Source: Slackia heliotrinireducens DSM 20476
GTDB lineage: Bacteria > Actinomycetota > Coriobacteriia > Coriobacteriales > Eggerthellaceae
Direction: 5' to 3'
Assembly: GCF_000023885.1 (NCBI RefSeq)
Contig: NC_013165.1
Location: 2,480,001-2,544,000 of the forward strand
DNA length: 64,000 nucleotides
The notes beneath the pieces are model-generated. The model had not been told where the DNA came from. It saw nothing but the letters and a program-made list of their open reading frames with translations, and ran no database searches. Each line of letters opens with the position of its first letter. The first letter of the stretch is position 1. Made by a program: the position numbers and the translations under genes. Positions 1 to 64,000 of this stretch are shown here, in pieces.

Positions 1-280
1 CCTCACGGGTCCACTGCGCGATAAACTGATCGCGCACGGCCTCGTCGGCGCCGATGACATCAGCCATCAGATCCTCGAGATAGACAACCTCGACCCCTTC
101 GCCGCGCAGAGCAGCCGCAAACGCATCATGCTCTTGCTGGGCGACTTTCAGGAACGGGATGTCATCAAACAGCAGTTCTTCGAGCTTCGCGGGGGTGAGG
201 TTCAAAAGCTCACGCCCCGGGCGATGCAGGATAACCTTCTTGAGCGGTGCGATTTCGCTCTTGACGTTGATACCCTTCAT
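1..280 (-). CDS. arcA: Arginine deiminase, N-terminal part (runs off the window)
   Basis: Arginine deiminase hydrolyses L-arginine to citrulline and ammonia in the cytoplasm, the first step of fermentative arginine catabolism. About 93 N-terminal residues are inside the window; family members are about 400 residues. The translation shows the family opening, with [12 protein letters not shown] near residues 14-25, then a DDIPF segment and the QQEHDAF helix that precede the catalytic core. The active-site residues lie outside the window. The ATG (complement of 278-280) is preceded by a strong AGGAGGG ribosome site. The gene faces left, away from a long AT-rich regulatory region. A related guanidino-modifying enzyme is at 57554-58345. 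An amidinotransferase relative is possible, but the N-terminal match favours ArcA. Confidence 0.88.
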
Positions 281-373
281 ACGCCCTCCTCTCTCTTTGT
301 ATGAAGCTTTCCGCGCAAGGTTCCATGCCATGCATGTCTGCTTGCTTCTGACGGGATATACAATCTCATACCG

Positions 374-389
374 ATGAATGCTTTTCAAT
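374..389. promoter_or_regulatory. Candidate ARG box upstream of arcA
   Basis: ATGAATGCTTTTCAAT resembles the ArgR/AhrC operator half-site pair (TGAAT, AT-rich centre, TTCA). It lies about 95 bases upstream of the arcA start, and arcA is commonly ArgR-controlled. This is a single site with an imperfect centre, so the call is tentative. Confidence 0.28.
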
Positions 390-620
390 TACCTCTTGTT
401 TTCTTATTAGTGATAATCGGTAAGCGGTATTTTTACAGACTTTAACGGTCGTTTTCTCTACCATATCTTCAAATTTGCAAACTCATAATGCACTCTGCAT
501 ACATCCTAATACATGTGTTGAACTGGGATTATGCATTTCTATTTGAATTCTTGCAATTTGTCAAGACCAATTTTTATACTGCAAACCTGCATAATAGCGG
601 TTTACCATGCATATCAGTGG

Positions 621-705
621 GGTTTTATGCAGCGGCGAACGGGTCAGCTGGCTAAACCGCCAACCCCCTTTGCGGCCGCTCTCAGAGCGGCATATGCATA
701 AAACC
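621..705. repeat. Inverted repeat GGTTTTATGCA ... TGCATAAAACC
   Basis: Two 11-base arms are perfectly complementary and separated by 63 bases, upstream of the small gene at 794. The arms contain the TGCATAA word repeated through this intergenic region. It may be a pair of regulator sites arranged for looping rather than an RNA hairpin. Confidence 0.4.
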
Positions 706-748
706 GCCAAGACCATGCATACCCTATGCACAGCCGTTTCGGGGCGTC

Positions 749-754
749 TATAAT
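749..754 (+). promoter_or_regulatory. Probable -10 box (TATAAT)
   Basis: A perfect TATAAT stands 40 bases before the ATG of the small ORF at 794. No good -35 hexamer is seen 17 bases upstream, so the promoter may depend on an activator, possibly one binding the TGCAT-rich sites just upstream. Confidence 0.5.
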
Positions 755-793
755 GGAGCCGTCAAAGTGGTCCGAATCGGAAAGGTCTGCCCC

Positions 794-1018
794 ATGGCCC
801 GCTACAAAGTTAAGTTCTCCTCCGCCGAAAAGAAGCTGCTCGCACGCCTCGGGCTTGAAGGCAACTACGGGCAGCTCACAAACGACGAGCTGTTCGCCAT
901 CGACGAGGTCGTGACCGAGTTCTTGATGGACGAGGGCATCGACGACGAAGGCAACGTGACCGAGCAGGGGCGAATCTGCGAGCAGATCATCGAGAAGCTC
1001 GCCGAGGTGGACGGCTAA
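794..1018 (+). CDS. Small conserved-looking protein of unknown function (74 aa)
   Basis: I do not recognise a family. The predicted product is acidic (MARYKVKFSSAEKKLL at the start, then several DE-rich turns) and has no membrane segment or Cys motif, so it is probably a small cytoplasmic protein. An in-frame GTG exists at 767, but I place the start at ATG 794: a purine-rich GGAAAGG lies 9 bases upstream and a TATAAT box is at 749-754. A strong terminator follows, so the gene appears to be transcribed alone. The codon use and the dedicated promoter and terminator argue that it is real. Confidence 0.65.
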   Translation: MARYKVKFSSAEKKLLARLGLEGNYGQLTNDELFAIDEVVTEFLMDEGIDDEGNVTEQGRICEQIIEKLAEVDG

Positions 1019-1043
1019 AGGCCGCCGCCCATACAGTCGAACG

Positions 1044-1076
1044 GAGCCGGACGGGGCGAACCGCCCGGCTCTTTTG
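1044..1076 (+). terminator. Rho-independent terminator of the small ORF
   Basis: GAGCCGG pairs with CCGGCTC around a GC-rich inner stem and is followed by TTTTG. It lies 26 bases after the stop codon of the 794-1018 gene. Confidence 0.75.
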
Positions 1077-1102
1077 CTGCCATCGGAGCTGCGAATGCGC
1101 CT

Positions 1103-2296
1103 TTAAGCGGCCTTGCTCCAACGCAGGGTATGCACGTGCAACGGGTCGTGGGACGACAGCGACATCTTCATGTTGTACAGTTTGACCTGGTGGAAGGCGT
1201 CATAGGCAATGTCGAAGATCCACTCGGACTCATCGCCGCTGCAGGCGTGAGGGGCCAGCTTGAACTGCAGGTACGAGCCGTTCTTCGCCGCGTCCTTCAC
1301 CATCTGCAACAGCTCCTGACGGCTTTCGGCGTAGCGCCCTTGGTTCTTGAAGAACGTGTTCGGATGGCTGCAGGGCGCGTAGCGCGACCGGCTCCACTCG
1401 TGGTCGAAGGCCATTTCCGCATCCGACAGCAGGAAGTAGTCGTAGCGCACAGGCCCCTTCTTGCTCAAGGTCAAATCGAAGGTGACGTCCATCTGGTAAG
1501 GTGCGCCGTCCACCCAGATGATGTTCCAGGCGTGCCCGCCCATGTTGTCGTAATCGCCGGGCGTATCGGACGCATCGCCGTAAACCACCTGGCAGCGCAG
1601 GCCGCAATGGTCCGCCAGGTACTTGTAGGCCATAGCTATGGCCGCACATCCGCCGCGGGCACCCACCAACGGGCCGCAGGCGCGGTACGCCGACCAGCCG
1701 ATGTCCAGATCATAGGTAACGTTGTTCACCATAAAGTCGTGAATGACCTGGGCTTTCTGCACATCACGCATGCCGAAAACCGCGCGTTGCACACGACACG
1801 CCACCTCGTCCATCCGGCGCAGCACCCGCAGAAGCTCCGCCTGGGTCATGTTATAGGCGGGCACCACGGTCACGCGCTTGGGCTTCGAGGCATAGTAGCG
1901 CATCGAGAACTCCTTTACCCAGAACATTTCGGGGATGTCGCGCCGCATCATGACCAGGATGTCGTTTAAGCGGCTATGGTCGGCGCCTTCTACCGTGAAC
2001 TCGGGCCTAAAGGCCAGAAACCCTTCGAGAAGGCTGCGGTATGCGCCTTTTTCCTCCGGGTTGAGCCGTTCGTATTCGTAGCGGAACTGGCGCGCCGGCA
2101 TGAGCGAGCGGATTGCATCCTGGGTCGACCGCGCGGTGTGCGCGACCCCTCGGCGCGGCTGGTTCTCCACACCTGGCGTCGAGCGCATCAGCCCTGCTCG
2201 GGCATCGAATTTCGCGCGGGAGAACGCCTGGACGGTGGTGAGCCTCCCCTGCGTCGGGCTGCATGGGGCGTATCCGCCCATCGTGGATTCGGCCAT
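1103..2296 (-). CDS. Transglutaminase-like (papain-fold) domain protein
   Basis: The roughly 397-residue product has a C-terminal half resembling the transglutaminase-like superfamily. A catalytic Cys lies in ARGGCAAIAMAYKYL (Cys about 217), a His in MGGHAWNIIW (about 255) and an Asp in YQMDVTFD (about 270), completing a Cys-His-Asp triad in the usual order and spacing. Bacterial members are usually cysteine proteases or peptidases; the substrate here is unknown. No signal peptide or membrane helix is evident with the start at 2296. A longer reading frame exists upstream, but MAESTMGG has a modest purine-rich site before it. The first 130 residues have no recognisable domain. The gene is separate from the second transglutaminase at 53841, whose context is different. 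Confidence 0.75.
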   Translation of the reverse strand: MAESTMGGYAPCSPTQGRLTTVQAFSRAKFDARAGLMRSTPGVENQPRRGVAHTARSTQDAIRSLMPARQFRYEYERLNPEEKGAYRSLLEGFLAFRPEFTVEGADHSRLNDILVMMRRDIPEMFWVKEFSMRYYASKPKRVTVVPAYNMTQAELLRVLRRMDEVACRVQRAVFGMRDVQKAQVIHDFMVNNVTYDLDIGWSAYRACGPLVGARGGCAAIAMAYKYLADHCGLRCQVVYGDASDTPGDYDNMGGHAWNIIWVDGAPYQMDVTFDLTLSKKGPVRYDYFLLSDAEMAFDHEWSRSRYAPCSHPNTFFKNQGRYAESRQELLQMVKDAAKNGSYLQFKLAPHACSGDESEWIFDIAYDAFHQVKLYNMKMSLSSHDPLHVHTLRWSKAA

Positions 2297-2446
2297 GGTC
2301 GCACCTGCTTTCGGGTGGATTCGAAAACTTCCTTTCGGTACGTCTCCATTGTCCGGAACGCAGACGCGCACGATTGCGCAACCGCACGCAGAAAACCCCT
2401 CCGAAAAGCCTCGAAGGGGTCGCATCCGAATATGCTGCGCGAAGGA

Positions 2447-3037
2447 TTACCTGGGCAGGCCCCGTTCGTGGGCGGCCAAAAACGTCTTCACGATAAGCTT
2501 GCGGTACACGCGCTCGCGAATCCACGGCTCGGTGGATGCAGCCAGCACACGCTTGAGAGGCATCCAGGTCACACCGCTGTTCTCGTCGGGCTTCGGGCGA
2601 ATCTCCTCGTCCATCGACGCCACGGCGAAATACGTCACGTTCAGGTGCAGGTGCGAGCTGACGTAGGCGCCCCGCTTCTCATGCCCGTCCACCGTCAGCA
2701 CGTCCAGCGAGAAGATGGGGCTGTCCCGAAACGTCAGCAGCTGCGCGTTCTTCACCCCGGTCTCTTCCTCCAACTCGCGCAGTGCCACGGCCTGCAGGTC
2801 CTGTTCGCCGTCGGCATGCCCGCCGATCCACGACCAGGAGTCATATATGTTGTGGTACACCATCAGGGTCTTCTTGAACTCGGGGTCCACCACCCAAATG
2901 GAGCATGCCATATGGGCCATGGCCGCGCGGTCGAAAACCCGAGGGTCGTTGAGCAACTGGCGAAGGATGATTTTCTTGTCTGCGGCCTCCTGTTCGTTAA
3001 CAGGAGCGAACGCGATGATGTCGTCAACCAATGCCAT
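2447..3037 (-). CDS. NUDIX hydrolase
   Basis: The Nudix box sits at about residues 72-95 (GGHADGEQDLQ followed by RELEEETGV), which coordinates metal for cleaving a nucleoside-diphosphate-linked substrate. In this form the first Glu of the box is offset by one position (GEQ), a pattern seen in Nudix proteins with a GGHADG start. At 196 residues it is a single-domain cytoplasmic enzyme; the substrate cannot be told from sequence. Start ATG 3037 has AAAGGGG 6 bases upstream. It lies 13 bases downstream of the DUF2804 gene and is probably co-transcribed with it. Confidence 0.85.
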   Translation of the reverse strand: MALVDDIIAFAPVNEQEAADKKIILRQLLNDPRVFDRAAMAHMACSIWVVDPEFKKTLMVYHNIYDSWSWIGGHADGEQDLQAVALRELEEETGVKNAQLLTFRDSPIFSLDVLTVDGHEKRGAYVSSHLHLNVTYFAVASMDEEIRPKPDENSGVTWMPLKRVLAASTEPWIRERVYRKLIVKTFLAAHERGLPR

Positions 3038-3050
3038 GGCGATCCCCTTT

Positions 3051-4133
3051 CTAGTACTTGTTATGCACGGCCTCCGCGAACCCTATAAGCTGCCGTACAT
3101 CGAAGACGGAGCCGTCATCCAGCACGACGGTCCCGTCGAATCGCCCGAACACCTGGTGCTGATCGGTGACCACGGCCTTGAAATCCATCAGGTCGCACCG
3201 GTCAAGAATTGGCGTGAACACCAGGTCAAGCCGCCCTTCGTCATCCGTGAAACGCCACGGTTTCATAAGGTCGTATGCATCGCCCACCATGCGCGCCGTA
3301 TCCCAACAGGGCTTTTTCGGAATCCCAAAATCGACGCGCCCCAACTTGTGGGCTATGCCGTCGACGAACACCATGTTCTCGGAGGCGGCCGAGGTGTCGC
3401 CGAAACCGTATCCCAGGTTCATACCGAACACGTGCCCGTCCAACTTGCCCTGGGCAGCCGACCAGTACCACATGTTGTCGTACGTCCACACGCCGCGGCC
3501 CCAGTCCAGAAGCCCGTGGGCCGTGGTCGGCTCGAAGGTGTGGTCGATGGGCCCCAGGTTGAAGCCGCCCATGACGCGCATGGCCGGAATCTTGCGGTTG
3601 TAATAGAACGCCTTAGGACGCCCTTCCCAAGGCGTGGCGATGTTCATGGAGTCGGCTGGTTCCTTGTCCAGCACCATTTCCGCCGTCAAGGTCTCGTCCC
3701 CGTTGAACCGCTCGAACTCCACGGACAGGTGCCGCAGCCCGTCCGCCACCGTGAAGCCCATGGTGACGCGGTTGTTGGAGAAGGCGGTCACGCCCCTATC
3801 GGAGCTGTGCGGCAGGCGCATCCGACCCAACGGCAGAACGGCCAGCTCGCTGGTGGTGACGAATGTGGCGTTGCGCAGGTCGACCACCGACGCCGACACC
3901 ATGCCCACATAGCCCAGATCGGCGATGGTCAACGCCAATGCGAAGTCTGCGTCGTAAACGAGGTAGTAGTCCCATTCCTTCAGGCGCAGCGGATTCGCCG
4001 CAACCTTCGACCGGTCGTATCGCAAAAGCGGCTGGGTGGCATATCCCGCAACCGCAAGCTTCCCCTCATCGTCCAAAAGCGGACCGGGCTCGACGATCCT
4101 CGTTTCGCCACGGGCGTTTTTCTCGACTCTCAT
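3051..4133 (-). CDS. DUF2804 family protein
   Basis: The 360-residue product matches my memory of the DUF2804 family: an opening VEPGPLLDDEGKLAVAGYA, then RLKEWDYYLVYDADFALAL, and a Trp/Tyr/His-rich beta-sheet body resembling lipocalin-like sheets. Biochemical function is unknown. No signal peptide is present, so it is probably cytoplasmic. Start ATG 4133 has GGGAG 8 bases upstream. Gene order (this gene, then the NUDIX gene 13 bases later) suggests a two-gene operon. Assignment rests on motif memory, without a profile search. Confidence 0.75.
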   Translation of the reverse strand: MRVEKNARGETRIVEPGPLLDDEGKLAVAGYATQPLLRYDRSKVAANPLRLKEWDYYLVYDADFALALTIADLGYVGMVSASVVDLRNATFVTTSELAVLPLGRMRLPHSSDRGVTAFSNNRVTMGFTVADGLRHLSVEFERFNGDETLTAEMVLDKEPADSMNIATPWEGRPKAFYYNRKIPAMRVMGGFNLGPIDHTFEPTTAHGLLDWGRGVWTYDNMWYWSAAQGKLDGHVFGMNLGYGFGDTSAASENMVFVDGIAHKLGRVDFGIPKKPCWDTARMVGDAYDLMKPWRFTDDEGRLDLVFTPILDRCDLMDFKAVVTDQHQVFGRFDGTVVLDDGSVFDVRQLIGFAEAVHNKY

Positions 4134-4241
4134 GGGGACGCTCCCTTCGACGATTGGCTCACGGTCACATCATACTCCGCAAACAGGAGGCATGCCTGTC
4201 AGAACGTCAGACGATGGCGTGCGGCCGGCATGCCTTCGGCG

Positions 4242-4943
4242 TCAGCGTTTGAGCTTCAGGACGAACACGATGACGACGATGAGCGCGTAAAGGGGAAAGG
4301 CCATGATGAGAATGGCCGTGATGTTGATCATGAGGTCGTACAGCAGGGGCGAACCCCCTACGATGTCCACGACCACGCCGATGTTGATGGCCAGCACGAT
4401 GGCCGCGAAGTACAGGCATAAGGACAGCACAAGGAACTTGCCTGCCCCCATTTTCGCAGTCGGGTTGGCAGGCGGAACCGGATACGGCGCCGGCTGCTGG
4501 ACGGAGCTGTAATAGCCCTGGGACGAGCCGTAGTCTTCGGGCATGACGGGCTGTGCGGGCTGCACCGGAGCCGCGACAGGCGTTGCGGGTTGGGCGGGAA
4601 CGCTCGCCGAAACCGGGGGCGATGCCGGGCGAACGGATGCGGACGCCGGCGGCGTCACCGGGCGGACGGCGGCCTCGGGCACGTCATCTGTCGACGGAGC
4701 CTGGGCCTTCGGCTTGTCGGCAAGCTCTGCCGCAGGCGCTTTCGGCTTCGTGACGGGAATGGATGCGGCCGCAGGTTCGGAAGGTCCTCCGTAGGGAGAC
4801 GGAGGCGGAGGCGGCACCGGCATCTCGAATGCGTGCGGCACCTCGGAAGATGTGGCGGTTCCGTCGGATTCCGCCTGGTTTGGCGCGCTTTCCTGCGTGT
4901 CGGATGCGTCGTGGTTGCTGGCAGTTTCGTCGTATTCGTCCAT
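4242..4943 (-). CDS. Proline-rich membrane protein with two C-terminal helices
   Basis: No family recognised. The 233-residue product has an acidic, Asn/Ser-rich start, then a long disordered Pro/Ala/Val-rich stretch (PPPPPSPYGG, repeated PASAS/PVAAPVQP). It ends with two hydrophobic helices (LVLSLCLYFAAIVLAINIGV and a second ending VIVFVLKLKR) and a short basic tail. The disordered part is likely cytoplasmic, anchored by a C-terminal hairpin. Start ATG 4943 has GGAGGG 6 bases upstream. Similar low-complexity plus membrane designs recur between 10 and 20 kb. Confidence 0.7.
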   Translation of the reverse strand: MDEYDETASNHDASDTQESAPNQAESDGTATSSEVPHAFEMPVPPPPPSPYGGPSEPAAASIPVTKPKAPAAELADKPKAQAPSTDDVPEAAVRPVTPPASASVRPASPPVSASVPAQPATPVAAPVQPAQPVMPEDYGSSQGYYSSVQQPAPYPVPPANPTAKMGAGKFLVLSLCLYFAAIVLAINIGVVVDIVGGSPLLYDLMINITAILIMAFPLYALIVVIVFVLKLKR

Positions 4944-5116
4944 CGCTTACCCTCCGCGGCATACCTGCGGGGCAAAACCCCGTCACGTCGATGTCGTTTC
5001 CATAGTACCCCATTCCAGGGGATCAGCTCCCGACCCGCTCGAAATGCAATCGCGGCTTGCCGCAGAATCGGCCTGCACGGCAACGGGGCCCGCCGATGGG
5101 TCGAAGCGCCGGCGCC

Positions 5117-6058
5117 TTACGCGGGCAGCACGCCCGTGAACGCGTAGGTGCCGTCGGGAAGGATCACGGGCTTCTCCATGAACCGGTACGGCACGTGCTC
5201 GGTGCCCAGCAGCTCGTCCATGTTAGCGGCCCGGGCCGCAAAGCCCAGGTTGTACACGGTGGGAGCCATCAGGTCCAGCAGGCCGGCGTCGGCACGGTCG
5301 AAGGCCCACTGGGGCTCGAGCCAATCCGCCAGAAACGCCTCGCGGGTCTTGTCGTCGGCGTCTTGGCCGGCGGGGCATTCCGCCACGAAGAAGAAGGTGT
5401 CGTGACGGCGCTGCGCATATTCGGGCGTACACCAATTGGCCAGGTAGCGCAGGCAGTCCGTATCGATGGCCAACCCGTGGCGGCGCAGCACCTCGGCGAA
5501 GGCGACCTCGTGTTCCACCAAAAGACGGCGCTCCTCAAGCCATGCCTCCCCCGACGTGTCCAGCGGCGCATCCGATCCGTCGGCCGCGCGGGCCAGCAGC
5601 ACGCCGGACTCCTCGAAGGTCTCGCGGATGGCGCACACCACCACCCGGCGGGCGGTTTCCTCGTCACGCCCGATGCGGTGCGCCCACTCGGCAGGGCCGG
5701 CGCCCAGCCAGGGAATGTCCGTATCGCTGTCCCTCAGGTCCACCCGGCCTCCCGGGAACACGGCCGCATTGGGGGCAACCGCCATCGTGCGTTGGCGGCG
5801 GATCATGAACACCTCGATGCCGTTGGGCGGAGCCATACGGTCGGCAGGAGCCGCAGTAGAACGCCATTCGGAAACATGGTCGGCATCCACGCGACGCACC
5901 AGCATGACCGTCGCAGCCAGGCGCGGCTCGGTAGGCACGAAGGTGCCGGCCGCAAGCGCGGCATGCCAGGCGTCCACCTGTTCTTTCTGGTAATCGGCCA
6001 TTGCAGCATAGATGGTTTCGCCAGGCAGATAGGCCTGTTGGCTCGGTTTCAGAAGCAT
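5117..6058 (-). CDS. NUDIX hydrolase, NUDT19-like
   Basis: The 313-residue protein is longer than simple Nudix enzymes and has the layout of NUDT19-type CoA-diphosphate hydrolases: an early MIRRQRTMAVAPNAAVFPGG strand and loop, then the Nudix helix AIRETFEESGVLL after a long insertion. A C-terminal domain carrying RHDTFFFVAE closes the fold. It probably cleaves a nucleotide-linked metabolite such as a CoA derivative in the cytoplasm; the substrate is inferred from architecture only. Start ATG 6058 has AGAAGG upstream. It is the last gene of an operon, 3 bases after the CmpB-like membrane gene. Confidence 0.82.
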   Translation of the reverse strand: MLLKPSQQAYLPGETIYAAMADYQKEQVDAWHAALAAGTFVPTEPRLAATVMLVRRVDADHVSEWRSTAAPADRMAPPNGIEVFMIRRQRTMAVAPNAAVFPGGRVDLRDSDTDIPWLGAGPAEWAHRIGRDEETARRVVVCAIRETFEESGVLLARAADGSDAPLDTSGEAWLEERRLLVEHEVAFAEVLRRHGLAIDTDCLRYLANWCTPEYAQRRHDTFFFVAECPAGQDADDKTREAFLADWLEPQWAFDRADAGLLDLMAPTVYNLGFAARAANMDELLGTEHVPYRFMEKPVILPDGTYAFTGVLPA

Positions 6059-6061
6059 GGG

Positions 6062-6955
6062 CTACCTTCTCTTTTGGGGAAGGCGCTGTTTGGCGGCCTC
6101 CCACAGCTCGTTGACCCGTTGCGCGCTCAGGCCGGGCACAGCCGGACGTATGCCCTGCACTCGGCGCAGCGCCGAACGCGCAGAGGCAGGCAGGTCGGCG
6201 AACCGTTCGCTGAGCAGCTGCATCGAGTATAGCCTGCGCTCCTCTTGGAAGGCGGCTAGAAACTCGGCGCCTTTCGACTGCACGAATTCGATCAGCTGAT
6301 CAGGACCGAGGGTCTTCAGACGCTCACGCTCGGCAGCCGCCGCATCCCCCAGCTCCATCGCTTTGAACTGGATGTCTTGCACGAACCCCGTCATGTGCTC
6401 GTTGATCCGCTCTTCCGTTGCAGCCGTGACCTGGGCGAACCGTGTCAGGGCCGATACGGTCAGCGTGGCGTCCGCCGTCATGACCACCGTCACGAGGAAC
6501 GCCAGCAGCTGCAGCACCTCTGAAGGCGTGGCCATGATGAGCTCGAGCATGGCAGGGTACACGCCGTAGACCACCGCAACGCCGGCAAAGCCGAACAGCG
6601 TGGATGCCGGCAGGCAGATGCGGCCGTTGATATTCAGCGGCATGTTGGAGTAATCCCACCACAGGGCGTGGAACAGCTTCTCCAGCGTCCAGGACGTGCC
6701 GTATTCCAGCACGGCACTGCCGAAGAACGTAACCAAAAACACCTGCCACCAGGTCATACTGATGCCGAAATGCATGGCTACCTGGTAGGTGAACACCACC
6801 GCCAGCGCGCCCACGCCGTAGATGGGGCACGCAGGTCCGTAGAGGAAGCCGCGATTCTCCCATTGGCGCTCGACGATGGTGCCGTAGACGGTTTCGAACA
6901 ACCATCCGAACATGCTGCAGACAAAAAACCAGATGATGTAGTTGCTGACCCACAT
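6062..6955 (-). CDS. CmpB-like integral membrane protein (putative ABC-transporter permease family)
   Basis: Five or six hydrophobic helices fill the first 190 residues, opening WVSNYIIWFFVCSMFGWLFE and containing FLYGPACPIYGVGALAV, which I associate with the ABC_trans_CmpB family. The remaining 100 residues are helical and charged, probably cytoplasmic. The transport role is unproven; no ATPase gene is adjacent. Start ATG 6955 is one base after the stop codon of the HD-domain gene, so translation is probably coupled; a longer upstream frame would overlap that gene. The protein is 297 residues. Confidence 0.72.
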   Translation of the reverse strand: MWVSNYIIWFFVCSMFGWLFETVYGTIVERQWENRGFLYGPACPIYGVGALAVVFTYQVAMHFGISMTWWQVFLVTFFGSAVLEYGTSWTLEKLFHALWWDYSNMPLNINGRICLPASTLFGFAGVAVVYGVYPAMLELIMATPSEVLQLLAFLVTVVMTADATLTVSALTRFAQVTAATEERINEHMTGFVQDIQFKAMELGDAAAAERERLKTLGPDQLIEFVQSKGAEFLAAFQEERRLYSMQLLSERFADLPASARSALRRVQGIRPAVPGLSAQRVNELWEAAKQRLPQKRR

Positions 6956-6956
6956 G

Positions 6957-7451
6957 CTAGTGTGCTCTGCTTTCGGCCCGCTTCGCGAAGGGGCTGCCGC
7001 CCGCCCGCTGGAGCACGGTCTCATGCGCCGAGACCATCTTGTCGGCCATGCAGACGATCCACGCCTCACGGGAGACGGGCACGTGCGTTATGCCGATGGG
7101 CCACATGTGGGTGCGGATGACGGCCTGCACGCGCACGTCGGCGTTCAGGTGCGTCACGGCATTGCGCCGGGCGTATTCCGCATGCTTGTAGCTGTGGGTC
7201 CAATGGGAATCGTGCCAGTCGTAAAGGAACAGGTCATGCAGCATGCCCCCGTGAACCACGATGCACTCGTCGCCGCCCAAATGCAGGCGGCTGTTCAGGA
7301 CAAACGCCGTCTGGGCCACCGTCAGGCAGTGGTCGAACGTGCTTACCGAGCCGTGCTGCACGAAGGTCTTCATGCTCTGGACGGCGTCGTTTTCGACGAT
7401 GGGTTCCAGCAGCGCGTCGAAGCGCGACTGCTCTTCGGGTGTGAGGTGCAT
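6957..7451 (-). CDS. HD-domain hydrolase
   Basis: The 164-residue product carries HD phosphohydrolase signatures: His in STFDHCLTVAQ (about residue 40), the HD pair in VHGGMLHDLFLYDW (about 67-73), and a later Asp in CMADKM. Such proteins bind divalent metals and remove phosphate from nucleotides or similar molecules. Its substrate is unknown. Start ATG 7451 has AAAGGAG 8 bases upstream, better than the longer frame. It is the first gene of the operon HD protein, CmpB-like protein, NUDIX, spaced by 1 and 3 bases, which suggests linked function in nucleotide or lipid-linked metabolism. Confidence 0.8.
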   Translation of the reverse strand: MHLTPEEQSRFDALLEPIVENDAVQSMKTFVQHGSVSTFDHCLTVAQTAFVLNSRLHLGGDECIVVHGGMLHDLFLYDWHDSHWTHSYKHAEYARRNAVTHLNADVRVQAVIRTHMWPIGITHVPVSREAWIVCMADKMVSAHETVLQRAGGSPFAKRAESRAH

Positions 7452-7989
7452 ACCGGCTGCTCCTTTCTGTGCCTGCACAGCGTACCAAATGATTCGCATC
7501 CGTCATGAAACGGTGACGCAATACCCACAGCCCCGCTACGTTTGCCCCGAATCCCAAGCCGATGGCTGAGCAAACGAATCTTAGACAACTCATCTGATGC
7601 CGGTTCGAACCTTCGCGGCCCTGCGAGAGGCGCCCAAGATCGGGCGACTCCGCTTTCCGCAAGGGGTAGCGCGTCGATTGCCAGCATCGCGGGCGTCTCG
7701 TGCAACGAGATTTCAGTTTTCGGCGCACTTAGGGGGATAATCTGTAAGCCAGCGGCGTCCGACGGGTCTTCGCGTCAAGTTTCTACTAACATTACACCAC
7801 AGTTTAACCATATATGTGGTTTATCTTGAGGTGTCGAAGGTACGCAACCTTAGAAATAGGCCTCTGTTTCGCAGATTATCCCCCTAAGTGCGCAGCGAAT
7901 TCGATTTTCGTTGTACAATGGCGCTTGGGGCGGTCCGCTGCGATTGATTCTGCTATGCTGAACGGCACATCGAACGAAGGAGCGCACGC
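7452..7989. other. Intergenic region holding copy A of a 215-bp palindromic element
   Basis: This 538-base divergent region has no convincing gene. Its right half is the element at 7701-7915 (separate entry). The rest (7452-7700) shows only isolated AT-rich words that could belong to the promoter of the HD operon, and 7916-7989 holds the queF leader with GAAGGAG before the ATG. Confidence 0.6.
7701..7915. repeat. 215-bp palindromic element, copy A
   Basis: The ends are TGCAACGAGA and, inverted, TTTCGTTGTA. The arms carry GCACTTA and GATAATCTG, with CAGATTATC exactly 44 bases from the right end. The centre has CCACA and TGTGG placed symmetrically about the midpoint (offset 107). Copy B at 25219-25433 has the same length, and every one of these blocks lies at the same offset. 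There is no ORF inside. It looks like a MITE-like or other structured repeat; its right end is 74 bases from the queF start. Confidence 0.75.
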
Positions 7990-8490
7990 ATGGCGAACAC
8001 CGACAACCGCACAAAGGAAGGCCTGACCCTGCTGGGCAACCAGGGCACGCGTTACTCGCAGGACTACGACCCCACGCTGTTGGAGACCTTCGAGAACAAG
8101 CATCAGGACCACGACTACATGGTCACGTTCCGCTGCCCCGAGTTCACCACACTGTGCCCCATCACAGGCCAGCCCGACTTCGCCACGCTCTACATCAATT
8201 ACATACCCAACGTGCGCATGGTGGAGAGCAAGTCCCTCAAACTGTACCTGTTCAGCTTCCGCAACCACGGCGACTTCCACGAAGATGTGTGCAATATCAT
8301 CATGAACGACCTGGTCAAGCTCATGGAACCGAAGTACATCGAGGTGCGCGGCATGTTCTATCCCCGCGGCGGCATCTCCATCTACCCCTTCGCCAATTGG
8401 GCCAATCCGGACTTCGGATATGGAGACATTGCGGCGAGCCGCATGTTCTCGCAGCTGTCCGACCTAGACAAAGGCGACGGGGCACGATAG
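7990..8490 (+). CDS. queF: NADPH-dependent 7-cyano-7-deazaguanine reductase
   Basis: QueF reduces preQ0 to preQ1 with NADPH, the last step before insertion of the base into tRNA. The 166-residue, unimodular protein has the active-site Cys in [12 protein letters not shown] (Cys about 56, Asp about 63), the NADPH-binding block [16 protein letters not shown] and the HEDV metal/substrate Glu. Start ATG 7990 has GAAGGAG 7 bases upstream. It is followed 97 bases later by queC and then the precursor transporter on the same strand, so the queuosine genes cluster; queD and queE are not in the window. Confidence 0.95.
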
Positions 8491-8529
8491 AATCTCCTGC
8501 GCTCGAAGCGTCCGCGCCAAGGGCAAAAT

Positions 8530-8545
8530 CCTGCCTTCGGGCAGG
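8530..8545 (+). other. Small stem-loop just before the preQ1 riboswitch
   Basis: CCTGCC-TTCG-GGCAGG is a perfect 6-bp hairpin with a stable UUCG-type loop immediately before the riboswitch. It may insulate or help fold the aptamer. Confidence 0.5.
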
Positions 8546-8584
8546 GGTTGTCGCGACATCCAACCTAAAAAAACTAAGGACCTT
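8546..8584 (+). promoter_or_regulatory. preQ1-I riboswitch controlling queC
   Basis: GGTTG (8546-8550) pairs perfectly with CAACC (8561-8565) around the loop TCGCGACATC, followed by the A-rich tail TAAAAAAACTAAGGA. This is the plan of the compact preQ1-I aptamer, in which the A-rich tail threads the stem and its end pairs with the loop. The tail ends in AAGGA, the ribosome site of queC (ATG 8588), so binding of preQ1 would be expected to hide it and block translation. Confidence 0.82.
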
Positions 8585-8587
8585 AGC

Positions 8588-9295
8588 ATGACTTCAACCG
8601 ACCAGCCGACCCGCGCCATGGTTCTGTCCAGCGGCGGGGTTGACTCCACCACCTGCCTTGCCCTGGCATGCGAACAGTTCGGGGCAGACAACGTCACATC
8701 CGTGAGCGTTTTTTACGGGCAACGCCACAACAAGGAACTGGCCTGCGCCGACGCCGTTGCGAAGCATTACGGCGTGGCACACCACGTGCTGGATTTGGCG
8801 AACATCCTGGCTAATTCGAACAACGCGCTCATGGCCGACTCCACCCAGGAAATCGACCACCGCGACTATGCCACGCAGATCGCCGAAAACGAAGACGGCA
8901 TGGTGAACACCTATGTCCCCTTCCGCAACGGGCTTATGTTGTCGGCCGTGACGGCGCTGGCCATCTCGCTCAATCCCACCGAGAAAACCGCGATCTATTT
9001 GGGCGCCCATGCCGACGACGCGGCGGGCGGCGCGTATCCCGACTGCACGCCCGAGTTCTTCGAGGCTATTGCGCGCGCCATTGAGCTGGGATCTTACGGC
9101 AAAGCCGTCCTTCGGGAGCCGTTCGTCAACGTGAACAAGGCCGATGTTGTGGCCTGCGGCCTGAAGCTGGGCGTGCCGTACGAGCTCACCTGGTCGTGCT
9201 ACGAGGGCGGCGACGCTCCCTGCGGAACCTGCGCCACCTGCATCGACCGCGCGAAGGCCTTCGCGGCAAACGGCGTTGCCGACCCGGCGCTGTAG
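8588..9295 (+). CDS. queC: 7-cyano-7-deazaguanine synthase
   Basis: QueC converts 7-carboxy-7-deazaguanine to preQ0 with ATP and ammonia. The PP-loop ATPase motif LSSGGVDST is at about residues 13-21. The C-terminal zinc site is visible as Cys residues in SCYEGGDAPCGTCATCIDR. At 235 residues it has the usual length. It is read directly from a preQ1-I riboswitch whose tail supplies the ribosome site, so translation should fall when preQ1 is plentiful. It lies between queF and a queuosine-precursor transporter gene. Confidence 0.95.
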   Translation: MTSTDQPTRAMVLSSGGVDSTTCLALACEQFGADNVTSVSVFYGQRHNKELACADAVAKHYGVAHHVLDLANILANSNNALMADSTQEIDHRDYATQIAENEDGMVNTYVPFRNGLMLSAVTALAISLNPTEKTAIYLGAHADDAAGGAYPDCTPEFFEAIARAIELGSYGKAVLREPFVNVNKADVVACGLKLGVPYELTWSCYEGGDAPCGTCATCIDRAKAFAANGVADPAL

Positions 9296-9367
9296 CGCCT
9301 GCAAGCAGCAGCAACGCTCGAGCCGTCGCCGACCGTCACCTCCCGCGCACATCCATCGCCAACCAAA

Positions 9368-9381
9368 CGTGCATATGCACG
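9368..9381. promoter_or_regulatory. Perfect 14-bp palindrome before the transporter gene
   Basis: CGTGCATATGCACG is a perfect palindrome 23 bases upstream of the ATG at 9405. It could be an operator, or the base of a small hairpin near the ribosome site; nothing else supports a function. Confidence 0.3.
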
Positions 9382-9404
9382 CCGAACATTTTAGGAGCAG
9401 CCTT

Positions 9405-10112
9405 ATGAAACGCACCACCAACAACTATCTTGCCTGCGGCATGGTCTTCGCCGTGGCACTCGTCATCTCCAACGTCGTCACCGGAAAGGTCATCCAGACC
9501 GGCATTCCGTTGTTCGGCACCACCATCGCGTTGCCGGGCGCGGCGCTGTGCTACGCCATCACGTTCCTGATGACCGATGTCATCGGCGAGATCTGGGGTC
9601 GCAAGGAAGCCCAGACCGTGGTGCTGTGGGGCTTCGCGTGCCAGCTTCTGGCCACGGCGCTTATCGTGTTCACCCAGGTGCTTCCGGCGGTGGATCCGGA
9701 CATGCAGAACGCCTACAACATGCTGCTGGGACAGAACGTCATCTTCGTCATCGGCAGCATGACCGCGTACCTTATCAGCCAGTCGTGGGATGTGTTCATC
9801 TTTCATGCGATCCGCAACCGCGTGCTGAGCTCGCATAAGGGCGGCTACGCCTGGCGTTGGCTGTGGAACAACATCTCCACCATGACGTCGCAGATCATCG
9901 ACACGGTAGTGTTCATCGGCATCGCCTTCGGCATCGGCTTCGGCTGGCTGTTCGATCCGGCCATGCTGCCGCAGCTGGGCGCCATGATGGTGGGCCAGTA
10001 TCTGCTGAAGTTCTGCCTCGCGGCCATCGATACGCCCTTCTTCTACCTGCTCACCCGCGGCACCCACGCGGCTCCCCAGGTCGCATCTGACGCCGCCGAG
10101 AGCGCGGCCTAG
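9405..10112 (+). CDS. Queuosine precursor transporter (YhhQ/COG1738 family)
   Basis: The 235-residue membrane protein has about six helices with family features: an early SNVVTGKVIQ, then FLMTDVIGEIWGRKEAQ (the charged DVIGE(I/V)(Y/W)G motif), SQSWDVFIFHAI, and WLWNNISTMTSQIIDTVVF. Family members import preQ0/preQ1 or related bases across the inner membrane. Start ATG 9405 has TAGGAGC 7 bases upstream. It follows queC by 109 bases, so the organism appears able both to make and to salvage the precursor. The exact substrate cannot be told. Confidence 0.9.
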   Translation: MKRTTNNYLACGMVFAVALVISNVVTGKVIQTGIPLFGTTIALPGAALCYAITFLMTDVIGEIWGRKEAQTVVLWGFACQLLATALIVFTQVLPAVDPDMQNAYNMLLGQNVIFVIGSMTAYLISQSWDVFIFHAIRNRVLSSHKGGYAWRWLWNNISTMTSQIIDTVVFIGIAFGIGFGWLFDPAMLPQLGAMMVGQYLLKFCLAAIDTPFFYLLTRGTHAAPQVASDAAESAA

Positions 10113-10145
10113 CGCTCAGAACGCACCAAGCGCCCGAACAACAGA

Positions 10146-10175
10146 CGGGGCAGGCGAATCGCCTGCCCCGTTTTC
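10146..10175 (+). terminator. Terminator of the queuosine cluster
   Basis: A perfect stem CGGGGCAGGC/GCCTGCCCCG with a five-base loop is followed by TTTTCG, 34 bases after the transporter stop. It lies 25 bases from the end of the convergent gene at 10201. Confidence 0.85.
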
Positions 10176-10200
10176 GTATCCGCATATGTTCGAAAGGGCT

Positions 10201-11208
10201 CTACTCCTCTTTCTCCATGACGAATGCGAGCTTGTCGGACTTATAGAACTCGCTCACGTCGTTTGGAACGTCGTACCAGGCCATGGCACCTTCGGGCGTG
10301 ATCAGGATGGCGCTGTAATCCTCGATGCCCTGGTCGTCGTTGGGCTCGCCCGCCGCCCAGTCGTTGTAGCTGAAAGCTTCGCCGCTCACCCACTCGAAGG
10401 CATCGCCGGAGCCGCGTTTCGCCCCGATCCAGAAGACCTTGCGGTCGGTGGCAGCAACGGCGGCCTTGACCTTGTCGTTTTCTTCCGCCGACGTGATGGT
10501 GGCAAGATAGCCGCCCTGGGATTCGCAGTACGCCTTGGCGTCTTCCCAGGTCATAGCCTCGCTAATAACCTCATAGGTATGGACGACAGGCCCGCTGGAC
10601 ACCACCAGGTCCACCGCCGCTCCCGCATCCACGCGCTCGCCAGGACTCGTTCCCTGAGAAACGACCGCGCCCTTCTCGACCGCTTCGTCATGCTGCTCGG
10701 TCACTGTGCCCAGCACCAAACCGTTGTCGGCAAGGACCTTCTCAGCGTCTTCCTGATACATGCCCGCAAGGTCGGGAACCTCAACCGACGTATCGGCCTC
10801 GTCTTCGGCACCCTTCTCGTCGGAATCATCCTTCTCGGTCTTGGCCGACGATTCCTCTGTCTTGCCCTCGGCCTCCTTATCGTCCTTGTCAGCCTTCTGG
10901 GACGTCTTGGTGTCGTCGCCAGAACCATCGTCAAAGGGACCGATGCCACCGATGAACAGGACCGCAGTCAACGCCGCCGCCAGCACCACGACGGCGCAGG
11001 CCGCAACCACGGCGATGGTCTTGCCGTGGCCGCCCGTCGACGGATCCTGGATGGGCTCCACGTATCCGGTTCCCACGGGCTGCCCTGCTGTCATCACCTG
11101 CGTGACGTCGGGCGACTGCGCCGCAGACGCGCCCTTGACAGGCGCGCCACACTGCACGCAGAAGGCCATTCCTTCCGGAACCTGCGAACCGCATTTCGTG
11201 CAAAACAT
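10201..11208 (-). CDS. Zinc-ribbon, single-helix protein with PASTA and C-type lectin-like domains
   Basis: The 335-residue protein has four visible parts. Residues 1-25 form a zinc ribbon (FCTKCG, FCVQCG). A single helix near residues 67-90 (VVAACAVVVLAAALTAVLF) is followed by a charged linker. A PASTA-like repeat starts at VPDLAGMYQEDAEKVLADNG. The last 125 residues form a C-type lectin fold with TWEDAKAYCESQGGYLATI, KVFWIGAKR and the calcium/carbohydrate loop WAAGEPND. The ribbon would be cytoplasmic and the PASTA and lectin parts outside, where they could bind cell-wall muropeptides or glycans. Start ATG 11208 has TAGGAGC upstream. It follows the GH3 gene by 9 bases. Confidence 0.85.
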   Translation of the reverse strand: MFCTKCGSQVPEGMAFCVQCGAPVKGASAAQSPDVTQVMTAGQPVGTGYVEPIQDPSTGGHGKTIAVVAACAVVVLAAALTAVLFIGGIGPFDDGSGDDTKTSQKADKDDKEAEGKTEESSAKTEKDDSDEKGAEDEADTSVEVPDLAGMYQEDAEKVLADNGLVLGTVTEQHDEAVEKGAVVSQGTSPGERVDAGAAVDLVVSSGPVVHTYEVISEAMTWEDAKAYCESQGGYLATITSAEENDKVKAAVAATDRKVFWIGAKRGSGDAFEWVSGEAFSYNDWAAGEPNDDQGIEDYSAILITPEGAMAWYDVPNDVSEFYKSDKLAFVMEKEE

Positions 11209-11217
11209 CTCTCGCTC

Positions 11218-12507
11218 CTATTCCATCGTCATCTTGACACGCAGGATGCGGGTCAAAGACTCGTCAATCCTCTCTTCACTCAACGTGCCGTCGGACACCG
11301 CCGCCAACACCGCATTGTACGCCGCCGCGAAGTCCAGCGGCATGAGCACCATATCGCATCCGGCCTGCAACGCCATGACCGCACCCGCATCCCCATAGGC
11401 CGTAACGGCGCCCATCTCCAAGGAATCCGTCACCACAATGCCGTCGTATTGCAGCTGGTCGCGCAGGACGTCGGTCACCATCACCTTCGAAATGGAGGCC
11501 GGCGTGTCGTCGCCCGTCACGTTCGGCACCGACAGATGCCCCACCATGACGAAAGGCACGCCCACCTGAACGGCGCGCTGGAAGGGAACGAGCTCGGTTG
11601 CCTGCAGCTCCTCAAGGGTGCTGCCGATGGAGATGCTGCCGTCATGGCTGTCGCCGATGGCGGCCCCGATACCTGGGAAATGCTTGGCGCTGCACAGCAT
11701 ACCCGACTCGACGAAGCCTTCTATCTGGGCCTCCACCATGTCGGAGACAAGCTCGGGGTCCGATCCGAAGGATCGCTGCGCCATGACGCCGCCTTCCACG
11801 TTGGCGATGTCGCAGCACGGCGCGAAGTCCATGTTGAAGCCGAGCGGCTTGAGGTAGCCGGCTATGGCCTGCGCCGCCGATTTCGCCTGCGATACATCCC
11901 CGGTATCTCCGATGGCGGCCATGTCCCCCACGTCCGTCACGCCGAAGGCGGGGTTCGAGGCGATGCGGGTCACGGTGCCGCCCTCTTCGTCAACCGCCAG
12001 AAACGGCGCATGCCCTATCGTATCCACACCGATCTGGGCCATGTTCGTGAGCATTTCGGTGGTCTGCGCAGGGTCGACCAGGTTCTCCGCAAAGTAGCAG
12101 ATGCCGCCTACCGGATAGGTGCCATAGGCGGTGCGGCTGGTATCCCCTGCCGCTGTGACCTGGCCCATTCCGGTGAACGACTCGGGCCGCACGAAGAACA
12201 GCTGGGCCACCTTCTGCTCGATGTTCCAGCCTGCAATCTCCTCGGTAATCTCGTCGTCCAAGGTTTTGGCAGGTTTTTCCATGGGCTCGCCGCCCGAACC
12301 CTTCGCCTCCGACGAGCTGTCGTCAACGTCGAAGGAGTCCTTGTCGCGATGCTTCGGCTCATCGTCGGAGGCGAACAGCGAGCATCCAGTCAGCGTTCCC
12401 AACGCCGCGCAGGACGCCATGCCAGCAAGCCCCGCCGCGAACGTGCGGCGCGACACCGATTTGGGCCTACACGGTCTACCAGGTACTATGTCCATAAATA
12501 AGTCCAT
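11218..12507 (-). CDS. Exported GH3 beta-N-acetylhexosaminidase (NagZ-like lipoprotein)
   Basis: A glycoside hydrolase family 3 enzyme of the type that removes N-acetylglucosamine from muropeptides. The signal peptide is twin-arginine-like (SRRTFAAGLAG) with a lipobox LTGC, so it is probably an exported lipoprotein rather than the cytoplasmic form. Catalytic features are KHFPGIG, then the DSHDG loop whose His would be the acid/base, and the nucleophile Asp in VVTDSLEMGA. It has 429 residues from ATG 12507; other ATGs are close by. It sits next to lectin/PASTA and amidase genes, consistent with cell-wall turnover. Confidence 0.87.
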   Translation of the reverse strand: MDLFMDIVPGRPCRPKSVSRRTFAAGLAGMASCAALGTLTGCSLFASDDEPKHRDKDSFDVDDSSSEAKGSGGEPMEKPAKTLDDEITEEIAGWNIEQKVAQLFFVRPESFTGMGQVTAAGDTSRTAYGTYPVGGICYFAENLVDPAQTTEMLTNMAQIGVDTIGHAPFLAVDEEGGTVTRIASNPAFGVTDVGDMAAIGDTGDVSQAKSAAQAIAGYLKPLGFNMDFAPCCDIANVEGGVMAQRSFGSDPELVSDMVEAQIEGFVESGMLCSAKHFPGIGAAIGDSHDGSISIGSTLEELQATELVPFQRAVQVGVPFVMVGHLSVPNVTGDDTPASISKVMVTDVLRDQLQYDGIVVTDSLEMGAVTAYGDAGAVMALQAGCDMVLMPLDFAAAYNAVLAAVSDGTLSEERIDESLTRILRVKMTME

Positions 12508-12579
12508 AACCAATCATTCCGTCAGCCGTCATGAAGCCCGCCCGACGCGCAGGGCGGATGCCTCATTATAGCGCTGTCT

Positions 12580-13080
12580 TCAGTGGGAGACAGCCGTGCC
12601 GCAATGCATGCAGAACGCGTCCCCTTGGTTCATCGGCGAGCCGCAATGCGGGCACGGCACCTGGCCGGGCATGGGAGAAGGCATCGCATTTGCGGCTCTC
12701 ACCTGGGCAATGGGCGTTCCGCAGGTCGCGCAGAACATATCGGTTTCCGCCACGCGGCCGCCGCATCCCGGGCACGTGTACACGCGCGCGTTGATCTGCT
12801 GCTGACGCTCCTGAGCTTCAAGCTGCATGATTTGCGCGTTCACGGCTTCGCGCTGGGCATCCAGCGAGGCGATGCCTTCATAGAGCCCCTCGCGACCGCT
12901 GCGGAAATCGACGTTTTCCCTGGTCGCTTCGTACAGACTCGCACCCAGCTGGGCGGCTAGGGCCTGGCGCTGCTTGTTGATGTCGTTCAGCTGGTTCTTC
13001 AGCTTCAGCGTTTCGGTAGTGCGCCCGGCAGATGCCACGCCGCGGTTGACGCTTGCAGTCACGTTATCCAAGAATCCCAT
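12580..13080 (-). CDS. Coiled-coil protein with C-terminal zinc ribbons
   Basis: The 166-residue product opens MGFLDNVTASVNRGVASAGR and continues as a long helical segment (TLKLKNQLNDINKQRQALAA and onwards), then two C-terminal zinc ribbons: YTCPGCGGR with FCATCGTP, and VPCPHCGSP with FCMHCGTA. No membrane segment is present. The exact role is unknown; such ribbons often mediate protein contacts. Start ATG 13080 has GAGGT 5 bases upstream. The ribbons resemble those at the N-termini of the membrane proteins at 10201 and 15617, suggesting related partners. Confidence 0.8.
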   Translation of the reverse strand: MGFLDNVTASVNRGVASAGRTTETLKLKNQLNDINKQRQALAAQLGASLYEATRENVDFRSGREGLYEGIASLDAQREAVNAQIMQLEAQERQQQINARVYTCPGCGGRVAETDMFCATCGTPIAQVRAANAMPSPMPGQVPCPHCGSPMNQGDAFCMHCGTAVSH

Positions 13081-13204
13081 GATGACCTCGACTTTCGGTT
13101 GGCTTGTCGCCGATGTATCTGATGAGTGCATCATACGTCTCGGTTCGCGGGATTCGTTGCACAACCTTTTGCAACCGAGAATCCCGCCGTAAACCGCGCC
13201 CAAA

Positions 13205-13236
13205 CGAAAAACGGCCGCCCATCGGACGGCCGTTTC
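13205..13236 (-). terminator. Terminator of the DUF6273 gene
   Basis: Read on the minus strand, AAACGGCCG and CGGCCGTTT form a perfect stem followed by TTCG, 14 bases after the stop codon at 13250. Confidence 0.75.
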
Positions 13237-13249
13237 GCAGATGCTTGGC

Positions 13250-15076
13250 TTACACGCAGAAGCAAGGTGCCACGCCAACGTAATTGCCGGCGTATTGGGC
13301 GTAATCGGGAATGCCTTCGGAGGTCACATAGTAGAACTCCGAGCCGCTGCCAGGTCGCGACGAACGCAGCCACCAGCTGGCAGGATAGCCGTCGAAGTTC
13401 TTCACGATCGAAGCGCACTGCTCATCGGTATAGAAGGCGTTGATGCCCGTGAACTCGTAGAGCGGGTACTGCGAGCCCTCCACGTTGAAGATGTCGCAGG
13501 CCCAGTAAGCTTCCTCGCCGCTGATGCCGATGATTTCCACCAGGGAGAGCAGCCACAGCTTGTCGGACGTGATCGACACGCAGGAACGGTCGGATGCAGA
13601 CCCTTCGTTGTTGGTGGCCTTCTCCACCTCGACAACGACATTGCGCAGGTCAGAAGGCAGCCGTAGGTACATTTCCGAATTCAGCCACGAGCGCATGTCG
13701 CTGTCGGCCCAACCGCCGTAGTTCGTGCCGTAATCGTTCATGGCGAACTGCGACACGGAATCGACGAACTGGAAGGTGATGCCGGCGGTTCCCGCCGCGC
13801 CGTGCTTCTGGTCGTGGCGGAATCCCACGATGCACACGGAGGCCTCGGTCCCGTCCTCGAGCGTGACATGTTTCACCTGACTTCCGTCAAGCGTGCCGTC
13901 TTTGGCGCACAGGTGGTATTCGGCGGCCAACGCGATGGCATCGGCGTCCGAGGATGCTTCGGAAATCATCGTCGACAGCTCGGAGAGCTCGTCCCAGGAA
14001 TAGTCGTCGACAGAGTCGCGGACCTCGACGGCCGGCGCCTCTGCCTCTGCGGCAGCCTGCTCCTCGGCGGCAGCGGCTTCGGCTTCTGCTGCGGCTGCTG
14101 CCTCCTGCTCCTGCTCTATGGCGCTCAGGGTTGCCTGGGCTTCGTTCAGGTCGTCTTGGAGCTGGGCGTTCTGGCTGCGGGCCGAGCCAAGCATGATGGC
14201 CAAGGCCACAGCCGCCACCAGCGCGACGCCCAGCGCTCCGATCAGCCAATGGTTCGCACGAGAGAACCGCTTCGCGGCCTTCGCATCGGGGCTTTCCGAG
14301 AAACGGAAGGGGTTGCCACCGCCTCCCAGCAGGTCAGAGCCCGTGGCGTCCAGGCGCACGTTGTGGGCCTGGGACGGAAGCATGGCGACGGCGGATGCGG
14401 AATCGATGACCTCGAGTCCGTCGTAGAACTCGCCGTCGGAGGACTCTTCCTCAGGTTCTGGCGCGGGTTCAGGTTCCGTTTCGGGTGCGGGCTTCGGCTC
14501 AGGTGCAGGCTCGGGCGCGGGCTTCGGCTCAGGTTCAACTTCAGCTTCGGGCTCAGGCTCGGCTTCGGACTCAGGTTCAGGTCTAGAAGCCGTCACAAGT
14601 TCGGGCGTGGAATCAACCGCAGACTCGGGCTCCGCCTCGAGATCGGCTCCAAGCTCGGTATCGGCCCCAGACATAGCCTCCAACTCCGACTCCGGCTCCG
14701 GCTCGGCACTGTCCACAGGTTCCGATTCCGGTTCGGGTTCGGGTTCGTCTACGGGCACCGGTTCGGATTCGGACTCTCGTTCATATTCAGGCTCCCGCAC
14801 CGATTCAACCGCGTGCGCAGGCTCGACCACAGGTTCGGGCTCAGCCGCTGGCTCAGGCTTGACCGTCGCTTCAGGCTCGGCCTCAGGTTCCGACGCAGCC
14901 GGCGGCTCCGGATCCAGCTCGACAACGGGACTATTCGCACGAAGCACGTCAACAGGGGCAAAACTGGCATGTTTGCCCATCACGACAACATCGTCATCTT
15001 CGTCTTCGACACTCAGCGGGCAATTCGAGCAATCGGCTTCTTCGCACAGTTCTTCTTGACACTCAAAGCGTTTCAT
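13250..15076 (-). CDS. Pro/Glu-repeat membrane protein with DUF6273-type domain
   Basis: The 608-residue protein has a Cys-rich start (Cys at 6, 11, 16 and 19), then about 150 residues of Glu-Pro repeats ([19 protein letters not shown]). A membrane helix ([20 protein letters not shown]) is followed by an Ala/Glu-rich coiled coil and a C-terminal domain of about 220 residues. That domain has [39 protein letters not shown] and a final GVAPCFCV, features I associate with DUF6273, a fold often found in surface proteins. The repeat tract is probably cytoplasmic and disordered. Start ATG 15076 has AGGAGC 6 bases upstream; the longer frame upstream lacks a site. Confidence 0.78.
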
Positions 15077-15247
15077 AGCGCTCCTAACATATATATGTTT
15101 TCGCGTCATATGATAGGGCTTTTGCGGCGTTTGTGGGATGGACGTCTGTCTCCATTCGGCAAACACCCCACATGAGCAACAGACCGAGCGAAGCGCGAGG
15201 AGCGTTCGACACCTCCGTCTTTCCGCTCCTCGAACCCAAAACCTCGA

Positions 15248-15417
15248 TTTCTGCCAGGAAAATCAAGTAGTGTACGACTTGGAGTTCGCTCAAGGCCCAC
15301 CACCGAAAAGCTGTCGGGAAGCGTCCTGCTAAAACACCAGGTCAGAGGCGCATGCACATTTCGAGACCGATACGTTCGCTTCTCAGGTCGTACACTACTT
15401 GTTTTTCTTGGCAGAAA
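15248..15417. repeat. 170-bp element with about 32-bp inverted terminal arms
   Basis: The left arm begins TTTCTGCCAGGAAAATCAAG and continues TAGTGTACGAC. The right arm read inverted is TTTCTGCCAAGAAAAACAAG then TAGTGTACGAC, with two mismatches over the first 31 bases. About 95 bases lie between the arms. There is no transposase ORF. It resembles a small non-autonomous mobile repeat or a large RNA/DNA hairpin. Confidence 0.7.
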
Positions 15418-15431
15418 AGGGCCGTTTTAAG

Positions 15432-15468
15432 AAAAGGAGCAAAGGCCTCTATTGCCTTTGCTCCTTTC
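15432..15468 (-). terminator. Terminator of the YARHG gene
   Basis: GGAGCAAAGGC and GCCTTTGCTCC form a perfect 11-bp stem with a seven-base loop. Read on the minus strand it is followed by TTTTCTT. It lies about 150 bases beyond the stop at 15617, next to the palindromic element. Confidence 0.65.
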
Positions 15469-15616
15469 GCGTTCTGCTCTGTGTGTCCTGCGAGGGTGTG
15501 GTTGCGTAAGCCCGCTCGGCACGCGTGCAAATAAAACATGCATCGCGCGAACCTTGCCGGTGCCTAGCGTCGCACCTGCTCACTAGTGCGCTACCGCATA
15601 TCGTGCTGCGCGAATC

Positions 15617-16804
15617 CTACAGGTAGCTGGAACCGCGAGCCTGCTCAACCGACTTGATGGTTTCGGCGTTGGCCTTCTCGCAGTCGTTCAGCGGGCTGGC
15701 CATGCTGTCGAACTCGGACGGCGAATACACCTCCGTGTACCAGCTCTGGCTGTTGAAGTACGACCGCAGGTCCTCGTTTTGGAATCCGCGTCCATGGCGG
15801 GCGTAGATCTCGTTGCGGGCGACGTAGAGTTCCCAGTCGCTTAAGCCCGACAGCTCGGACTGGGTGTAATAGTGGGTACTGCTGTCCGGCAGAACATAGC
15901 CAGACGAAGAGCTGGAACTGCTGGATGAGCTGCTGGAACCGTCGGAAGAGCTCGAGGAGCCTCCGTCAGAGGTCACCGTGGCGGTCACTTCATCATCCTT
16001 GGAATCAGCGCTGTTCGCATCGGTGCTTGCGTCGGTGCTCTTGGCGGTGTCGGACGAAGAGTCGTCGCTTTTGGCGGTCGATGCGGCCGCCGAACCGACC
16101 ATGGCCGCTGCGGCCTCCATATCCTCGTCAGTGGCGGTCTTAAACCAGATTTCTTCCCCGTCGGAAGACAGGATCAGCTTCTTGCCGTCCAGCTCAAGAT
16201 CAACCGCTTTGCCGTCCACTTCTACCGAGCCCTTGCCGTCTTCGTCAACCTCCCAGGTGCCTTTCTGCTCGGTGCCGGCGAACATCGCCTTGCATGTGCC
16301 GTCGTCTTCAAGCGTGATGACGTACGTACCGGCCTCCGGAATCTCGTCCGATCCGTCGGAGTTGACCAGCTTGGTGGCGTTCCAGTTCCCCACCAGCGCC
16401 TCGGCGGGCTTAACCTCATCGGCCTTCTGGGTCACCTTGGTCTCCTGCTTGTCGGCGTCCTTATCCGCATCGTCGGCGCCGAGCACTCCGCCGAACACCA
16501 GGGCCGCCAGGATTCCCACCAGCGCAAGTGCCACCACGACGACCGCCGCGATCAATCCCTTCGACGTCTTTTTGGGAGGCACGGGCTGCGGGGCCTCGAC
16601 GTAATGGGCACTTCCCGAACCCGCCGCGCCCGCGCCGTCGACAGGCTGCATGACCTCGGTCGTGTCAGGCCGCCATGCCGCATTGTCCATAATCTGGGTT
16701 TGGGCCGCATTCGCAGCCGGACCCACCGGCTGCACGGGTTTGCCGCAAGACGTGCAGAAGCCTGCGCCGTCCTTCAATTCAGCTCCGCAGTTCAAACAAT
16801 ACAT
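15617..16804 (-). CDS. Zinc-ribbon, single-helix protein with C-terminal YARHG domain
   Basis: The 395-residue product starts with a zinc ribbon (MYCLNCGAE, FCTSCGKP). A helix (LIAAVVVVALALVGILAALV) follows at about residues 84-103, then a beta-rich domain (VGNWNATKLV, TYVITLEDDGTCKAMF, GTWEVDEDGKGSVEV) resembling small lipocalin-like stress domains. A serine-only tract leads to a YARHG domain (SDWELYVARNEIYARHGRGF). The ribbon is expected inside and the rest outside. YARHG domains are common on bacterial surfaces but their ligand is unknown. Start ATG 16804 has AGAGGAGC 6 bases upstream. It has the same layout as the protein at 10201. Confidence 0.85.
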   Translation of the reverse strand: MYCLNCGAELKDGAGFCTSCGKPVQPVGPAANAAQTQIMDNAAWRPDTTEVMQPVDGAGAAGSGSAHYVEAPQPVPPKKTSKGLIAAVVVVALALVGILAALVFGGVLGADDADKDADKQETKVTQKADEVKPAEALVGNWNATKLVNSDGSDEIPEAGTYVITLEDDGTCKAMFAGTEQKGTWEVDEDGKGSVEVDGKAVDLELDGKKLILSSDGEEIWFKTATDEDMEAAAAMVGSAAASTAKSDDSSSDTAKSTDASTDANSADSKDDEVTATVTSDGGSSSSSDGSSSSSSSSSSSSGYVLPDSSTHYYTQSELSGLSDWELYVARNEIYARHGRGFQNEDLRSYFNSQSWYTEVYSPSEFDSMASPLNDCEKANAETIKSVEQARGSSYL

Positions 16805-16868
16805 ATCCGCTCCTCTGTCCTTAATGCCCGGCACGGCGCCCCTTGGCGTTCACGCCGGCATGCATTCC

Positions 16869-17759
16869 TTAATTATGCGTCCTATGGTCCTGATAATTGC
16901 TGAGATACCCCGCAAATTCAGGAGACGTATCGGAATTGCCCGTCCGCCACGCCTTGTGGTCTATGATGGCGCTTTCAAATCCGTAGTACGCGTCGATGTA
17001 GGCGATCAGTCCGTCCAGGGCCTCGAGCTGGGCCTCGGGATAATCGCCGCTACCGCCCACATGCACCATCTCGATGCCGATGGAATAGGAGTTCATGCCG
17101 TAATCCGCGGCCCAGTCGCCGATAGGCACCGTGCCCATCTTGTCGTCGCGGGATTCGTCCTGAACGCCGTACAGCTCATTGTGCCCCGTGTCGCCGAAGC
17201 CGGCGTGGTGCGTGATCTTGTCCAGAGGCACGCACTGCACGATGGTTCCGTCTTTGTTGATGATGAAATGGGCCGCCACGCCCGCGCCGTTTCCATCCCA
17301 ATAGGCGACGACGCCCGCGGCAGAGCCCTCGCCTTCCGTATCGTGCAGCACGATGTACTTCTGGTATTCCGCACCCTTTTCGCCATGGACGAAACTGTCG
17401 CGGTAATCCTCGGTAATGTCCAGCTGCGCCCGCAGGTCGTCGGCAGAAGACACCGCAACCGGCTCGTATGCGGAAAGGACCGATGCAAAGGCCAGCCCCC
17501 GCGCCGCCAGCTGACGGTCGGCGGCCTCCAGGACCTGCTGCAGGTAACGGCGGTTTTCCCCGCTACGGTTCGCCAGCATGTTCTCGGCCAGCGACGGCCC
17601 CTTTTGCGTTTCGGGGTGGCGAACCTCCTCGTCGGAAACCTCGAGCCGGTCGCCTTCGTCGGCTGCGTCCGAAGCGTCGACGGATGCGCCGCAGGCCGCA
17701 AGCGACATCGTCAACGTGAAAGCCGCCGCCAGCATGGCCAGTGTGGTGAGCATCTCCAT
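16869..17759 (-). CDS. Exported N-acetylmuramoyl-L-alanine amidase, Amidase_2 family
   Basis: The 296-residue lipoprotein (signal LTTLAMLAAAFTLTMSLAAC) carries an Amidase_2 zinc-enzyme domain: a first ligand in IVLHDTEG, then AAHFIINKDGTIVQCVPL, KITHHAGFGDTGHNELYG, and NSYSIGIEMVHVG, ending with DHKAWRTGNSDTSPEF. It would cut the bond between MurNAc and the peptide stem in peptidoglycan outside the cell. The closing HxxxxxxxxD/C region is somewhat unusual (NSDTSPEF in place of the typical K-DPG), so the third metal ligand is less certain. Start ATG 17759 has GGAAGG upstream. Confidence 0.83.
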   Translation of the reverse strand: MEMLTTLAMLAAAFTLTMSLAACGASVDASDAADEGDRLEVSDEEVRHPETQKGPSLAENMLANRSGENRRYLQQVLEAADRQLAARGLAFASVLSAYEPVAVSSADDLRAQLDITEDYRDSFVHGEKGAEYQKYIVLHDTEGEGSAAGVVAYWDGNGAGVAAHFIINKDGTIVQCVPLDKITHHAGFGDTGHNELYGVQDESRDDKMGTVPIGDWAADYGMNSYSIGIEMVHVGGSGDYPEAQLEALDGLIAYIDAYYGFESAIIDHKAWRTGNSDTSPEFAGYLSNYQDHRTHN

Positions 17760-17992
17760 CAACGTATCCTTCCTTTCGAATACGTAGATGGTAGACCCTG
17801 CAGCGGGCAGAACGTTGCGCAACTTCCCCAACATTGTTCGAACACGACCTCCGAAACGCAGCAATTCTCGTGCCTCACGCCAGCATTGGGGCCATGGGCG
17901 GCGATGCCGACCGACGCGACGCCTGAAACCCCTCCGACGTACGGACACACGATACTACATTCCGTCAGGCAATCCGACGTGTGAACGCGGCG

Positions 17993-19024
17993 TTAAGCAG
18001 CGGGCTCCTCGGCTGCGGCAGAAGCGTCCGTCGAGGTTGCGGGGGCTGCAGGGGTTGCGCCGGTTTCGGAAGTTGCAGCGGTTGCGGAGGTTTCGGAGTC
18101 AGTTGCCTGGCCAGACGAAGGCTCCTCCGTGGCGGCGGCTGTCGCCTGCCCGGCCTCGGCATTCGAATCGGCAACGGTGCCATCTGTCGAATCAACCGCG
18201 GAAGATCCATGTTCCGCCTGATCGGTTGCGCCCACCTGCGCGTCGGACGAATCGTCAGCGGCCGCAGCGGATGCCTGCGTCGCCGCTTCGGCCGTGCCGC
18301 CGGAAACCGTCGTCCCATTCGCAACGCCTGCGCCCGTTGCAGCCGAAGCCGAAGCATCGGCCTGGGCGTCTTGCGCCTCTAACACCGTTTCGTCGGCATG
18401 TCCGATGTTTTCGCTTGCCGCCAAGGTACCCATGAACACGGCGGACGTTCCCGCGGAAATAAGCGCTGCAGCAACAGCCGCCGCAGCGACACCCGCCATC
18501 GCTCGCTTCGGCATGCCGAACTTTCGGGCCGAATCCGCCTTGGGGGCGCGTCGGGACGCTTCGTGGTGCGCCGTCCGGGAAGGCATCTGACCAGCAAGTT
18601 TAGACGTTGCGGCAGAAACCGCCGGCATGGCGACCGTGCTGGCCGAGGATGCGTTCGGCGCGCTTGCGCCCGTCGAAACCCGAGAAGCCGGCATGGCAAT
18701 CGTCGCAGCTGATACAGGAACCATCACGGCCGTCGTGGCGCCGCCCCATGCCGCGCGCCGCTCCGTCCGCGGCGCCTCGTCGACAGAACCATCGGCAAAG
18801 GGCAGCGTGTGGGCGATCTTCTCTTTCGAAGACTCGAGAATCTTACTGTAGATGTGCGTCGACAGCGCCGAAATCACCGAACCCAGGCCCACGCCGACGG
18901 CCGTTCCCGCAACGCCCATCTCGGTGCCGGCCAGCATGGAAGTGACGGCGCCCAGCGCGCCGCCGATTATTCCGAACACAGACAGGCCGTCGAACAGACC
19001 GCCCTTCTTCTTCGTTTCAGACAT
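17993..19024 (-). CDS. Alanine-rich membrane protein of unknown function
   Basis: No family recognised. The 343-residue product has a Lys-rich start (MSETKKKGG), then two adjoining Gly/Ala-rich hydrophobic stretches at about residues 16-55 (GIIGGALGAVTSMLAG, GTAVGVGLGSVISAL). A cytoplasmic-looking Ala/Ser/Arg region and a third helix near residue 175 follow, and the last 140 residues are low-complexity Ala/Ser/Thr/Glu. The tail is likely extracytoplasmic and disordered, as in wall-spanning linkers. Composition is strongly biased, so a function cannot be guessed. It sits inside the run of envelope genes. Confidence 0.65.
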   Translation of the reverse strand: MSETKKKGGLFDGLSVFGIIGGALGAVTSMLAGTEMGVAGTAVGVGLGSVISALSTHIYSKILESSKEKIAHTLPFADGSVDEAPRTERRAAWGGATTAVMVPVSAATIAMPASRVSTGASAPNASSASTVAMPAVSAATSKLAGQMPSRTAHHEASRRAPKADSARKFGMPKRAMAGVAAAAVAAALISAGTSAVFMGTLAASENIGHADETVLEAQDAQADASASAATGAGVANGTTVSGGTAEAATQASAAAADDSSDAQVGATDQAEHGSSAVDSTDGTVADSNAEAGQATAAATEEPSSGQATDSETSATAATSETGATPAAPATSTDASAAAEEPAA

Positions 19025-19207
19025 ACGAGTCTCCTGTCTATATACAAATGCGCGGCCCCAAAAGACCGCGCAATTCGATATGTCGTGCCTTTGAGACTAC
19101 TCGGAGCCTGTGGAGGCTTCTTGAAATACGGAGCAATACCACCGAGCCGTCAAAAACGCGTCACAGGCGCTTCACATTCGATATATCGGCTTTGCCACAG
19201 GCGAACA

Positions 19208-20011
19208 TCAGCGGGACGCGCCGTAGGAAGCAACCGTGAGCAATGGTTCAACATAGCCTCTGGCCTGGGGCAACGTGCGAAGATGGTTCTGCAGGCGGCG
19301 GGCGCAGGGTTTGAACGTGGCATACGTCAGACCGCCCGAAACCACGCCGCTGAGCAGCGGGACCACCTTGGCGGCGGAATCCCCCAAACCTCGGCGGCTC
19401 AGTTCCATTCCGATTTGACGAAGGATGCCCTCCACAACGGATTCAAGGGCGTTGCGAGTGGCGACGTTGGCCTGAAGCGCCTGTTGAAGCCCCTTTTCGA
19501 CCACGACCGCCGCACTTTCGGCGACGACCTTGTTCGCATTGGCGACCCCGGTGGCCACACCCAGGAGCAGCACCAGCCTGCCCAGCGTCTCGTCGTCGAC
19601 GGGGCCGTCCGAAGGCCCGTTGAAGAACGACCTCCATCCGTAGAGGTACGCCAGCTTCTGCTCGATTCGCAGGACGTGCGCGTAGTACTGGGTGATGTCT
19701 GCGGGAACGGTGCCCAGCATAGCCAGTCCGCCGGGGACGCCCGCGACGAACGACATTGCCGAAGCCCTGTTCACTTCGCGGTTGATGGCCTTGCGGGCTA
19801 TGGCGTCGATTATGCGCGGGTCGGCGCCGGCAACCGACGGTGTGGAAGCCACCATGCGCCGCACGACGTCGGGCGCGTAGTACTTTCCCAACTCGGTCTT
19901 GAGGAACTCGTCGCGGTCGATGGCGACCCCAGGAGCTTTCATCAACGTACGAAGAAACGTTTCCGCCAAATGAATAGGATCCTTCGCCACAAGGGAGCGA
20001 GCCAAACCCAT
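19208..20011 (-). CDS. EcsC-family-like protein
   Basis: The 267-residue helical protein resembles the EcsC family: MSFVAGVPGGLAMLGTVPAD followed by ITQYYAHVLRIEQKLAYLYGW, then LLLGVATGVANANKVV and VPLLSGVVSGGLTYATF. EcsC proteins are associated with membranes and, in Bacillus, with an ABC transporter; their biochemical role is unclear. Start ATG 20011 has GGAGG 4 bases upstream, better than the two ATGs further up. No ABC genes adjoin, so the link to transport is weak here. Confidence 0.7.
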   Translation of the reverse strand: MGLARSLVAKDPIHLAETFLRTLMKAPGVAIDRDEFLKTELGKYYAPDVVRRMVASTPSVAGADPRIIDAIARKAINREVNRASAMSFVAGVPGGLAMLGTVPADITQYYAHVLRIEQKLAYLYGWRSFFNGPSDGPVDDETLGRLVLLLGVATGVANANKVVAESAAVVVEKGLQQALQANVATRNALESVVEGILRQIGMELSRRGLGDSAAKVVPLLSGVVSGGLTYATFKPCARRLQNHLRTLPQARGYVEPLLTVASYGASR

Positions 20012-20474
20012 GGGACCTCCGTCCATCAAGTGCTGACATGCCGGTTGTTCATGCAGGAAAACTGTACAGCAACCAACCGATGCAGCGTTGCGACTGAAAC
20101 CCTCCGTCATGCAATCGGTGCCGTTTCGTAATCAAAGTATCCGTCACGTTGGCTGCACCTCAACCCAGATTCCACGACGGAAGACGCGCGGTCGATCGTC
20201 CCATATCCCGATATGGAGCCACAATCGAGCCGTTCACCGCCACCGACCGAGACGAAACGAGGCATGCCCCAGGTATTCCAAAGTGCGGTATGGCGCCGAA
20301 CATCGTTACTGAACTGCATGTTTCAAAAGGATTTTGCCGGGTGCCATAATCCAAACAATATTTGATACTGTTGCAAAGCTTCACTATCTGTACAATTTCA
20401 TGGACACTTCAACAAATTCCGCTTGTTACTATGTGCCTGATTCGGTTTTTGGATGCGGGAAGGAGGATGCGCGA
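20012..20474. other. Divergent intergenic region
   Basis: There is no convincing gene. Short frames have poor codon use and no ribosome sites. Near the right end a TACAAT (20391-20396) could be the -10 box of the Sel1 gene, and the leader runs into the strong AAGGAGG before ATG 20475. Nothing else is distinctive. Confidence 0.5.
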
Positions 20475-21305
20475 ATGATCATCGACCACGAGGAAAGCGC
20501 TGGCCCCCAGCAGTGCCCCATAGAAGTTCTAAATGATTCGAGCAACTCGCTCATTCCCCACGTTCTTGTCAGTCACCCCAAATCCGATGAGCCGGATTCG
20601 ACGGCGAACCGGACGAATCCTACGCTTTACCCGCCTCCCAACAATCGGGACGATGAAGGGTACCTCGCCCTGAAAGAAGGGGCCCTCTATTACGTGGAAG
20701 GCATGCGCCTGCTGTCCTCCGAAAAGACGTCGGAAAGCATCGCGTGCTTCCAGGCCGCCGAGATCATGTACCTGCATGCGGCATCCCGGTCGAACATTCA
20801 GTCGTTCGCGAATCTCGGCTACCTCTATCATTACGACCGCTGCGCCGGAGCATACTTCAACTCGGTCGATCCGTCCAAAGCGGAATCCCCTTCGGAAGCG
20901 CTCATTTCCGCCGTTTTGGAACTGGGTGCCGACGAACGGGCATACTACTGTTTCCTTCATGCGGCACGTCGTGGCCATGCGGAGTCCTGCTATATGCTCG
21001 GAGACCTTGCGAGCAGCGGCAAAGGATGCCAGAAAGACGAGAAGACGGCATTCGAATACTATATGCGCGCACATGATCTGAGTCTGAAATACGACTCTGT
21101 CATCTGGGGAAACGCAGCCGTGCGAATCGCCATGTGCTACGAACGCGGCATAGGCTGCCAGAAAGACCTGAACGAGGCGCACGCATGGTACGCGCGCGCT
21201 ATCAAGGGATTGGATTCATCCACTCACACGAACGGCAGGGGCAAATCCAAGATGCTCGACGCTGCCAAGAACGGCATGAAGCGTGTGGAGCAGCGCCTTT
21301 CGTAA
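20475..21305 (+). CDS. Sel1-like repeat protein
   Basis: The 276-residue product contains Sel1-type helical repeats. The clearest are ADERAYYCFLHAARRGHAES followed by CYMLGDLASSGKGCQKDEKT, and NAAVRIAMCYERGIGCQKDL. Sel1 repeats are TPR relatives that hold protein complexes together. No signal peptide is visible, so it is probably cytoplasmic. The frame continues further upstream, but ATG 20475 has a textbook AAGGAGG 8 bases before it, so I take that start. The first 80 residues are polar and low in structure. The partner is unknown. Confidence 0.78.
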   Translation: MIIDHEESAGPQQCPIEVLNDSSNSLIPHVLVSHPKSDEPDSTANRTNPTLYPPPNNRDDEGYLALKEGALYYVEGMRLLSSEKTSESIACFQAAEIMYLHAASRSNIQSFANLGYLYHYDRCAGAYFNSVDPSKAESPSEALISAVLELGADERAYYCFLHAARRGHAESCYMLGDLASSGKGCQKDEKTAFEYYMRAHDLSLKYDSVIWGNAAVRIAMCYERGIGCQKDLNEAHAWYARAIKGLDSSTHTNGRGKSKMLDAAKNGMKRVEQRLS

Positions 21306-21385
21306 GCACCGACACGTCCGTCAACGGCGATTGATGGACGAATTGTGTTGGATGTTAGCCTAAGTAAATTTTTCCAAATCAATCC

Positions 21386-21414
21386 TTGACGCAGTTCCGC
21401 CACTCCTGTATAAA
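21386..21414 (+). promoter_or_regulatory. Near-consensus sigma-70 promoter without an obvious gene
   Basis: TTGACG and TATAAA are separated by exactly 17 bases. It is among the best-matching promoters in the window and points into a non-coding stretch. Confidence 0.65.
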
Positions 21415-21420
21415 GTTACC

Positions 21421-21690
21421 AGCGGTTAACAACCGCGCCGAACATACCCACCCGTGAGACGGGCATTGACCGGAGCGTTCCATCCCCCTTGACGCATAAG
21501 GCAATGGCCCGTCCTTTTTATGCCCTTATGCAGGGCTTTCCCCAATGACGAAAGAAAGAGAAGGAAACGGAAGGCTCTAGGCCGAAACGTGTTGATGGTT
21601 TTGAGGGCCAGCGCAGTCCAAACCAAAACGGAGCCCTTGGCCTCGCTCCAAAAAGGCCATCGCCCGCAGCAGTGGACGATGGCCTTATTC
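21421..21690 (+). ncRNA. Candidate structured small RNA
   Basis: Starting just after the promoter, the sequence can fold GCGGTT/AACCGC (21422-21436), CCCGT/ACGGG (around 21452-21464), GCATAAGG/CCTTATGC, and finally AAGGCCATCG/CGATGGCCTT, which could end the transcript. No ORF of useful length has a ribosome site. I do not recognise it as 6S, tmRNA, SRP RNA or RNase P RNA. It might alternatively be an orphaned mRNA leader. Confidence 0.35.
21648..21688 (-). terminator. Terminator of the WYL regulator gene
   Basis: AAGGCCATCG and CGATGGCCTT form a perfect 10-bp stem. On the minus strand it is followed by TTTTTGG, 32 bases after the stop at 21720. It may also end the plus-strand candidate RNA. 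Confidence 0.75.
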
Positions 21691-21719
21691 GTTTGATGCA
21701 GTTGCCGTTTGGATGCGCC

Positions 21720-22703
21720 CTATTCGTAGGAGCCGATGATTCCCTTGAGGTAGTCGACATAGCCGTCCACCAGGCGCTTCGGCTGAACGATGCGGATCGA
21801 GTCGCCATACTGGGCCACCCAACCGTAGAACACGGGGCTTTCCATCACGACGGCGTGGACCTTGGCATGCTCGTCGTCGTAGGGCGTGACCTGCACATCC
21901 TTCCCGAAGCGATCGATGACGCCGCTCATGGCGTCTTCCTTCACCAGAAGATCGACCGAGATCGCTTCGCCCCGGTACATGCCGAACGCACGCGATTCGT
22001 ATTCTGTCACGTCGAAGGTGGCGATGTCGGCGTTGCGGGTGGCGCGCTCCTCGGAAATCCTCACCTCGACCATGCGGTCTACCCGGTAGTTGGTGAAGTT
22101 CGTGTGCTTGTCGTTGTAAACGACCAGATAATAATATCCGTCCGAATAGATGAGCTGCACCGGCGTCTCCATATAGACCATGCCGTCGTGCTGCAGCTTC
22201 TTGTTCTTCTCAAGGTCGTACTTGTAGTACTGGAACTCCACCTTGCGCTTCAGGCGAAGCGCCTCCTGGATGATGTCGACGTTGTGGTACACGCTCTCGT
22301 TCTGCATCTTGATACGGCCCTCGACGTGCATGCGCTTGCTCAGGCTTTTCGCCTCGCGCTTCGACGCCAAGGTCTTGATGGAACGGACCAGATCCTCCGA
22401 CTTGCCCTTGGTCAAGAAACGGGAGCTCTGGACGGCATCCGTCATAAGCAGGAGCTCGGGCAGGCTGAACCGGCGATTCACCAAGGCATATTCCACAGGA
22501 GCCCGTTGGAAGACGCGGATATCCATGCCGAACTGGCGCAAAGCCTCGATATCGCGATAGACGGCCTTGCGTTCCGCCGAAATACCCATTTCGGAGAGAC
22601 GCCCGATGATCTGAGGCATGGTCAACCCGACGGCCTCGTCTGTCTCCTCGTTGAATATGCGCATGAGGTACAGAATTTTCATGCGTTTGCCGATTTCGGT
22701 CAT
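21720..22703 (-). CDS. WYL-domain transcriptional regulator
   Basis: The 327-residue protein has an N-terminal winged helix (RMKILYLMRIFNEETDEAVG and AVYRDIEALRQFGMDI, the HTH_11 pattern). A WYL domain follows in the middle (KRKVEFQYYKYD, QLIYSDGYYYLVVYN, FTNYRVDRM) with a WCX-like C-terminus. WYL domains bind nucleotide or nucleic-acid ligands and control operons for DNA repair, defence or metabolism. Its target is unknown; it may regulate itself. Start ATG 22703 has AGGAGGT 5 bases upstream. No defence genes adjoin. Confidence 0.88.
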   Translation of the reverse strand: MTEIGKRMKILYLMRIFNEETDEAVGLTMPQIIGRLSEMGISAERKAVYRDIEALRQFGMDIRVFQRAPVEYALVNRRFSLPELLLMTDAVQSSRFLTKGKSEDLVRSIKTLASKREAKSLSKRMHVEGRIKMQNESVYHNVDIIQEALRLKRKVEFQYYKYDLEKNKKLQHDGMVYMETPVQLIYSDGYYYLVVYNDKHTNFTNYRVDRMVEVRISEERATRNADIATFDVTEYESRAFGMYRGEAISVDLLVKEDAMSGVIDRFGKDVQVTPYDDEHAKVHAVVMESPVFYGWVAQYGDSIRIVQPKRLVDGYVDYLKGIIGSYE

Positions 22704-22795
22704 CTCAACCTCCTGCAGAATGGAGCTAAGCTGAAACAGACATATCTTAACACGTATTCTGCCCCTGGTGAGGGATTACCAAGTCGTTAGTTTTG

Positions 22796-23014
22796 TTATT
22801 CGAATACTTTTACGAAATCCGCGAGATAGGGACCGGTGATGCCTAAGCCCTCCACGTCCTCGATAGAGTCCACCCCGAAGCTGCGAATGAAATGCCGCAC
22901 CTCGGTACGCTGGTCGTCGGAACTGCCCAGCATTCCCATGTCGAACAGCTCCCCTACTGCGACCAAAGCACCCATCTTGAAGAAATCATTGCCGTTGGCG
23001 CTTGTCATACTCAT
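22796..23014 (-). CDS. Small protein of unknown function (72 aa)
   Basis: No family recognised. The product opens MSMTSANGNDFFKMGALVAV and ends with a negatively charged LADFVKVFE; one weakly hydrophobic stretch near residues 13-24 is too short for a membrane helix. A perfect AAGGAGGT 4 bases before ATG 23014 supports expression. It lies upstream of and on the same strand as the WYL regulator gene, 92 bases away, so the two may share a transcript. Confidence 0.6.
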   Translation of the reverse strand: MSMTSANGNDFFKMGALVAVGELFDMGMLGSSDDQRTEVRHFIRSFGVDSIEDVEGLGITGPYLADFVKVFE

Positions 23015-23139
23015 GGAACCTCCTTGATCGAATTGCCGTTGACGGGGCCTATTATGACGTGCGCCGCTGCATCGCATGTACACGAATACGGACATCTGTT
23101 TGTTTTTTTTGCTTCCGCTTACGTCCTTCTTGTCCCACC

Positions 23140-23253
23140 GCCCAGCTTGGGCCCATGCGCCCCGTGCTCAAACAGTCCTGCTTTGGAGAAATGCCCGCTG
23201 GACATTTCTCGTCGTGCGGAACTGCGCGCGGGGAGCATGGGCCCAAGCTGGGC
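23140..23253. repeat. 114-bp nested palindrome
   Basis: Outer arms GCCCAGCTTGGGCCCATGC (23140-23158) and GCATGGGCCCAAGCTGGGC (23235-23253) are perfectly complementary over 19 bases. Inside is a second hairpin, GAGAAATG (23186-23193) with CATTTCTC (23203-23210), and imperfect pairing in between. It may be a REP/MITE-like repeat or a strong cruciform. Confidence 0.75.
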
Positions 23254-23325
23254 TGCTAAGGTCTGGAAAGCAGCCACATCCCAAGAAGGAACGTCCTCCG
23301 CGTACGCGGACACCTCTCTACATAT

Positions 23326-23357
23326 AAAATAAGCGCCGCCCGGAGAGGACGGCGCTT
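23326..23357 (-). terminator. Terminator of the acyl-CoA ligase gene
   Basis: AAGCGCCG/CGGCGCTT stem; on the minus strand it is followed by ATTTTAT. It lies 17 bases after the stop at 23374. Confidence 0.75.
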
Positions 23358-23373
23358 CGGATGCGAATGCGGA

Positions 23374-25020
23374 TTAGTTGGTGCTCTCCTGACGGACGAG
23401 CTTGGAGGAGCCTCCGTAGATCTTGCGAAGCAGCGGCTTCTCGATCTTGCCTGTAGCGTTGCGCGGCACCTCGGCGAAGATGTAGCGGCGCGGGCGCTTG
23501 TAACGCGGAAGACCCATGCAGAACTCCCGCATCTCCTCTTCTGTCTTCTCCTGGCCGGGCTTGAACTCGATGATGGCCGCAGCGATTTCGCCCAGGCGCT
23601 GGTCGGGAACGCCGATGACCGCCACGTCCTTGATGGCGTCGTTGGAGCGCAGGTAGTCTTCGATCTGGACCGGGTAGATGTTCTCGCCGCCCATGATGAT
23701 GACGTCCTTCTTGCGGTCGACCAGGTAAATGAACCCGTCGGCGTCCACTTCCGCCATGTCGCCGGTGTACAGCCAGCCGTCGCGCAGCGTCTCTGCCGTG
23801 GCTTCGGGGTTGTTGTAGTAGCACTCCATCACGCCGCCGTCGCCCTTCAGGCACAGCTCGCCAACCTCGTGGCTGCCAGGCTCGACCACTGTGCCGTCTT
23901 CCTTGCGGACCTCGGCCTCCCAGCCGTAGCCGGCGATGCCGATGGCGCCCACCTTGTGGATGTTCTCGACCCCCAGATGCACGCTGCCGGGCCCGATGCC
24001 TTCAGACAGGCCGTAGTTGGTGTCGTACTCGTGATGCGGGAAGACGCTCTTCCAGCGTTTGATCAGGCTAGGCGGCACCGGCTGGGCGCCGATGTGCATG
24101 AGGCGCCACTGACTCAGGCGGTAATCGTCCAAGTTCACCTTGCCGGCGTCAATGGCGTCCAGGATGTCCTGGGCCCACGGCACCAGCAGCCATACGATGG
24201 TGCAATGCTCCTCGGACACCGTGCGCAGGATCCACTCGGGGTTCACGCCGCGCAGGATAACCGCACGGGAGCCCACCGTCAGGCCGCCCATCCAGTGCAT
24301 TTTGGCGCCCACGTGGTACAGCGGCGGGATGCACAGAAAGCAGTCGTCGTGGGTCTGGCCGTGGTGTTTCTGCTCGGTGATGGCGGCGCGCATCAGGCTC
24401 TTGTGCTTGTGCAGGATGGCCTTGGGGAAGCCGGTCGTGCCGCTGGAGAAATAGATGGCGCCTAGATCGTCGTCGTCGATGGCCACGCCAGGTTCGTCGC
24501 TGGAGAAGTGAACGGCGCGGGCCAGCAGGTCTTCGCAGAACTCGGGGCAGCCGTCGCCCACGAAGTAGGTCTTCGTAACCGTGGCCAGAGAGTCGTGCAC
24601 CTTCTCCATGCGGCTGATGAACTCAGGCCCGAAAATGAGCGCATCGGATTCGGACAGGTCCAGGCAGTATTTGATTTCTTCGGCGTCGTAGCGGTAGTTC
24701 AGGGGCACCGCGATGGCGCCGGTCTTCAGCACGCCGATGTAGATGGGCAGCCACTCCAGGCAATTCATCATGAGGATGGCAACCTTGGTGCCTTTGCCGA
24801 AGCCTTCGTCCAACAGCAGATGCGCCGTGCGGTTGGCCATGGAGTTGAACGTGCGCCACGTGAGCTCGCGGCGGTAGAGGTTGGACGGATTGGCTTCGAC
24901 CAACTCGGCTTCGCGCCAAGAGCTGCCGCGGCTTGCACGAACCTCCGGATTGACTTCGACCAATGCGATATCGTCACCGTATTTGGCGGCGTTCATGATC
25001 GAGAAATCGGTAATGGGCAT
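23374..25020 (-). CDS. AMP-forming acyl-CoA synthetase
   Basis: This is a member of the ANL (adenylate-forming) superfamily that activates a carboxylic acid with ATP and joins it to CoA. The phosphate loop is YFSSGTTGFPKA (about residues 190-201), followed by the aromatic YNYGLSEG-type motif (NYGLSEG), the YTGDMAEVDADGFIYLVDRK hinge region, and the catalytic Lys in RNATGKIEKPLLRK. It has 548 residues, the usual length. Start ATG 25020 has AAAGGGG 8 bases upstream; a GTG lies three codons earlier. The substrate could be a fatty, aromatic or bile acid; the lack of neighbours in a pathway leaves this open. Confidence 0.88.
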   Translation of the reverse strand: MPITDFSIMNAAKYGDDIALVEVNPEVRASRGSSWREAELVEANPSNLYRRELTWRTFNSMANRTAHLLLDEGFGKGTKVAILMMNCLEWLPIYIGVLKTGAIAVPLNYRYDAEEIKYCLDLSESDALIFGPEFISRMEKVHDSLATVTKTYFVGDGCPEFCEDLLARAVHFSSDEPGVAIDDDDLGAIYFSSGTTGFPKAILHKHKSLMRAAITEQKHHGQTHDDCFLCIPPLYHVGAKMHWMGGLTVGSRAVILRGVNPEWILRTVSEEHCTIVWLLVPWAQDILDAIDAGKVNLDDYRLSQWRLMHIGAQPVPPSLIKRWKSVFPHHEYDTNYGLSEGIGPGSVHLGVENIHKVGAIGIAGYGWEAEVRKEDGTVVEPGSHEVGELCLKGDGGVMECYYNNPEATAETLRDGWLYTGDMAEVDADGFIYLVDRKKDVIIMGGENIYPVQIEDYLRSNDAIKDVAVIGVPDQRLGEIAAAIIEFKPGQEKTEEEMREFCMGLPRYKRPRRYIFAEVPRNATGKIEKPLLRKIYGGSSKLVRQESTN

Positions 25021-25218
25021 TGGATGCACCCCTTTACAGTCATGTTCAGCATATCTGCGCCGCTATACGCAACGGCATAAAGTTCGCAAATTCGAAGTAT
25101 ACCGCTCTAAAGCCATGAAGTACGGCACATCGAGAACTCCGACCGAAATAACGTGTTGCCGTAAGGCATTCCGAAGGTTGGCAGGGGCGTGCCCGCCGCC
25201 AGCTCCCTGCAGCCTTCA

Positions 25219-25433
25219 TGCAACGAGAAACGCATTTCGTGTGCACTTAAGGCGATAATCTGCAAATAATGAAACAGGAAACCTTCCGGAAGGCAAGTTC
25301 TTACGATAGTTAATCCACAGATAGGCTCTATATGTGGTGTAAAACATGGTTCAATCAGGCGAAAATCGCATTCAGACGTCGTCGGTTTACAGATTATCCG
25401 CCTAAGTGCACAGAAAAACGATTTCTCGTTGCA
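25219..25433. repeat. 215-bp palindromic element, copy B
   Basis: It begins TGCAACGAGA and ends TCTCGTTGCA, a perfect match of 10-base ends. GCACTTA, GATAATCTG, CAAGTT, CCACAG, TATATGTGG and CAGATTATC all lie at the same offsets as in copy A (7701-7915), so the two align without gaps over 215 bases. The sequence between these blocks has diverged. TTAATCCACA and its near-complement around TGTGGTGTAA are symmetric about the centre. Confidence 0.75.
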
Positions 25434-25590
25434 TGAGCGGAAACTCGTTGACCGCCCTACCCTGTCAGAACACGCGCCGTGCCACTCGCGGCGTAAGGGG
25501 CTATACGTAAAAACACGCCAATGACCAGCATCTATGTTCTTCACATTGCCGTTTGGTGGGATTTCGCAATGGGCCTTTGTACGTCAATAC

Positions 25591-25608
25591 ACTGTCTTAT
25601 AATACAGT
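25591..25608 (+). promoter_or_regulatory. -10 box inside an inverted repeat, before the AIM24-like gene
   Basis: ACTGT-CTTATAAT-ACAGT places a perfect TATAAT (25598-25603) between two complementary five-base arms, 59 bases before the ATG. A repressor bound here would cover the promoter. The -35 region is weak. Confidence 0.45.
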
Positions 25609-25661
25609 CATGGTATCCATAGCGGCGAACCGAAAGCCGCCAACCGATTGGAGACACTTCC

Positions 25662-26423
25662 ATGTACACGATCAAGAATTTCCTCCAGAACGACGACGTG
25701 ACCGTCCTTTCCCAAATGGGAGCGTTCAGCGTCATCGAGTGGAAGCGCGACCTTTCCCTCACTCCCGAAACCGTCCAGAACGCCTGGTTCTGTTCCGAGA
25801 TGAACGTTCGCCGTCGTCAGGTGGTCGTTGACCTGAAGCAGGCCCCTGTCACCATCCAGGCCGGAGCCATGCAGTGGATGGTCGGAGACGTGTACAACGA
25901 CACGGGAGTCAAGGGCGCAGGCGATTTCCTCGGCAAGGCCCTGCGCGGCGCTGTGACCAACGAGTCGGCCATCAAGCCTGAGTACAAGGGCACGGGCACC
26001 CTGGTCCTGGAGCCCACCTACAAGTACATCATCCTTCTGGACGTCGCCCAGTGGGGTAACAACATCGTGCTGGACGACGGCCTGTTCTTGGCATGCTATT
26101 CCAGCCTGAAGCATACCGCGGTCATGCGCTCCAACATCTCTTCGGCAGCCGCCGGCGGCGAAGGCCTGTTCAACCTGGCCATCCAGGGCTTCGGCGCGCT
26201 GTGCCTCGAGTCGCCCTGCCCGCAGGAAGAGCTCATCGAAATCGAACTGAACGACGACGTTCTGAAGATCGACGGCAATATGGCGCTGGCCTGGAGCGGA
26301 TCGTTGCAGTTCACCGTCGAGCGCTCCAGCAAGAGCCTTATCGGCTCCGCAGCATCCGGCGAAGGCCTGGTCAACGTCTATCGCGGTACCGGCAAGGTCC
26401 TGATGGCGCCCACCTCTCGCTAA
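25662..26423 (+). CDS. AIM24 family protein
   Basis: The 253-residue beta-rich protein fits the AIM24/TIGR00266 family: an early VIEWKRDLSLTPETVQNAWF, then QVVVDLKQAPVTIQAGAMQW, a YKYIILLDVAQW strand and a closing GEGLVNVYRGTGKVLMAPTS. Bacterial members form trimeric beta-prisms (tubby-like) of uncertain role and are often membrane-associated. Start ATG 25662 has TTGGAGA 7 bases upstream. It is a single gene with its own promoter and a strong terminator. Confidence 0.85.
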   Translation: MYTIKNFLQNDDVTVLSQMGAFSVIEWKRDLSLTPETVQNAWFCSEMNVRRRQVVVDLKQAPVTIQAGAMQWMVGDVYNDTGVKGAGDFLGKALRGAVTNESAIKPEYKGTGTLVLEPTYKYIILLDVAQWGNNIVLDDGLFLACYSSLKHTAVMRSNISSAAAGGEGLFNLAIQGFGALCLESPCPQEELIEIELNDDVLKIDGNMALAWSGSLQFTVERSSKSLIGSAASGEGLVNVYRGTGKVLMAPTSR

Positions 26424-26453
26424 TCGCCGGGTCGTTCGCAACCGCAACATTCA

Positions 26454-26488
26454 AAGCCGGGTCCGCCGACATGGCGGCCCGGCTTTTT
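26454..26488 (+). terminator. Terminator of the AIM24-like gene
   Basis: AAGCCGGG pairs with CCCGGCTT, with an inner CCGCC/GGCGG stem, and is followed by TTTTT. It lies 31 bases after the stop. Confidence 0.88.
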
Positions 26489-26523
26489 GCTGCGTAGATT
26501 TCGCCACCCGATCGCATGACATG

Positions 26524-26546
26524 GTATAGAATAGAGCACGCTCCAC
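26524..26546 (+). promoter_or_regulatory. Promoter and operator of the TetR gene
   Basis: A TATAGAAT-like -10 box overlaps ATAGAGCACGCTCC (26531-26544), which matches the perfect palindrome ATAGAGCACGCTCTAT found before the flavoprotein gene at 27339. This suggests that the regulator represses its own gene. Confidence 0.6.
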
Positions 26547-26570
26547 ACTACGACGAACCGAGGAGGCACC

Positions 26571-27179
26571 ATGGCAAAGCCCGGAAGACCTCGCAAAGAT
26601 GCGAACGCCGGCGACGCCCGCCAACGCATCATAGACGCAACTGTCGCAATTATCTCCCAGAAGGGCGCGGACGCCGTCACGGTGCGCAGCGTCTGCGAGA
26701 AATCAGGACTGTCGAACGGCACCTTCTACCACCACTTCGCCAACAAAGACGAGCTCATGATGGAGTTCGTGCACGATTCGCTGTTCGGCGAAGCCCAGCT
26801 CAACCACCCCTTGGACCAGATTGCCGAGCGCATCTGCGACCTGTACCTGCACCTTCTGCACGGCTACATGGGCATGGGCAAGGACTTCATGAAGAGCTTC
26901 TACTCCACGAACAACACCGCCCTGTCGGCGTATATGGGAACCCATGACGGAGCCTTCGCGCCTGGAACCATCATGGAGAAAAGCGAGGTGGAAATGCGGG
27001 CCGCGCAGGACGCGGGGCTGGTCGACCCCGCAGCGGACGCGCACACCATCTGCTGCGACATCTGCACCATTGTCAAAGGCTGCGTGTTCGAATGGTGCCT
27101 GGAAGACGGTCGGATGGATGTGGAAGCCGCCCTCCATCGTCTGGTCGGCAATTACCTCAGACCTTACCTGCGCGGTTGA
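26571..27179 (+). CDS. TetR-family transcriptional regulator
   Basis: The 202-residue protein has an N-terminal TetR helix-turn-helix (RQRIIDATVAIISQKGADAV, then VCEKSGLSNGTFYHHFANKD at about residues 45-64) and a helical ligand domain with unusual Cys residues (HTICCDICTIVKGCVFEWC). It probably senses a small molecule and controls the flavoprotein operon immediately downstream. A shared palindrome ATAGAGCACGCTCTAT lies in front of both genes. Start ATG 26571 has GAGGAGG 6 bases upstream. The Cys cluster could allow redox or thiol-reactive sensing, which is only a guess. Confidence 0.9.
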   Translation: MAKPGRPRKDANAGDARQRIIDATVAIISQKGADAVTVRSVCEKSGLSNGTFYHHFANKDELMMEFVHDSLFGEAQLNHPLDQIAERICDLYLHLLHGYMGMGKDFMKSFYSTNNTALSAYMGTHDGAFAPGTIMEKSEVEMRAAQDAGLVDPAADAHTICCDICTIVKGCVFEWCLEDGRMDVEAALHRLVGNYLRPYLRG

Positions 27180-27283
27180 TGCCACGTTCACAACCATAGA
27201 ACAAGCCGTACGGGGTGCCTTCGGGTGCCCCTTTTTCATACGCGGCAACCGATCTTCGCGTAATTCCGAAAAACTTAAAAATA

Positions 27284-27354
27284 AAACGCGCTCTAATATT
27301 GTCTTTCGTCGCGGCGCATGCTATAGTGTCCCCACCAAATAGAGCACGCTCTAT
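27284..27354 (+). promoter_or_regulatory. Promoter with two TetR-type operator sites
   Basis: TTGTCT (27299-27304) and TATAGT (27322-27327) are 17 bases apart. A perfect palindrome ATAGAGC-AC-GCTCTAT (27339-27354) lies just downstream, and a partial site ACGCGCTCTAATAT overlaps the -35 box. This is a typical repression layout for the flavoprotein gene at 27383. Confidence 0.68.
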
Positions 27355-27382
27355 ATTTTTCAACAAGAAGGAGGGCGCAACC

Positions 27383-29254
27383 ATGAAGAAGGCAGAAACC
27401 GGCATGTCCCGCAGGAACTTCCTGCTGGGTCTGGGTGCGGCAGGCGGAGCTCTGGCGATGGGCGCAGCAGGCTGTGTGCCGAAGGCATCGGGCGGTACGG
27501 AGGCATCCCAAGGCCAAGGCGGCGAAACCACCGTGGCCACGGGCACGGGCGTCGGCCGCGGCGGTGAAATCGCCGTCAAGGTGGCGCTCGACGGAACCGT
27601 CATCACCTCGGTTTCGGTGGTGAAGCACAACGAGAACCTGCTCATCTCCGATGAGGCGCTTTCGCGCATCCCCGCAGAAATCGTCCGCACGCAGACCACT
27701 GACGTGGATGCCGTCTCGGGCGCCACGCTCACGAGCTTCGGCCTGAAAAGCGCCGTGGAAAACGCCCTGGCCAACGCCGGGCTTTCCCGAAACGACCTGA
27801 CGCAGGTGGCCGAACCCGCCATCCCCCGCGAAGAGCCCATCGCGGCCGACGTTGCCATCGTGGGCGGCGGCCTTGCAGGCATCACGGCGGCCGTGCGCTT
27901 GGTTGAGCAGGGCAAGACCGTGGCGTTGTTCGAAGAGAGCGGGCATCTGGGCGGATGCGCCATTGCGGCATACGGCTGGCTCCTGAACGTGGATACCATC
28001 ATGGAGGCCGAAGAGGGCACCCAAGACTCCCCCGACCAATATGTGGCGCACCTGGAGGACGTGGCCGCGCTGTATGGCGAAAAGCTCGAATACCCCGAGA
28101 TCGCACGCGCCTATGCCGAGAACAACGGCCCCATGGTGGACTGGCTCGACACCGAGCTGAACGTCGACTTCGGAGCCCGCACCGGCGGCCCGGGCATCTA
28201 CGACCCCGAGGAAGTGAACCGCATCTACCACTTCAACAACTACGCCCGCAGCGCCGTGCGCACCCTGATCGACAAGCTTCACGAGGGCGTCGCCCAAGGT
28301 CAGGCCTCGGTTTCGCTCGAAGCCCGCGTCACGAAGCTCCTGTCTGACGAAAGCGGCGTGCACGGCGTTGAGGTCACCTACGCCGACGGCACCGTCTCCG
28401 AATACGAGTTCGCTTCCGTCATCCTATGCACCGGCGGGTTCTGCCACAGCCAGCAGCTCCAGCAGGACTTCGGCATTTACGAGAACGTGGGCACCTGCAA
28501 CCCCTCCACCGCGGAAGGCCACGGCATCGACATCGCGCTCGAAGCCGGCTGCCAAATGGTGCTTGCCGACCGCAGCGCCAGCTACGGCGGCGGCGTGAAC
28601 CCGCTGGGCGGCGAGCTTCGCTACCTGGCCAACCTTTCCGCCGGCGGCCAGATTTGGGTGGATGCCCGCGGAAAGCGCCTGATCAAGGAGGATGGCACCC
28701 GCTTCTCGCAGAAGGCTTGGGACGACGCCGAGCACAACGAGATGTTCGTCGTGTTCAGCGAGGGCACGCTTCCCGCGCGCCCCATCGTGAACTACTTCAG
28801 CTACCTGGAAGGCGAGCTTTCGCCGTGGCAGAGCAAGGCCATGCTCGACGAGCTGGTCGAAGGAGGACAGTGGGCCTTCACCGGCGAGACCCCTGAAGAG
28901 CTGGCCGGCGCCGCAGGCATCGACCCTGCCGCATTCGCCCAGACCATCGCGGATTTCAACGGGTACTGCAACGCAGGCTCGGACCCCGAGTTCGGCGTCG
29001 AGGACCTGCGCAAGCTGGAAGGCAAGCTGTACGCCATCAAGACCATCCCCTATCTGCTCATGGCCCGCGGCGGTCTTCGGGTGAGCCCCAAGGCCGAAGC
29101 CCTGGACGAGTCGGGCAACCCCATCGTCGGGCTGTTTGTGGCCGGCGAGCAGATCGGCTTGCACCAATACGGCGGCATGATTTCCAACGGCGCCGGCCTG
29201 GGCGGAGCCACCACCTGGGGATACATCGCAGCTAACACGGTAGCGTCCCTGTAA
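27383..29254 (+). CDS. Tat-exported FMN/FAD reductase (fumarate-reductase-like)
   Basis: The 623-residue product has a twin-arginine signal (MSRRNFLLGLGAAGG) with a Cys suggesting lipidation (MGAAGCVPK). An FMN-binding domain follows with DAVSGATLTSFGLKSAV, whose second Thr/Ser could carry covalent FMN. Then comes an FAD_binding_2 flavoprotein domain (DVAIVGGGLAGITAAVRLVE, a GCAIAAYGW loop, and GLFVAGEQIG with NGAGLGGATTWGY at the end). Such extracytoplasmic enzymes pass electrons to a double bond or similar acceptor as a terminal step of respiration, and the Eggerthellaceae carry many with different substrates. Start ATG 27383 has AAGGAGGG. It is controlled by the adjacent TetR protein. The acceptor is unknown. 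Confidence 0.9.
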   Translation: MKKAETGMSRRNFLLGLGAAGGALAMGAAGCVPKASGGTEASQGQGGETTVATGTGVGRGGEIAVKVALDGTVITSVSVVKHNENLLISDEALSRIPAEIVRTQTTDVDAVSGATLTSFGLKSAVENALANAGLSRNDLTQVAEPAIPREEPIAADVAIVGGGLAGITAAVRLVEQGKTVALFEESGHLGGCAIAAYGWLLNVDTIMEAEEGTQDSPDQYVAHLEDVAALYGEKLEYPEIARAYAENNGPMVDWLDTELNVDFGARTGGPGIYDPEEVNRIYHFNNYARSAVRTLIDKLHEGVAQGQASVSLEARVTKLLSDESGVHGVEVTYADGTVSEYEFASVILCTGGFCHSQQLQQDFGIYENVGTCNPSTAEGHGIDIALEAGCQMVLADRSASYGGGVNPLGGELRYLANLSAGGQIWVDARGKRLIKEDGTRFSQKAWDDAEHNEMFVVFSEGTLPARPIVNYFSYLEGELSPWQSKAMLDELVEGGQWAFTGETPEELAGAAGIDPAAFAQTIADFNGYCNAGSDPEFGVEDLRKLEGKLYAIKTIPYLLMARGGLRVSPKAEALDESGNPIVGLFVAGEQIGLHQYGGMISNGAGLGGATTWGYIAANTVASL

Positions 29255-29282
29255 CGAGCGTCCGTCCCGCAACGGGGCGGAC

Positions 29283-29345
29283 CTCTTCCCCTCAGGCGTC
29301 CGACGCGTCCGAACAACACGCCATGCGGACGCTTCAGGGGAAGAG
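29283..29345. repeat. 20-base inverted repeat between the flavoprotein and DsbA-like genes
   Basis: CTCTTCCCCTCAGGCGTCCG (29283-29302) and CGGACGCTTCAGGGGAAGAG (29326-29345) are complementary except at two positions. There is no T-run, so it is more likely an mRNA-stabilising or attenuating hairpin than a plain terminator. Confidence 0.6.
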
Positions 29346-29374
29346 AACCCGACACGAAAGGATACGCGATCACC

Positions 29375-30061
29375 ATGAACATCACCTATTGGTCCGATTT
29401 CGCTTGCCCGTACTGCTACATCGGCGAGACGCGCCTGAAGAAGGCCATCGATTCGATCGGCATGACAGGGCAGATCGACGTGGAAATGAAGGCGTTCGAA
29501 CTCAATCCGGACGCGTCCTACGAAGTGACCGGCCCCACACTCGACAGGTTCGCCGCGAAATACGGTCTGACGAAGGACCAGGCCGCCGAACGCATCGAAG
29601 GCATCAGCCAGATGGGGCGCGAAGAGGGCCTCGATTTCAACTACGCCACCACGCTGAACACGAACATGTTGGACGCGCACCGGCTGACGAAGCTGGCCCA
29701 TTCCCTGGGAAACACCCGCTTCGAGGAGCTGTGCTACCGCGCGTACTTTACGGATAACCTGGTCATGGCCGACCACGACGTGCTTCGCGGCCTGGCTGCC
29801 GAAGCGGGTCTTCCCGCCCAGGACGTGGAGCGGGTCCTTTCTTCCGACGAATTCGCCGACGCCGTACGCGCCGACGAGCACACCGCATACGCCATGGGCG
29901 TGCACGCGGTTCCCTTCTTCGTTATCGACGGGACCTACGCGGTTTCGGGATGCTATCCCACCGACGATTTGGCGGACGTCATCAAGCAGGCGCTCGCGAA
30001 ATCGCAGGAACAAGAGACGGCCCAGGGCGCTGCCTGCGGACCGGACGGGTGCGCTCTCTAA
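29375..30061 (+). CDS. DsbA-family (FrnE-like) oxidoreductase
   Basis: The 228-residue thioredoxin-fold protein has the active site CPYC at residues 11-14 (WSDFACPYCYIGETRLKKAI). The inserted helical domain and the cis-proline loop (MGVHAVPFFVIDGTYAVSG) are typical of FrnE-type DsbA proteins. It has no signal peptide, so it acts in the cytoplasm, perhaps on thiols, peptides or small disulphides. The tail GAACGPDGCAL carries two more Cys. Start ATG 29375 has GAAAGGA upstream. Its stop overlaps the start of the next gene (TAATG), and both lie behind the flavoprotein gene. Confidence 0.87.
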   Translation: MNITYWSDFACPYCYIGETRLKKAIDSIGMTGQIDVEMKAFELNPDASYEVTGPTLDRFAAKYGLTKDQAAERIEGISQMGREEGLDFNYATTLNTNMLDAHRLTKLAHSLGNTRFEELCYRAYFTDNLVMADHDVLRGLAAEAGLPAQDVERVLSSDEFADAVRADEHTAYAMGVHAVPFFVIDGTYAVSGCYPTDDLADVIKQALAKSQEQETAQGAACGPDGCAL

Positions 30062-30705
30062 TGACCGTTGAAGTGCATCCCCTGATCGCGCGGGACGTGT
30101 TCGCCACGTACGGGTACTTCGTCATAGATTCGGACACCGGCTGCGGCGTGCTGGTCGACCCTGGCGCCCAGCCGCAGCGCTTTCTGAAAACGGTGCAGAC
30201 CCACGGGTGGAACATCCGAGCCATCCTCCTTACCCACGGGCACTTCGACCACACCGGTGCTGTCAACGCGCTGCGGACATCCTGGGAAATCCCCGTGTAC
30301 GCGCACGCCTCGTCGGATGCCTATCTGCTCGATGCCGTCCTCAACCTTTCGGCGGGGTACGGCCGCGATGTGGTTGTCGAAGGCGCGCTCCGTTTCGACG
30401 ACAGAGACGTCATAGAGGTCGCCCCCGGTTCGCAAGCCATGCTCCACGTACTGCATACGCCTGGGCATACGGACGATTCCTGCGTGCTGTATTGCCCGCA
30501 GGCGGGCATTGCCCTGGTCGGCGACACCGTCTACGAAGGAGGACCCGGGCTGACGGTGTTTCCCACCGGTAACGCGCAGATTTTGGAGAAGTCCCTGCGC
30601 TCCAAGGTGCTGACACTGCCGGACGACACGCAGCTGCTTTCCGGTCATTCGCAACCTATGACAGTCGCGGACCTTCGCGCATGCCTGGATCGAAGCCCCA
30701 GGTAA
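30061..30705 (+). CDS. Metallo-beta-lactamase-fold hydrolase
   Basis: The 214-residue protein has the metal-binding signature LLTHGHFDHTGA, the second His in VLHTPGHTDDSCVLY, an Asp in LVGDTVYEGG and a final His in LLSGHSQPM. This is the glyoxalase II type of arrangement. It may hydrolyse a thioester or persulphide-like substrate. Its start overlaps the DsbA-like stop by one base, implying coupled translation and related function, perhaps thiol metabolism linked to the flavoprotein. No ribosome site of its own is needed. Confidence 0.88.
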   Translation: MTVEVHPLIARDVFATYGYFVIDSDTGCGVLVDPGAQPQRFLKTVQTHGWNIRAILLTHGHFDHTGAVNALRTSWEIPVYAHASSDAYLLDAVLNLSAGYGRDVVVEGALRFDDRDVIEVAPGSQAMLHVLHTPGHTDDSCVLYCPQAGIALVGDTVYEGGPGLTVFPTGNAQILEKSLRSKVLTLPDDTQLLSGHSQPMTVADLRACLDRSPR

Positions 30706-30709
30706 AACA

Positions 30710-30757
30710 GCAACGCAGGGCAAGTCCGGCTAGGACCGTGCCCTGCGTTGCATTTCA
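30710..30757. terminator. Terminator shared by convergent genes
   Basis: A perfect 13-bp stem, GCAACGCAGGGCA with TGCCCTGCGTTGC, lies between the metallohydrolase and cysE. ATTTC follows on the plus side. It can serve either direction. Confidence 0.7.
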
Positions 30758-30783
30758 GCTTTATGCCTTTTCGAGCAGATGCT

Positions 30784-31704
30784 TTACTTCTCTCCAGGAA
30801 CCTTCACTTCCAGGTTGGCGCATCCAGGTTCGCGCACCTCGACGCCTGAAGACGTGACGCGCGAGTTCGGCGGAACCGACTGGGTGACGAAGGTGCTGCC
30901 CGCAATGACGCTGCCGGCGCCCACCACGGTGTTGCCGCCCAGCACGCTGGCGTTGGAGTAGATGGTCACGTTGTCCTCGATGGTGGGATGGCGCTTCTTG
31001 CCCGCCAGCTTCTGACCCGCCCGCAGCGAGATGGCGCCCAGCGTGACGCCTTGGTAGATTTTCACATGCTCGCCGATCTTCGTGGTCTCGCCGATGACGA
31101 CGCCGGTCGCATGGTCGATAAAGAAGAACCTGCCGATATCCGCACCGGCGTTGATGTCCACACCCGTGTGGCTGTGGGCGTATTCCGACATGATGCGCGG
31201 GATCAGCGGCACGTTCAGCTCGTAGAACACGTGGGCGATGCGGTACACGGAAATGGCGAAGAACCCCGGGTAGGAGTAGATGATTTCCTCCCTGCTCTGG
31301 GCTGCGGGATCGCCGTCGTAGGCGGCCTGCACGTCGTCGAACAGCATGCGCTGGATTTCAGGAAGCCGATAGAAGAAATCAGAGCAGATCTGGCTGGCCT
31401 GGGCGTCCGCCTCGTGGTACGAAAGGTTGTCGCCCCCGCGGAACAGCAGCGCCTCGCGGACTTCGCGATGCAGCTCGTATTCGATGTGGGTCAGCGTCTC
31501 GCCGATGAAGTACTGGGGGCCCGATGCGCAAGGCCGTTCGTCCCCGAAGTAGCGGGGGAACAGCACGCGGCGTAGATCCTTGATGATGCCGACGATTGCC
31601 GACCGGCTAGGAAAATGGCGATTGGGGCTGTCGAATTGGATCAGGTCGGAATCATAGTTTTTGACAAGCTCTGTGACGATGTCGTCTAGTTTCTCATTAA
31701 ACAT
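30784..31704 (-). CDS. cysE: Serine O-acetyltransferase
   Basis: CysE makes O-acetylserine from serine and acetyl-CoA, the first committed step to cysteine. The 306-residue protein has an N-terminal helical domain and a left-handed beta-helix of hexapeptide repeats. The active-site region is EYAHSHTGVDINAGADIG, followed by FFIDHATGVVIGET and KIYQGVTLGAISL. The length fits the EpsC/CysE long form. It is read towards the shared terminator. The partner enzyme cysK is 1.6 kb away on the opposite strand. Confidence 0.92.
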   Translation of the reverse strand: MFNEKLDDIVTELVKNYDSDLIQFDSPNRHFPSRSAIVGIIKDLRRVLFPRYFGDERPCASGPQYFIGETLTHIEYELHREVREALLFRGGDNLSYHEADAQASQICSDFFYRLPEIQRMLFDDVQAAYDGDPAAQSREEIIYSYPGFFAISVYRIAHVFYELNVPLIPRIMSEYAHSHTGVDINAGADIGRFFFIDHATGVVIGETTKIGEHVKIYQGVTLGAISLRAGQKLAGKKRHPTIEDNVTIYSNASVLGGNTVVGAGSVIAGSTFVTQSVPPNSRVTSSGVEVREPGCANLEVKVPGEK

Positions 31705-31897
31705 GTTTCACCCATTTCAACGAGCCGCGACCATCCCATCGTCACGGCGCCTGCAGTTGTGCAGTGTACAGCATCAGGCTTCAATTTGGATGGATAATGC
31801 CTACTTTTTTGGTGGGTTTTTATACAAGAAGGGCGGGCGGTCGGGCCGCGGACCGGTGACGGCGCGGTCGGGCCCGCAAACCGACGGCGTGCGGAGC

Positions 31898-33127
31898 TTA
31901 GACTTTGGCTTGGTCCGCAGCGTCCAGGTGGGCCCGCCGGAGGTTTACAAGATACAGGGCTGCCATCGCTGCGAACGACACGCCCATGATGACGGCGTTG
32001 GCCAGCACGAAGTTCGACCATCCCGCCGTGGCGACAACCGTCCCCAACGACGTGAGAACCGAGTACAGGAAATTCGCCAACGACGAGGCCGAACCCACCA
32101 GCTCGGGCGGCTGGCGGAGCAGGATGACGAACGCCAGCGGGCGGGCAATGCCTTCCGACAGAGCGAAGGGCACCAACGCCGCGAAGAACACCCACGGCCC
32201 GTTCTGCCCCCAAAGGGCCATGATCACGAAGGCCATGCCCATGAGCACCACGCACACCACCAGGATGCTTCTGGATTTCAGATACCTGGATAGGACCAGG
32301 TACGCGTACGGGGCCACGATGCTTACAGCGGACACCGCCGCGTACACCAGGCTGTATTCGAGATACGACACCGTGAAGAAGTCCAGTAGCACATAGGATG
32401 CCGTGGCGATGAACGCGTAGTACGGCACGCCTGCGACGGACATGAACAGCGCCAGGTTCCGGAACGTCTTCTGGCCCATCAGCGTCTTGAAGCCGCCGAG
32501 CATCTCGTGGAGCACCGCCGAGCCCGAAACAGATGACCTGGATTGCTCGGGCAGTGTCTCGTCGATGAGCATCGCGAGGCCCACGCTGATAACGCTCAGC
32601 ACCGCCAAGAGCACGAAGATACTGCGCCATCCCCAATGCGCCATCAAGAACGTTCCGAGGAAAGGTGCCACGGTCGGCCCGATGATGATGGTGGACTGCA
32701 GCAGCGTCATGGCAACCTTCGTGCCTTCGATATCGTACGCGTCGCCCACCATGGCCGTCACCAACGTGACCACGCCGCCGTAGCCGATGGCCTGCCCCAC
32801 CCGAAACGCCGTGAGCACCGCCACGCTGGGCGAAGCGGCGCAGCCGGCCGAGCAGATGGCGAACAGCACGCAGCACCCGATAAGGACCTTCCGGCGCCCC
32901 AGCCGGTCGCTGATCGGCCCGAAGACGATAATGCCGAACGCCATCGTGAAGAAGAACGCGAACATGGTCATGTTCAAAAGCGCCGCCGACACCGAGAACT
33001 CCCTCATCATGCTGGAAAGCGCAGGGGCGTACATGTCTTCAGCCAAGATAAGGAATATATGGATGAGCAGCAGACATGCCAAGAATGTCCGCGGTCCGAG
33101 ACGTTTCTGTTCGACAATAAGATGCAT
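31898..33127 (-). CDS. MFS exporter, Bcr/CflA-type
   Basis: The 409-residue protein has 12 predicted helices and MFS signatures: EDMYAPALSSMMREF in helix 1 (the D-Y-P pattern of drug exporters), then FGPISDRLGRRKVLIGCCVL between helices 2 and 3 (motif A). GPTVAPFLGTFLMAHWGWRS in helix 5 resembles the motif C region of Bcr/CflA proteins, which export drugs or amino-acid derivatives. Since it sits between cysE and cysK, export of cysteine or O-acetylserine derivatives is conceivable but unproven. I take ATG 33127 as start; its ribosome site is weak, and an upstream in-frame start is possible. Confidence 0.83.
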   Translation of the reverse strand: MHLIVEQKRLGPRTFLACLLLIHIFLILAEDMYAPALSSMMREFSVSAALLNMTMFAFFFTMAFGIIVFGPISDRLGRRKVLIGCCVLFAICSAGCAASPSVAVLTAFRVGQAIGYGGVVTLVTAMVGDAYDIEGTKVAMTLLQSTIIIGPTVAPFLGTFLMAHWGWRSIFVLLAVLSVISVGLAMLIDETLPEQSRSSVSGSAVLHEMLGGFKTLMGQKTFRNLALFMSVAGVPYYAFIATASYVLLDFFTVSYLEYSLVYAAVSAVSIVAPYAYLVLSRYLKSRSILVVCVVLMGMAFVIMALWGQNGPWVFFAALVPFALSEGIARPLAFVILLRQPPELVGSASSLANFLYSVLTSLGTVVATAGWSNFVLANAVIMGVSFAAMAALYLVNLRRAHLDAADQAKV

Positions 33128-33258
33128 GGGGGCATGATACCCCACCTGCCATCCCGCCAGCGACCTGCGCACCCGTTCTCCTTAAACCCAGGCCATACTC
33201 CAAAAGATATTGACAGGTGCAGAAATAATCGCGTTCAGGCTTTTCTCTCCCATAATCC

Positions 33259-33293
33259 CTACCGTAGTGGTAGACTTATGCATGCATTACCAC
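33259..33293. promoter_or_regulatory. Inverted repeats upstream of cysK
   Basis: CTACC-GTAGT-GGTAG (33259-33273) is a perfect inverted repeat. GGTAG/TTACCAC repeats the same half-site at 33287-33293 after TTATGCATGCAT. The position, 20-55 bases before the ATG, suggests an operator for cysteine control. The regulator is unknown. Confidence 0.4.
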
Positions 33294-33314
33294 ACTCGTC
33301 CTTTTGGGGTCATC

Positions 33315-34247
33315 ATGATTTACAAGAACGCACTGGAAGCCATCGGGCACACACCCCTTATCGAGCTCCAACGCATATCCGAACCGAACGCCGCGCGAAT
33401 CCTGGTCAAATACGAAGGTGTCAACATCGGCGGATCGGTCAAGACCCGCACCGCCTACCAGATGATCCTGGAGGCCCAGAAACGCGGCGAAATCACGTCC
33501 GACAGCATCGTCGTCGAACCCACCAGCGGCAATCAGGGCATCGGATTGGCCCTGGTGTGCGCCGTGCTCGGACTTCAGGCCCGCATCATCATGCCGGACT
33601 CAGTGTCCGAAGAGCGCCGCAAGCTGGTGCGCCACTACGGCGCCGAGGTGATTGTCGTGCACGACGAGGGCGACATCGGGAAAGCCATCCAGGAATGCAT
33701 CGACATCGCGCTTCGCATGAAGGCCGAAGATCCTCGGGTCTACGTCCCGCAGCAGTTCGAGAACGAGGACAACCTGCTCACCCACCGCTGCCACACCGCC
33801 CTCGAAATCGCCGAGGACGCCGAAGAGGCCATCGACGGATTCTGCTCGGGCATCGGAACGGGCGGCACCATCTCCGGCATCGGCCAGACCTTGAAGCGCC
33901 TCTACCCCGACATCGAGATCTGGGCCGTCGAACCCGAGAACGCGGCCATCCTTTCCGGAGGCGGCATCGGAACCCACTTGCAGATGGGCATCGGCGACGG
34001 GCTGATTCCCGCCATTCTCGACCAAGAGGTGTACGACGACATCTGCGTCATCACGGACGACGAGGCCATCGAGATGTCCCGCCGACTGGCCCGCGAGGAA
34101 GGCCTGCTGTGCGGCGTGTCTTCGGGCACCAACGTCGCCGCCGCCCTGAAGCTTGCACGCAAGCTCGGACCTGGCAAAACCGTGGTCACCCTGCTGCCCG
34201 ACACGGGTGAGCGTTACTTCTCCACGCCGCTGTTCGACGGCGAATAA
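33315..34247 (+). CDS. cysK: Cysteine synthase (O-acetylserine sulphhydrylase)
   Basis: The PLP enzyme makes cysteine from O-acetylserine and sulphide. The 310-residue protein has the PLP lysine in NIGGSVKTRTAYQ (family NPxxSxKxR; here GGSVKTR), the substrate loop PTSGNQGIGLA, and the phosphate loop GIGTGGTISGIG. The divergence NIGGSVKTR in place of NPGGSVKDR is notable and is shared with some other cysK-like proteins, so a related beta-replacement role is possible. Start ATG 33315 has TTTGGGGT upstream. Together with cysE it gives a complete route from serine. Confidence 0.9.
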   Translation: MIYKNALEAIGHTPLIELQRISEPNAARILVKYEGVNIGGSVKTRTAYQMILEAQKRGEITSDSIVVEPTSGNQGIGLALVCAVLGLQARIIMPDSVSEERRKLVRHYGAEVIVVHDEGDIGKAIQECIDIALRMKAEDPRVYVPQQFENEDNLLTHRCHTALEIAEDAEEAIDGFCSGIGTGGTISGIGQTLKRLYPDIEIWAVEPENAAILSGGGIGTHLQMGIGDGLIPAILDQEVYDDICVITDDEAIEMSRRLAREEGLLCGVSSGTNVAAALKLARKLGPGKTVVTLLPDTGERYFSTPLFDGE

Positions 34248-34274
34248 TCCGCACATATACAGACGAAATAAAAC

Positions 34275-34302
34275 GAGGGGTTCGGTACGGGCCGAACCCC
34301 TC
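34275..34302 (+). terminator. Probable terminator of cysK
   Basis: GAGGGGTTCGG/CCGAACCCCTC is a perfect 11-bp stem with a six-base loop, 28 bases after the stop. The T-run is missing, so termination may be imperfect. Confidence 0.55.
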
Positions 34303-34660
34303 CCGTATGCCGTAGCCGAGTATGGACGGGCAGCTACGGGCATCCGTATTGGGAGCATGCGCGAACGCCTTCGTGAACGGGTACCATGTGTGTTGACAAC
34401 TGCATACCGAAAAGCATGCTCACTACGTACCGCTCTCTTCGACGGGAAAACCCGTTTCCGACCCCCTTTAATCACGGACGTCGACGCAGCAAACGCGGAG
34501 GCGCGTTCCCAAGTGCGTTCAGTTTGATGCATTTTATAGACCAATTCAATAGGCTGGTATATGCGTTAGACTCAGGTAACTTGTTTTATGCGTTCTACCT
34601 GGGCAAACAATGTGTCCACCAAGGCGTGCCGATGAACTTTGTTGCACGTTGCACACAATA

Positions 34661-34674
34661 ATAACACCTGTTAT
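34661..34674. promoter_or_regulatory. 14-bp palindrome ATAACACCTGTTAT
   Basis: A perfect palindrome with no gene start nearby (the closest start is over 1 kb away). Possibly a protein-binding site of unknown use. Confidence 0.3.
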
Positions 34675-34692
34675 CTGGCAGCCGAAATACAG

Positions 34693-34737
34693 AAAAAAGC
34701 CCCGCCGCCGGCTGAAACGCTGCCAAGCGACGGGACC
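34693..34737 (-). terminator. Terminator of the symporter gene
   Basis: On the minus strand CCCGTCGC pairs with GCGGCGGG (one G-T pair) and is followed by GCTTTTTT. It lies 30 bases after the stop at 34767. Confidence 0.72.
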
Positions 34738-34766
34738 TTCTATTCCGAATATGCAAGCAGCACCCG

Positions 34767-36179
34767 TTAGGCTATGCCCATCCAAGCCTGCACGATGGGG
34801 ACGTATTGGATGACGACCACCAGCAGGATGAGGACCGGCAGCACGTAGCGGGCGTATCCAAGCGCCCAGCGCGGGAACTTCGGACCGTCGCCGGAGTCGA
34901 CCTCGGCCAGGAACTTGTCGACGCCCCACCCGTTCTTGCCGACGCAGAACAGCAGGAATACAAGTGAGCCCAGCGGCAGGATGTTGTCGGAGATCAGGAA
35001 GTCCTCCACGGACTGGATGTCGCCGATGCCCGGGATCACCAGATCGGAAAGAACGTTGAAGCCGAACAGGCACGGCAGGGACAGCACCGTGATGAGCAGG
35101 CCGTTCACAAGCACGGCCTTGGTGCGGGTGGTGCCCCATTGGTCCATGGTGAAGCTCATGATGTTCTCGAACACCGCCACGACCGTGGACAGCGCGGCGA
35201 AGCTCATGAACACGAAGAAGAGCGAACCCCACAAGCGCCCGCCCAGCATCTGCTCGAAGACGTTCGGCAGCGTGATGAACACCAGGCCGGGGCCGCTATC
35301 GGGCTGGATGCCGAAGGCGAAGCACGCCGGGAAGATGATGAGGCCGGCCAGCAGAGCGACGATGGTGTCCAAGACGCCGACACGCAGCGCCTCGCCCGTA
35401 AGGCCGTGGCTCTTGTCGATGTAGCTTCCGAACACCGCCATGGCGCCGATGCCCAAAGACAGGGTGAAGAACGCCTGGCCCATAGCCGCCGTGGCCGCTT
35501 CGACGAATCCCATCGGCCCGTTCGCGAACAGTTTCCCGAAGTCGGGCTTCAGGTAGAACGACAGACCGTCGCCTGCGCCCTCGAGGGTGACCGAACGGAC
35601 GCACAGCGCGATGAGCACGACGAACAGCGCGCTCATCATGATTTTCGTCAGACGCTCGACGCCGTTCTGCAATCCCAGGTAGGTGCTGAGCATGCCGATT
35701 ACGACGACGACCAGCATCCAGAACAGCATCTCGCCCGGGTTTGCCAGCATGCCGCCGAAAACGCCGCCCACGGCTTCGGCGTCCAGGTTGGTGAAGGTGC
35801 CCGACGCGAATTTGTACACGTAGTTGAGCATCCAGCCGGCGACCGTGGTGTAGAACATCATAAGCAGGTAGTTGCCTGCCAGGCCGATCCATTTGAACAC
35901 GTGCCATTTCGAACCCTCGGGCTCCAGAACGTCGAAGCTCTTGGCGATGGACTTCTGGCTGCCGCGGCCGACCGCGTACTCCATGATGAGAATCGGAAGC
36001 GCAAACGCGACCAGGAAGAACAGATACATGAGGACAAACGCCGCTCCGCCGTACTTGCCGGTGATGAACGGAAAACGCCAGACGTTACCCAAACCGACGG
36101 CACAGCCTGTGCTGACCAGGATGAAGCCCAATCGAGAACCGAAGGACTCGCGTGAGGAATTGTTGTTGTTGACTGCCAT
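34767..36179 (-). CDS. Sodium:neurotransmitter symporter family transporter (NSS)
   Basis: The 470-residue protein has about 11-12 helices with NSS features: GFILVSTGCAVGLGNVWRFP in helix 1 (the GNxWRFP sodium/substrate site), KYGGAAFVLMYL, and the unwound helix 6 region (GQAFFTLSLGIGAMAVFGSY). Bacterial relatives move amino acids, such as leucine, tryptophan or tyrosine, with sodium. Start ATG 36179 has AAAGGG 6 bases upstream; another ATG lies two codons earlier. In an asaccharolytic anaerobe an amino-acid importer near cysteine and arginine metabolism is sensible; the substrate is not determined. Confidence 0.92.
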   Translation of the reverse strand: MAVNNNNSSRESFGSRLGFILVSTGCAVGLGNVWRFPFITGKYGGAAFVLMYLFFLVAFALPILIMEYAVGRGSQKSIAKSFDVLEPEGSKWHVFKWIGLAGNYLLMMFYTTVAGWMLNYVYKFASGTFTNLDAEAVGGVFGGMLANPGEMLFWMLVVVVIGMLSTYLGLQNGVERLTKIMMSALFVVLIALCVRSVTLEGAGDGLSFYLKPDFGKLFANGPMGFVEAATAAMGQAFFTLSLGIGAMAVFGSYIDKSHGLTGEALRVGVLDTIVALLAGLIIFPACFAFGIQPDSGPGLVFITLPNVFEQMLGGRLWGSLFFVFMSFAALSTVVAVFENIMSFTMDQWGTTRTKAVLVNGLLITVLSLPCLFGFNVLSDLVIPGIGDIQSVEDFLISDNILPLGSLVFLLFCVGKNGWGVDKFLAEVDSGDGPKFPRWALGYARYVLPVLILLVVVIQYVPIVQAWMGIA

Positions 36180-36381
36180 AACCATCCCTTTCAAAACAAT
36201 GCGTTGAACAGTTTACCAGCCATCCAACCTTATGAAAGCATGTACTTAAGGTTTTTTACGCATTGGCCCGACCGCCTGCCACAGCTGCAAGGCATGCATT
36301 GTTGTTTGATTTATCCCCAACCGAGCTCTATACTCTCAACGGGGGCTGGGCCATCGAGCAAATCCGGAAAGAGGAACTGCA

Positions 36382-37569
36382 ATGGCTCGCATACAAGACG
36401 TCTACGGACTCTTCGAAAAAATTCAGAGCGCCGACATCTCGGTGTACCAGCAGCGTTGCGTCGCCGTGCGCAACCGCAATGCCTCGTGCATGCGCTGTGC
36501 CGATGCCTGCACCTCGGGCGCCATATCCATCCAGAACAACGAGCTGGTCATCTCGCCTGAAAGGTGCATCGGATGCGGCACCTGCGCCACCGTCTGTCCG
36601 ACCTGCGCCTTGGAGGCCCACAGGCCTAACGACGCCGAGCTGCAGAAAGCCGCCGTTGCAGCTATGCAGGCAAACGACGGCGTGGCCGTGCTGGCCTGCC
36701 GCAGAATCGTCGACTCCGCCCGTGACCTGGTGGATGCCAAGAAGATAGTCGCGGTTGAGTGCCTCGGCCGCATAGAGGAATCGCTGGTCACATCCCTGGT
36801 CGTTGCCGGAGCACGCAAGATTGTCATGGTCAAGTCCGACTGCGAGGCATGCGAGCACACGAAAGGCCTGTCCACCGCCTGCGCCGTACGCGACACCTCA
36901 AACGAGCTGCTGCGCGTCTGGCAGAACCCGGTCCGCGTGGAGATTTCCGACAAGTTCCCCGGCTCAGTGCGAGCCACAGAGAAGGCCCCCTACGACGAAC
37001 GACGCCGCAACTTCTTCTTCCGCGCGAAGGACGAGGCGACCCGCGTCGCGGGCATCGCCGCAGACGAAGCCGCGAAAAAGACCTTAGGGATCGAAGACGC
37101 CCCTGAACCGCCCCGCTACGTCAAGGTCATGGACGATGGAACGTTGCCCCATTTCATCCCCGACCGCCGTGAACGACTGTTGGATAACCTGGCTGAACTG
37201 GGCGAACCTCTCGACGAGCTCATCGAGACGCGGCTGTGGGGGCATGTGGTCATCGATCCGGACACTTGCATTTCCTGCCGCATGTGCGCGACGTTCTGCC
37301 CCACCGGCGCCATACAGAAATTCGACGACGAAGACGGCACCATCGGCATCGACCACTATCCCGGCGACTGCGTGCGCTGCCGTTGCTGCGAGGACATATG
37401 CCCCAGCAACGCCCTCACCCTGTATGACGAGGTTCTTGCCGAAGACCTGCTTTCGGGCGGGGTGGAACACAACGTCATGCATCCACCGAAATACGATATG
37501 TCCAGCTCGAAGCGAACCCGCACGATGTTCCGCGACATCCTCGGCTGCGAAGACATCTTCGATCGATAG
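36382..37569 (+). CDS. Polyferredoxin with a MvhD/HdrA-like central part
   Basis: The 395-residue protein has two pairs of ferredoxin motifs. The first (residues 36-72) has CMRC-x3-C and CIGC-x2-C-x3-CP. The last (296-340) has CISC-x2-C-x3-CP and CVRC-x2-C-x3-CP. Between them lies an ACRR, ECLGRI, KSDCEACEHTKG pattern at residues 105-162, recalling the delta subunit of methyl-viologen-reducing hydrogenase. It is soluble, with no signal peptide, so it would move electrons in the cytoplasm, perhaps for maturation or for feeding the molybdoenzyme. It is read with the UvrD-like gene 9 bases later; AAAGAGG precedes ATG 36382. Confidence 0.85.
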   Translation: MARIQDVYGLFEKIQSADISVYQQRCVAVRNRNASCMRCADACTSGAISIQNNELVISPERCIGCGTCATVCPTCALEAHRPNDAELQKAAVAAMQANDGVAVLACRRIVDSARDLVDAKKIVAVECLGRIEESLVTSLVVAGARKIVMVKSDCEACEHTKGLSTACAVRDTSNELLRVWQNPVRVEISDKFPGSVRATEKAPYDERRRNFFFRAKDEATRVAGIAADEAAKKTLGIEDAPEPPRYVKVMDDGTLPHFIPDRRERLLDNLAELGEPLDELIETRLWGHVVIDPDTCISCRMCATFCPTGAIQKFDDEDGTIGIDHYPGDCVRCRCCEDICPSNALTLYDEVLAEDLLSGGVEHNVMHPPKYDMSSSKRTRTMFRDILGCEDIFDR

Positions 37570-37578
37570 GAGCCCGCC

Positions 37579-39429
37579 ATGCAACGACTCGACATGGAGC
37601 AGGCCCTTGCAGCCGCGACGGCCACGATGCGCGTGACCGCACCCGTCGGAGCCGGCAAGACGGAGTTTCTGATCCGCCACGCCTGTGCGCTTGTGCAGAA
37701 CGGCCTGCGCCCCAGCAGCATCTGCCTTGTGGTCAACTCCGAAATGGCCAAGCTTGCCGCCAAACGCCGCCTGTCGCAGACCTCGGCGGCAGGCGTGCGC
37801 ATCACCACAGCCCGGGAGCTTGCCCTGCAGGTCCTGTCGCTGCCCGAGGCCCGCACCGTCATCGGCCGCAGCCCTCGCGCGGCTACCAAACAAGAGGTCT
37901 CCTTCATCCTGACCGACCTGCGCCTTACGGGCATCGATTCGAATACGCTCCGGAAAGTCGTGGCCGATCCGACGGCGAAGCCGGACTCCCCCGATGGGCA
38001 ACGCGCCCGCGATGTCCTGTTCGACCTGTTGAAACGCTACGACATCCTACTCGATTGCGAAGTTGCGCCCTCAGCCGTTCAGGCGCTCGGGTCTTTGGCC
38101 GAGGTGCCGGAGCGCCTGCGGTTCCAGGCGGTACTCGTCGACGATTATCAGAATCTGTCTGCCGCATCGCAGGCCCTGTGCGAAATGATGGCCCGCGAAC
38201 GTTTCGTCGTCGCTGGCAACGCGGACCAGTTCATCGATGGGTTCGACACGAACCCCAACCCCCGCGGTCTCACGGATTTCGAAACGGGCAGGCCCGATGC
38301 CGCAAGCATAGAGCTTGAAGCGCCAGACACCGCCTATCCGCGCATTCGGGCCTTTGCGCAGGCCGCCCTCACTCAGGACTCGTCCGCGTTCGACAGGCTT
38401 GTCGAATCGGGGGCGGTCGAGCCCGACGACGACCATGCGGTCCTGGTCAAATGGCGGACGCCCGCAGATGAGATGGCGAACCTGCCCGATGTGGTGCGCC
38501 GCCTGCTGGCCGCCGAGGAGGGCCTTGTGCCTCGCGACCTATGCATCGTCACGCCGAACCACACCTGGACGCGAAGCGCCCTCAAAATGTTCAAGCGCGC
38601 GAAAATCGCCGCCACCGCCGCCCAAGGCAACGACCCTTTGCGCGGCGACCCCCGCAGGCAGGACGCAAGCGGCATGCTGGAGGCGTTCGTGCGCGCCCAT
38701 CTGCTGGCAGACAGAAACGACCTGATGGCATGGCGGATGTGGTTGGGCCTTGGCAGGCGCGACCTGGCCAGCAAGGACTTCGCCGCCCTGGCGGATGCCG
38801 CGCAAGACCACGCCGCCGAACTTGCGGCCATGCTGAACGGGAATGCCGAGCTGTCCGCCGACACGCCGCCTGAACTGCGCGCACGCATTGCCGAAGGACG
38901 CGCTCTTATTGCGCGATCCGCCGAAAAGCAGGGCTACTCGCTCATCATGGCCTGCATGCCCGAACTGGACGAGGACTTCGAAAGCCTGGTGGGTGAGCTG
39001 AAGGGTTCCGAAACCGCCGCCGAGCTGGCGGCGACGCTGCGAAAGCACGTCTTCTCCCCGGTCGTGTCCGCCGACCCGGCTTGCGTCGTCATCACTCCCT
39101 ACCGGCAGCTGCAAGGCCTGAGCCCCAAGGCGATCGTGGTCCTGGGGGCGGTCGAAGGCCTCATGCCCGCCGCCGCGCAGCTCGACGGCGAGCGCCAGGC
39201 GCAAGCCGCACGCCGCCTGTTCTGCAACGCTGTCGGCAAGGCGCAAAACCGCCTGGTCGTATCCACTTTCCAGAAGGCACCGGCCGCATTCGCCGAACAG
39301 TTCCGCCTGGTGGAGAAACGCCGCAAGGCAGAACGCGGCCAGACCATGGCCATGCTCGCCCGCACCCGGTTCGTCGACGACGCGGGAAACGCGGCCCCGC
39401 CCAGCCAAAGCGGCGAGCAGTTCGTCTAA
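37579..39429 (+). CDS. Diverged UvrD/AddB-like SF1 helicase-fold protein 1
   Basis: The 616-residue protein has a Walker A loop APVGAGKT (residues 21-28) and a Walker B VLVDDYQNLS (about 185-194, Asp-Asp in place of Asp-Glu). It has a motif V-like region (VITPYRQLQGLSPKAIVVLG) and, where UvrD proteins have a conserved RRLFYVAxTRA, the form RRLFCNAVGKAQ, with Lys instead of the motif VI Arg. ATP binding is likely but unwinding is doubtful. AGGAGC precedes ATG 37579, 9 bases after the polyferredoxin. A paralogue at 46254-48209 shares TARELA, DDYQxLSxASQ and the same motif VI change. Its position suggests a role in the respiratory island, not general repair. Confidence 0.8.
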   Translation: MQRLDMEQALAAATATMRVTAPVGAGKTEFLIRHACALVQNGLRPSSICLVVNSEMAKLAAKRRLSQTSAAGVRITTARELALQVLSLPEARTVIGRSPRAATKQEVSFILTDLRLTGIDSNTLRKVVADPTAKPDSPDGQRARDVLFDLLKRYDILLDCEVAPSAVQALGSLAEVPERLRFQAVLVDDYQNLSAASQALCEMMARERFVVAGNADQFIDGFDTNPNPRGLTDFETGRPDAASIELEAPDTAYPRIRAFAQAALTQDSSAFDRLVESGAVEPDDDHAVLVKWRTPADEMANLPDVVRRLLAAEEGLVPRDLCIVTPNHTWTRSALKMFKRAKIAATAAQGNDPLRGDPRRQDASGMLEAFVRAHLLADRNDLMAWRMWLGLGRRDLASKDFAALADAAQDHAAELAAMLNGNAELSADTPPELRARIAEGRALIARSAEKQGYSLIMACMPELDEDFESLVGELKGSETAAELAATLRKHVFSPVVSADPACVVITPYRQLQGLSPKAIVVLGAVEGLMPAAAQLDGERQAQAARRLFCNAVGKAQNRLVVSTFQKAPAAFAEQFRLVEKRRKAERGQTMAMLARTRFVDDAGNAAPPSQSGEQFV

Positions 39430-39433
39430 CCGA

Positions 39434-39461
39434 AAAAGCCCGGCTGTGCGCCGGGCTTTCC
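39434..39461. terminator. Bidirectional terminator between convergent genes
   Basis: AAAAAGCCCGG and CCGGGCTTTC flank a seven-base loop. A-run and T-run on either side fit termination of both the UvrD-like gene and the LuxR gene. Confidence 0.85.
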
Positions 39462-39482
39462 CATACTTGTATGCATGCGGGG

Positions 39483-40991
39483 TTACTTTCGCTCGATCTT
39501 GTCGAGAAACTCCTGCTTGGTGTGGACGTCCATCTTCTGGTAGATATGCTGCAGATGCGTGGTCACGGTTCCGCGGGACAGCACCAGCTCCTCCTGGATG
39601 CGGGCGCTCGTGCGACCCTTCGCGAACAACATCATGACCTCGGTTTCGCGGGGCGTCAGGCCGTACTCTTCCGCAACCTCCTTGCAGCGGTCCTTGAACG
39701 GCGTCGGATGGTTCGCCTGCGGTCCTTCGCCCGAGGATGGGCTTTCCGGCCCGTCTTCTTCGTCGGCCCCGTCCTCCTCATCCATCTTCGTGATGTCGAT
39801 CATGTCGTCCTCGCGCAGGATAAACAGGTACGACCACAGCACCATAAGAGTGCAGACCAGGGCGGCAAGGCTCACCGCCTGCGGCGTGAACTCGATGGCA
39901 CCCACGACCCAGGTGGAGACGATCTGACCGCATGCCACACCCAGCGTGACCATGCCCCAGCCCACGCCGAACACCACCATAGACGACAAGCGGTACGTGT
40001 AGGAAGTCTCGGCCAGCACCATCCAGATGATGACGTTGAAGCAGTTGTAGCTGATCAGAGCGAAGGTTCCGTCCTTGACGGACGTGCCTGCCAGAACCGG
40101 CAGCAGCAGGATGAAGAACGCCATGATGAACATGACGAACTTGTACATGGCACGGGTGGTGCCGTCTTTCGCCAGAAGGTGGTACCCCACCAGAAGCGTC
40201 ATCATAACCAGGCAGCTCAGAATCATGCCGGGCTGGTAGAAGTCCATAGGCGCGATATGGTTGATGTGCATGTAAATCTGCCTGATGAGGCTGTCGGCGG
40301 TTCCCACCAGAAATGCGCAGGCACCGATGCGCCACGTGAACTCCGACACTTGCATGGGCACGGCCTTGACGGAGGGCTCGCGGCCAGGCTCCCAGACATG
40401 GTTCACGGTCAGGTACACATAAGCCGACGCCAGCGGCAGAACCATCGCCACCATAAACGTCGCTGCCGGCGGCATCAGCATCATCGTGGCGTAGATGCAT
40501 GCCGCGTAAAACGTCGCCACGGGAATCTCGATGTGGGTGTCATCTGGCGGCACGTTGCGGTAGATTTCGCCGTAGCCAAGATCGATGATGCCCGACCCAA
40601 GGCCCGTCAGAATGCCGCACAAAAGACCCGTAAGCTCCATGGGTATGTGGGTGGTGAACATGAGGAACGCGCACAGCGTGCCCAGAACGGTGAGGACCGG
40701 GCCCATCCAACGGCGGATCGGATGCGTGTTGAACCTCAGAAACCATTCCTCACGCATGGCGGCGGCGAACAGCACGCAGCACAACGTGATGGACGAAATC
40801 ATGTACACCTGCGGCGGAATGGCCTCGCCTGTAAGCGTGAACGTGCTTGACGCGGCACCTAGGAACAGCAGGAACACCCACGCGCGTTGGAATGCGAAAC
40901 CGAGGATGCGGGCGTTGAGAAACGAGCTGACCGACAATTCGGCGATGCGTTTGTCCAGTGTCTCCTTGTCGACAATACGACGGAATGCCAT
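39483..40991 (-). CDS. Membrane-embedded LuxR-family transcriptional regulator
   Basis: The 502-residue protein has 11-12 helices over the first 410 residues, an acidic linker (MDEEDGADEEDGPESP) and a LuxR helix-turn-helix at the C-terminus (EYGLTPRETEVMMLFAKG, then RIQEELVLSRGTVTTHLQHI). Such one-component membrane regulators are abundant in Eggerthellaceae and often lie beside the enzyme they control. It is divergent from the molybdoenzyme gene with 379 bases between them, including a perfect TGCAT palindrome. The likely signal is the enzyme's substrate at or in the membrane. Start ATG 40991 has AAGGGGGG, rather far (11 bases) upstream. Confidence 0.92.
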   Translation of the reverse strand: MAFRRIVDKETLDKRIAELSVSSFLNARILGFAFQRAWVFLLFLGAASSTFTLTGEAIPPQVYMISSITLCCVLFAAAMREEWFLRFNTHPIRRWMGPVLTVLGTLCAFLMFTTHIPMELTGLLCGILTGLGSGIIDLGYGEIYRNVPPDDTHIEIPVATFYAACIYATMMLMPPAATFMVAMVLPLASAYVYLTVNHVWEPGREPSVKAVPMQVSEFTWRIGACAFLVGTADSLIRQIYMHINHIAPMDFYQPGMILSCLVMMTLLVGYHLLAKDGTTRAMYKFVMFIMAFFILLLPVLAGTSVKDGTFALISYNCFNVIIWMVLAETSYTYRLSSMVVFGVGWGMVTLGVACGQIVSTWVVGAIEFTPQAVSLAALVCTLMVLWSYLFILREDDMIDITKMDEEDGADEEDGPESPSSGEGPQANHPTPFKDRCKEVAEEYGLTPRETEVMMLFAKGRTSARIQEELVLSRGTVTTHLQHIYQKMDVHTKQEFLDKIERK

Positions 40992-41130
40992 GCCCGTTTG
41001 ACCCCCCTTCCCCCTCTGAATGCAGTGCTAAGCGCGGTAAGTGTATTCTACCATCCGAATAGAATGCCTTCAGCGGTCCGAGATGAGTCGCCTTTTCCCT
41101 ACTATGCGGTTCATCTGGGATGATTCAAAA

Positions 41131-41149
41131 ATCATGCATAATGCATGAT
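41131..41149. promoter_or_regulatory. Perfect 19-bp palindrome, probable operator
   Basis: ATCATGCAT-A-ATGCATGAT has 9-base arms around one central base, 55-75 bases upstream of a TACAAT. Placement and symmetry suit binding of a dimeric LuxR-type regulator; related TGCATAAT words occur before arcA. Confidence 0.62.
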
Positions 41150-41168
41150 GCCTCATGCAGCCTCTAAG

Positions 41169-41186
41169 AAGCATTGCATGATGCTT
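41169..41186. promoter_or_regulatory. Second TGCAT-containing inverted repeat
   Basis: AAGCAT-TGCATG-ATGCTT has six-base arms and lies 20 bases after the first palindrome, closer to the presumed promoter. Spacing of about two helical turns fits cooperative sites. Confidence 0.45.
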
Positions 41187-41370
41187 TTACAACCCACAAA
41201 TCGTACAATACGGGGGATGTTGGGCGAAGTCTGCCTTCAGCCCGCAATCAAGAGGGGGACAGTTCGAAACACGCCGACCCATGACATGCCGAGGGGGCTA
41301 ACGGCTGGCATGCTCACGCGTATCCTCGTTCTTTCCCAGGGGATTTCAGTAAGAGAAGGAGGAGGAATCA

Positions 41371-44300
41371 ATGGGTAAATTGACCATGACGCGCCGCTCG
41401 TTCGCGAAGCTGTCTGCAATGACCATCGCCGCAGCTGCCGTTGCGGAATCGGTCGTCCCCGCCGCCGTCCTTGCCGACGACGCCGCTGCAGACGAATCCG
41501 CCGGCGAAATCAAGCGTATCCGTTCTTGCTGCCGTGGTTGCGGCAAGATGGAATGCGGCGTTTGGGTCACCGTCCAGAACGGACGCGTCATCAAGACCGA
41601 AGGCGACCAGTCTTCGTTCCAGTCGTCCGGCAACCATTGCTCCAAGGGCCAGGCATCCATTCAGGCATGCTACCACCCCGCTCGCATGTACCATCCCATG
41701 AAGCGCACGAACCCCAAGGGCGAAGATCCCGGCTGGGTCCGCATCTCGTGGGAAGAGGCGATGGATACCATCGGCGAGAAGTTCAACGAGGCCATCAACC
41801 AGTACGGCGGGCAGACCTGCTTCGGCATGTGCGGCACGTCCCGTCAGTGGGTGTACGGCCCCTACGCATTCTACAAGTGGCTGTTCGATAGCCCCAACGC
41901 CCACGTAGCATCCTCGATCTGCAAGGGCCCCCGTCGTCTGATGGGCTGGCTCACCTCCATCGACGGCGCGCCTTGGTTCGCCCTGCGCGACGGCCCGCGC
42001 GTCTACGTCCAGTGGGGCACCGCTCCCGAGAACTCCAACTACGACGACTCCTGCCGTAACATCGTCGACAAGATGACCGAGGCCGACGTGCACATCTGCA
42101 TCGACCCGCGCCTGTCCGGTTCTGGCAAGGAAGCCGACTACTGGCTGAACCTGGAGCCCGCCACCGACGGCGCCCTGGCGCTGTGCTGGCAGCACATCAT
42201 CCTCGAGCATGACCTGGTCGACTGGGAATTCGTGAAGCGCTGGACCAACGCCCCCATCCTGGTAGTCGAAGACATGGAGCCCACGGGCGGCCGTTACTTC
42301 ACGCTGTCCACGGCGCTCACCGTGGCCCCTGCGGACCTGCTCGGCGAGAAGCTGAAGACCCGCCTGCTCAAGGAGAGCGACCTGGTCGAAGGCGGCAGCT
42401 GCCGTAAGTTCATGGCTTGGAACAAGAAGGCCAACGACGGCAAGGGCGGCCTGACCTATTGGGACACCGACGCCACGCAGTGGGAAGGCTGCCATCACAC
42501 GGCGCCCACCCGCGACCAGATGGAAGTCATCTACGAAGGAACCTCCCAGGAAGGCTACCTGCCTCCGCTGTCCTACCACGAGCTGGAAGAAGCCGGCATC
42601 GACTTCGACCTGTACGAGGCCCACGAGGTCACGCTGGCCGACGGCACCAAGCACATGGCCCGTCCGGTTTGGGCGTACTTCGCCGACTCCGTCAAGGATT
42701 GCACCGTCGAATGGTGCTCCGAGATCACCAAGCTCGATCCGAAGCTGATCGAAGAGTCCTGCCTCGCCTGGGCGACCCGCCCCGAAGGCCAGTCCTACGG
42801 CAACGGCGGCATCCATCTGAACCTGTCGCCTGACCAGGAAGGCAACTGCACGCAGACCGTGCGCGCCATCCTGAACCTGTCCTACACCACGGGCAACTTC
42901 GACGGCCCCGCCGGCAACCGCGGCCTGTCCCGCACCCCTGTCGACGAGCAATCCACCGCCGCTCCCGGCTCCAACATGCCGCAGAACGTCAAGAAGCAGC
43001 TCAAGGGTCTGGGCGTACCGATTCCGTACTACCCCGACGAGCAGATTGACATGATGAACATCCCCGACACCTACGAGACCTATTCCAACATGGTCGGTGC
43101 CGACAAGTTCCCGCTGCTCGCGCTGTACAACGAATGGGCCGACCCCGCCAGCATCTTCGAGGCCATCCTCACCGGCGATCCCTATCCGATCCGCGTCGGC
43201 ATCAACGAGGCCGGTTCGTTCATGAACCAGTGCAACGCCAACATGGCCTGGGACGCCCTGTCCAAGCTGGACTTCTGGGTTGACCTGAACATGTTCCACC
43301 ATCCCTCCACCGAGATGGCCGACATCGTTCTGCCCGTCGCCCACTGGCTCGAGATCAACAACATCCGCGTGTCGCAGGGCGCTTCCGGCGGCATCGGCAT
43401 GACCTGCCGTGCGGTCGACCCGCCGGCCGACGCCAAGTTCGACTACGACGTCAACCGCCTGCTGTACGAATCCTTCGAGAAGCAGGGCAACATCAACGGT
43501 ATCTGGACCAACATCGCTGCCGACGGCCCCGGCGCCTACGAAAGCGACGAGCGTCTGGAAGAGTGGTTCCGCGCCCACAACGAGGTGGACGGCTTCGACG
43601 CCCGTTACCCCGGCTGCAAGTGGCAGCACATGCAGGACTACGTGGACGACTTCCAGGAGCATGGCTGGTTCAACGCCAAGGTCCTGGAGCCCAACCGTTG
43701 GGGCACCTACCGTCGTTTCGAGACCGGCTGGATGCGCATGGGCAAGGACGCCTGCACCGCCGCTCCCTGGAGCGCCGACGAGAACGGCCAGCCCACCGAC
43801 GCCAACTTCGGCTGCCCGACCCCTTCGGGCCTGGTCGAAATCTGGCCGATGATGTTCGAATACTACTGCCTCGACAAGGCCAACGAGTTCGAGCCCGGCA
43901 AGTTCGACGTCATGAAGGAAATCATGCCGAACTACGAACCCTGCGTCTCCGCCCCCGGCGGCGAATGGGAGACCGAGACCTCCGCTGAGGAGTACCCGAT
44001 CATCCTCACCACCGGCCGCCGCATCCCGGTGTACTTCCACTCCGAGCATCGCCAGCTCCCCTGGTGCCGCGAACTGTGGCCGGCCCCGCGTCTGGAGCTC
44101 AACCCCGTGGACGCCGAGAAGCTGGGTCTGCAGCAGGGCGACTGGGCCTGGATCGAAGTGGAGCCCCACACCGAGATGGGCAAGAAGTACTGCTCCGCCA
44201 TCCGCGAGGTCGTAGACATCTACGAAGGTATCGCCCCTGGCTGGGCCAACGCCGAGCACGGCTGGTGGTATCCCGAGCTGCCGGCTCCGACCCATGGTTT

Positions 44301-44532
44301 CGACCTGGTCAACGCCGAATGCCTGTGGGATCCCGAGGCCCGCGACAAGTTCATCGCAAGCTCGCACATGCGCGGCGTCCGCTGCAAGATCTACAAGGCC
44401 ACGGCCGAGAACAGCCCCAACGGCAACCCGATTCCGTGCGCCAACGAAGACGGCACCCAGATCATCTACGACAGCAGCGATCCTCGCCTGAAGGAATGGC
44501 TGCCTGATTACGACATCCGGAAGGAGGCGTAA
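41371..44532 (+). CDS. Tat-exported molybdopterin oxidoreductase (DMSO-reductase family)
   Basis: The 1053-residue catalytic subunit has a twin-arginine signal (MTRRSFAKLSAMTIAAAAVA). A [4Fe-4S] site follows (Cys 54, 57, 62 and 90; CRGCGKMECGVWV then HCSKGQ), then the bis-MGD body. The residue in the usual metal-ligand position appears to be Cys184 (SSICKGPRR). The CRGCGKMECGVWV and SICKGPR signatures resemble, from memory, the large Eggerthella/Gordonibacter group that includes catechol dehydroxylases. The substrate is thus probably a small aromatic or other reducible compound, but this is inference. GAAGGAGGAGG precedes ATG 41371. DmsB- and DmsC-like genes follow at 3 and -1 bases. Confidence 0.93.
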   Translation: MGKLTMTRRSFAKLSAMTIAAAAVAESVVPAAVLADDAAADESAGEIKRIRSCCRGCGKMECGVWVTVQNGRVIKTEGDQSSFQSSGNHCSKGQASIQACYHPARMYHPMKRTNPKGEDPGWVRISWEEAMDTIGEKFNEAINQYGGQTCFGMCGTSRQWVYGPYAFYKWLFDSPNAHVASSICKGPRRLMGWLTSIDGAPWFALRDGPRVYVQWGTAPENSNYDDSCRNIVDKMTEADVHICIDPRLSGSGKEADYWLNLEPATDGALALCWQHIILEHDLVDWEFVKRWTNAPILVVEDMEPTGGRYFTLSTALTVAPADLLGEKLKTRLLKESDLVEGGSCRKFMAWNKKANDGKGGLTYWDTDATQWEGCHHTAPTRDQMEVIYEGTSQEGYLPPLSYHELEEAGIDFDLYEAHEVTLADGTKHMARPVWAYFADSVKDCTVEWCSEITKLDPKLIEESCLAWATRPEGQSYGNGGIHLNLSPDQEGNCTQTVRAILNLSYTTGNFDGPAGNRGLSRTPVDEQSTAAPGSNMPQNVKKQLKGLGVPIPYYPDEQIDMMNIPDTYETYSNMVGADKFPLLALYNEWADPASIFEAILTGDPYPIRVGINEAGSFMNQCNANMAWDALSKLDFWVDLNMFHHPSTEMADIVLPVAHWLEINNIRVSQGASGGIGMTCRAVDPPADAKFDYDVNRLLYESFEKQGNINGIWTNIAADGPGAYESDERLEEWFRAHNEVDGFDARYPGCKWQHMQDYVDDFQEHGWFNAKVLEPNRWGTYRRFETGWMRMGKDACTAAPWSADENGQPTDANFGCPTPSGLVEIWPMMFEYYCLDKANEFEPGKFDVMKEIMPNYEPCVSAPGGEWETETSAEEYPIILTTGRRIPVYFHSEHRQLPWCRELWPAPRLELNPVDAEKLGLQQGDWAWIEVEPHTEMGKKYCSAIREVVDIYEGIAPGWANAEHGWWYPELPAPTHGFDLVNAECLWDPEARDKFIASSHMRGVRCKIYKATAENSPNGNPIPCANEDGTQIIYDSSDPRLKEWLPDYDIRKEA

Positions 44533-44535
44533 ATC

Positions 44536-45216
44536 ATGGCCCAATACTCCATCCTGACCGACCTCAACCGCTGCGTCGGCTGCATGTCCTGCATGGTTGC
44601 TTGCAAGGCGATCAACGACGTGCCCATCGGAAACTATTGGAACAAGATTCTGCGCATCGGCCCTTACAAGCGTGAGGACTATCAGACGCCGAACGATGTC
44701 GACATGTACTACCTGTGCGTGCAGTGCCAGCATTGCGCCGACCCCAAGTGCGTCGCCGTCTGCCCCACCAAGGCTTCCCAGAAGATGGAAGACGGCACCG
44801 TCCAGATCGACAAGTCGAAGTGCATCGGCTGCCAGTTCTGCGTTATGGCCTGCCCCTACGGCGTCCGTTACCTCAACGAGGAGGAGCGCGTCGTCGAGAA
44901 GTGCACGATGTGCGAGCAGCTCATCGCCCAGGGCGGTCTGCCCCAGTGCGTCGTGCAGTGCGGCGGCCGTGCCCGCTTCTTCGGCGATCTGGACAACGGC
45001 ATCGAATCCTTCGAGGCCCCGGACATCGCCTACATCGCCGATCGCGACAATAACGACTTCAGTTATGACCAGCTGTATACCGGCAACCGCATCACCTTCG
45101 GCGAGCTCGCCGAAGAATACAACCAGGACACGGACGTTCACCGTCTGCCCGATGCGGGCAACGAGCCGAGCTTCGTGTATGTGCTGCGCGGACGTGAATG
45201 GAAGGGAGCTGAATAA
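44536..45216 (+). CDS. DmsB-like four-cluster ferredoxin subunit
   Basis: The 226-residue protein carries 16 Cys in four ferredoxin motifs: CVGCMSCMVAC (12-22), LCVQCQHCADPKCVAVCP, CIGCQFCVMACP and CTMCEQL with PQCVVQCGG. It would carry electrons from the membrane anchor to the molybdenum subunit. It has no signal of its own and would be co-exported with the Tat-dependent catalytic subunit. Three bases separate it from that gene, and its stop overlaps the anchor start (TAATG). The short tail after residue 170 lacks the long extension of some DmsB proteins. Confidence 0.93.
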   Translation: MAQYSILTDLNRCVGCMSCMVACKAINDVPIGNYWNKILRIGPYKREDYQTPNDVDMYYLCVQCQHCADPKCVAVCPTKASQKMEDGTVQIDKSKCIGCQFCVMACPYGVRYLNEEERVVEKCTMCEQLIAQGGLPQCVVQCGGRARFFGDLDNGIESFEAPDIAYIADRDNNDFSYDQLYTGNRITFGELAEEYNQDTDVHRLPDAGNEPSFVYVLRGREWKGAE

Positions 45217-46085
45217 TGGAACTTCAATGGCCTCTCATTCTCTTCACCACGCTGTTAGCCTGGTGCGCCGGCACCTTCGCCACCCAGGCTTACCTGGCCC
45301 TCAAGGGCAAAGGTGAGAGCATCCAAATGCCCGCATGGATCGCTTCTGTGGTCCTGCTGGCGGTTGGCGGCATCGCCGTGTTCTTCCACCTGCAGCATTG
45401 GGAGCGCATCTTCAACGGCTTCGGACACCTGTCCTCCGGCATTACCCAAGAGCTCATCGCCATTGTGGTCCTGGCGGTCATCGCCGTCATCTACCTGGCT
45501 ATGATCAGGCGTAACGAGGGCAAGGTCCCGTCCTGGCTGGCCATCGCGTCCATCGTCGTGAGCGTCGTCTTGGTCGTCGTGATGGGCCACTCCTACATGA
45601 TGGAAGCCCGTCCCGCATGGAACAACATCCTGTGGATTGTCTCGCTGCTCGGCGCCTCCTGCGTGCTGGGTCCCGCGACCGTGGCAACCATCGCCGCCAT
45701 CAAGGGCGAAGATGCTTCCGACCTAGCGATGCCCGCGCTCATCGGCGCCGTCATCAACGCCGTGGCGTCCGTCGCCGCCGGCCTGAGTGTCGGGGCTGCC
45801 AACAGCGCCCTGACCGACGTGGGCTACTACTTCGACCTGACCCATCCCACCATGGAGCTGCTGAGCCCCGAGCTCAGCGCCTTCAGCGGGGCCAGTGCCC
45901 TGCCCATGATTCTGGGCGTCATCATCATCGGAGCCATCTGCCCGATCGTCGCCGCCTTCATGGGTAAGAAGTCCGGCAATTGGAAGATGTGGGGACCCAT
46001 CGCAGTGGTGTGCGCCGTGATCGGTGCTATCTGCCTGCGTGTGGTGTTCTACTACGCCGGCGTGTCCATGTTCATGTTCTACTAA
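45216..46085 (+). CDS. DmsC-like membrane anchor subunit
   Basis: The 289-residue protein has eight predicted helices, beginning LQWPLILFTTLLAWCAGTFA, with HLQHWERIFNGFGHLSSGIT after helix 2 (a DmsC pattern) and MMEARPAWNN. It would take electrons from menaquinol and pass them to the DmsB-like subunit, holding the enzyme to the outer face of the membrane. No haem ligand pattern is obvious. The ATG overlaps the previous stop codon by one base, indicating coupled synthesis in equal amounts. It is the last gene of the operon, followed by two hairpins. Confidence 0.9.
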   Translation: MELQWPLILFTTLLAWCAGTFATQAYLALKGKGESIQMPAWIASVVLLAVGGIAVFFHLQHWERIFNGFGHLSSGITQELIAIVVLAVIAVIYLAMIRRNEGKVPSWLAIASIVVSVVLVVVMGHSYMMEARPAWNNILWIVSLLGASCVLGPATVATIAAIKGEDASDLAMPALIGAVINAVASVAAGLSVGAANSALTDVGYYFDLTHPTMELLSPELSAFSGASALPMILGVIIIGAICPIVAAFMGKKSGNWKMWGPIAVVCAVIGAICLRVVFYYAGVSMFMFY

Positions 46086-46096
46086 GAACAACCTGA

Positions 46097-46122
46097 TGGG
46101 GACCGGGTTTTCCCGGTCCCCA
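46097..46122 (+). terminator. First hairpin after the molybdoenzyme operon
   Basis: TGGGGACCGGG/CCCGGTCCCCA is a perfect 11-bp stem with a TTTT loop, 12 bases after the stop. The T-run after it is absent; the following hairpin probably completes termination. Confidence 0.6.
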
Positions 46123-46126
46123 TACG

Positions 46127-46203
46127 AAAGCCCCGCCTGAGTGCGGCTCGTGTTCCCCAGCCCCATGCAAATGACGAGCCGCATTCCGACGGGGCTTTCT
46201 TTA
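46127..46203. terminator. Long terminator hairpin
   Basis: AAAGCCCCG and CGGGGCTTT form the base, with an inner GAGTGCGGCTCGT/ACGAGCCGCATTC stem, followed by CTTTA. It separates the molybdoenzyme operon from the convergent UvrD-like gene 2. Confidence 0.75.
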
Positions 46204-46253
46204 TGCCCTGCGAATGCCTTGCCGGCGGCTGCCCGCCGGCCGATATGCGGTTG

Positions 46254-48209
46254 TTAGAAGTACACCTCGGGAATATCCTCCCCTTTGATGCAGTTCAGCA
46301 CCAGGCTCTTGGAAAGACGGGCATGCCTCTCGCCGTCTTGGGCGTAGAAGCGCTCAACGCGCAAGCCTTGCCGCTCGGCGTCGGTCCCGCGCGCCGTGGT
46401 GAAGTACGTCATGGCCGCACGCTGCATGCCCTTGGAAAGGGCGGCCATGTATATGCGCGCGTCGCCGGCAAGCATCTTTCGGGCCTGCTCAGGACTGGTT
46501 TTCGTGCGGTCGAAATACGCATGTTTGGGGGACAGCCCGTTCACCATTCCCATAAACACCACGGCCTTCGGGTTCATGCCGATGACGCGTTCGCGGGTCA
46601 CCACCTTGACGTAGGGTATGGGGTGTGTAGCCGGATAGAACATGTTGGCGTGTGCGTTTTTCAGCATGGCGGCCGCAGATTCGTCGAACATATCCTCGCT
46701 GAACAGGTCGTCGATAGTCGAGCCCACGCTCGCAGCGGGACCGCAAACCAGCTTTGTCGCCGCCGACTTCAGCATATAACCCTCAAGCGGCCGCAGATGC
46801 TCAAGATGCTCCTGAAGCAACTCGTACCTATCAGCAGCCTTGCGCATCTCGTTTCCGTACACCACAGGTGCAACGCCCTCGGGAAGGTCGCCGCCCTGCA
46901 GGCTGCGGGAAAGAACCGCCAGCGCCTCGTCCATGGAAAGGCCGACGGATTCCATGCAAGTATACACCTCCGTGAACGCCGAGCGGCAGGTCAGCTCGTC
47001 CCCGAATCCGCACCACGCACGAAGCGACGGTTCGTCGCCCGGGTCCGCGGCCAGCGTCAGCAGGCAGGCCGTCTGCGCCGGCAGACAGGATTTTTCGAAG
47101 CGCACGTCACCGCCGATGTTGCCCCTGGTACCTACGCTGCTCGCGGCGACGCCCCGGTCGAGCAGCCTCACCAGAACGTTGAGCTCCCAGGTCTTGTTAG
47201 GAACCACCACAGCGACATCCTCGGGACTGAGCCCTTCGCTGAGCCTCGCCTGCACCCACTCGATCACGCGCTCGCACTCTTCGGCGGGTGTTGCGGTTTC
47301 GATGATCTCGAAACCGCCATCGACCTGCGTACCGTTCGCCATCGTGACGGGAATCTCCATCCCCTCGAAATCGGGATGCTCGGCGGCAAGCTCCGAAAGG
47401 CTGCCGACCGCCGCTGCCGTGTCGGTCGGCAGGTGGCTTTCTGACAGCATGACCACGTCTGCCTGAGGCACCTGGGCCTTCAGCTCGTCGATGCCTTTGG
47501 CATAGGGGAAGCTGTCGAACACCTGAACGCAGGCCAGCGGATTGCCGGCCGCGAAAAGCTTCTCGCCGGCAAGCGCGCAGACCAGATACTGCGACGCACG
47601 GCTCAGCATCTGGTAGTCATCCGCGAACACGTACTTGAACTGCGCTTTCGCCAACTCGGCAGGACATTCGGACAGGAATCGGAACGCCATGTTGGAAATC
47701 TCCGGCTCGATGTAGGCGCCATACAGGCCCAGCAGGCGTTTGAGCTGCGCGTGGTTCTCTTCCTCCTCTTTGTATATAAGCCAGCCCTCTTCGAAATCGG
47801 CCAGCTCGGTCCAGCTGCGGTAGAAGAAACCCGTCAGCTCGGCGATGCGCTTGGGACGCAGTCCGCTCACCTTCATATCCTCCATGAGGAAGCTTTCCTC
47901 ATACCGCGCAAGCTGCCGAGGTTTTCGGCCGGTGGCAGCGCAGGCCCCAGGCGTCGCAAGCACGGACATGGCCAGTTCGCGGGCGGTGCGCACGCCGACG
48001 AACTGCGAAGCGCCTTGGCTGGAGAAGGCCAGCAGACGCCGGGTGGGCTCCACGGCTTCAGGCTGCGCCACGACGACCAGGATGTCTTCTGCGGAAACGC
48101 CCTGATCCAGCAGGGCCGCCACCTCTAAGGCGAGCTTCTGCGTCTTACCCGTCTTGCATCCGCCTTCGAAAAGCTTGACGGCGGGTACGCGGGGAAATTC
48201 CAAAACCAT
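46254..48209 (-). CDS. Diverged UvrD/AddB-like SF1 helicase-fold protein 2
   Basis: The 651-residue paralogue of the protein at 37579 has Walker A GGCKTGKT (16-23), Walker B VFADDYQMLS (about 194-203), a motif V-like stretch VVTRERVIGMNPKAVVFMG, and MAALSKGMQ in place of motif VI, again with Lys where Arg is expected. Shared blocks with the first copy include RTARELAMSVLA and RASQYLV. ATPase activity is plausible; strand separation is doubtful. Start ATG 48209 has GAAAGGA 6 bases upstream. It ends convergently with the molybdoenzyme operon, and an 18-bp terminator stem separates it from the NapH-like gene, so it probably has its own promoter. Confidence 0.8.
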   Translation of the reverse strand: MVLEFPRVPAVKLFEGGCKTGKTQKLALEVAALLDQGVSAEDILVVVAQPEAVEPTRRLLAFSSQGASQFVGVRTARELAMSVLATPGACAATGRKPRQLARYEESFLMEDMKVSGLRPKRIAELTGFFYRSWTELADFEEGWLIYKEEEENHAQLKRLLGLYGAYIEPEISNMAFRFLSECPAELAKAQFKYVFADDYQMLSRASQYLVCALAGEKLFAAGNPLACVQVFDSFPYAKGIDELKAQVPQADVVMLSESHLPTDTAAAVGSLSELAAEHPDFEGMEIPVTMANGTQVDGGFEIIETATPAEECERVIEWVQARLSEGLSPEDVAVVVPNKTWELNVLVRLLDRGVAASSVGTRGNIGGDVRFEKSCLPAQTACLLTLAADPGDEPSLRAWCGFGDELTCRSAFTEVYTCMESVGLSMDEALAVLSRSLQGGDLPEGVAPVVYGNEMRKAADRYELLQEHLEHLRPLEGYMLKSAATKLVCGPAASVGSTIDDLFSEDMFDESAAAMLKNAHANMFYPATHPIPYVKVVTRERVIGMNPKAVVFMGMVNGLSPKHAYFDRTKTSPEQARKMLAGDARIYMAALSKGMQRAAMTYFTTARGTDAERQGLRVERFYAQDGERHARLSKSLVLNCIKGEDIPEVYF

Positions 48210-48275
48210 ATCGGTCCTTTCGATAATCGGCCCTGCTTCTCATGCCTGCCGGCATCGAATGGGCACAGGATAACC

Positions 48276-48333
48276 CAGAAAGAAAGCGACTCACCCCGAA
48301 ACGAGGCCCCATGCATGAGTCGCTTTCTTTCTG
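48276..48333 (-). terminator. 18-bp perfect terminator stem
   Basis: CAGAAAGAAAGCGACTCA (48276-48293) and TGAGTCGCTTTCTTTCTG (48316-48333) are perfectly complementary. On the minus strand the stem ends in TTTCTTTCTG, 45 bases after the NapH-like gene. The arm is unusually long. Confidence 0.65.
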
Positions 48334-48378
48334 AGACCTCGGACGCGGAAGGATACGCCCGAGGTCGGGGAGAAAGAC

Positions 48379-49320
48379 TTATTCTTCAGCCTTGGCGACC
48401 ACGACAGGTTCGCTGCTGGACTTCGGCAGGAACGGCATCGCGATGGCGCTGCCCGGGCAGGCCTCGACGCACTTGCGGCATTTGGTGCACTCGCTGAAGT
48501 TGGCGCCGCGCTCAGGGTGCCGCGGGTCGATGCCCTGGTCGCACACCTTGCGGCACACTCCGCAAGAGGTTCCCTTGACGTTTTCGACGCAGGATGATGC
48601 GTCGACGGTAGGAACGAAAGTCCGGTTCGCCTTGCCGATAAGGCTCATCAAGGCGGACACGGGGCAGATATGGCTGCACCACTTACGGAAGAACACGACT
48701 TCGACCAGCAGCAATGCAGGAACCAGCACCACAGACCAGGTGACGTCGCCATGGCCGAACAGGCCCATGAGCAGAAACACCGTGGCGAAGGTCAGGCCGA
48801 TGGGACATACCAGGCAGAATACCGGGAATCCGAAGACGGCCGTGGACAGCAGCGCACCGCCCAGCACCAGATGCCGGGAATCGACCTGGCCTTTGCCGGC
48901 CAGCGAACCGCATCCGCGGCTGCAGGCCTTCAGGCCGGCGATTTCCGCATCGGTCAGCGGAGCCACGTCCCTGTCAAGCTCTCGCTTGGAACGCTCGGCG
49001 CGCTCGGCGCTTTCCAGGTCCTGCTTGCGCGAAAACGCGTTGCGCAGCTCCGACACCACAGGAACCGGGCAGATCCAGCCGCAGAACGCACGGCCGAGCA
49101 GGACGATGAGCACGACGGCGATGACGAACGCGATAACCACACGGGGAATCAGGGTTTTGGTGGCGAGCAGCGTCGCCAGCGAGCCGAGCGGGCACAGCAG
49201 CGCGATGTCGGACCAGCCGAATGCGGAGAGCGTGCCCACCGGGGCGTACGCCGCGTAGGCGACGGCAATGACGACGAAGATGACGATGGGCGCAGCCATG
49301 CGGATCTTATTGGATTTCAT
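48379..49320 (-). CDS. NapH-like membrane iron-sulphur protein
   Basis: The 313-residue protein has six helices with the NapH/CcoG-type CxxxCP signatures: GRAFCGWICPVPVVSELRN, FPVFCLVCPIG and KWCSHICPVS. Two C-terminal ferredoxin motifs follow (SCGVCRKVCDQGIDP and ECTKCRKCVEACPGSA). It would move electrons from the quinone pool to periplasmic-side iron-sulphur partners. It follows the NapG-like gene by 12 bases. No napA-like gene is present, so the pair probably serves the molybdoenzyme at 41371 or another reductase. Confidence 0.88.
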   Translation of the reverse strand: MKSNKIRMAAPIVIFVVIAVAYAAYAPVGTLSAFGWSDIALLCPLGSLATLLATKTLIPRVVIAFVIAVVLIVLLGRAFCGWICPVPVVSELRNAFSRKQDLESAERAERSKRELDRDVAPLTDAEIAGLKACSRGCGSLAGKGQVDSRHLVLGGALLSTAVFGFPVFCLVCPIGLTFATVFLLMGLFGHGDVTWSVVLVPALLLVEVVFFRKWCSHICPVSALMSLIGKANRTFVPTVDASSCVENVKGTSCGVCRKVCDQGIDPRHPERGANFSECTKCRKCVEACPGSAIAMPFLPKSSSEPVVVAKAEE

Positions 49321-49332
49321 CGCGACCCTCCT

Positions 49333-49992
49333 TTACCGTTCGATCGGCTTGACGACGATGGCGCGGTCGGTCATGCCTGCGACCACGGAAGCGTCCTGCA
49401 TGGACACGCACACCGTGTAGCACAGGCCGCAGCCGTTGCATTTGTCTTCGATTACATGCGGGATGTTGTTCTCATCCATCTCCATCGCCTCGTAGGGGCA
49501 GGCGTCGTAGCAGAACCGGCACCCCTTGAAGCGGTAGGCCAAACACCAGTCCTTGTTGATTTCGGCGATGCCTAGAATGGTGTTTTCGGGGGTTGCGTCC
49601 GCAGGCAGTTTCAACGCCTGGGTCGGACAGGCGGCCACGCACAGCGGCACACCGTCGTTTTCCTCGGTGCACCAGTCGCAGTAGTCGAGCGCGTAATCCA
49701 TTGTAGGCGTGCGGAGATTGATGAATCCGTCCTCCACGTGGGTCGGCGCAATAACGCGGCGCGGACATGCTTCGATGCACTTCTCGCAACGGATGCACGC
49801 CCCCAGCATGAGGTCTTCGTCCTGTCCTCCCGGAGGGCGCACCACGGCGTTGGCAGCAAGGGGCTTCAACGTGCCCAAGCCCAAGGCCACCGCCGCGCCG
49901 CCCGCGCCGATGAGCAGCGTGCGCCTCGACATGCCGGCATAAGTCCGTTCCTTTTCTTCCTGCTGCGTGTTCTTGTTGGGCTCGTCAGACAT
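49333..49992 (-). CDS. NapG-like Tat-exported four-cluster ferredoxin
   Basis: The 219-residue protein begins with a cytoplasmic tail and a twin-arginine signal (GMSRRTLLIGAGGAAVALGL). Ferredoxin motifs follow: CIRCEKCIEACPRR, YCDWCTEENDGVPLCVAACP, GCRFCYDACP and CNGCGLCYTVC, the NapG/DmsB-like layout. It would accept electrons from the NapH-like membrane protein outside the membrane. It lies 12 bases from the TorD gene upstream. ATG 49992 is supported by the frame; GGGGCGAT upstream gives a weak ribosome site. Confidence 0.88.
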   Translation of the reverse strand: MSDEPNKNTQQEEKERTYAGMSRRTLLIGAGGAAVALGLGTLKPLAANAVVRPPGGQDEDLMLGACIRCEKCIEACPRRVIAPTHVEDGFINLRTPTMDYALDYCDWCTEENDGVPLCVAACPTQALKLPADATPENTILGIAEINKDWCLAYRFKGCRFCYDACPYEAMEMDENNIPHVIEDKCNGCGLCYTVCVSMQDASVVAGMTDRAIVVKPIER

Positions 49993-50004
49993 TGGCTATC
50001 GCCC

Positions 50005-50724
50005 CTATTCGTCTTCTTCAACTTCGGTCAGCATGTCCAGCAAGTACTCTTTGTCGGTTTCCAAAAAACCATCGGTAAGGTAGGAAAGCGCCAGGTAGAA
50101 ATCGGTTTTCGCGAAGCGTCGCATATCCACGGTAAGCAAGGGCGCCCAAGAGAGCAGATGGTCCTGGAGGAAATTCAGCTGGGCAACCATCAAATCGTAT
50201 GCCGTATCCTCGTTGCCCGATTCCAACGCTGCGGCGATGCGTTCGCTCAGCACCTTCATGAACTCCAGCTCCAGCGCGATGTGGTCCTCCCCTTCGCGCC
50301 AGCTCTCGTCCTTTGACAGGCCGTAGGCGCGGTAAATCGCCAGCACCTCGTCGCGGGCATCCTGCATCATCAGGCGCTTTTCCGACGTGTAGACACTCTC
50401 GAAGGGGAACGCCGCCCCGTCAAGCTGGTTGGTGCTGCCGATGAACACGCGCACGTAATCGACGGCAAGCTCGGTGATGGTGTTGTCCCATGCACGGCTC
50501 AGGTAGCGGGCCAGCATCAAGAACCCTTTGTCGGAGTCCTCGTTGCCCGTGGCCGCCGGGAAGCGCATCCCACGCATTGCCTCGAGCTGCTCCCTGTCGA
50601 TTTCCACGCGGTACATACGCGCCAGCAGCCCGTAGGTCGCGGCACGTTGGTGGTTCAGCTTCGCCAGGTCGGCAAGGTATGCGGCCTCTTCCTCCGCCGC
50701 CGTGGTCTCAAGTTCGTCTGCCAT
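50005..50724 (-). CDS. TorD-family molybdoenzyme chaperone
   Basis: The 239-residue all-helical protein fits the TorD/DmsD family: LARMYRVEIDREQLEAMRG, VDYVRVFIGSTN (the Y-x3-F pattern followed by PFESVYTSEKRLMMQD), and EDHIALELEFM (the E-D-H-[IL] signature). Such chaperones bind the Tat signal of the molybdenum subunit until the cofactor is inserted. The natural client is the enzyme at 41371. Start ATG 50724 has GAAGGGGG upstream; a longer frame exists. It lies in the middle of a minus-strand maturation operon. Confidence 0.88.
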   Translation of the reverse strand: MADELETTAAEEEAAYLADLAKLNHQRAATYGLLARMYRVEIDREQLEAMRGMRFPAATGNEDSDKGFLMLARYLSRAWDNTITELAVDYVRVFIGSTNQLDGAAFPFESVYTSEKRLMMQDARDEVLAIYRAYGLSKDESWREGEDHIALELEFMKVLSERIAAALESGNEDTAYDLMVAQLNFLQDHLLSWAPLLTVDMRRFAKTDFYLALSYLTDGFLETDKEYLLDMLTEVEEDE

Positions 50725-50768
50725 GGTTCCCCCTTCAGATGGTCGTTCGGTCATAGGCCGCATAAAGC

Positions 50769-51617
50769 CTAGTCATCGGCCTGTTCGGCCGCATCGAGCT
50801 CGGCGATGATATCCAACCCCTCGCTGCCGATGTCTGTGATTCTCCATGCGTTGTCGCGCCATTCCAGCGCGTCGTTTTGGGCAAGGCGCTCCGCGAAGCG
50901 CATGGCGTACATACGCGGGTGCATGAGCGCTGGGTCATTGTCCAAAGCCGCGGACAAGGCCTTCTGGGTGGTGCCGCCGTCGGGCGCGCACATTTCGAGC
51001 ACGGTACGGAACACGTGACGGTACTGGGGTTCGTTCTCCAGGAGCTCGCGCAGGCGGGCGCGCGGCTGGTCGGCGGCGACCACTTGCGAACCTTCCGGCG
51101 TGGTCAACCAGCAGATCTGCGGCGCTTGGACCGGCTCCAGATACTCGACGCCGTCGATGACGACGCGCTTGGGCTCCAACGTGTCCTCGATGTCTTCATA
51201 GTCGGTGCCGTCCTGCGTGACGCGGCGCAACGCCCCGGCACGCACCAGCATCATGCACATGTTGTCCGGCGTATAGACGCTTTTGTTGTTGGCTTTAAGC
51301 TTTTCGATACGGCTGATGACCAGCTCGTTTGGCTGCACCTGGCCGTCGCACATCTCCAGGATGCCCAACAGGATCTTGCGGGAGCGCTCCATGTGGTCGA
51401 ACAGCGTCGCGATGCGCTGCGCGGCAGGAGCCTGTTGGAGGGCCTCAGCCTGGCTGGCCAGCTCGTCAACAGTGGGAAACTCGCCGGGTTCGACAAGGAA
51501 CATGCCGCTTTCCGCAGGCGCTTCGAGGTCGAATTCCTCGTCTTCGGTGTCGGCCAAGGGGTCGTAGCTGTCGAAATCCTCAACGGGAGTGAGATCGAAA
51601 AAATCATCTTGGGTCAT
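50769..51617 (-). CDS. Protein of unknown function heading the TorD operon
   Basis: No family recognised with certainty. The 282-residue product has a very acidic start (DFFDLTPVEDFDSYDPLADT), then helical segments. NELVISRIEKLKANNKSVYT together with MCMMLVRAGALRRVTQDGTD looks like a winged-helix domain; RMYAMRFAERLAQNDALEWR followed by WRITDIG looks like a second. No Cys motif or membrane helix is present. The gene lies 44 bases before torD and is read with torD, napG-like and napH-like genes, so a role in expression or assembly of the molybdoenzyme is likely. A DNA-binding function is possible but not shown. Confidence 0.72.
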   Translation of the reverse strand: MTQDDFFDLTPVEDFDSYDPLADTEDEEFDLEAPAESGMFLVEPGEFPTVDELASQAEALQQAPAAQRIATLFDHMERSRKILLGILEMCDGQVQPNELVISRIEKLKANNKSVYTPDNMCMMLVRAGALRRVTQDGTDYEDIEDTLEPKRVVIDGVEYLEPVQAPQICWLTTPEGSQVVAADQPRARLRELLENEPQYRHVFRTVLEMCAPDGGTTQKALSAALDNDPALMHPRMYAMRFAERLAQNDALEWRDNAWRITDIGSEGLDIIAELDAAEQADD

Positions 51618-51842
51618 ACAGGCCTCGCTTCAGCAATCAGTTGCCAACGGTTTCCGACATGCGAAAACCGTGAACCAGCCCCATGTGGTCCGCTTGTGTT
51701 TTGCAAATGATTGCCTGACGCATCAGGCGTTTCCCCAAGAAAGAATAATAGCCCTGACGCAGCCGTCGCGCAAGCATCGGATGCCCATTTCAGCAGGAAA
51801 AACCGTTTTGCCCCCAGCCGCAAGCCGCATCCGGCAAGCGCG

Positions 51843-52880
51843 CTAAGCCTCGGGATCAAGGAAGTTGCCACGCTCGCCGAGCAGGTCGCCACTGATCGAG
51901 CGGGGCACGATTTGGAACGCCAGCGTCTGCTCGTTGACCAGAGGCGCGCGGCACGCGAAGAAGACCACGCCGCCGTGGGGTGCCTTGACCTCTTCAAGCA
52001 CGTCGCCGCGCAGCGGGTCAATGACTTGGGCCAGAACGTGTCCGGAACGAACGATGTCACCAAGCTCGGCAACCCGCTTGAACACGCCGCCGCAGTTGAC
52101 CTGCACGGGCACCAGGCCGCGCTCGGCGAAAGTCGTGGAGCGCATCCCGCCATGGCAGGGACGGTCGATGATGCCGCGGGCATCCAAAAACCGCAGGCAG
52201 GCGCGGACAATAGTGGCCGCGGAGTTCTCGTCCACCAGGTCGGTTTCTTTGGTATAGAGGGTGTAGGCCTCCGTGTCCCACAGGCGCCAGTTGTAATGCA
52301 GCGTCGTGGTGTCGAAGGAACCAGGCACGTGGTTCAGCACATAGGCCAGCCCGAAATCCGCACCGTTGTCGGTCTGGATGCCGGGGCCGTTCATAACGCG
52401 AACGTGTTCCATGAAGTCGCCCTCGAGATAGTAACTGGAGAAATGGACGCCGTAGCGGAAGCCCTGAACGCGTTCAAACAGAGCCGCGGCGATGCGCTGG
52501 GTGGTTTCGCCCAGGTTGTAGCCGGGCATCATGCGGTTCACGTCGGTGTTGTCGCCCACCCAGAAGCGTTTGCGGTTGTTCATGGATGCCGGGTTCACGC
52601 AGGGCACCACCATGATGCGCTGGCCAGGCACGATGGAACCCTCCGCCTCCAGGCGGCGCAGCTTGTGCACGAGACGCGCACATATATAGGTCTGCTGGAC
52701 CTCGTTGCCGCGAATTCCGGCCACAAAGCAGATGGCGTTCTCGAACTCTTCGGGCCGGGCGGCGGCGTCACCTTCGCCTCCCAGCACGCGGCCGTCAGGC
52801 GTCACCCCGAAGGAAAACGACCTGACCTCCATGTCCTGGCGGTATGGCATTGCAAGGCTGAACAGGGATTCTTCCAACAT
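51843..52880 (-). CDS. Succinylglutamate desuccinylase/aspartoacylase-family protein B, altered metal site
   Basis: The 345-residue protein belongs to the AstE/AspA branch of the M14 zinc-peptidase fold: FVAGIRGNEVQQTYICARLV, VPCVNPASMNNRKRFWVGDN with TDVNRMMPG, and YGVHFSSYYLEGDF. The usual zinc motif HxxE in GIHGDE reads GIRGNE here, so the first His ligand is Arg. The later His (GVHFSS) is kept. It may bind metal weakly, or act as a non-catalytic partner of its intact neighbour at 52882. GGAAGG lies inside the previous gene's end and 1 base separates the genes, so they are translated together. An upstream ATG at 52898 is possible. Confidence 0.8.
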   Translation of the reverse strand: MLEESLFSLAMPYRQDMEVRSFSFGVTPDGRVLGGEGDAAARPEEFENAICFVAGIRGNEVQQTYICARLVHKLRRLEAEGSIVPGQRIMVVPCVNPASMNNRKRFWVGDNTDVNRMMPGYNLGETTQRIAAALFERVQGFRYGVHFSSYYLEGDFMEHVRVMNGPGIQTDNGADFGLAYVLNHVPGSFDTTTLHYNWRLWDTEAYTLYTKETDLVDENSAATIVRACLRFLDARGIIDRPCHGGMRSTTFAERGLVPVQVNCGGVFKRVAELGDIVRSGHVLAQVIDPLRGDVLEEVKAPHGGVVFFACRAPLVNEQTLAFQIVPRSISGDLLGERGNFLDPEA

Positions 52881-52881
52881 G

Positions 52882-53844
52882 TTAGGCTTCCTTCCCATCC
52901 GCGACCCCGCCGAGGATGCGCGCGATGAGCGATCCTGGATAGACGATGGGGTATTCCCGCAGCGTGAAGAGCAGGCCGTCTGAGGGGCTGGTCAGTTCTT
53001 GAAGAATCGTGCCTTGCGCCGCGTCCAGGATATGGCCGACCACCTGGCCGCGTTTCACGTTCCAGTTGTGCTGCACGGCGGGCATGAACACGCCCGCAAC
53101 GTCGGCGTTGACGAACCCGACCTCGCCGTCGGTGCTCACGATGGGCCGGTGCACCTGCTCTACAGGGCCCGACCAGATGCCGGCCTTGCGCATCAGGTTG
53201 AAGATGCCGTCGGCCAGCTGTTCGCCGTATTCCCTGGTCAAACGCATGCCGACGCCCATTTCAACCACGAGACACGGCGTACCGATGGCGTTCAGGCTGT
53301 AGGCCAGCGTGCCCTTGAGCACCGTTGCGTTGCCGTGAACCCACACGTAGTCCACGTTGCTTTCCAACGCCCAAGGCATGAGGTCGTCGCCGGAGATCTC
53401 GTTGATGCGAATCTGCGGCAGCTCCCGCAGGTATATGTTGCTGGCGTGGATGTCCAGGCTGATGGTAGCGCCGGCGATGTCGGCCACGATGTCGGCTGCC
53501 ATCGACTCGAAGGGTGACGCGCTGTTCTTGCCCGGGAACACGCGGTTCATGTCCAGATCGAACTGGGGGATGCCGCGGGAAATGGCCCCGACCCCCAGCG
53601 GATTCAGGGCAGGATAGATGTCCACGACCCCCGTCAGGAACTCCGGATGCTCGTTCACACGGCGGGCCACCTCGAAGCAGGTGAACTGGCCTTCCAGCTC
53701 GTCGCCGTGAATGCCCGTCACCACCGCGATGCGCGGCAGATTCGAGACGTCATCAGCGGATACGTCCTGGGGAATCAAGCGGTTCTTAATTACCTGCAGG
53801 TCTTCGCCAACCGCCATCTGGCGGCTGGAAACGATATGGATCAT
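52882..53844 (-). CDS. Succinylglutamate desuccinylase/aspartoacylase-family protein A
   Basis: The 320-residue paralogue keeps the complete metal site: VTGIHGDELEGQF (His and Glu), PALNPLGVGAISRGIPQFDL with DMNRVFPG, and LDIHASNIYLRELPQIR (third ligand His). Members remove acyl groups from amino acids or cut gamma-glutamyl-type bonds. Its ATG overlaps the transglutaminase stop by four bases (ATGA), so it belongs to the ATP-grasp/alpha-E operon. The natural substrate is probably the product made by that operon; this is inference. Confidence 0.85.
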   Translation of the reverse strand: MIHIVSSRQMAVGEDLQVIKNRLIPQDVSADDVSNLPRIAVVTGIHGDELEGQFTCFEVARRVNEHPEFLTGVVDIYPALNPLGVGAISRGIPQFDLDMNRVFPGKNSASPFESMAADIVADIAGATISLDIHASNIYLRELPQIRINEISGDDLMPWALESNVDYVWVHGNATVLKGTLAYSLNAIGTPCLVVEMGVGMRLTREYGEQLADGIFNLMRKAGIWSGPVEQVHRPIVSTDGEVGFVNADVAGVFMPAVQHNWNVKRGQVVGHILDAAQGTILQELTSPSDGLLFTLREYPIVYPGSLIARILGGVADGKEA

Positions 53845-54620
53845 TGCTCTGCGTGCTCCTTCACGGTCATGAACACGGTTTGGGACTGGTCGGCCAGGCC
53901 GATGAACGACCCGCGCTCGATGGGGCAATCGGCCCATTCGCGGCCGCGGGCCAGCGGGATGTACGTGTCGTCCACCTGCTGGTTGCGGGTGGGGTCGAAG
54001 CCGCGCCAAAAGCCGTCGATGTTCGCCTCCACCCAGGCATGCGTCTGCCCCTCCCCCAGCGCCAGGCCACTGACGTATCGGGCGAGAACGCCTCTATAGC
54101 GCAGCATGGCGATAAGGATGTGGCTGAAATCCTGGCAGACACCCTGTTTCGCGGCGAAGGCCTCGGCGGCCGTGGTGGACACGGTGGTCGTGCCGGGCTC
54201 GTATGCCATGGCCTCATGCACGGCGGTCATGGCCCGCAGGCACAGGTCCACCTGGACGGTCGCGTCGCCCAGGCTTTCGGCGAACGCCACAATGGCATTA
54301 TCGGGCCTGGTCAGCTCCGTAGGGTATTTGAACATGGGATGCGGCTGCTCAAGTCGGACGCGGTCCAGATCGACCTGCACGACACCGGAGCTGTAGTATC
54401 CGATGTGCGTGTGTTCTTCCAGCTCGCAGCCCACTGCCAGACGGTTGCCGAAGCTGTCGGTCTGGCGCGCGTAGCGCATGTCCGGCTCGATGGCCAAATC
54501 GGATTTCAGGACGCGCAGGGTGTGCGACGGAGAAGGCATGCAGCGCAGCACGAAGTAGTGGTCATGCACGGGGATGCTGAAATCAATCGTCGTCGAAAAC
54601 GTGTATTCGAGTTCTTTCAA
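53841..54620 (-). CDS. Bacterial transglutaminase-like peptidase
   Basis: The 259-residue protein has the N-terminal beta domain typical of these proteins (MKELEYTFSTTIDFSIPVHD, then GVVQVDLDRVRLEQPHPMF) and the catalytic core with Cys in AAKQGVCQDFSHILI, His in GEGQTHAWVEAN and Asp in WRGFDPTRN. I place the start at TTG 54620, since AAAGAG lies 5 bases upstream, while the earlier ATG is inside a 12-bp terminator-like hairpin. It follows the alpha-E gene and overlaps the desuccinylase-family gene. The trio with ATP-grasp and alpha-E proteins is a recurring bacterial set. Confidence 0.86.
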   Translation of the reverse strand: MKELEYTFSTTIDFSIPVHDHYFVLRCMPSPSHTLRVLKSDLAIEPDMRYARQTDSFGNRLAVGCELEEHTHIGYYSSGVVQVDLDRVRLEQPHPMFKYPTELTRPDNAIVAFAESLGDATVQVDLCLRAMTAVHEAMAYEPGTTTVSTTAAEAFAAKQGVCQDFSHILIAMLRYRGVLARYVSGLALGEGQTHAWVEANIDGFWRGFDPTRNQQVDDTYIPLARGREWADCPIERGSFIGLADQSQTVFMTVKEHAEQ

Positions 54621-54641
54621 AACACTCTTTCTCTCAAAACA

Positions 54642-54668
54642 GGCATGGGAGGTAGGACCTCCCATGCC
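54642..54668 (-). terminator. Strong hairpin between alpha-E and transglutaminase genes
   Basis: GGCATGGGAGGT-AGG-ACCTCCCATGCC is a perfect 12-bp stem with a 3-base loop. On the minus strand it is followed by TGTTTTG. It could reduce expression of the three downstream genes (attenuation) rather than fully stop transcription. Confidence 0.65.
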
Positions 54669-54680
54669 CGGCAGATTCGT

Positions 54681-55358
54681 TTACACGTCGATGAACAGGC
54701 CTTCGACGCAGTCCAGCAGAATCTTGCGGTTGTTTTTCGGATCGGGATTCGGAGCCAGACCCAGCAGCAGCATAAGCTTGTTGCCGTCGCGGCGCAGCGG
54801 CGTGCGCTGCAGGCGGTGGTTCAGGCGCGAGAACTCCCGGTCGAGGTTCTCGAGATGATAGTTGAGGCGCACGTACATGTCGATACGCTCCACGCTGCTT
54901 CCGCATTTCAGGGTATAGCGGCTGCTGGTCTCCAGGATGGAGTCGTCGCTGCAACCGCGGAACGCATACAGCATGTCGGTCACCGACTGCAGCTCGAGCA
55001 TGGGGGCCACGCCGTTGGCGGCGGCGTCCATCAGGTTCACGGCCATCTGGATGTAAGACAGCGACGCGGACGAGATGCTTTCGCGCAGCACGATGGCATT
55101 GTCGTATGCGCAGTTCAGATTCGTAATGACCGAGTATGGGTCATTACGGTCGAACAGGAAACGCTTGATGAAGTCGTCCGAGTCCGCGTACACGTTGGGA
55201 ATCTCCAGATTCTCGCAGAACCCAGCGTAATCGAACGCGGGCCCGTCGATGCACTGGTCGTACACTTGCTGCATGATCTCGATTTCGATAAGGGTCCGTT
55301 CGATGTAACGGCCCAGCCAGAACAACCGGTCCAGCTTGTTTAGTGCGACAGAATCCAT
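54681..55358 (-). CDS. Alpha-E domain protein
   Basis: The 225-residue all-helical protein fits the alpha-E (DUF403) family: it opens LNKLDRLFWLGRYIERTLIE (the R-x3-WxGRYxERT pattern) and later carries YDNAIVLRESISSASLSYI and CGSSVERIDMYVRLNYHLEN. Its role is unknown, but it is almost always encoded beside a circularly permuted ATP-grasp protein, as here, and may assist the ligase or hold its product. The start at ATG 55358 overlaps the end of the ATP-grasp gene by 19 bases; AAGGA precedes it. Confidence 0.9.
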   Translation of the reverse strand: MDSVALNKLDRLFWLGRYIERTLIEIEIMQQVYDQCIDGPAFDYAGFCENLEIPNVYADSDDFIKRFLFDRNDPYSVITNLNCAYDNAIVLRESISSASLSYIQMAVNLMDAAANGVAPMLELQSVTDMLYAFRGCSDDSILETSSRYTLKCGSSVERIDMYVRLNYHLENLDREFSRLNHRLQRTPLRRDGNKLMLLLGLAPNPDPKNNRKILLDCVEGLFIDV

Positions 55359-56650
55359 GTGTCCTTGAACCCTCCTCCCTGGCTCGAGTTGACGATGGCA
55401 TTGCCGGCCTCGCGCGAGTACCGCGTAAGACCGCTCGGCCATACCTTGGTTTCGTGGCCGGTCAGCACGAACGCGCGCAGGTCGGCTTTGCGGGGCACGT
55501 CGCCTTCCGGCAGGTGCACCGGCAGCTCCGTGAAGTCCACAACCTCCTGGGCGATCCAGCGACGGGGGTTGGTCAGCACCTTCTGGCGCAGCGCCTCGCG
55601 GGCCTCGGGCTCCATATTGGCCGCGAACACCACGCCGTAGCCACCGGCCTCGGCAGTGTCCTTGATGACCAGCTTCTCGAAGTTGTCCATGACATAGGCC
55701 AGGTCGTCCTCGTAAAACGGCAGGTATGTGGGGGCGTTATGCAGCAGGGGTTTCTCGCCCAGGTAGTATTCGACCATCTTGGGGACGAAGTAATAGATGC
55801 CCTTGTCGTCGGCCACACCGTTGCCCGGCGCATTGATGACGGCCACGTTGCCCGCGCGGTAGGCGCTCATCAGGTTCGGGATGCCGATGACGCTTTCCGG
55901 CAGGAAGGTGGTCGGGTCCAGATACTCGTCGGAGATGCGGCGGTAGATGGCGCCGACGCGCTGGTCGCCTTCGAAGCCGCGGTAGTAGACGCGTTCGTCG
56001 TCCACGTACAGATCGCCGGCCTCGGCCAGCACGGCCCCGGTCTGTTCGGCCAGATAGGAATGCTCGAAATAGGCTGCGTTGTAGCGCCCCGGGGTGAAGA
56101 TGACGTTGATGCCGCCGCAGTTCACGTTGTCCATGACCTCGCGGAGCATGGCGCCGTATCCCCGATTGTCGACGATGTCGTTGGTGCGGAAGGTCTCAGG
56201 GCTGCACATGCGGCAGATGCCTCGGCTGATCAGCGGATACGACGCGCCGGAGGGCACGCGCAGGTTGTCTTCCAGAACGAACCAGTCGCCCTCGCGGGAT
56301 TGCACCAGGTCGATGCCGGAAATGTGGCTGTAGATGCCCTTCGGCGGTACAAGGCCGACGCAAGGCGCCAGATACCCCGGCGAAGAAACGACGAAGTCCT
56401 CGGGAACCACGCCGTCATGGATGATTTCCTGAGGACCGTACACGTCCTTAAGGAATGCGTTCAGCGCATCCACGCGCTGAGCCAGGCCACGCTCAAGATT
56501 TCGCCAATCATCCGCTGGGATGACGCGCGCGATAGCATCGAACGGGAACAGCCTCTCGTTGAAGGTCCCGTTCTTGTAAATGCCGAATTTGACGCCATAG
56601 CGCGCAAGCTGATCATTGATACGGGCGGTATGGGATACGAGTTTCTCCAT
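55340..56650 (-). CDS. Circularly permuted ATP-grasp ligase (type 2)
   Basis: The 436-residue protein matches the CP_ATPgrasp family (DUF407/404): FERLFPFDAIARVIPADDW-like opening (NERLFPFDAIARVIPADDW), then VPPKGIYSHISGIDLVQSR, FVLEDNLRVPSGASYPLISR, VIFTPGRYNAAYFEHSYLAE and LVIKDTAEAGGYGVVFAANM. ATP-grasp enzymes join a carboxylate to an amine; this family is thought to make a peptide-like product. It is the first gene of a five-gene overlapping operon. Start ATG 56650 has GGGGGTT 5 bases upstream; an ATG four codons earlier is also possible. Confidence 0.92.
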   Translation of the reverse strand: MEKLVSHTARINDQLARYGVKFGIYKNGTFNERLFPFDAIARVIPADDWRNLERGLAQRVDALNAFLKDVYGPQEIIHDGVVPEDFVVSSPGYLAPCVGLVPPKGIYSHISGIDLVQSREGDWFVLEDNLRVPSGASYPLISRGICRMCSPETFRTNDIVDNRGYGAMLREVMDNVNCGGINVIFTPGRYNAAYFEHSYLAEQTGAVLAEAGDLYVDDERVYYRGFEGDQRVGAIYRRISDEYLDPTTFLPESVIGIPNLMSAYRAGNVAVINAPGNGVADDKGIYYFVPKMVEYYLGEKPLLHNAPTYLPFYEDDLAYVMDNFEKLVIKDTAEAGGYGVVFAANMEPEAREALRQKVLTNPRRWIAQEVVDFTELPVHLPEGDVPRKADLRAFVLTGHETKVWPSGLTRYSREAGNAIVNSSQGGGFKDTWILSH

Positions 56651-56944
56651 ATGAACCCCCATCGATGTCCGACTGCCGACAACGCGCCCAGCAGTGCGAC
56701 GCGCACGGGTGCATTATCCTCCACATAAAGACGTTTCACCACGTCGTATGCGAAATTTTTCCGAGAATTGACGCGCATAGATCCGCAGGCGCCCCGACGC
56801 GCTCCGCATGCGCCAGGGCAGTACGAATCCTGCGTCCGCGCGCCTTCGCAGTTGCCGTTGCCCGTACCGGGGATGCGGATTGCGAGAAAATGTGCGATGC
56901 TATGCAGACAGGTCAATTTCCCCAATCGAGGATCGGAGCGTACG

Positions 56945-57322
56945 ATGCAGTTTCTCACCCGTTGGCTGGTGACCACCGTGGCCGTCGCCGCCGCCGTTTG
57001 GATCGTGCCGGGCATATCCATCGCGCAAGGCGCCGCCACCTGGGTTTCCGTAGCGCTGTTAGGCCTGGTCCTAACGCTGCTCGACCAGTCGGTCAAGCCC
57101 GTGCTGCGCTTTTTGAGCCTGCCTCTGACCATCGTCACCCTGGGCCTGTTCTCCATCGTGGTGAACGCCCTGGTCCTGCAGCTGGCTGACTGGCTGGCAA
57201 ACGGCCTGTTCGACACAGGCATCTACATCCTGTCGTTCGGATCGGCCCTTGGCGCCGCAATCATCATCAGTCTGGTCTCCATGCTGATGGAGAGCATCCT
57301 GGAGAAGAACGCGAAAAGCTAG
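56945..57322 (+). CDS. Small four-helix membrane protein (PF04020 / phage-holin-like family)
   Basis: The 125-residue protein has four hydrophobic helices, starting MQFLTRWLVTTVAVAAAVWI, with LLDQSVKPVLRFLSLPLTIV and TLGLFSIVVNALVLQLADWL between them. This is the pattern of the mycobacterial-type holin superfamily (PF04020), common in bacteria that have no phage nearby. Its true function is unknown. Start ATG 56945 has GGAGCG 5 bases upstream. It stands alone, diverging from the ATP-grasp operon. Confidence 0.85.
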   Translation: MQFLTRWLVTTVAVAAAVWIVPGISIAQGAATWVSVALLGLVLTLLDQSVKPVLRFLSLPLTIVTLGLFSIVVNALVLQLADWLANGLFDTGIYILSFGSALGAAIIISLVSMLMESILEKNAKS

Positions 57323-57485
57323 CCGCGCGAGGTTTCGGCGGAGTGCGGCCCCTTCCCTACGCAACAGCTTACGTTGAGCCGTTAGAGCAGCGTCGCTTCT
57401 GCCCCATTCGTCCCGTATTCCAAAATGGACATGTTTCGAAAGCTTCGCAGTCCCATTTTGCAACGGAAGGACTACAATGGAGAAC

Positions 57486-57509
57486 GGTCTGCGGGAAACC
57501 GCGCAGACC
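57486..57509 (+). promoter_or_regulatory. Leader hairpin of the DDAH-type gene
   Basis: GGTCTGCG/CGCAGACC is a perfect 8-bp stem with an eight-base loop, 45 bases before the ATG at 57554. A TACAAT (57473-57478) lies just upstream and may be its -10 box. The hairpin could affect translation or mRNA stability. Confidence 0.4.
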
Positions 57510-57553
57510 CGTCGATTTCGCATGAACAAGAAAAGAGTGAAAGGGTTTTCTCC

Positions 57554-58345
57554 ATGACGAAATTCAACCATGTCATCGTTCGCCGTCCCGGCAAATCGCT
57601 GTGCGACGGTATCACCAGTGCACCTGAACTGGGCAAACCCATCTACGAGAAGGCCATCGTCCAGCACGACGCCTACATCGAGTGCCTCAAGCAGTGCGGC
57701 GTGGAAGTCACCGTGCTTCCGGCCCTGGAGGAATACCCCGACTCCTGCTTCGTCGAGGACACCTGCGTCATCACCCGTAAGGGCGCCATTATGGACAACC
57801 CGGGCGCCGGCAGCCGCAACGGCGAGGCCAAGGAGATGGAGCCCACCATCCGCAAGTTCTTCGACGATGAGCACATCAAGCATATCGTGGCCCCCGGCAC
57901 CCTCGAGGGCGGCGACGTCATGATGGTCGGCGACACCTTCTACGTGGGCAAATCCGCCCGTACCAACGAAGAGGGCATCCGCCAGTTCGCCGAGATTCTG
58001 GAAGGCTGGGGCCTCAAGTGCGTCGAGGTGCCGCTGGAGCTGGTGCTGCATCTGAAGACCGGCGTGAACTACCTGGAGAACAACAACATGCTGGTCTCCG
58101 GCGAGTTCATCACCAAGCCTGAGTTCGAGCAGTACAACAAGGTCATCGTGCCCGAGGAAGAGGCCTACGGCGCAAACTGCATCTGGGTGAACGGCAAGGT
58201 CATCGTGCCTGAGGGCTACCCCACCGTCGAGCAGGCCGTTCGTGACCTGGGCTACGAGGTCATCGTCACCGACACCTCCGAATACCGTAAGATCGACGGC
58301 GGCCTGAGCTGCTTGTCCCTGCGTTTCTGGGTGGACGAGGACTAA
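57554..58345 (+). CDS. Dimethylarginine dimethylaminohydrolase-type amidinohydrolase
   Basis: The 263-residue protein belongs to the guanidino-group-modifying superfamily: YPDSCFVEDTCVITRKGAIM (the F-x-E-D site), APGTLEGGDVMMVGDTFYVG with KSARTNEEG, His in VLHLKTGVNYLENN, and the nucleophile Cys in DGGLSCLSLRF at the C-terminus. It hydrolyses methylated arginine (or a similar guanidine) to citrulline and an amine; the small size fits DDAH better than arginine deiminase. AAAGGG lies 8 bases before ATG 57554. A second guanidino enzyme, arcA, is at the left edge, so modified arginines may feed the same energy pathway. Confidence 0.9.
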   Translation: MTKFNHVIVRRPGKSLCDGITSAPELGKPIYEKAIVQHDAYIECLKQCGVEVTVLPALEEYPDSCFVEDTCVITRKGAIMDNPGAGSRNGEAKEMEPTIRKFFDDEHIKHIVAPGTLEGGDVMMVGDTFYVGKSARTNEEGIRQFAEILEGWGLKCVEVPLELVLHLKTGVNYLENNNMLVSGEFITKPEFEQYNKVIVPEEEAYGANCIWVNGKVIVPEGYPTVEQAVRDLGYEVIVTDTSEYRKIDGGLSCLSLRFWVDED

Positions 58346-58368
58346 CCCCGCCTGACATTCGTTTTCGC

Positions 58369-58398
58369 AACGCCGGCGCACCCGCGTCGGCGTTTTTT
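58369..58398 (+). terminator. Terminator after the DDAH-type gene
   Basis: AACGCCG with CGGCGTT and inner GCG/CGC pairing, followed by TTTT. It lies 24 bases after the stop. Confidence 0.85.
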
Positions 58399-58550
58399 CA
58401 TGCTCCTGGCAAAACCCCGTGTGCGGATTTACCACCACAACTTCGTGGATTAACCGTGTTCCAACACTATTTTCCCAGTTAGCACGTCATAATGAGGCAC
58501 TCGAATCGATAACCTCGACTGTTTTACCAATCCGCTTGAAGGAGAATACC

Positions 58551-60509
58551 ATAGCTACGTTCGACGAATCTGGCCTTTCGGCCACTGCGCTTGCTGCCGT
58601 CTACGACCTCGGCTACGAAGAGCCGACGCCCATCCAACAGCAGGCCATCCCCGTTGTGCTGGAGGGTCGCGACCTCATCGCGGCCGCCAAGACCGGCACC
58701 GGTAAAACCGCAGCATTTGCGCTGCCCACCATGGACAAGCTGCCTTACGCCGGCAAGGGCGAAGGCCCGGTCATGGTCATCGTCACGCCCACCCGTGAGC
58801 TGGCCATGCAGATTTCCGAGGTGTGCGAAACCATCGCCAAGCGCACCAACCACCGCGTCGTCACGCTGCTGGGCGGCGTGTCCTACACCCCGCAGATCAA
58901 GAAGCTGCGCTCCGGCTGCGACATCATTATCGCCACGCCCGGACGCCTGCTGGACCTCATGCGCCAGCACGAAGCCGACCTTGACCTGGTGCAGGTGCTG
59001 GTGCTTGACGAAGCCGACCGCATGCTCGACATGGGCTTTTGGCCCCAGGTCAGCGAGATTGTCGACGCAACGCCGTCGGAGCGCCAGACGCTGCTCTTTT
59101 CGGCGACCATCGACCGCAGCCAAGACAAGGTCATGTTCTCGCTGCTCAACCACCCCGAAATCATCGAAATCAGCCACCGCGGCGACACCGCCGACCTGGT
59201 CGACCAATACATCATCTGGACCGGCCGTCGCGAGAAGCCGGCGCTGCTGAACGCGTTCATACGCGAGAAGGGCGGCTTCCGCGTCATCGTCTTCACCAAG
59301 ACCAAGGGCGGAGCAGACAACTGCACCCGTCGCCTGTGCAAAATCGGCATCGGCGCCGAAGCCATTCACGCCGACCGCAGCCAGGCCCAGCGCCAGCGCG
59401 CTCTGGAACGGTTCCGCGAAGGCAAGACCCACGTGATCGTGGCCACCGACGTGCTTGCCCGCGGCATCGACGTGCCCGAAGTCGACTACGTCGTTAACTA
59501 CGACCTGCCCATGATGCCCGAGGATTACGTCCATCGCATCGGCCGCACCGGCCGCGCAGGCGTGGCCGGATACGCGGTGTCCTTCGTCACCCCGGACACC
59601 AAGAACCTGCTCCGCAGCATCCAGAAGTTCATCGGCGAAGACATCCAGGTCATGGAGTTCAAGGCCGGCGAAGACGCTTACGAGCCTGTAGGCAAGGACC
59701 ATGCGCTGGCGGCTTCTGAAGAGGAGCACGCACCCAAGCGTAAGGACCGCGACAAGAAGAACGGCAAGAAGGGCGGTCGCAAGCACGACGACCGCGGCGG
59801 CAAGAAGGGCGGACGCAAGCACGACGACCGCGAAGGCGCCCGCGACGACGCACCCAAGGGTGGCAAGAAGAAGCGCAAGGGCAACGAGACCAACGCCGAA
59901 GCCAAGCGCGCTCGCAAACAGGAGGGTCGCGACGCCGAAGAGCAGTTCATGCAGGGCGGCCGCATGCCTATGAAGCGCAACACCGGCGAACACACCTACA
60001 ATTACGCTGCCTTCGTCGGTGGCAAGGACGGCGACTCCTTCAAGTCCAAGGACAAGAAGAGCGCCAAGCCGGGCCGCGGATCGAAGGACTCCTTCCAGAA
60101 GCGCGACGACCGCAACGACCGCGGTCATGGCAAGAAGAAAGACCGAGGCTACGCCAAAGGCGGTAATGGTGCCAAGGGCGGCCACGGCAAGCGCGACGAG
60201 CGCGGCGGACGTTCCGAGGAATTCCGCGGCGAAGAGCGCTACCGGTACGATCGCAGCGGCGACGATCGGTTCAACCGCCATTCCAACGAACGCTTCGACC
60301 GCGGCGGACGCGGCGGCAAGCGCAGCGGGAGCTCTCGCCCCCAGAGCACGCGCCCCACGCACCGCACCGACGGCGCGTCCCGCAACGAGGGTCGCAAGCC
60401 GTTCAAGAGCAAGGTAGGCCGCGGCTCGGGCGGCGGACACGCCTCCGATGCCAACCGCGGCGGGCGCCGTGGCAGCGAGCGTTCCGGCAACTTCCGCGGA
60501 CGCCGGTAA
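58551..60509 (+). CDS. DEAD-box ATP-dependent RNA helicase with long basic tail, apparent AUA start
   Basis: The 652-residue protein has a Q motif (GYEEPTPIQQQ), motif I AKTGTGKT, PTRELA, TPGRLLD, motif II VLDEADRMLDMGF, SAT, and HRIGRTGRAG. A 230-residue tail rich in Lys, Arg, Gly and Asp follows (KNGKKGGRKHDDRGG, then RGG-type repeats), a disordered RNA-binding extension. It unwinds RNA, probably in ribosome assembly or mRNA turnover. The frame has no ATG where alignment expects one: AAGGAG stands 7 bases before ATA GCT ACG TTC, giving an ATTFDESGL-like start. The longer frame upstream lacks a good site. Confidence 0.9.
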   Translation: MATFDESGLSATALAAVYDLGYEEPTPIQQQAIPVVLEGRDLIAAAKTGTGKTAAFALPTMDKLPYAGKGEGPVMVIVTPTRELAMQISEVCETIAKRTNHRVVTLLGGVSYTPQIKKLRSGCDIIIATPGRLLDLMRQHEADLDLVQVLVLDEADRMLDMGFWPQVSEIVDATPSERQTLLFSATIDRSQDKVMFSLLNHPEIIEISHRGDTADLVDQYIIWTGRREKPALLNAFIREKGGFRVIVFTKTKGGADNCTRRLCKIGIGAEAIHADRSQAQRQRALERFREGKTHVIVATDVLARGIDVPEVDYVVNYDLPMMPEDYVHRIGRTGRAGVAGYAVSFVTPDTKNLLRSIQKFIGEDIQVMEFKAGEDAYEPVGKDHALAASEEEHAPKRKDRDKKNGKKGGRKHDDRGGKKGGRKHDDREGARDDAPKGGKKKRKGNETNAEAKRARKQEGRDAEEQFMQGGRMPMKRNTGEHTYNYAAFVGGKDGDSFKSKDKKSAKPGRGSKDSFQKRDDRNDRGHGKKKDRGYAKGGNGAKGGHGKRDERGGRSEEFRGEERYRYDRSGDDRFNRHSNERFDRGGRGGKRSGSSRPQSTRPTHRTDGASRNEGRKPFKSKVGRGSGGGHASDANRGGRRGSERSGNFRGRR

Positions 60510-60522
60510 CACCCCGTAATCG

Positions 60523-60553
60523 AAAAGCGAAGGATTCGCTCCTTCGCTTTTTT
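60523..60553 (+). terminator. Terminator of the DEAD-box helicase gene
   Basis: AAAAGCGAAGGA/TCCTTCGCTTTT is a perfect stem with a five-base loop and a following T-run, 14 bases after the stop. Confidence 0.9.
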
Positions 60554-60570
60554 GTTTTTGTATGGCCCTG

Positions 60571-60693
60571 GTGTGTCAGTAGGGACGTTTGTGTGTCAGT
60601 AGGGACGTTTGCAACTGACACAAAATTGGGACAAAAGGGACAGTCCCCATTGTCCCATTTTTGTGTCAAAAGGAAACGTCCCTACTGACACAC
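60571..60693. repeat. Nested palindromic repeat of the GTGTGTCAGTAGGGACGTTT family
   Basis: The 20-mer GTGTGTCAGTAGGGACGTTT occurs twice in tandem (60571-60610) and inverted as AAACGTCCCTACTGACACAC (60674-60693). Inside, TGACACAAAA-TTGGGACA and TGTCCCA-TTTTTGTGTCA pair around GGGACAGTCCCC. There is no ORF. Related words recur at 62030-62190 and 62302-62350. Confidence 0.75.
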
Positions 60694-60826
60694 TCGTGAG
60701 TGACGGAGGCCCACCGTACCGCAAGCTCAAGCCGCTGAGTCGGTCCGAACCCACACAGCAAGAAGGAAGGCCGTCCATCAACCGATAGGCAGCTTTCCTT
60801 CTAGAGGGCATCAGATCCGATGCACC

Positions 60827-61300
60827 CTAGCCGTTGTCTCTCCGATACTCATTGAGCTTTTCGTTAAGGGCGCGTTCCTCACGCCTGTGTTTTGCCGCGT
60901 AGGCGGCAGTCACAACCGCGAGCGCGACAAGGTAGCTGACGGTGAACGAAGCCCAGGCTCCGGCCATGTCTGTCGGGAACCACCCCATCGTCACGGCGAG
61001 CACAGCCAGCACGGCGTAGAGGCAGATTCCAAACAGGAACAGGCGCAGCGGATACACCATGCGCTTGATGACGACAGGCGTAAAGAAGACGAACTGCAGC
61101 GCTGCCGTGCAGACGCAGGCGCCGAGCAGCGACCAGCAGTACATGATGCCCCGTTTCGACTCCTCATCTGCGAATACCGTCCCAAGGGCCATGCACACGA
61201 CCATGAGGATCGTGAAGGAGGCGCAGAGCGTAACCAGGAAGCCCCTGGCGTTCTCCGCGGGCGTGCGGACCTCGGTGTCGATGACGTCTTTGCGTGTCAT
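60827..61300 (-). CDS. DUF3021 family membrane protein
   Basis: The 157-residue protein has four hydrophobic helices (FLVTLCASFTILMVVCMALG first) and a charged C-terminus (KHRREERALNEKLNEYRRDN). Size, topology and the adjoining LytTR gene fit DUF3021, a family regularly paired with LytTR-type regulators; it may hold the regulator at the membrane or sense a signal. Start ATG 61300 has AAGGGAG 7 bases upstream. It follows the LytTR gene by 23 bases on the same strand. Confidence 0.82.
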   Translation of the reverse strand: MTRKDVIDTEVRTPAENARGFLVTLCASFTILMVVCMALGTVFADEESKRGIMYCWSLLGACVCTAALQFVFFTPVVIKRMVYPLRLFLFGICLYAVLAVLAVTMGWFPTDMAGAWASFTVSYLVALAVVTAAYAAKHRREERALNEKLNEYRRDNG

Positions 61301-61323
61301 TTTGGGCTCCCTTCTCATCCTGT

Positions 61324-61764
61324 TTACAGCATTCCGAGCTTACGGCGCACGTCCGGCGCGTACTGCCGCGATATGACGACCTGTTCGCCGTTGTCCATGG
61401 TCGCCACGAGCCGCCCGTTCATCTCCGGGCACAGCGAGGCGATCCTGCGGAAATTCACCACGCAGCCCTTGGCCACCCGCAGGAAGTCGCATCCCTCCAG
61501 GCGTTCCTCCATCTCATAGAGGCGCAGCGCAGTCTCGTACACATCTTCGGCGGTGTAGAAGAACGTGCGCTTGTCTACCGACTCCACGTAGAGGATGTCT
61601 TCGGCGTTCACCACGTGGGTGCTTCCGTCCGCGCTCCCCGTGACCTTGCGGTCGAACATGCGCAGCCTGGCGACGATGTCGAGGACCTGCCGGTCCGTCC
61701 TTCTGCAGACGATTGCGACCTCGATGTCGTTCGCTTCCGGCCGCTCGTCAATCGTTATCTTCAT
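61324..61764 (-). CDS. LytTR-type DNA-binding regulator
   Basis: The 146-residue protein has a LytTR domain: EDILYVESVDKRTFFYTAED, LEGCDFLRVAKGCVVNFRRI and NGEQVVISRQYAPDVRRKLG, preceded by a short beta-rich region. It has no receiver domain, so it belongs to the simple LytTR/DUF3021 pair rather than a phosphorelay. These pairs often control transporters or virulence-type surface genes; the CnaB protein gene nearby is a possible target. Start ATG 61764 has AAAGGA upstream; the longer frame lacks a site. Confidence 0.87.
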   Translation of the reverse strand: MKITIDERPEANDIEVAIVCRRTDRQVLDIVARLRMFDRKVTGSADGSTHVVNAEDILYVESVDKRTFFYTAEDVYETALRLYEMEERLEGCDFLRVAKGCVVNFRRIASLCPEMNGRLVATMDNGEQVVISRQYAPDVRRKLGML

Positions 61765-62350
61765 GGCATTCCTTTCGACGAGTAGCATTCTACATGCCAT
61801 CCGTGCCGCCTCGGGCGGCGTTAAACCAAGGTGCGTCTGAGGATGACCAAGCTGCATGTAGCGTGCTTGAGCTGTACCGATGTCGGTTGACTTTACGATA
61901 GACATCGATGCGAAGGCCGTTTGTCAGCTTCGACAAGCGGCCTTTCGCGTTACTTGGCCTCGTAAACATGGAGTCCAAGCGTGAGGCCGTGGACGCCATG
62001 CAGGCTATGTGCATGCTGGCGGGGTAATAAAATGGGACAAAAGGGACAGCCCCTCCCCCCATTGTCATGCGGGACAATGGGCTACGTCCCCGTTGTCCAA
62101 GGACGGGGGTGCGGAAAGTTGGACCGACACGGTCCGGTTAGAAAATGGGACAAGGGGGATAGTCCCCATTCTTGCTTTTCTTGGCGCAGAATCGAGTTTT
62201 GGGCCAGAGGAGCAGGTTGGAATAGCACGGGAGTGCCCCTGCTGACGCATCGAAAGACAAGGGAGAAGGCTCCCTTTGACCAAATACATAAAAAACGATA
62301 CCGATGAGTCAAAAGGAAACGTCCCTACTGACACACTTGCCTTTGTCCCA
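61765..62350. other. Intergenic region with scattered copies of the GGGACA/AAACGTCCC repeat
   Basis: 586 bases with no supported gene. GGGACAAAAGGGACAG (about 62035-62050), GGGACAATGGGCTACGTCCCC (about 62071-62092), GGGACAAGGGGGATAGTCCCC (about 62146-62167) and AAACGTCCCTACTGACACAC (62317-62336) are pieces of the repeat seen at 60571-60693. Confidence 0.55.
62030..62340. repeat. Degenerate or partial copies of the GTGTCAGTAGGGACGTTT repeat
   Basis: At least three GGGACA...TCCC units and one full AAACGTCCCTACTGACACAC arm (62317-62336) occur within 310 bases. The last ends 14 bases before the stop of the CnaB gene. The arrangement looks like decayed insertions of the same small element as at 60571-60693. 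Confidence 0.6.
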
Positions 62351-63661
62351 CTATTTGGCGGCACGTTTGCGGAAGCGGTGCATCTGGACGGTGAGCCAGG
62401 TAAGCACGGGAACCGATGCTGCAAGAAGAAGGGCTATCCAGGGATTGTCGCTCATGAGCGCGTACGGGTCGCGCACGTGGTCGATAACACCCTGGTCAGA
62501 GGCGTAATCCACACTTTCTGCGTACACGGGCATCCAGCCCGATGTACAGGTGACTTCGCGAGCGATGTAGACAAGCCCGGTGCCGTCCGCATCGTAGGCC
62601 GGAAGGCAATCCCAGGCCGCTTGCCACGACTTCGACTCGCCTGCATCGTCGGGCACGCCGTCGAGCACGATGGCGTCTGCTTCGTCCACAAGCTGCGCTT
62701 GAGCGGGCCCCTGCCCTGCCGCGTACGCGTACAGGTGCACTGTCGCTGTGGTGCCGTGCGGTGCGTTGTCCCAGGTCACATCAAGGGTGAAAGACGTGGA
62801 TTCAGCCCGGTCAACCACCAGGGCGGAACCTTCAGAAACAGCTGCGAATTCCGCTGCAGCATCGTTGCCGTAGCGGACCTCGTAACCATGGACGGCATCC
62901 CGCTGCACAACTGCATAGCGAACGGTTCCGTTGGCATCGTAGCGGTCGACGCCCTTGAAAACCGCTGCGCCCGACCTCGCCTCGCCCGCCGCGTCGGTCT
63001 GCCCGTCCAGCGTCACGCTGGCCAACGGCTCGGCATCGTCAGCTATCGCATACACGTTTCCCACGGGCTCCAACACATACAGATCAAGGGTGACCTCTTC
63101 CCCATCGGGCCAAACCATCGCTGCGCCTGCCGCATCTTGCCAGCGCACCGTGGCCGTCACCTCCGTTGTCTGCCGGTCGTAGCGGTTCACCACGGTCGCG
63201 CGGGGCGCCACACCTTCCTCAACGTCGGCATCCGAGATATCGAAATCGGCAGCCGACGATCCGTCGTCCCAGGTCCAAGTCTGTTCGAATTCCCACCCGT
63301 GGAGCTTCGCGAGCCCCTCGGCACCGCCTTCGGCCAGCCGGTAGCTGCCCGCCTCAACATCAGAAAAGGTATAGGAACCGTCTTCGAAATCGCTGTACGG
63401 CACCTTCTCCACCGAGGTGAAGGCGCCCTCGTCGTCCTTTTTGAGAAGTTCGAAGGTGACGGTGGCCAGCTCGTCATCGGTTATCAGATCGGCCGCCGTG
63501 CCCGTGAACTCCTTCGTGACCGTAAGGTCGATGCCCGCCTTGTCGTCGTCGGCCTCGTCGGCCAACGCGACTTGGGGGAAGGAAACGAACGCAAACACGG
63601 CCGAAATCAGGGCCAGAATCAGGGCGATGCGCCCGTATGCCACGCTGCTTTTGCGTTCCAT
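62351..63661 (-). CDS. Surface protein with CnaB-type repeats, anchored by a C-terminal helix
   Basis: The 436-residue protein has a Sec signal peptide (IALILALISAVFAFVSFPQV then ALADEADD) and several beta-sandwich repeats of the Cna_B type: IDLTVTKEFTGTAADLI, then VEAGSYRLAE, ATVVNRYDRQTTEVTATVRW, and VTLDLYVLEPVGNVYA. The C-terminus is a hydrophobic helix (NPWIALLLAASVPVLTWLTV) and a basic tail (MHRFRKRAAK). The LPxTG box that sortase needs is not visible. It is probably exposed outside the cell and held by the helix. Start ATG 63661 has AAAAGGAGGTGG. Isopeptide cross-links may be present but catalytic residues were not mapped. Confidence 0.83.
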   Translation of the reverse strand: MERKSSVAYGRIALILALISAVFAFVSFPQVALADEADDDKAGIDLTVTKEFTGTAADLITDDELATVTFELLKKDDEGAFTSVEKVPYSDFEDGSYTFSDVEAGSYRLAEGGAEGLAKLHGWEFEQTWTWDDGSSAADFDISDADVEEGVAPRATVVNRYDRQTTEVTATVRWQDAAGAAMVWPDGEEVTLDLYVLEPVGNVYAIADDAEPLASVTLDGQTDAAGEARSGAAVFKGVDRYDANGTVRYAVVQRDAVHGYEVRYGNDAAAEFAAVSEGSALVVDRAESTSFTLDVTWDNAPHGTTATVHLYAYAAGQGPAQAQLVDEADAIVLDGVPDDAGESKSWQAAWDCLPAYDADGTGLVYIAREVTCTSGWMPVYAESVDYASDQGVIDHVRDPYALMSDNPWIALLLAASVPVLTWLTVQMHRFRKRAAK

Positions 63662-63717
63662 CGCCCACCTCCTTTTCAACACGCGTCCGTTGATTGTACC
63701 ACCCGCGCGTAGGAAGG

Positions 63718-63895
63718 GGCCGAAAAGGGCTTCTCGGTTGCGCCGCCCGCATGCAGGCGTGGCGAAGGTGCTGCATCCCCGGGTAGTTATCGTGTGCGGA
63801 TCACGCCCCCGAGCCCGCAGGGCGAAAGCGCCGCATCCCAAGGTTTATTTCGCGCACGCATCGCGCCGCCCGAGCGAACGCTGGGCGAAGGCGCC
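63718..63895. repeat. Imperfect tandem repeats of about 60 bases
   Basis: GGCGAAGGTGCTGCATCCC (63761) and GGCGAAAGCGCCGCATCCC (63821) are 60 bases apart, and GGCGAAGGCGCC recurs at 63884. The parts between keep a GTGTGCGGATCACGCCCCC / GCACGCATCGCGCCGCCC likeness. No ORF of note. Confidence 0.5.
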
Positions 63896-63898
63896 CGG

Positions 63899-64000
63899 CT
63901 ACATATCCAGCAGTCGCAGGCTCGATTCGGCTGCGCGAGCCAGCGCATCTTCGCCGAGGATGTCACGCACGAGACCTGCGGATTCCTCAGCTTTGGCCAG
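63899..64000 (-). CDS. C-terminal end of an unidentified protein (cut by the window edge)
   Basis: The last 33 residues, ending LARAAESSLRLLDM before a TAG, are in frame from the window edge. They are helical and Ala/Leu/Glu-rich. Too little is present to name a family. Confidence 0.4.
   Translation of the reverse strand: MAKAEESAGLVRDILGEDALARAAESSLRLLDM

Follow-up and report, generated by a model that had tools for sequence, protein, structure and literature searches.

A UvrD/PcrA-derived protein family with degenerate helicase motifs is linked to catechol dehydroxylase-type molybdoenzymes in Eggerthellaceae

Two UvrD-like proteins that flank a molybdoenzyme operon in Slackia heliotrinireducens DSM 20476, here called D1 and D2, are 'D' accessory proteins of the DadhD family. 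Membership in this family, its linkage to and co-occurrence with one enzyme subfamily, the loss of helicase motifs and the retained fold are established in the present analysis. Given these findings, we put at roughly 60% the probability that the D proteins, once UvrD/PcrA helicases, are now non-hydrolysing scaffolds that act in trans in the production or stability of the enzyme.

The family takes its name from DadhD, an accessory protein with a 'helicase domain' that is encoded in the dopamine dehydroxylase cluster of Eggerthella lenta and was reported in 2025 (PMC11887054). In that work the accessory set D-I was named and its genes were deleted one at a time, so the original prediction of an undescribed accessory system has been overtaken. 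Deletion of dadhD abolished the Dadh protein, a requirement shown for E. lenta DadhD only, but Dadh was still expressed after the E-H deletions, that of dadhE included. In E. lenta, five enzymes under separate regulation share a single accessory set, and the authors, who describe DadhD as a predicted helicase, proposed that it functions in transcription or in the handling of mRNA (PMC11887054).

The locus and its two UvrD-fold proteins

The window is a stretch of 64,000 nucleotides (contig NC_013165.1, positions 2,480,001 to 2,544,000). At 36382-51617 it holds the full kit of E, F, G, H, I and LuxR genes together with enzyme subunits A-B-C:

36382..37569, + strand: polyferredoxin, DadhI-like, 395 aa (Fer4 domains)
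37579..39429, + strand: UvrD-like pseudo-helicase of the first type (D1), 616 aa (PF00580, 37.7 bits)
39483..40991, - strand: LuxR-family regulator, DadR-like, with a long N-terminal region, 502 aa (GerE domain)
41371..44532, + strand: molybdopterin catalytic subunit, catechol-dehydroxylase subfamily, 1053 aa (PF00384/PF01568/PF04879)
44536..45216, + strand: iron-sulfur electron-transfer subunit, DadhB-like, 226 aa (Fer4_11; top NCBIfam match DmsB)
45216..46085, + strand: membrane anchor subunit, DmsC/DadhC-like, 289 aa (PF04976 DmsC)
46254..48209, - strand: UvrD-like pseudo-helicase, DadhD-like (D2), 651 aa (homology, structure model, motif losses)
48379..49320, - strand: NapH-like membrane ferredoxin, DadhH-like, 313 aa (Fer4_5; top NCBIfam match NapH)
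49333..49992, - strand: NapG-like ferredoxin, DadhG-like, 219 aa (top NCBIfam match NapG)
50005..50763, - strand: TorD-like chaperone, DadhF-like, 252 aa (PF02613; NCBIfam TorD)
50769..51617, - strand: DadhE-like protein with an acidic tail and two winged-helix-like domains, 282 aa (structure model)

Both UvrD-like reading frames are thus present as first described, and so are their surroundings: D1 starts 9 bp past the polyferredoxin gene, with which it had been placed in an operon, and D2 adjoins the NapH/NapG/TorD operon, 169 bp downstream of NapH on the same strand, with the 282-aa gene belonging to that operon as well. Between D1 and D2 lie the LuxR regulator, of which a 12-TM type has been described (PMC9734109), and the three-gene molybdoenzyme operon (PF00384/PF01568, Fer4, DmsC). 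The polyferredoxin has homologues at loci of its own genome (L022-L024 and L171) and in the accessory sets of both dadh and cadh in E. lenta.

The catalytic subunit is 74% identical, just under the 75% homologue cut-off of PMC11887054, to the product of E. lenta DSM 2243 642823-645918, which lies in a five-enzyme catechol dehydroxylase cluster and by gene order is probably Elen_0501, (+)-Eddh. The window enzyme falls within the group of characterised Eggerthella-type catechol dehydroxylases, and a corresponding activity is predicted from its sequence. For the DadhE-like protein, no Pfam family scored above cut-off; its predicted structure (pLDDT 88.5) has a C-terminal domain resembling PadR regulators (Z 9.9). 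Although winged-helix domains might indicate a DNA-binding regulator, that reading was rejected because both domains are acidic and Dadh is expressed after dadhE deletion.

D1 and D2 are homologous over their full length (27% identity, E 9e-40). Of the sequence blocks that they were originally said to share, Walker A (PVGAGKT in D1, GCKTGKT in D2), DDYQ, TARELA and PKA(I/V)V occur in both, but the longer GLxPKA form does not extend to D2, which has GM. The replacement of the motif VI arginine by lysine was seen correctly in each (NAVGKAQ in D1, AALSKGM in D2). In addition, the motif IV arginine is replaced by proline in the window's D proteins, and the catalytic glutamate of motif II (DExQ) is absent, both sequences reading DDYQ. 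The Pfam UvrD model scores D1 above its cut-off and D2 under it (16.5 bits). A profile of the D family nevertheless matches UvrD/PcrA structures with an E of 7e-32, and the D2 model (pLDDT 92.8), which has the 1A-1B-2A-2B fold of SF1A helicases, superimposes on the UvrD-DNA-ADPNP complex with a Z of 27.7 across 573 residues. D1 and D2 are therefore confirmed as UvrD/PcrA-fold proteins. Their homology to DadhD likewise extends over the full length: a single family model matches D1, D2, the other paralogues of the genome and E. lenta DadhD (382 bits), and all fall in one tree.

Loss of helicase motifs across the D family

The catalytic degeneracy of the D family is new in this analysis. Among 71 members, the motif II glutamate is retained in 2, the motif IV arginine in none and the motif VI arginine in 5, and the DNA-contact residues of motifs III and V have been lost. 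The family is also acidic, with a median charge of -19 versus -6 for the S. heliotrinireducens PcrA, a separate protein with intact motifs encoded in the same genome (L025). Walker A, as counted from one alignment, is retained in 57 of the 71 (L065 was scored as lacking it because its reading frame is broken at the motif), and the two acidic Walker B residues are present in nearly all, so that nucleotide binding and slow hydrolysis would be possible in these members.

E. lenta dadhD itself has no P-loop (CLCVEHDASDDVAPALL) and sits in a nine-member clade without one; tree and alignment together indicate that P-loop loss is mainly limited to one clade, and the S. heliotrinireducens copy L024 also lacks it. 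Such members have dN/dS values of 0.11-0.29, indicating purifying selection. D1 clusters with second copies from two other Slackia genomes, two D types per locus being a recurrent arrangement, and its syntenic orthologue (L038:1214-2227, 337 aa, 11 bp from a polyferredoxin gene) is devoid of the whole ATP-binding (1A) half. D1 probably partners D2, and its essential portion would be the C-terminal half. Given the lost catalytic residues, the P-loop-less DadhD and this half-length orthologue, the labels 'helicase' and 'ATPase' are doubtful; the original prediction had called both proteins ATPases.

The pattern of P-loops bears on two other explanations. In one, D is an ATP-switched chaperone, whose binding of ATP, rather than any unwinding, would power the loading of the catalytic subunit or its release; members without a P-loop would depend on another partner or have come to dispense with ATP. 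The wide retention of the P-loop, its loss mainly in one clade and the recurrent pairing of two D types, reminiscent of AddAB-like pairs with one inactive subunit, speak for this idea, but both gamma-phosphate arginines have been lost in the family and the only tested member belongs to a clade without the P-loop; from the sequences, we regard it as unlikely.

The other, which resembles what PMC11887054 proposed, makes D an active nucleic-acid motor that would permit expression by working on the dehydroxylase locus while it is transcribed, or on the resulting mRNA. This would be in keeping with the complete UvrD fold of the model, the many P-loops and the loss of Dadh protein on deletion of dadhD and not of E-H; indeed, because the published readout is Dadh protein, D may still function in transcription or in the handling of mRNA. 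However, a motor is difficult to reconcile with the loss of arginines from motifs IV and VI and of DNA contacts from motifs III and V, the acidity of the family, an orthologue of D1 without the motor half, the use of one E. lenta accessory set by five separately regulated enzymes and the P-loop-less state of the protein that was tested. It is thus an improbable account, and the motif data argue against the 'predicted helicase' label of DadhD.

Linkage to one molybdoenzyme subfamily

S. heliotrinireducens has five D-family proteins, at four loci, and all lie beside members of one subfamily of large molybdoenzymes, each with an accessory kit, in a genome with about 26 molybdoenzyme genes. Among 138 Eggerthellaceae genomes, the D family and the enzyme subfamily are both present in 42, only one of them in 4 and 6, and neither in 86. 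When 55 neighbourhoods with a length of 18 kb or more were compared with 38 control windows drawn from these genomes, the subfamily catalytic subunit was found in 44/55 versus 0/38 (Fisher 1.8e-16, a value inflated by shared ancestry); E was found in 46 of the loci, TorD in 46, NapG in 50 and at least one kit gene in 54, with none of these in any control. D distances follow those of E (0.67) and NapH (0.69) more closely than those of the catalytic subunit (0.28), by a statistic that ignores shared ancestry.

Within Eggerthellaceae, then, D homologues are not scattered independently of molybdoenzyme loci. The original prediction of recruitment to this enzyme class is borne out by the adjacency of all paralogues, by linkage and co-occurrence, and by the need of Dadh protein for DadhD (PMC11887054); nothing in the evidence points to the role in export that was also suggested. 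That D proteins are ordinary DNA-repair helicases, present as chance neighbours or hitchhikers on a mobile island, would accord with the UvrD fold and the Pfam match of D1, but the linkage, the co-occurrence, the lost catalytic residues, the separate intact PcrA and the dadhD deletion phenotype leave it next to no credibility, and as far as sequence evidence goes chance adjacency and DNA repair are refuted. With the working parts of a helicase lost, the D proteins probably aid the making of the enzyme instead.

The linkage has exceptions. G264, a complete genome, has its D gene 1.19 Mb away from the sole enzyme of the class detected, which argues that D acts in trans; together with the five enzymes served by one E. 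lenta set, it makes a role confined to local DNA in cis unlikely. Tblastn searches within about 10 kb of three orphan D loci (L029, L030, L053) found no enzyme remnants. Three genomes (L168-L170) have the enzyme with E, F, G and H and no D, so D is not needed universally.

A scaffold model and comparison with known systems

Taken together, these results make a scaffold mechanism, for expression or for maturation of the enzyme, the most likely explanation. The kit comprises the enzyme (A-B-C), a LuxR regulator, D, E, the TorD-like F, the NapG/NapH-like G and H and the polyferredoxin I. The D lineage descends from UvrD/PcrA helicases; the fold has been kept, but the residues on which hydrolysis of ATP and unwinding of strands depend are gone. 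In the model, D would serve in trans, probably jointly with the E protein, as a scaffold on which the catalytic subunit is made or held stable until its cofactor is inserted. In copies with a P-loop, such as the two in the window, nucleotide binding may serve as a switch. A fuller version, in which a disarmed UvrD lineage forms an ATP-independent biogenesis scaffold together with the acidic winged-helix E and a second paralogue that is truncated in some cases, is more tentative, at somewhat under even odds; if true, two proteins of nucleic-acid-binding ancestry would have entered a metalloenzyme maturation complex.

The catechol dehydroxylases of gut Coriobacteriia act on dopamine, catechins and lignans, and they are not producible in standard hosts, one reason being that it is not known what their accessory proteins do. 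The only published idea that we found for D is a helicase on the gene or its mRNA (PMC11887054). The evidence says that DadhD, the protein tested, cannot be an ordinary ATP-driven helicase, and the question therefore becomes one of how the protein is assembled and kept stable, which the existing genetics of E. lenta and Gordonibacter make it possible to address.

The closest known system is the E. lenta DadhD-I set, in which dadh was recognised here by the published full-length primers and Ser506. Its D is homologous and its neighbours are likewise E, F, G/H, I, LuxR and A-B-C, but the window has another gene order and two P-loop-bearing D proteins where DadhD is P-loop-less. The SF1A helicases UvrD, PcrA and Rep share the four-domain fold and detectable homology with the D family, which differs in its missing motif II glutamate, motif IV and VI arginines and DNA contacts, its acidity and its place beside molybdoenzymes. 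HelD is alike in its SF1 core, the only part that aligns (Z 16.6), but it has a long N-terminal arm; the P-loop of D2 begins at residue 16 (16-23), leaving no such arm, and RNA polymerase recycling of the HelD kind was ruled out on this ground. The chaperones TorD, DmsD and NarJ are, like D, dedicated accessory proteins for molybdoenzymes of the same superfamily, but their fold is unrelated, and the window carries its own TorD-like gene besides. AddB and RecC, the inactivated helicase subunits of AddAB and RecBCD, offer a precedent, as SF1 folds turned scaffolds after the loss of catalysis. The D2 model resembles AddB (Z about 19), but D has neither a nuclease domain nor an AddA partner, and it is linked to genes of respiration rather than repair.

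Layout of the window locus and its paralogues

The two UvrD-like ORFs singled out by the original prediction were confirmed in position and contain the motifs described for them; they are homologous over their full length, at 27% identity. They flank an enzyme operon as follows.

37579-39429 (+): D1, the first UvrD-like protein, 9 bp downstream of a polyferredoxin gene
41371-44532 (+): molybdopterin catalytic subunit of the catechol-dehydroxylase subfamily, its operon and a LuxR regulator lying between D1 and D2
46254-48209 (-): D2, the second UvrD-like protein, last gene of the E-F-G-H operon (282-aa protein, TorD-like, NapG-like, NapH-like)
50769-51617 (-): E, the DadhE-like protein of that operon

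The S. heliotrinireducens genome (3,165,038 bases, single contig) encodes five proteins of this D family and has about 26 molybdopterin-enzyme genes overall. All five adjoin large molybdoenzymes of the window enzyme's subfamily, of which there are four, and the same kit is present at each locus. Reductive cleavage of pyrrolizidine alkaloids is known from S. heliotrinireducens (PMC3035243), and one might speculate that these four enzymes are candidates for that reaction. Two side observations may be recorded. Just past the window kit, tandem ORFs (51843-52898 and 52882-54009) are succinylglutamate desuccinylase/aspartoacylase-like by eye, and elsewhere in the chromosome two molybdopterin-enzyme genes (G000:C1:2797038-2798315 and 2419216-2420928) have one in-frame TGA apiece (compare selenocysteine formate dehydrogenases).

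Distribution and linkage

A profile built from the five S. heliotrinireducens D proteins matched the D family at 200 to 914 bits over the full length, compared with 40 to 62 bits for ordinary PcrA/UvrD helicases. With this query, the family was found in 48 of 138 Eggerthellaceae genomes and in no more than 9 of 396 genomes sampled across the phylum, eight of these again Eggerthellaceae. Within the class, a single match (genome G057) lay outside Coriobacteriales, in a different order.

Of the 64 neighbourhoods fetched, 55 were 18 kb or longer and were used for counting. A catalytic subunit of the subfamily was present in 44 of these, together with E (46), TorD (46), NapG (50), NapH (48), and polyferredoxin (43), while the 38 control windows taken from those genomes held none of these six, and four of the controls held other molybdoenzymes. 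Over the 138 genomes, the D family and the enzyme subfamily were both present in 42 and both absent in 86, with only one of them in 4 and 6 (odds ratio 150), although the p-values for linkage and co-occurrence are inflated because genomes share ancestry. In three of the six genomes with D and no enzyme, a divergent enzyme adjoins D but scored below the search cut-off (L041, L049, L059). At L029:8945-10876 and at L141 (Slackia sp. ZJ119), D is accompanied only by a divergent polyferredoxin gene, and the genome's enzyme of this class lies far off. Conversely, three genomes in which no D gene was detected anywhere carry dehydroxylase-type clusters (L168, L169, L170) that include E, TorD, NapG, and NapH; these natural D-less systems indicate that some enzymes manage without D.

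Degraded motifs and truncated copies

The D proteins belong to the enzyme's kit, and their helicase chemistry is degraded. Of 71 D sequences aligned with S. heliotrinireducens PcrA, 2 retain the catalytic Glu of motif II (Asp in 65), none the Arg of motif IV (Pro in 60), and 5 the Arg of motif VI (Lys in 47). The Trp-Arg pair of motif III and the His-Ser-Ser-Lys of motif V are substituted in most of the 71, and a novel Trp (VPNxxW) is conserved in 68. Furthermore, the P-loop is absent from a nine-member clade that includes DadhD of Eggerthella lenta and a copy in S. heliotrinireducens itself (locus L024). DadhD reads CLCVEHDASDDVAPALL at this position, and no P-loop was found just upstream in any frame. 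Close pairs within the clade have dN/dS of 0.11-0.29, and its members are therefore not pseudogenes. The G057 protein (L086), a 650-aa relative with intact helicase motifs (DEYQ, HKSKGL, AITRA), is a possible link to an active ancestor.

A second D gene recurs, truncated in some loci. D1 groups with the second D copies of two other Slackia genomes (97% support), in which two D genes likewise flank the enzyme operon. The syntenic D1 copy in Adlercreutzia (L038:1214-2227; 337 aa) aligns only to D1 residues 247-616 and begins 11 bp past the polyferredoxin gene; consequently, the ATP-binding half is absent. In five further loci (L069:5470-6039, L071:5007-5606, L074, L075, L076), a reduced D-like ORF of 189-440 aa immediately precedes E, and a full-length D follows NapH. 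For the shortest two (189 and 199 aa), alignment is confined to parts of the second RecA-like domain.

The D2 model (35 sequences, pLDDT 92.8, pTM 0.92) predicts a complete UvrD fold; it matches UvrD-DNA-ADPNP at Z 27.7 over 573 residues and resembles AddB at Z about 19 and HelD, in the core alone, at Z 16.6. E, a DadhE-like protein described as unannotated in the literature, gave no Pfam match over the cut-off. Its model has an acidic low-confidence tail and two winged-helix-like domains, the C-terminal one matching PadR regulators (Z 9.9, 85 residues) and the N-terminal one so called from secondary structure alone. Both domains are acidic, so DNA binding by E is not obvious.

Relation to DadhD and the dopamine dehydroxylase cluster

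The E. lenta dopamine dehydroxylase cluster comprises DadhABC, DadR/S, DadhD (helicase domain), DadhE (hypothetical), DadhF (TorD-like), DadhG/H (NapG/H-like), and DadhI (ferredoxin) (PMC11887054). In E. lenta VPI 0255 / DSM 2243, full-length dadh primers (PMC7028382) match exactly at L127:6045-9098, and residue 506 of Dadh is Ser, the inactive variant (PMC9734109). This gene is followed, in order, by DadR, DadS, a D gene (607633-609495), E, F, G, H, and I; the D gene, identified as dadhD, belongs to the window's D family. A further accessory set lies at 626.6-633.4 kb, ahead of five catalytic subunits, in agreement with the published description of the cadh cluster (PMC11887054). Of these five, the second (642823), to judge from gene order probably Elen_0501, (+)-Eddh, shares 74% identity with the window enzyme.

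In G. urolithinfaciens, dopamine dehydroxylase activity requires each of D-H, and Dadh expression is lost when dadhD or dadR is deleted; the authors suggest that the locus or its mRNA is the target of DadhD (PMC11887054). The one D member tested lacks a P-loop and is required for the enzyme protein. D probably acts as a scaffold or dedicated chaperone for the enzyme, during its synthesis or ahead of cofactor insertion. Action in trans would fit the separation of D (1.74 Mb) from the enzyme (0.55 Mb) in genome G264 and the service of five E. lenta enzymes by one accessory set. Over 30 loci, the divergence of D tracked that of E (Spearman 0.67) and NapH (0.69) more closely than that of the catalytic subunit (0.28), a pattern that counts only as a lead.

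Among the matching papers listed, only PMC11887054 uses the name DadhD for this protein, and in the literature searched no publication was found reporting the degraded motifs, their consequence for DadhD, or the second D. The original prediction, that the UvrD-like proteins are ATPases recruited to a possible undescribed accessory system for the molybdoenzyme, was largely right as to function, but that system had already been described in 2025 (PMC11887054). To that description, the present analysis adds that the D proteins are, to judge from their motifs, disarmed helicases, that a normal ATP-driven helicase activity is ruled out for DadhD, and that a second D, shortened in some loci, is found repeatedly.
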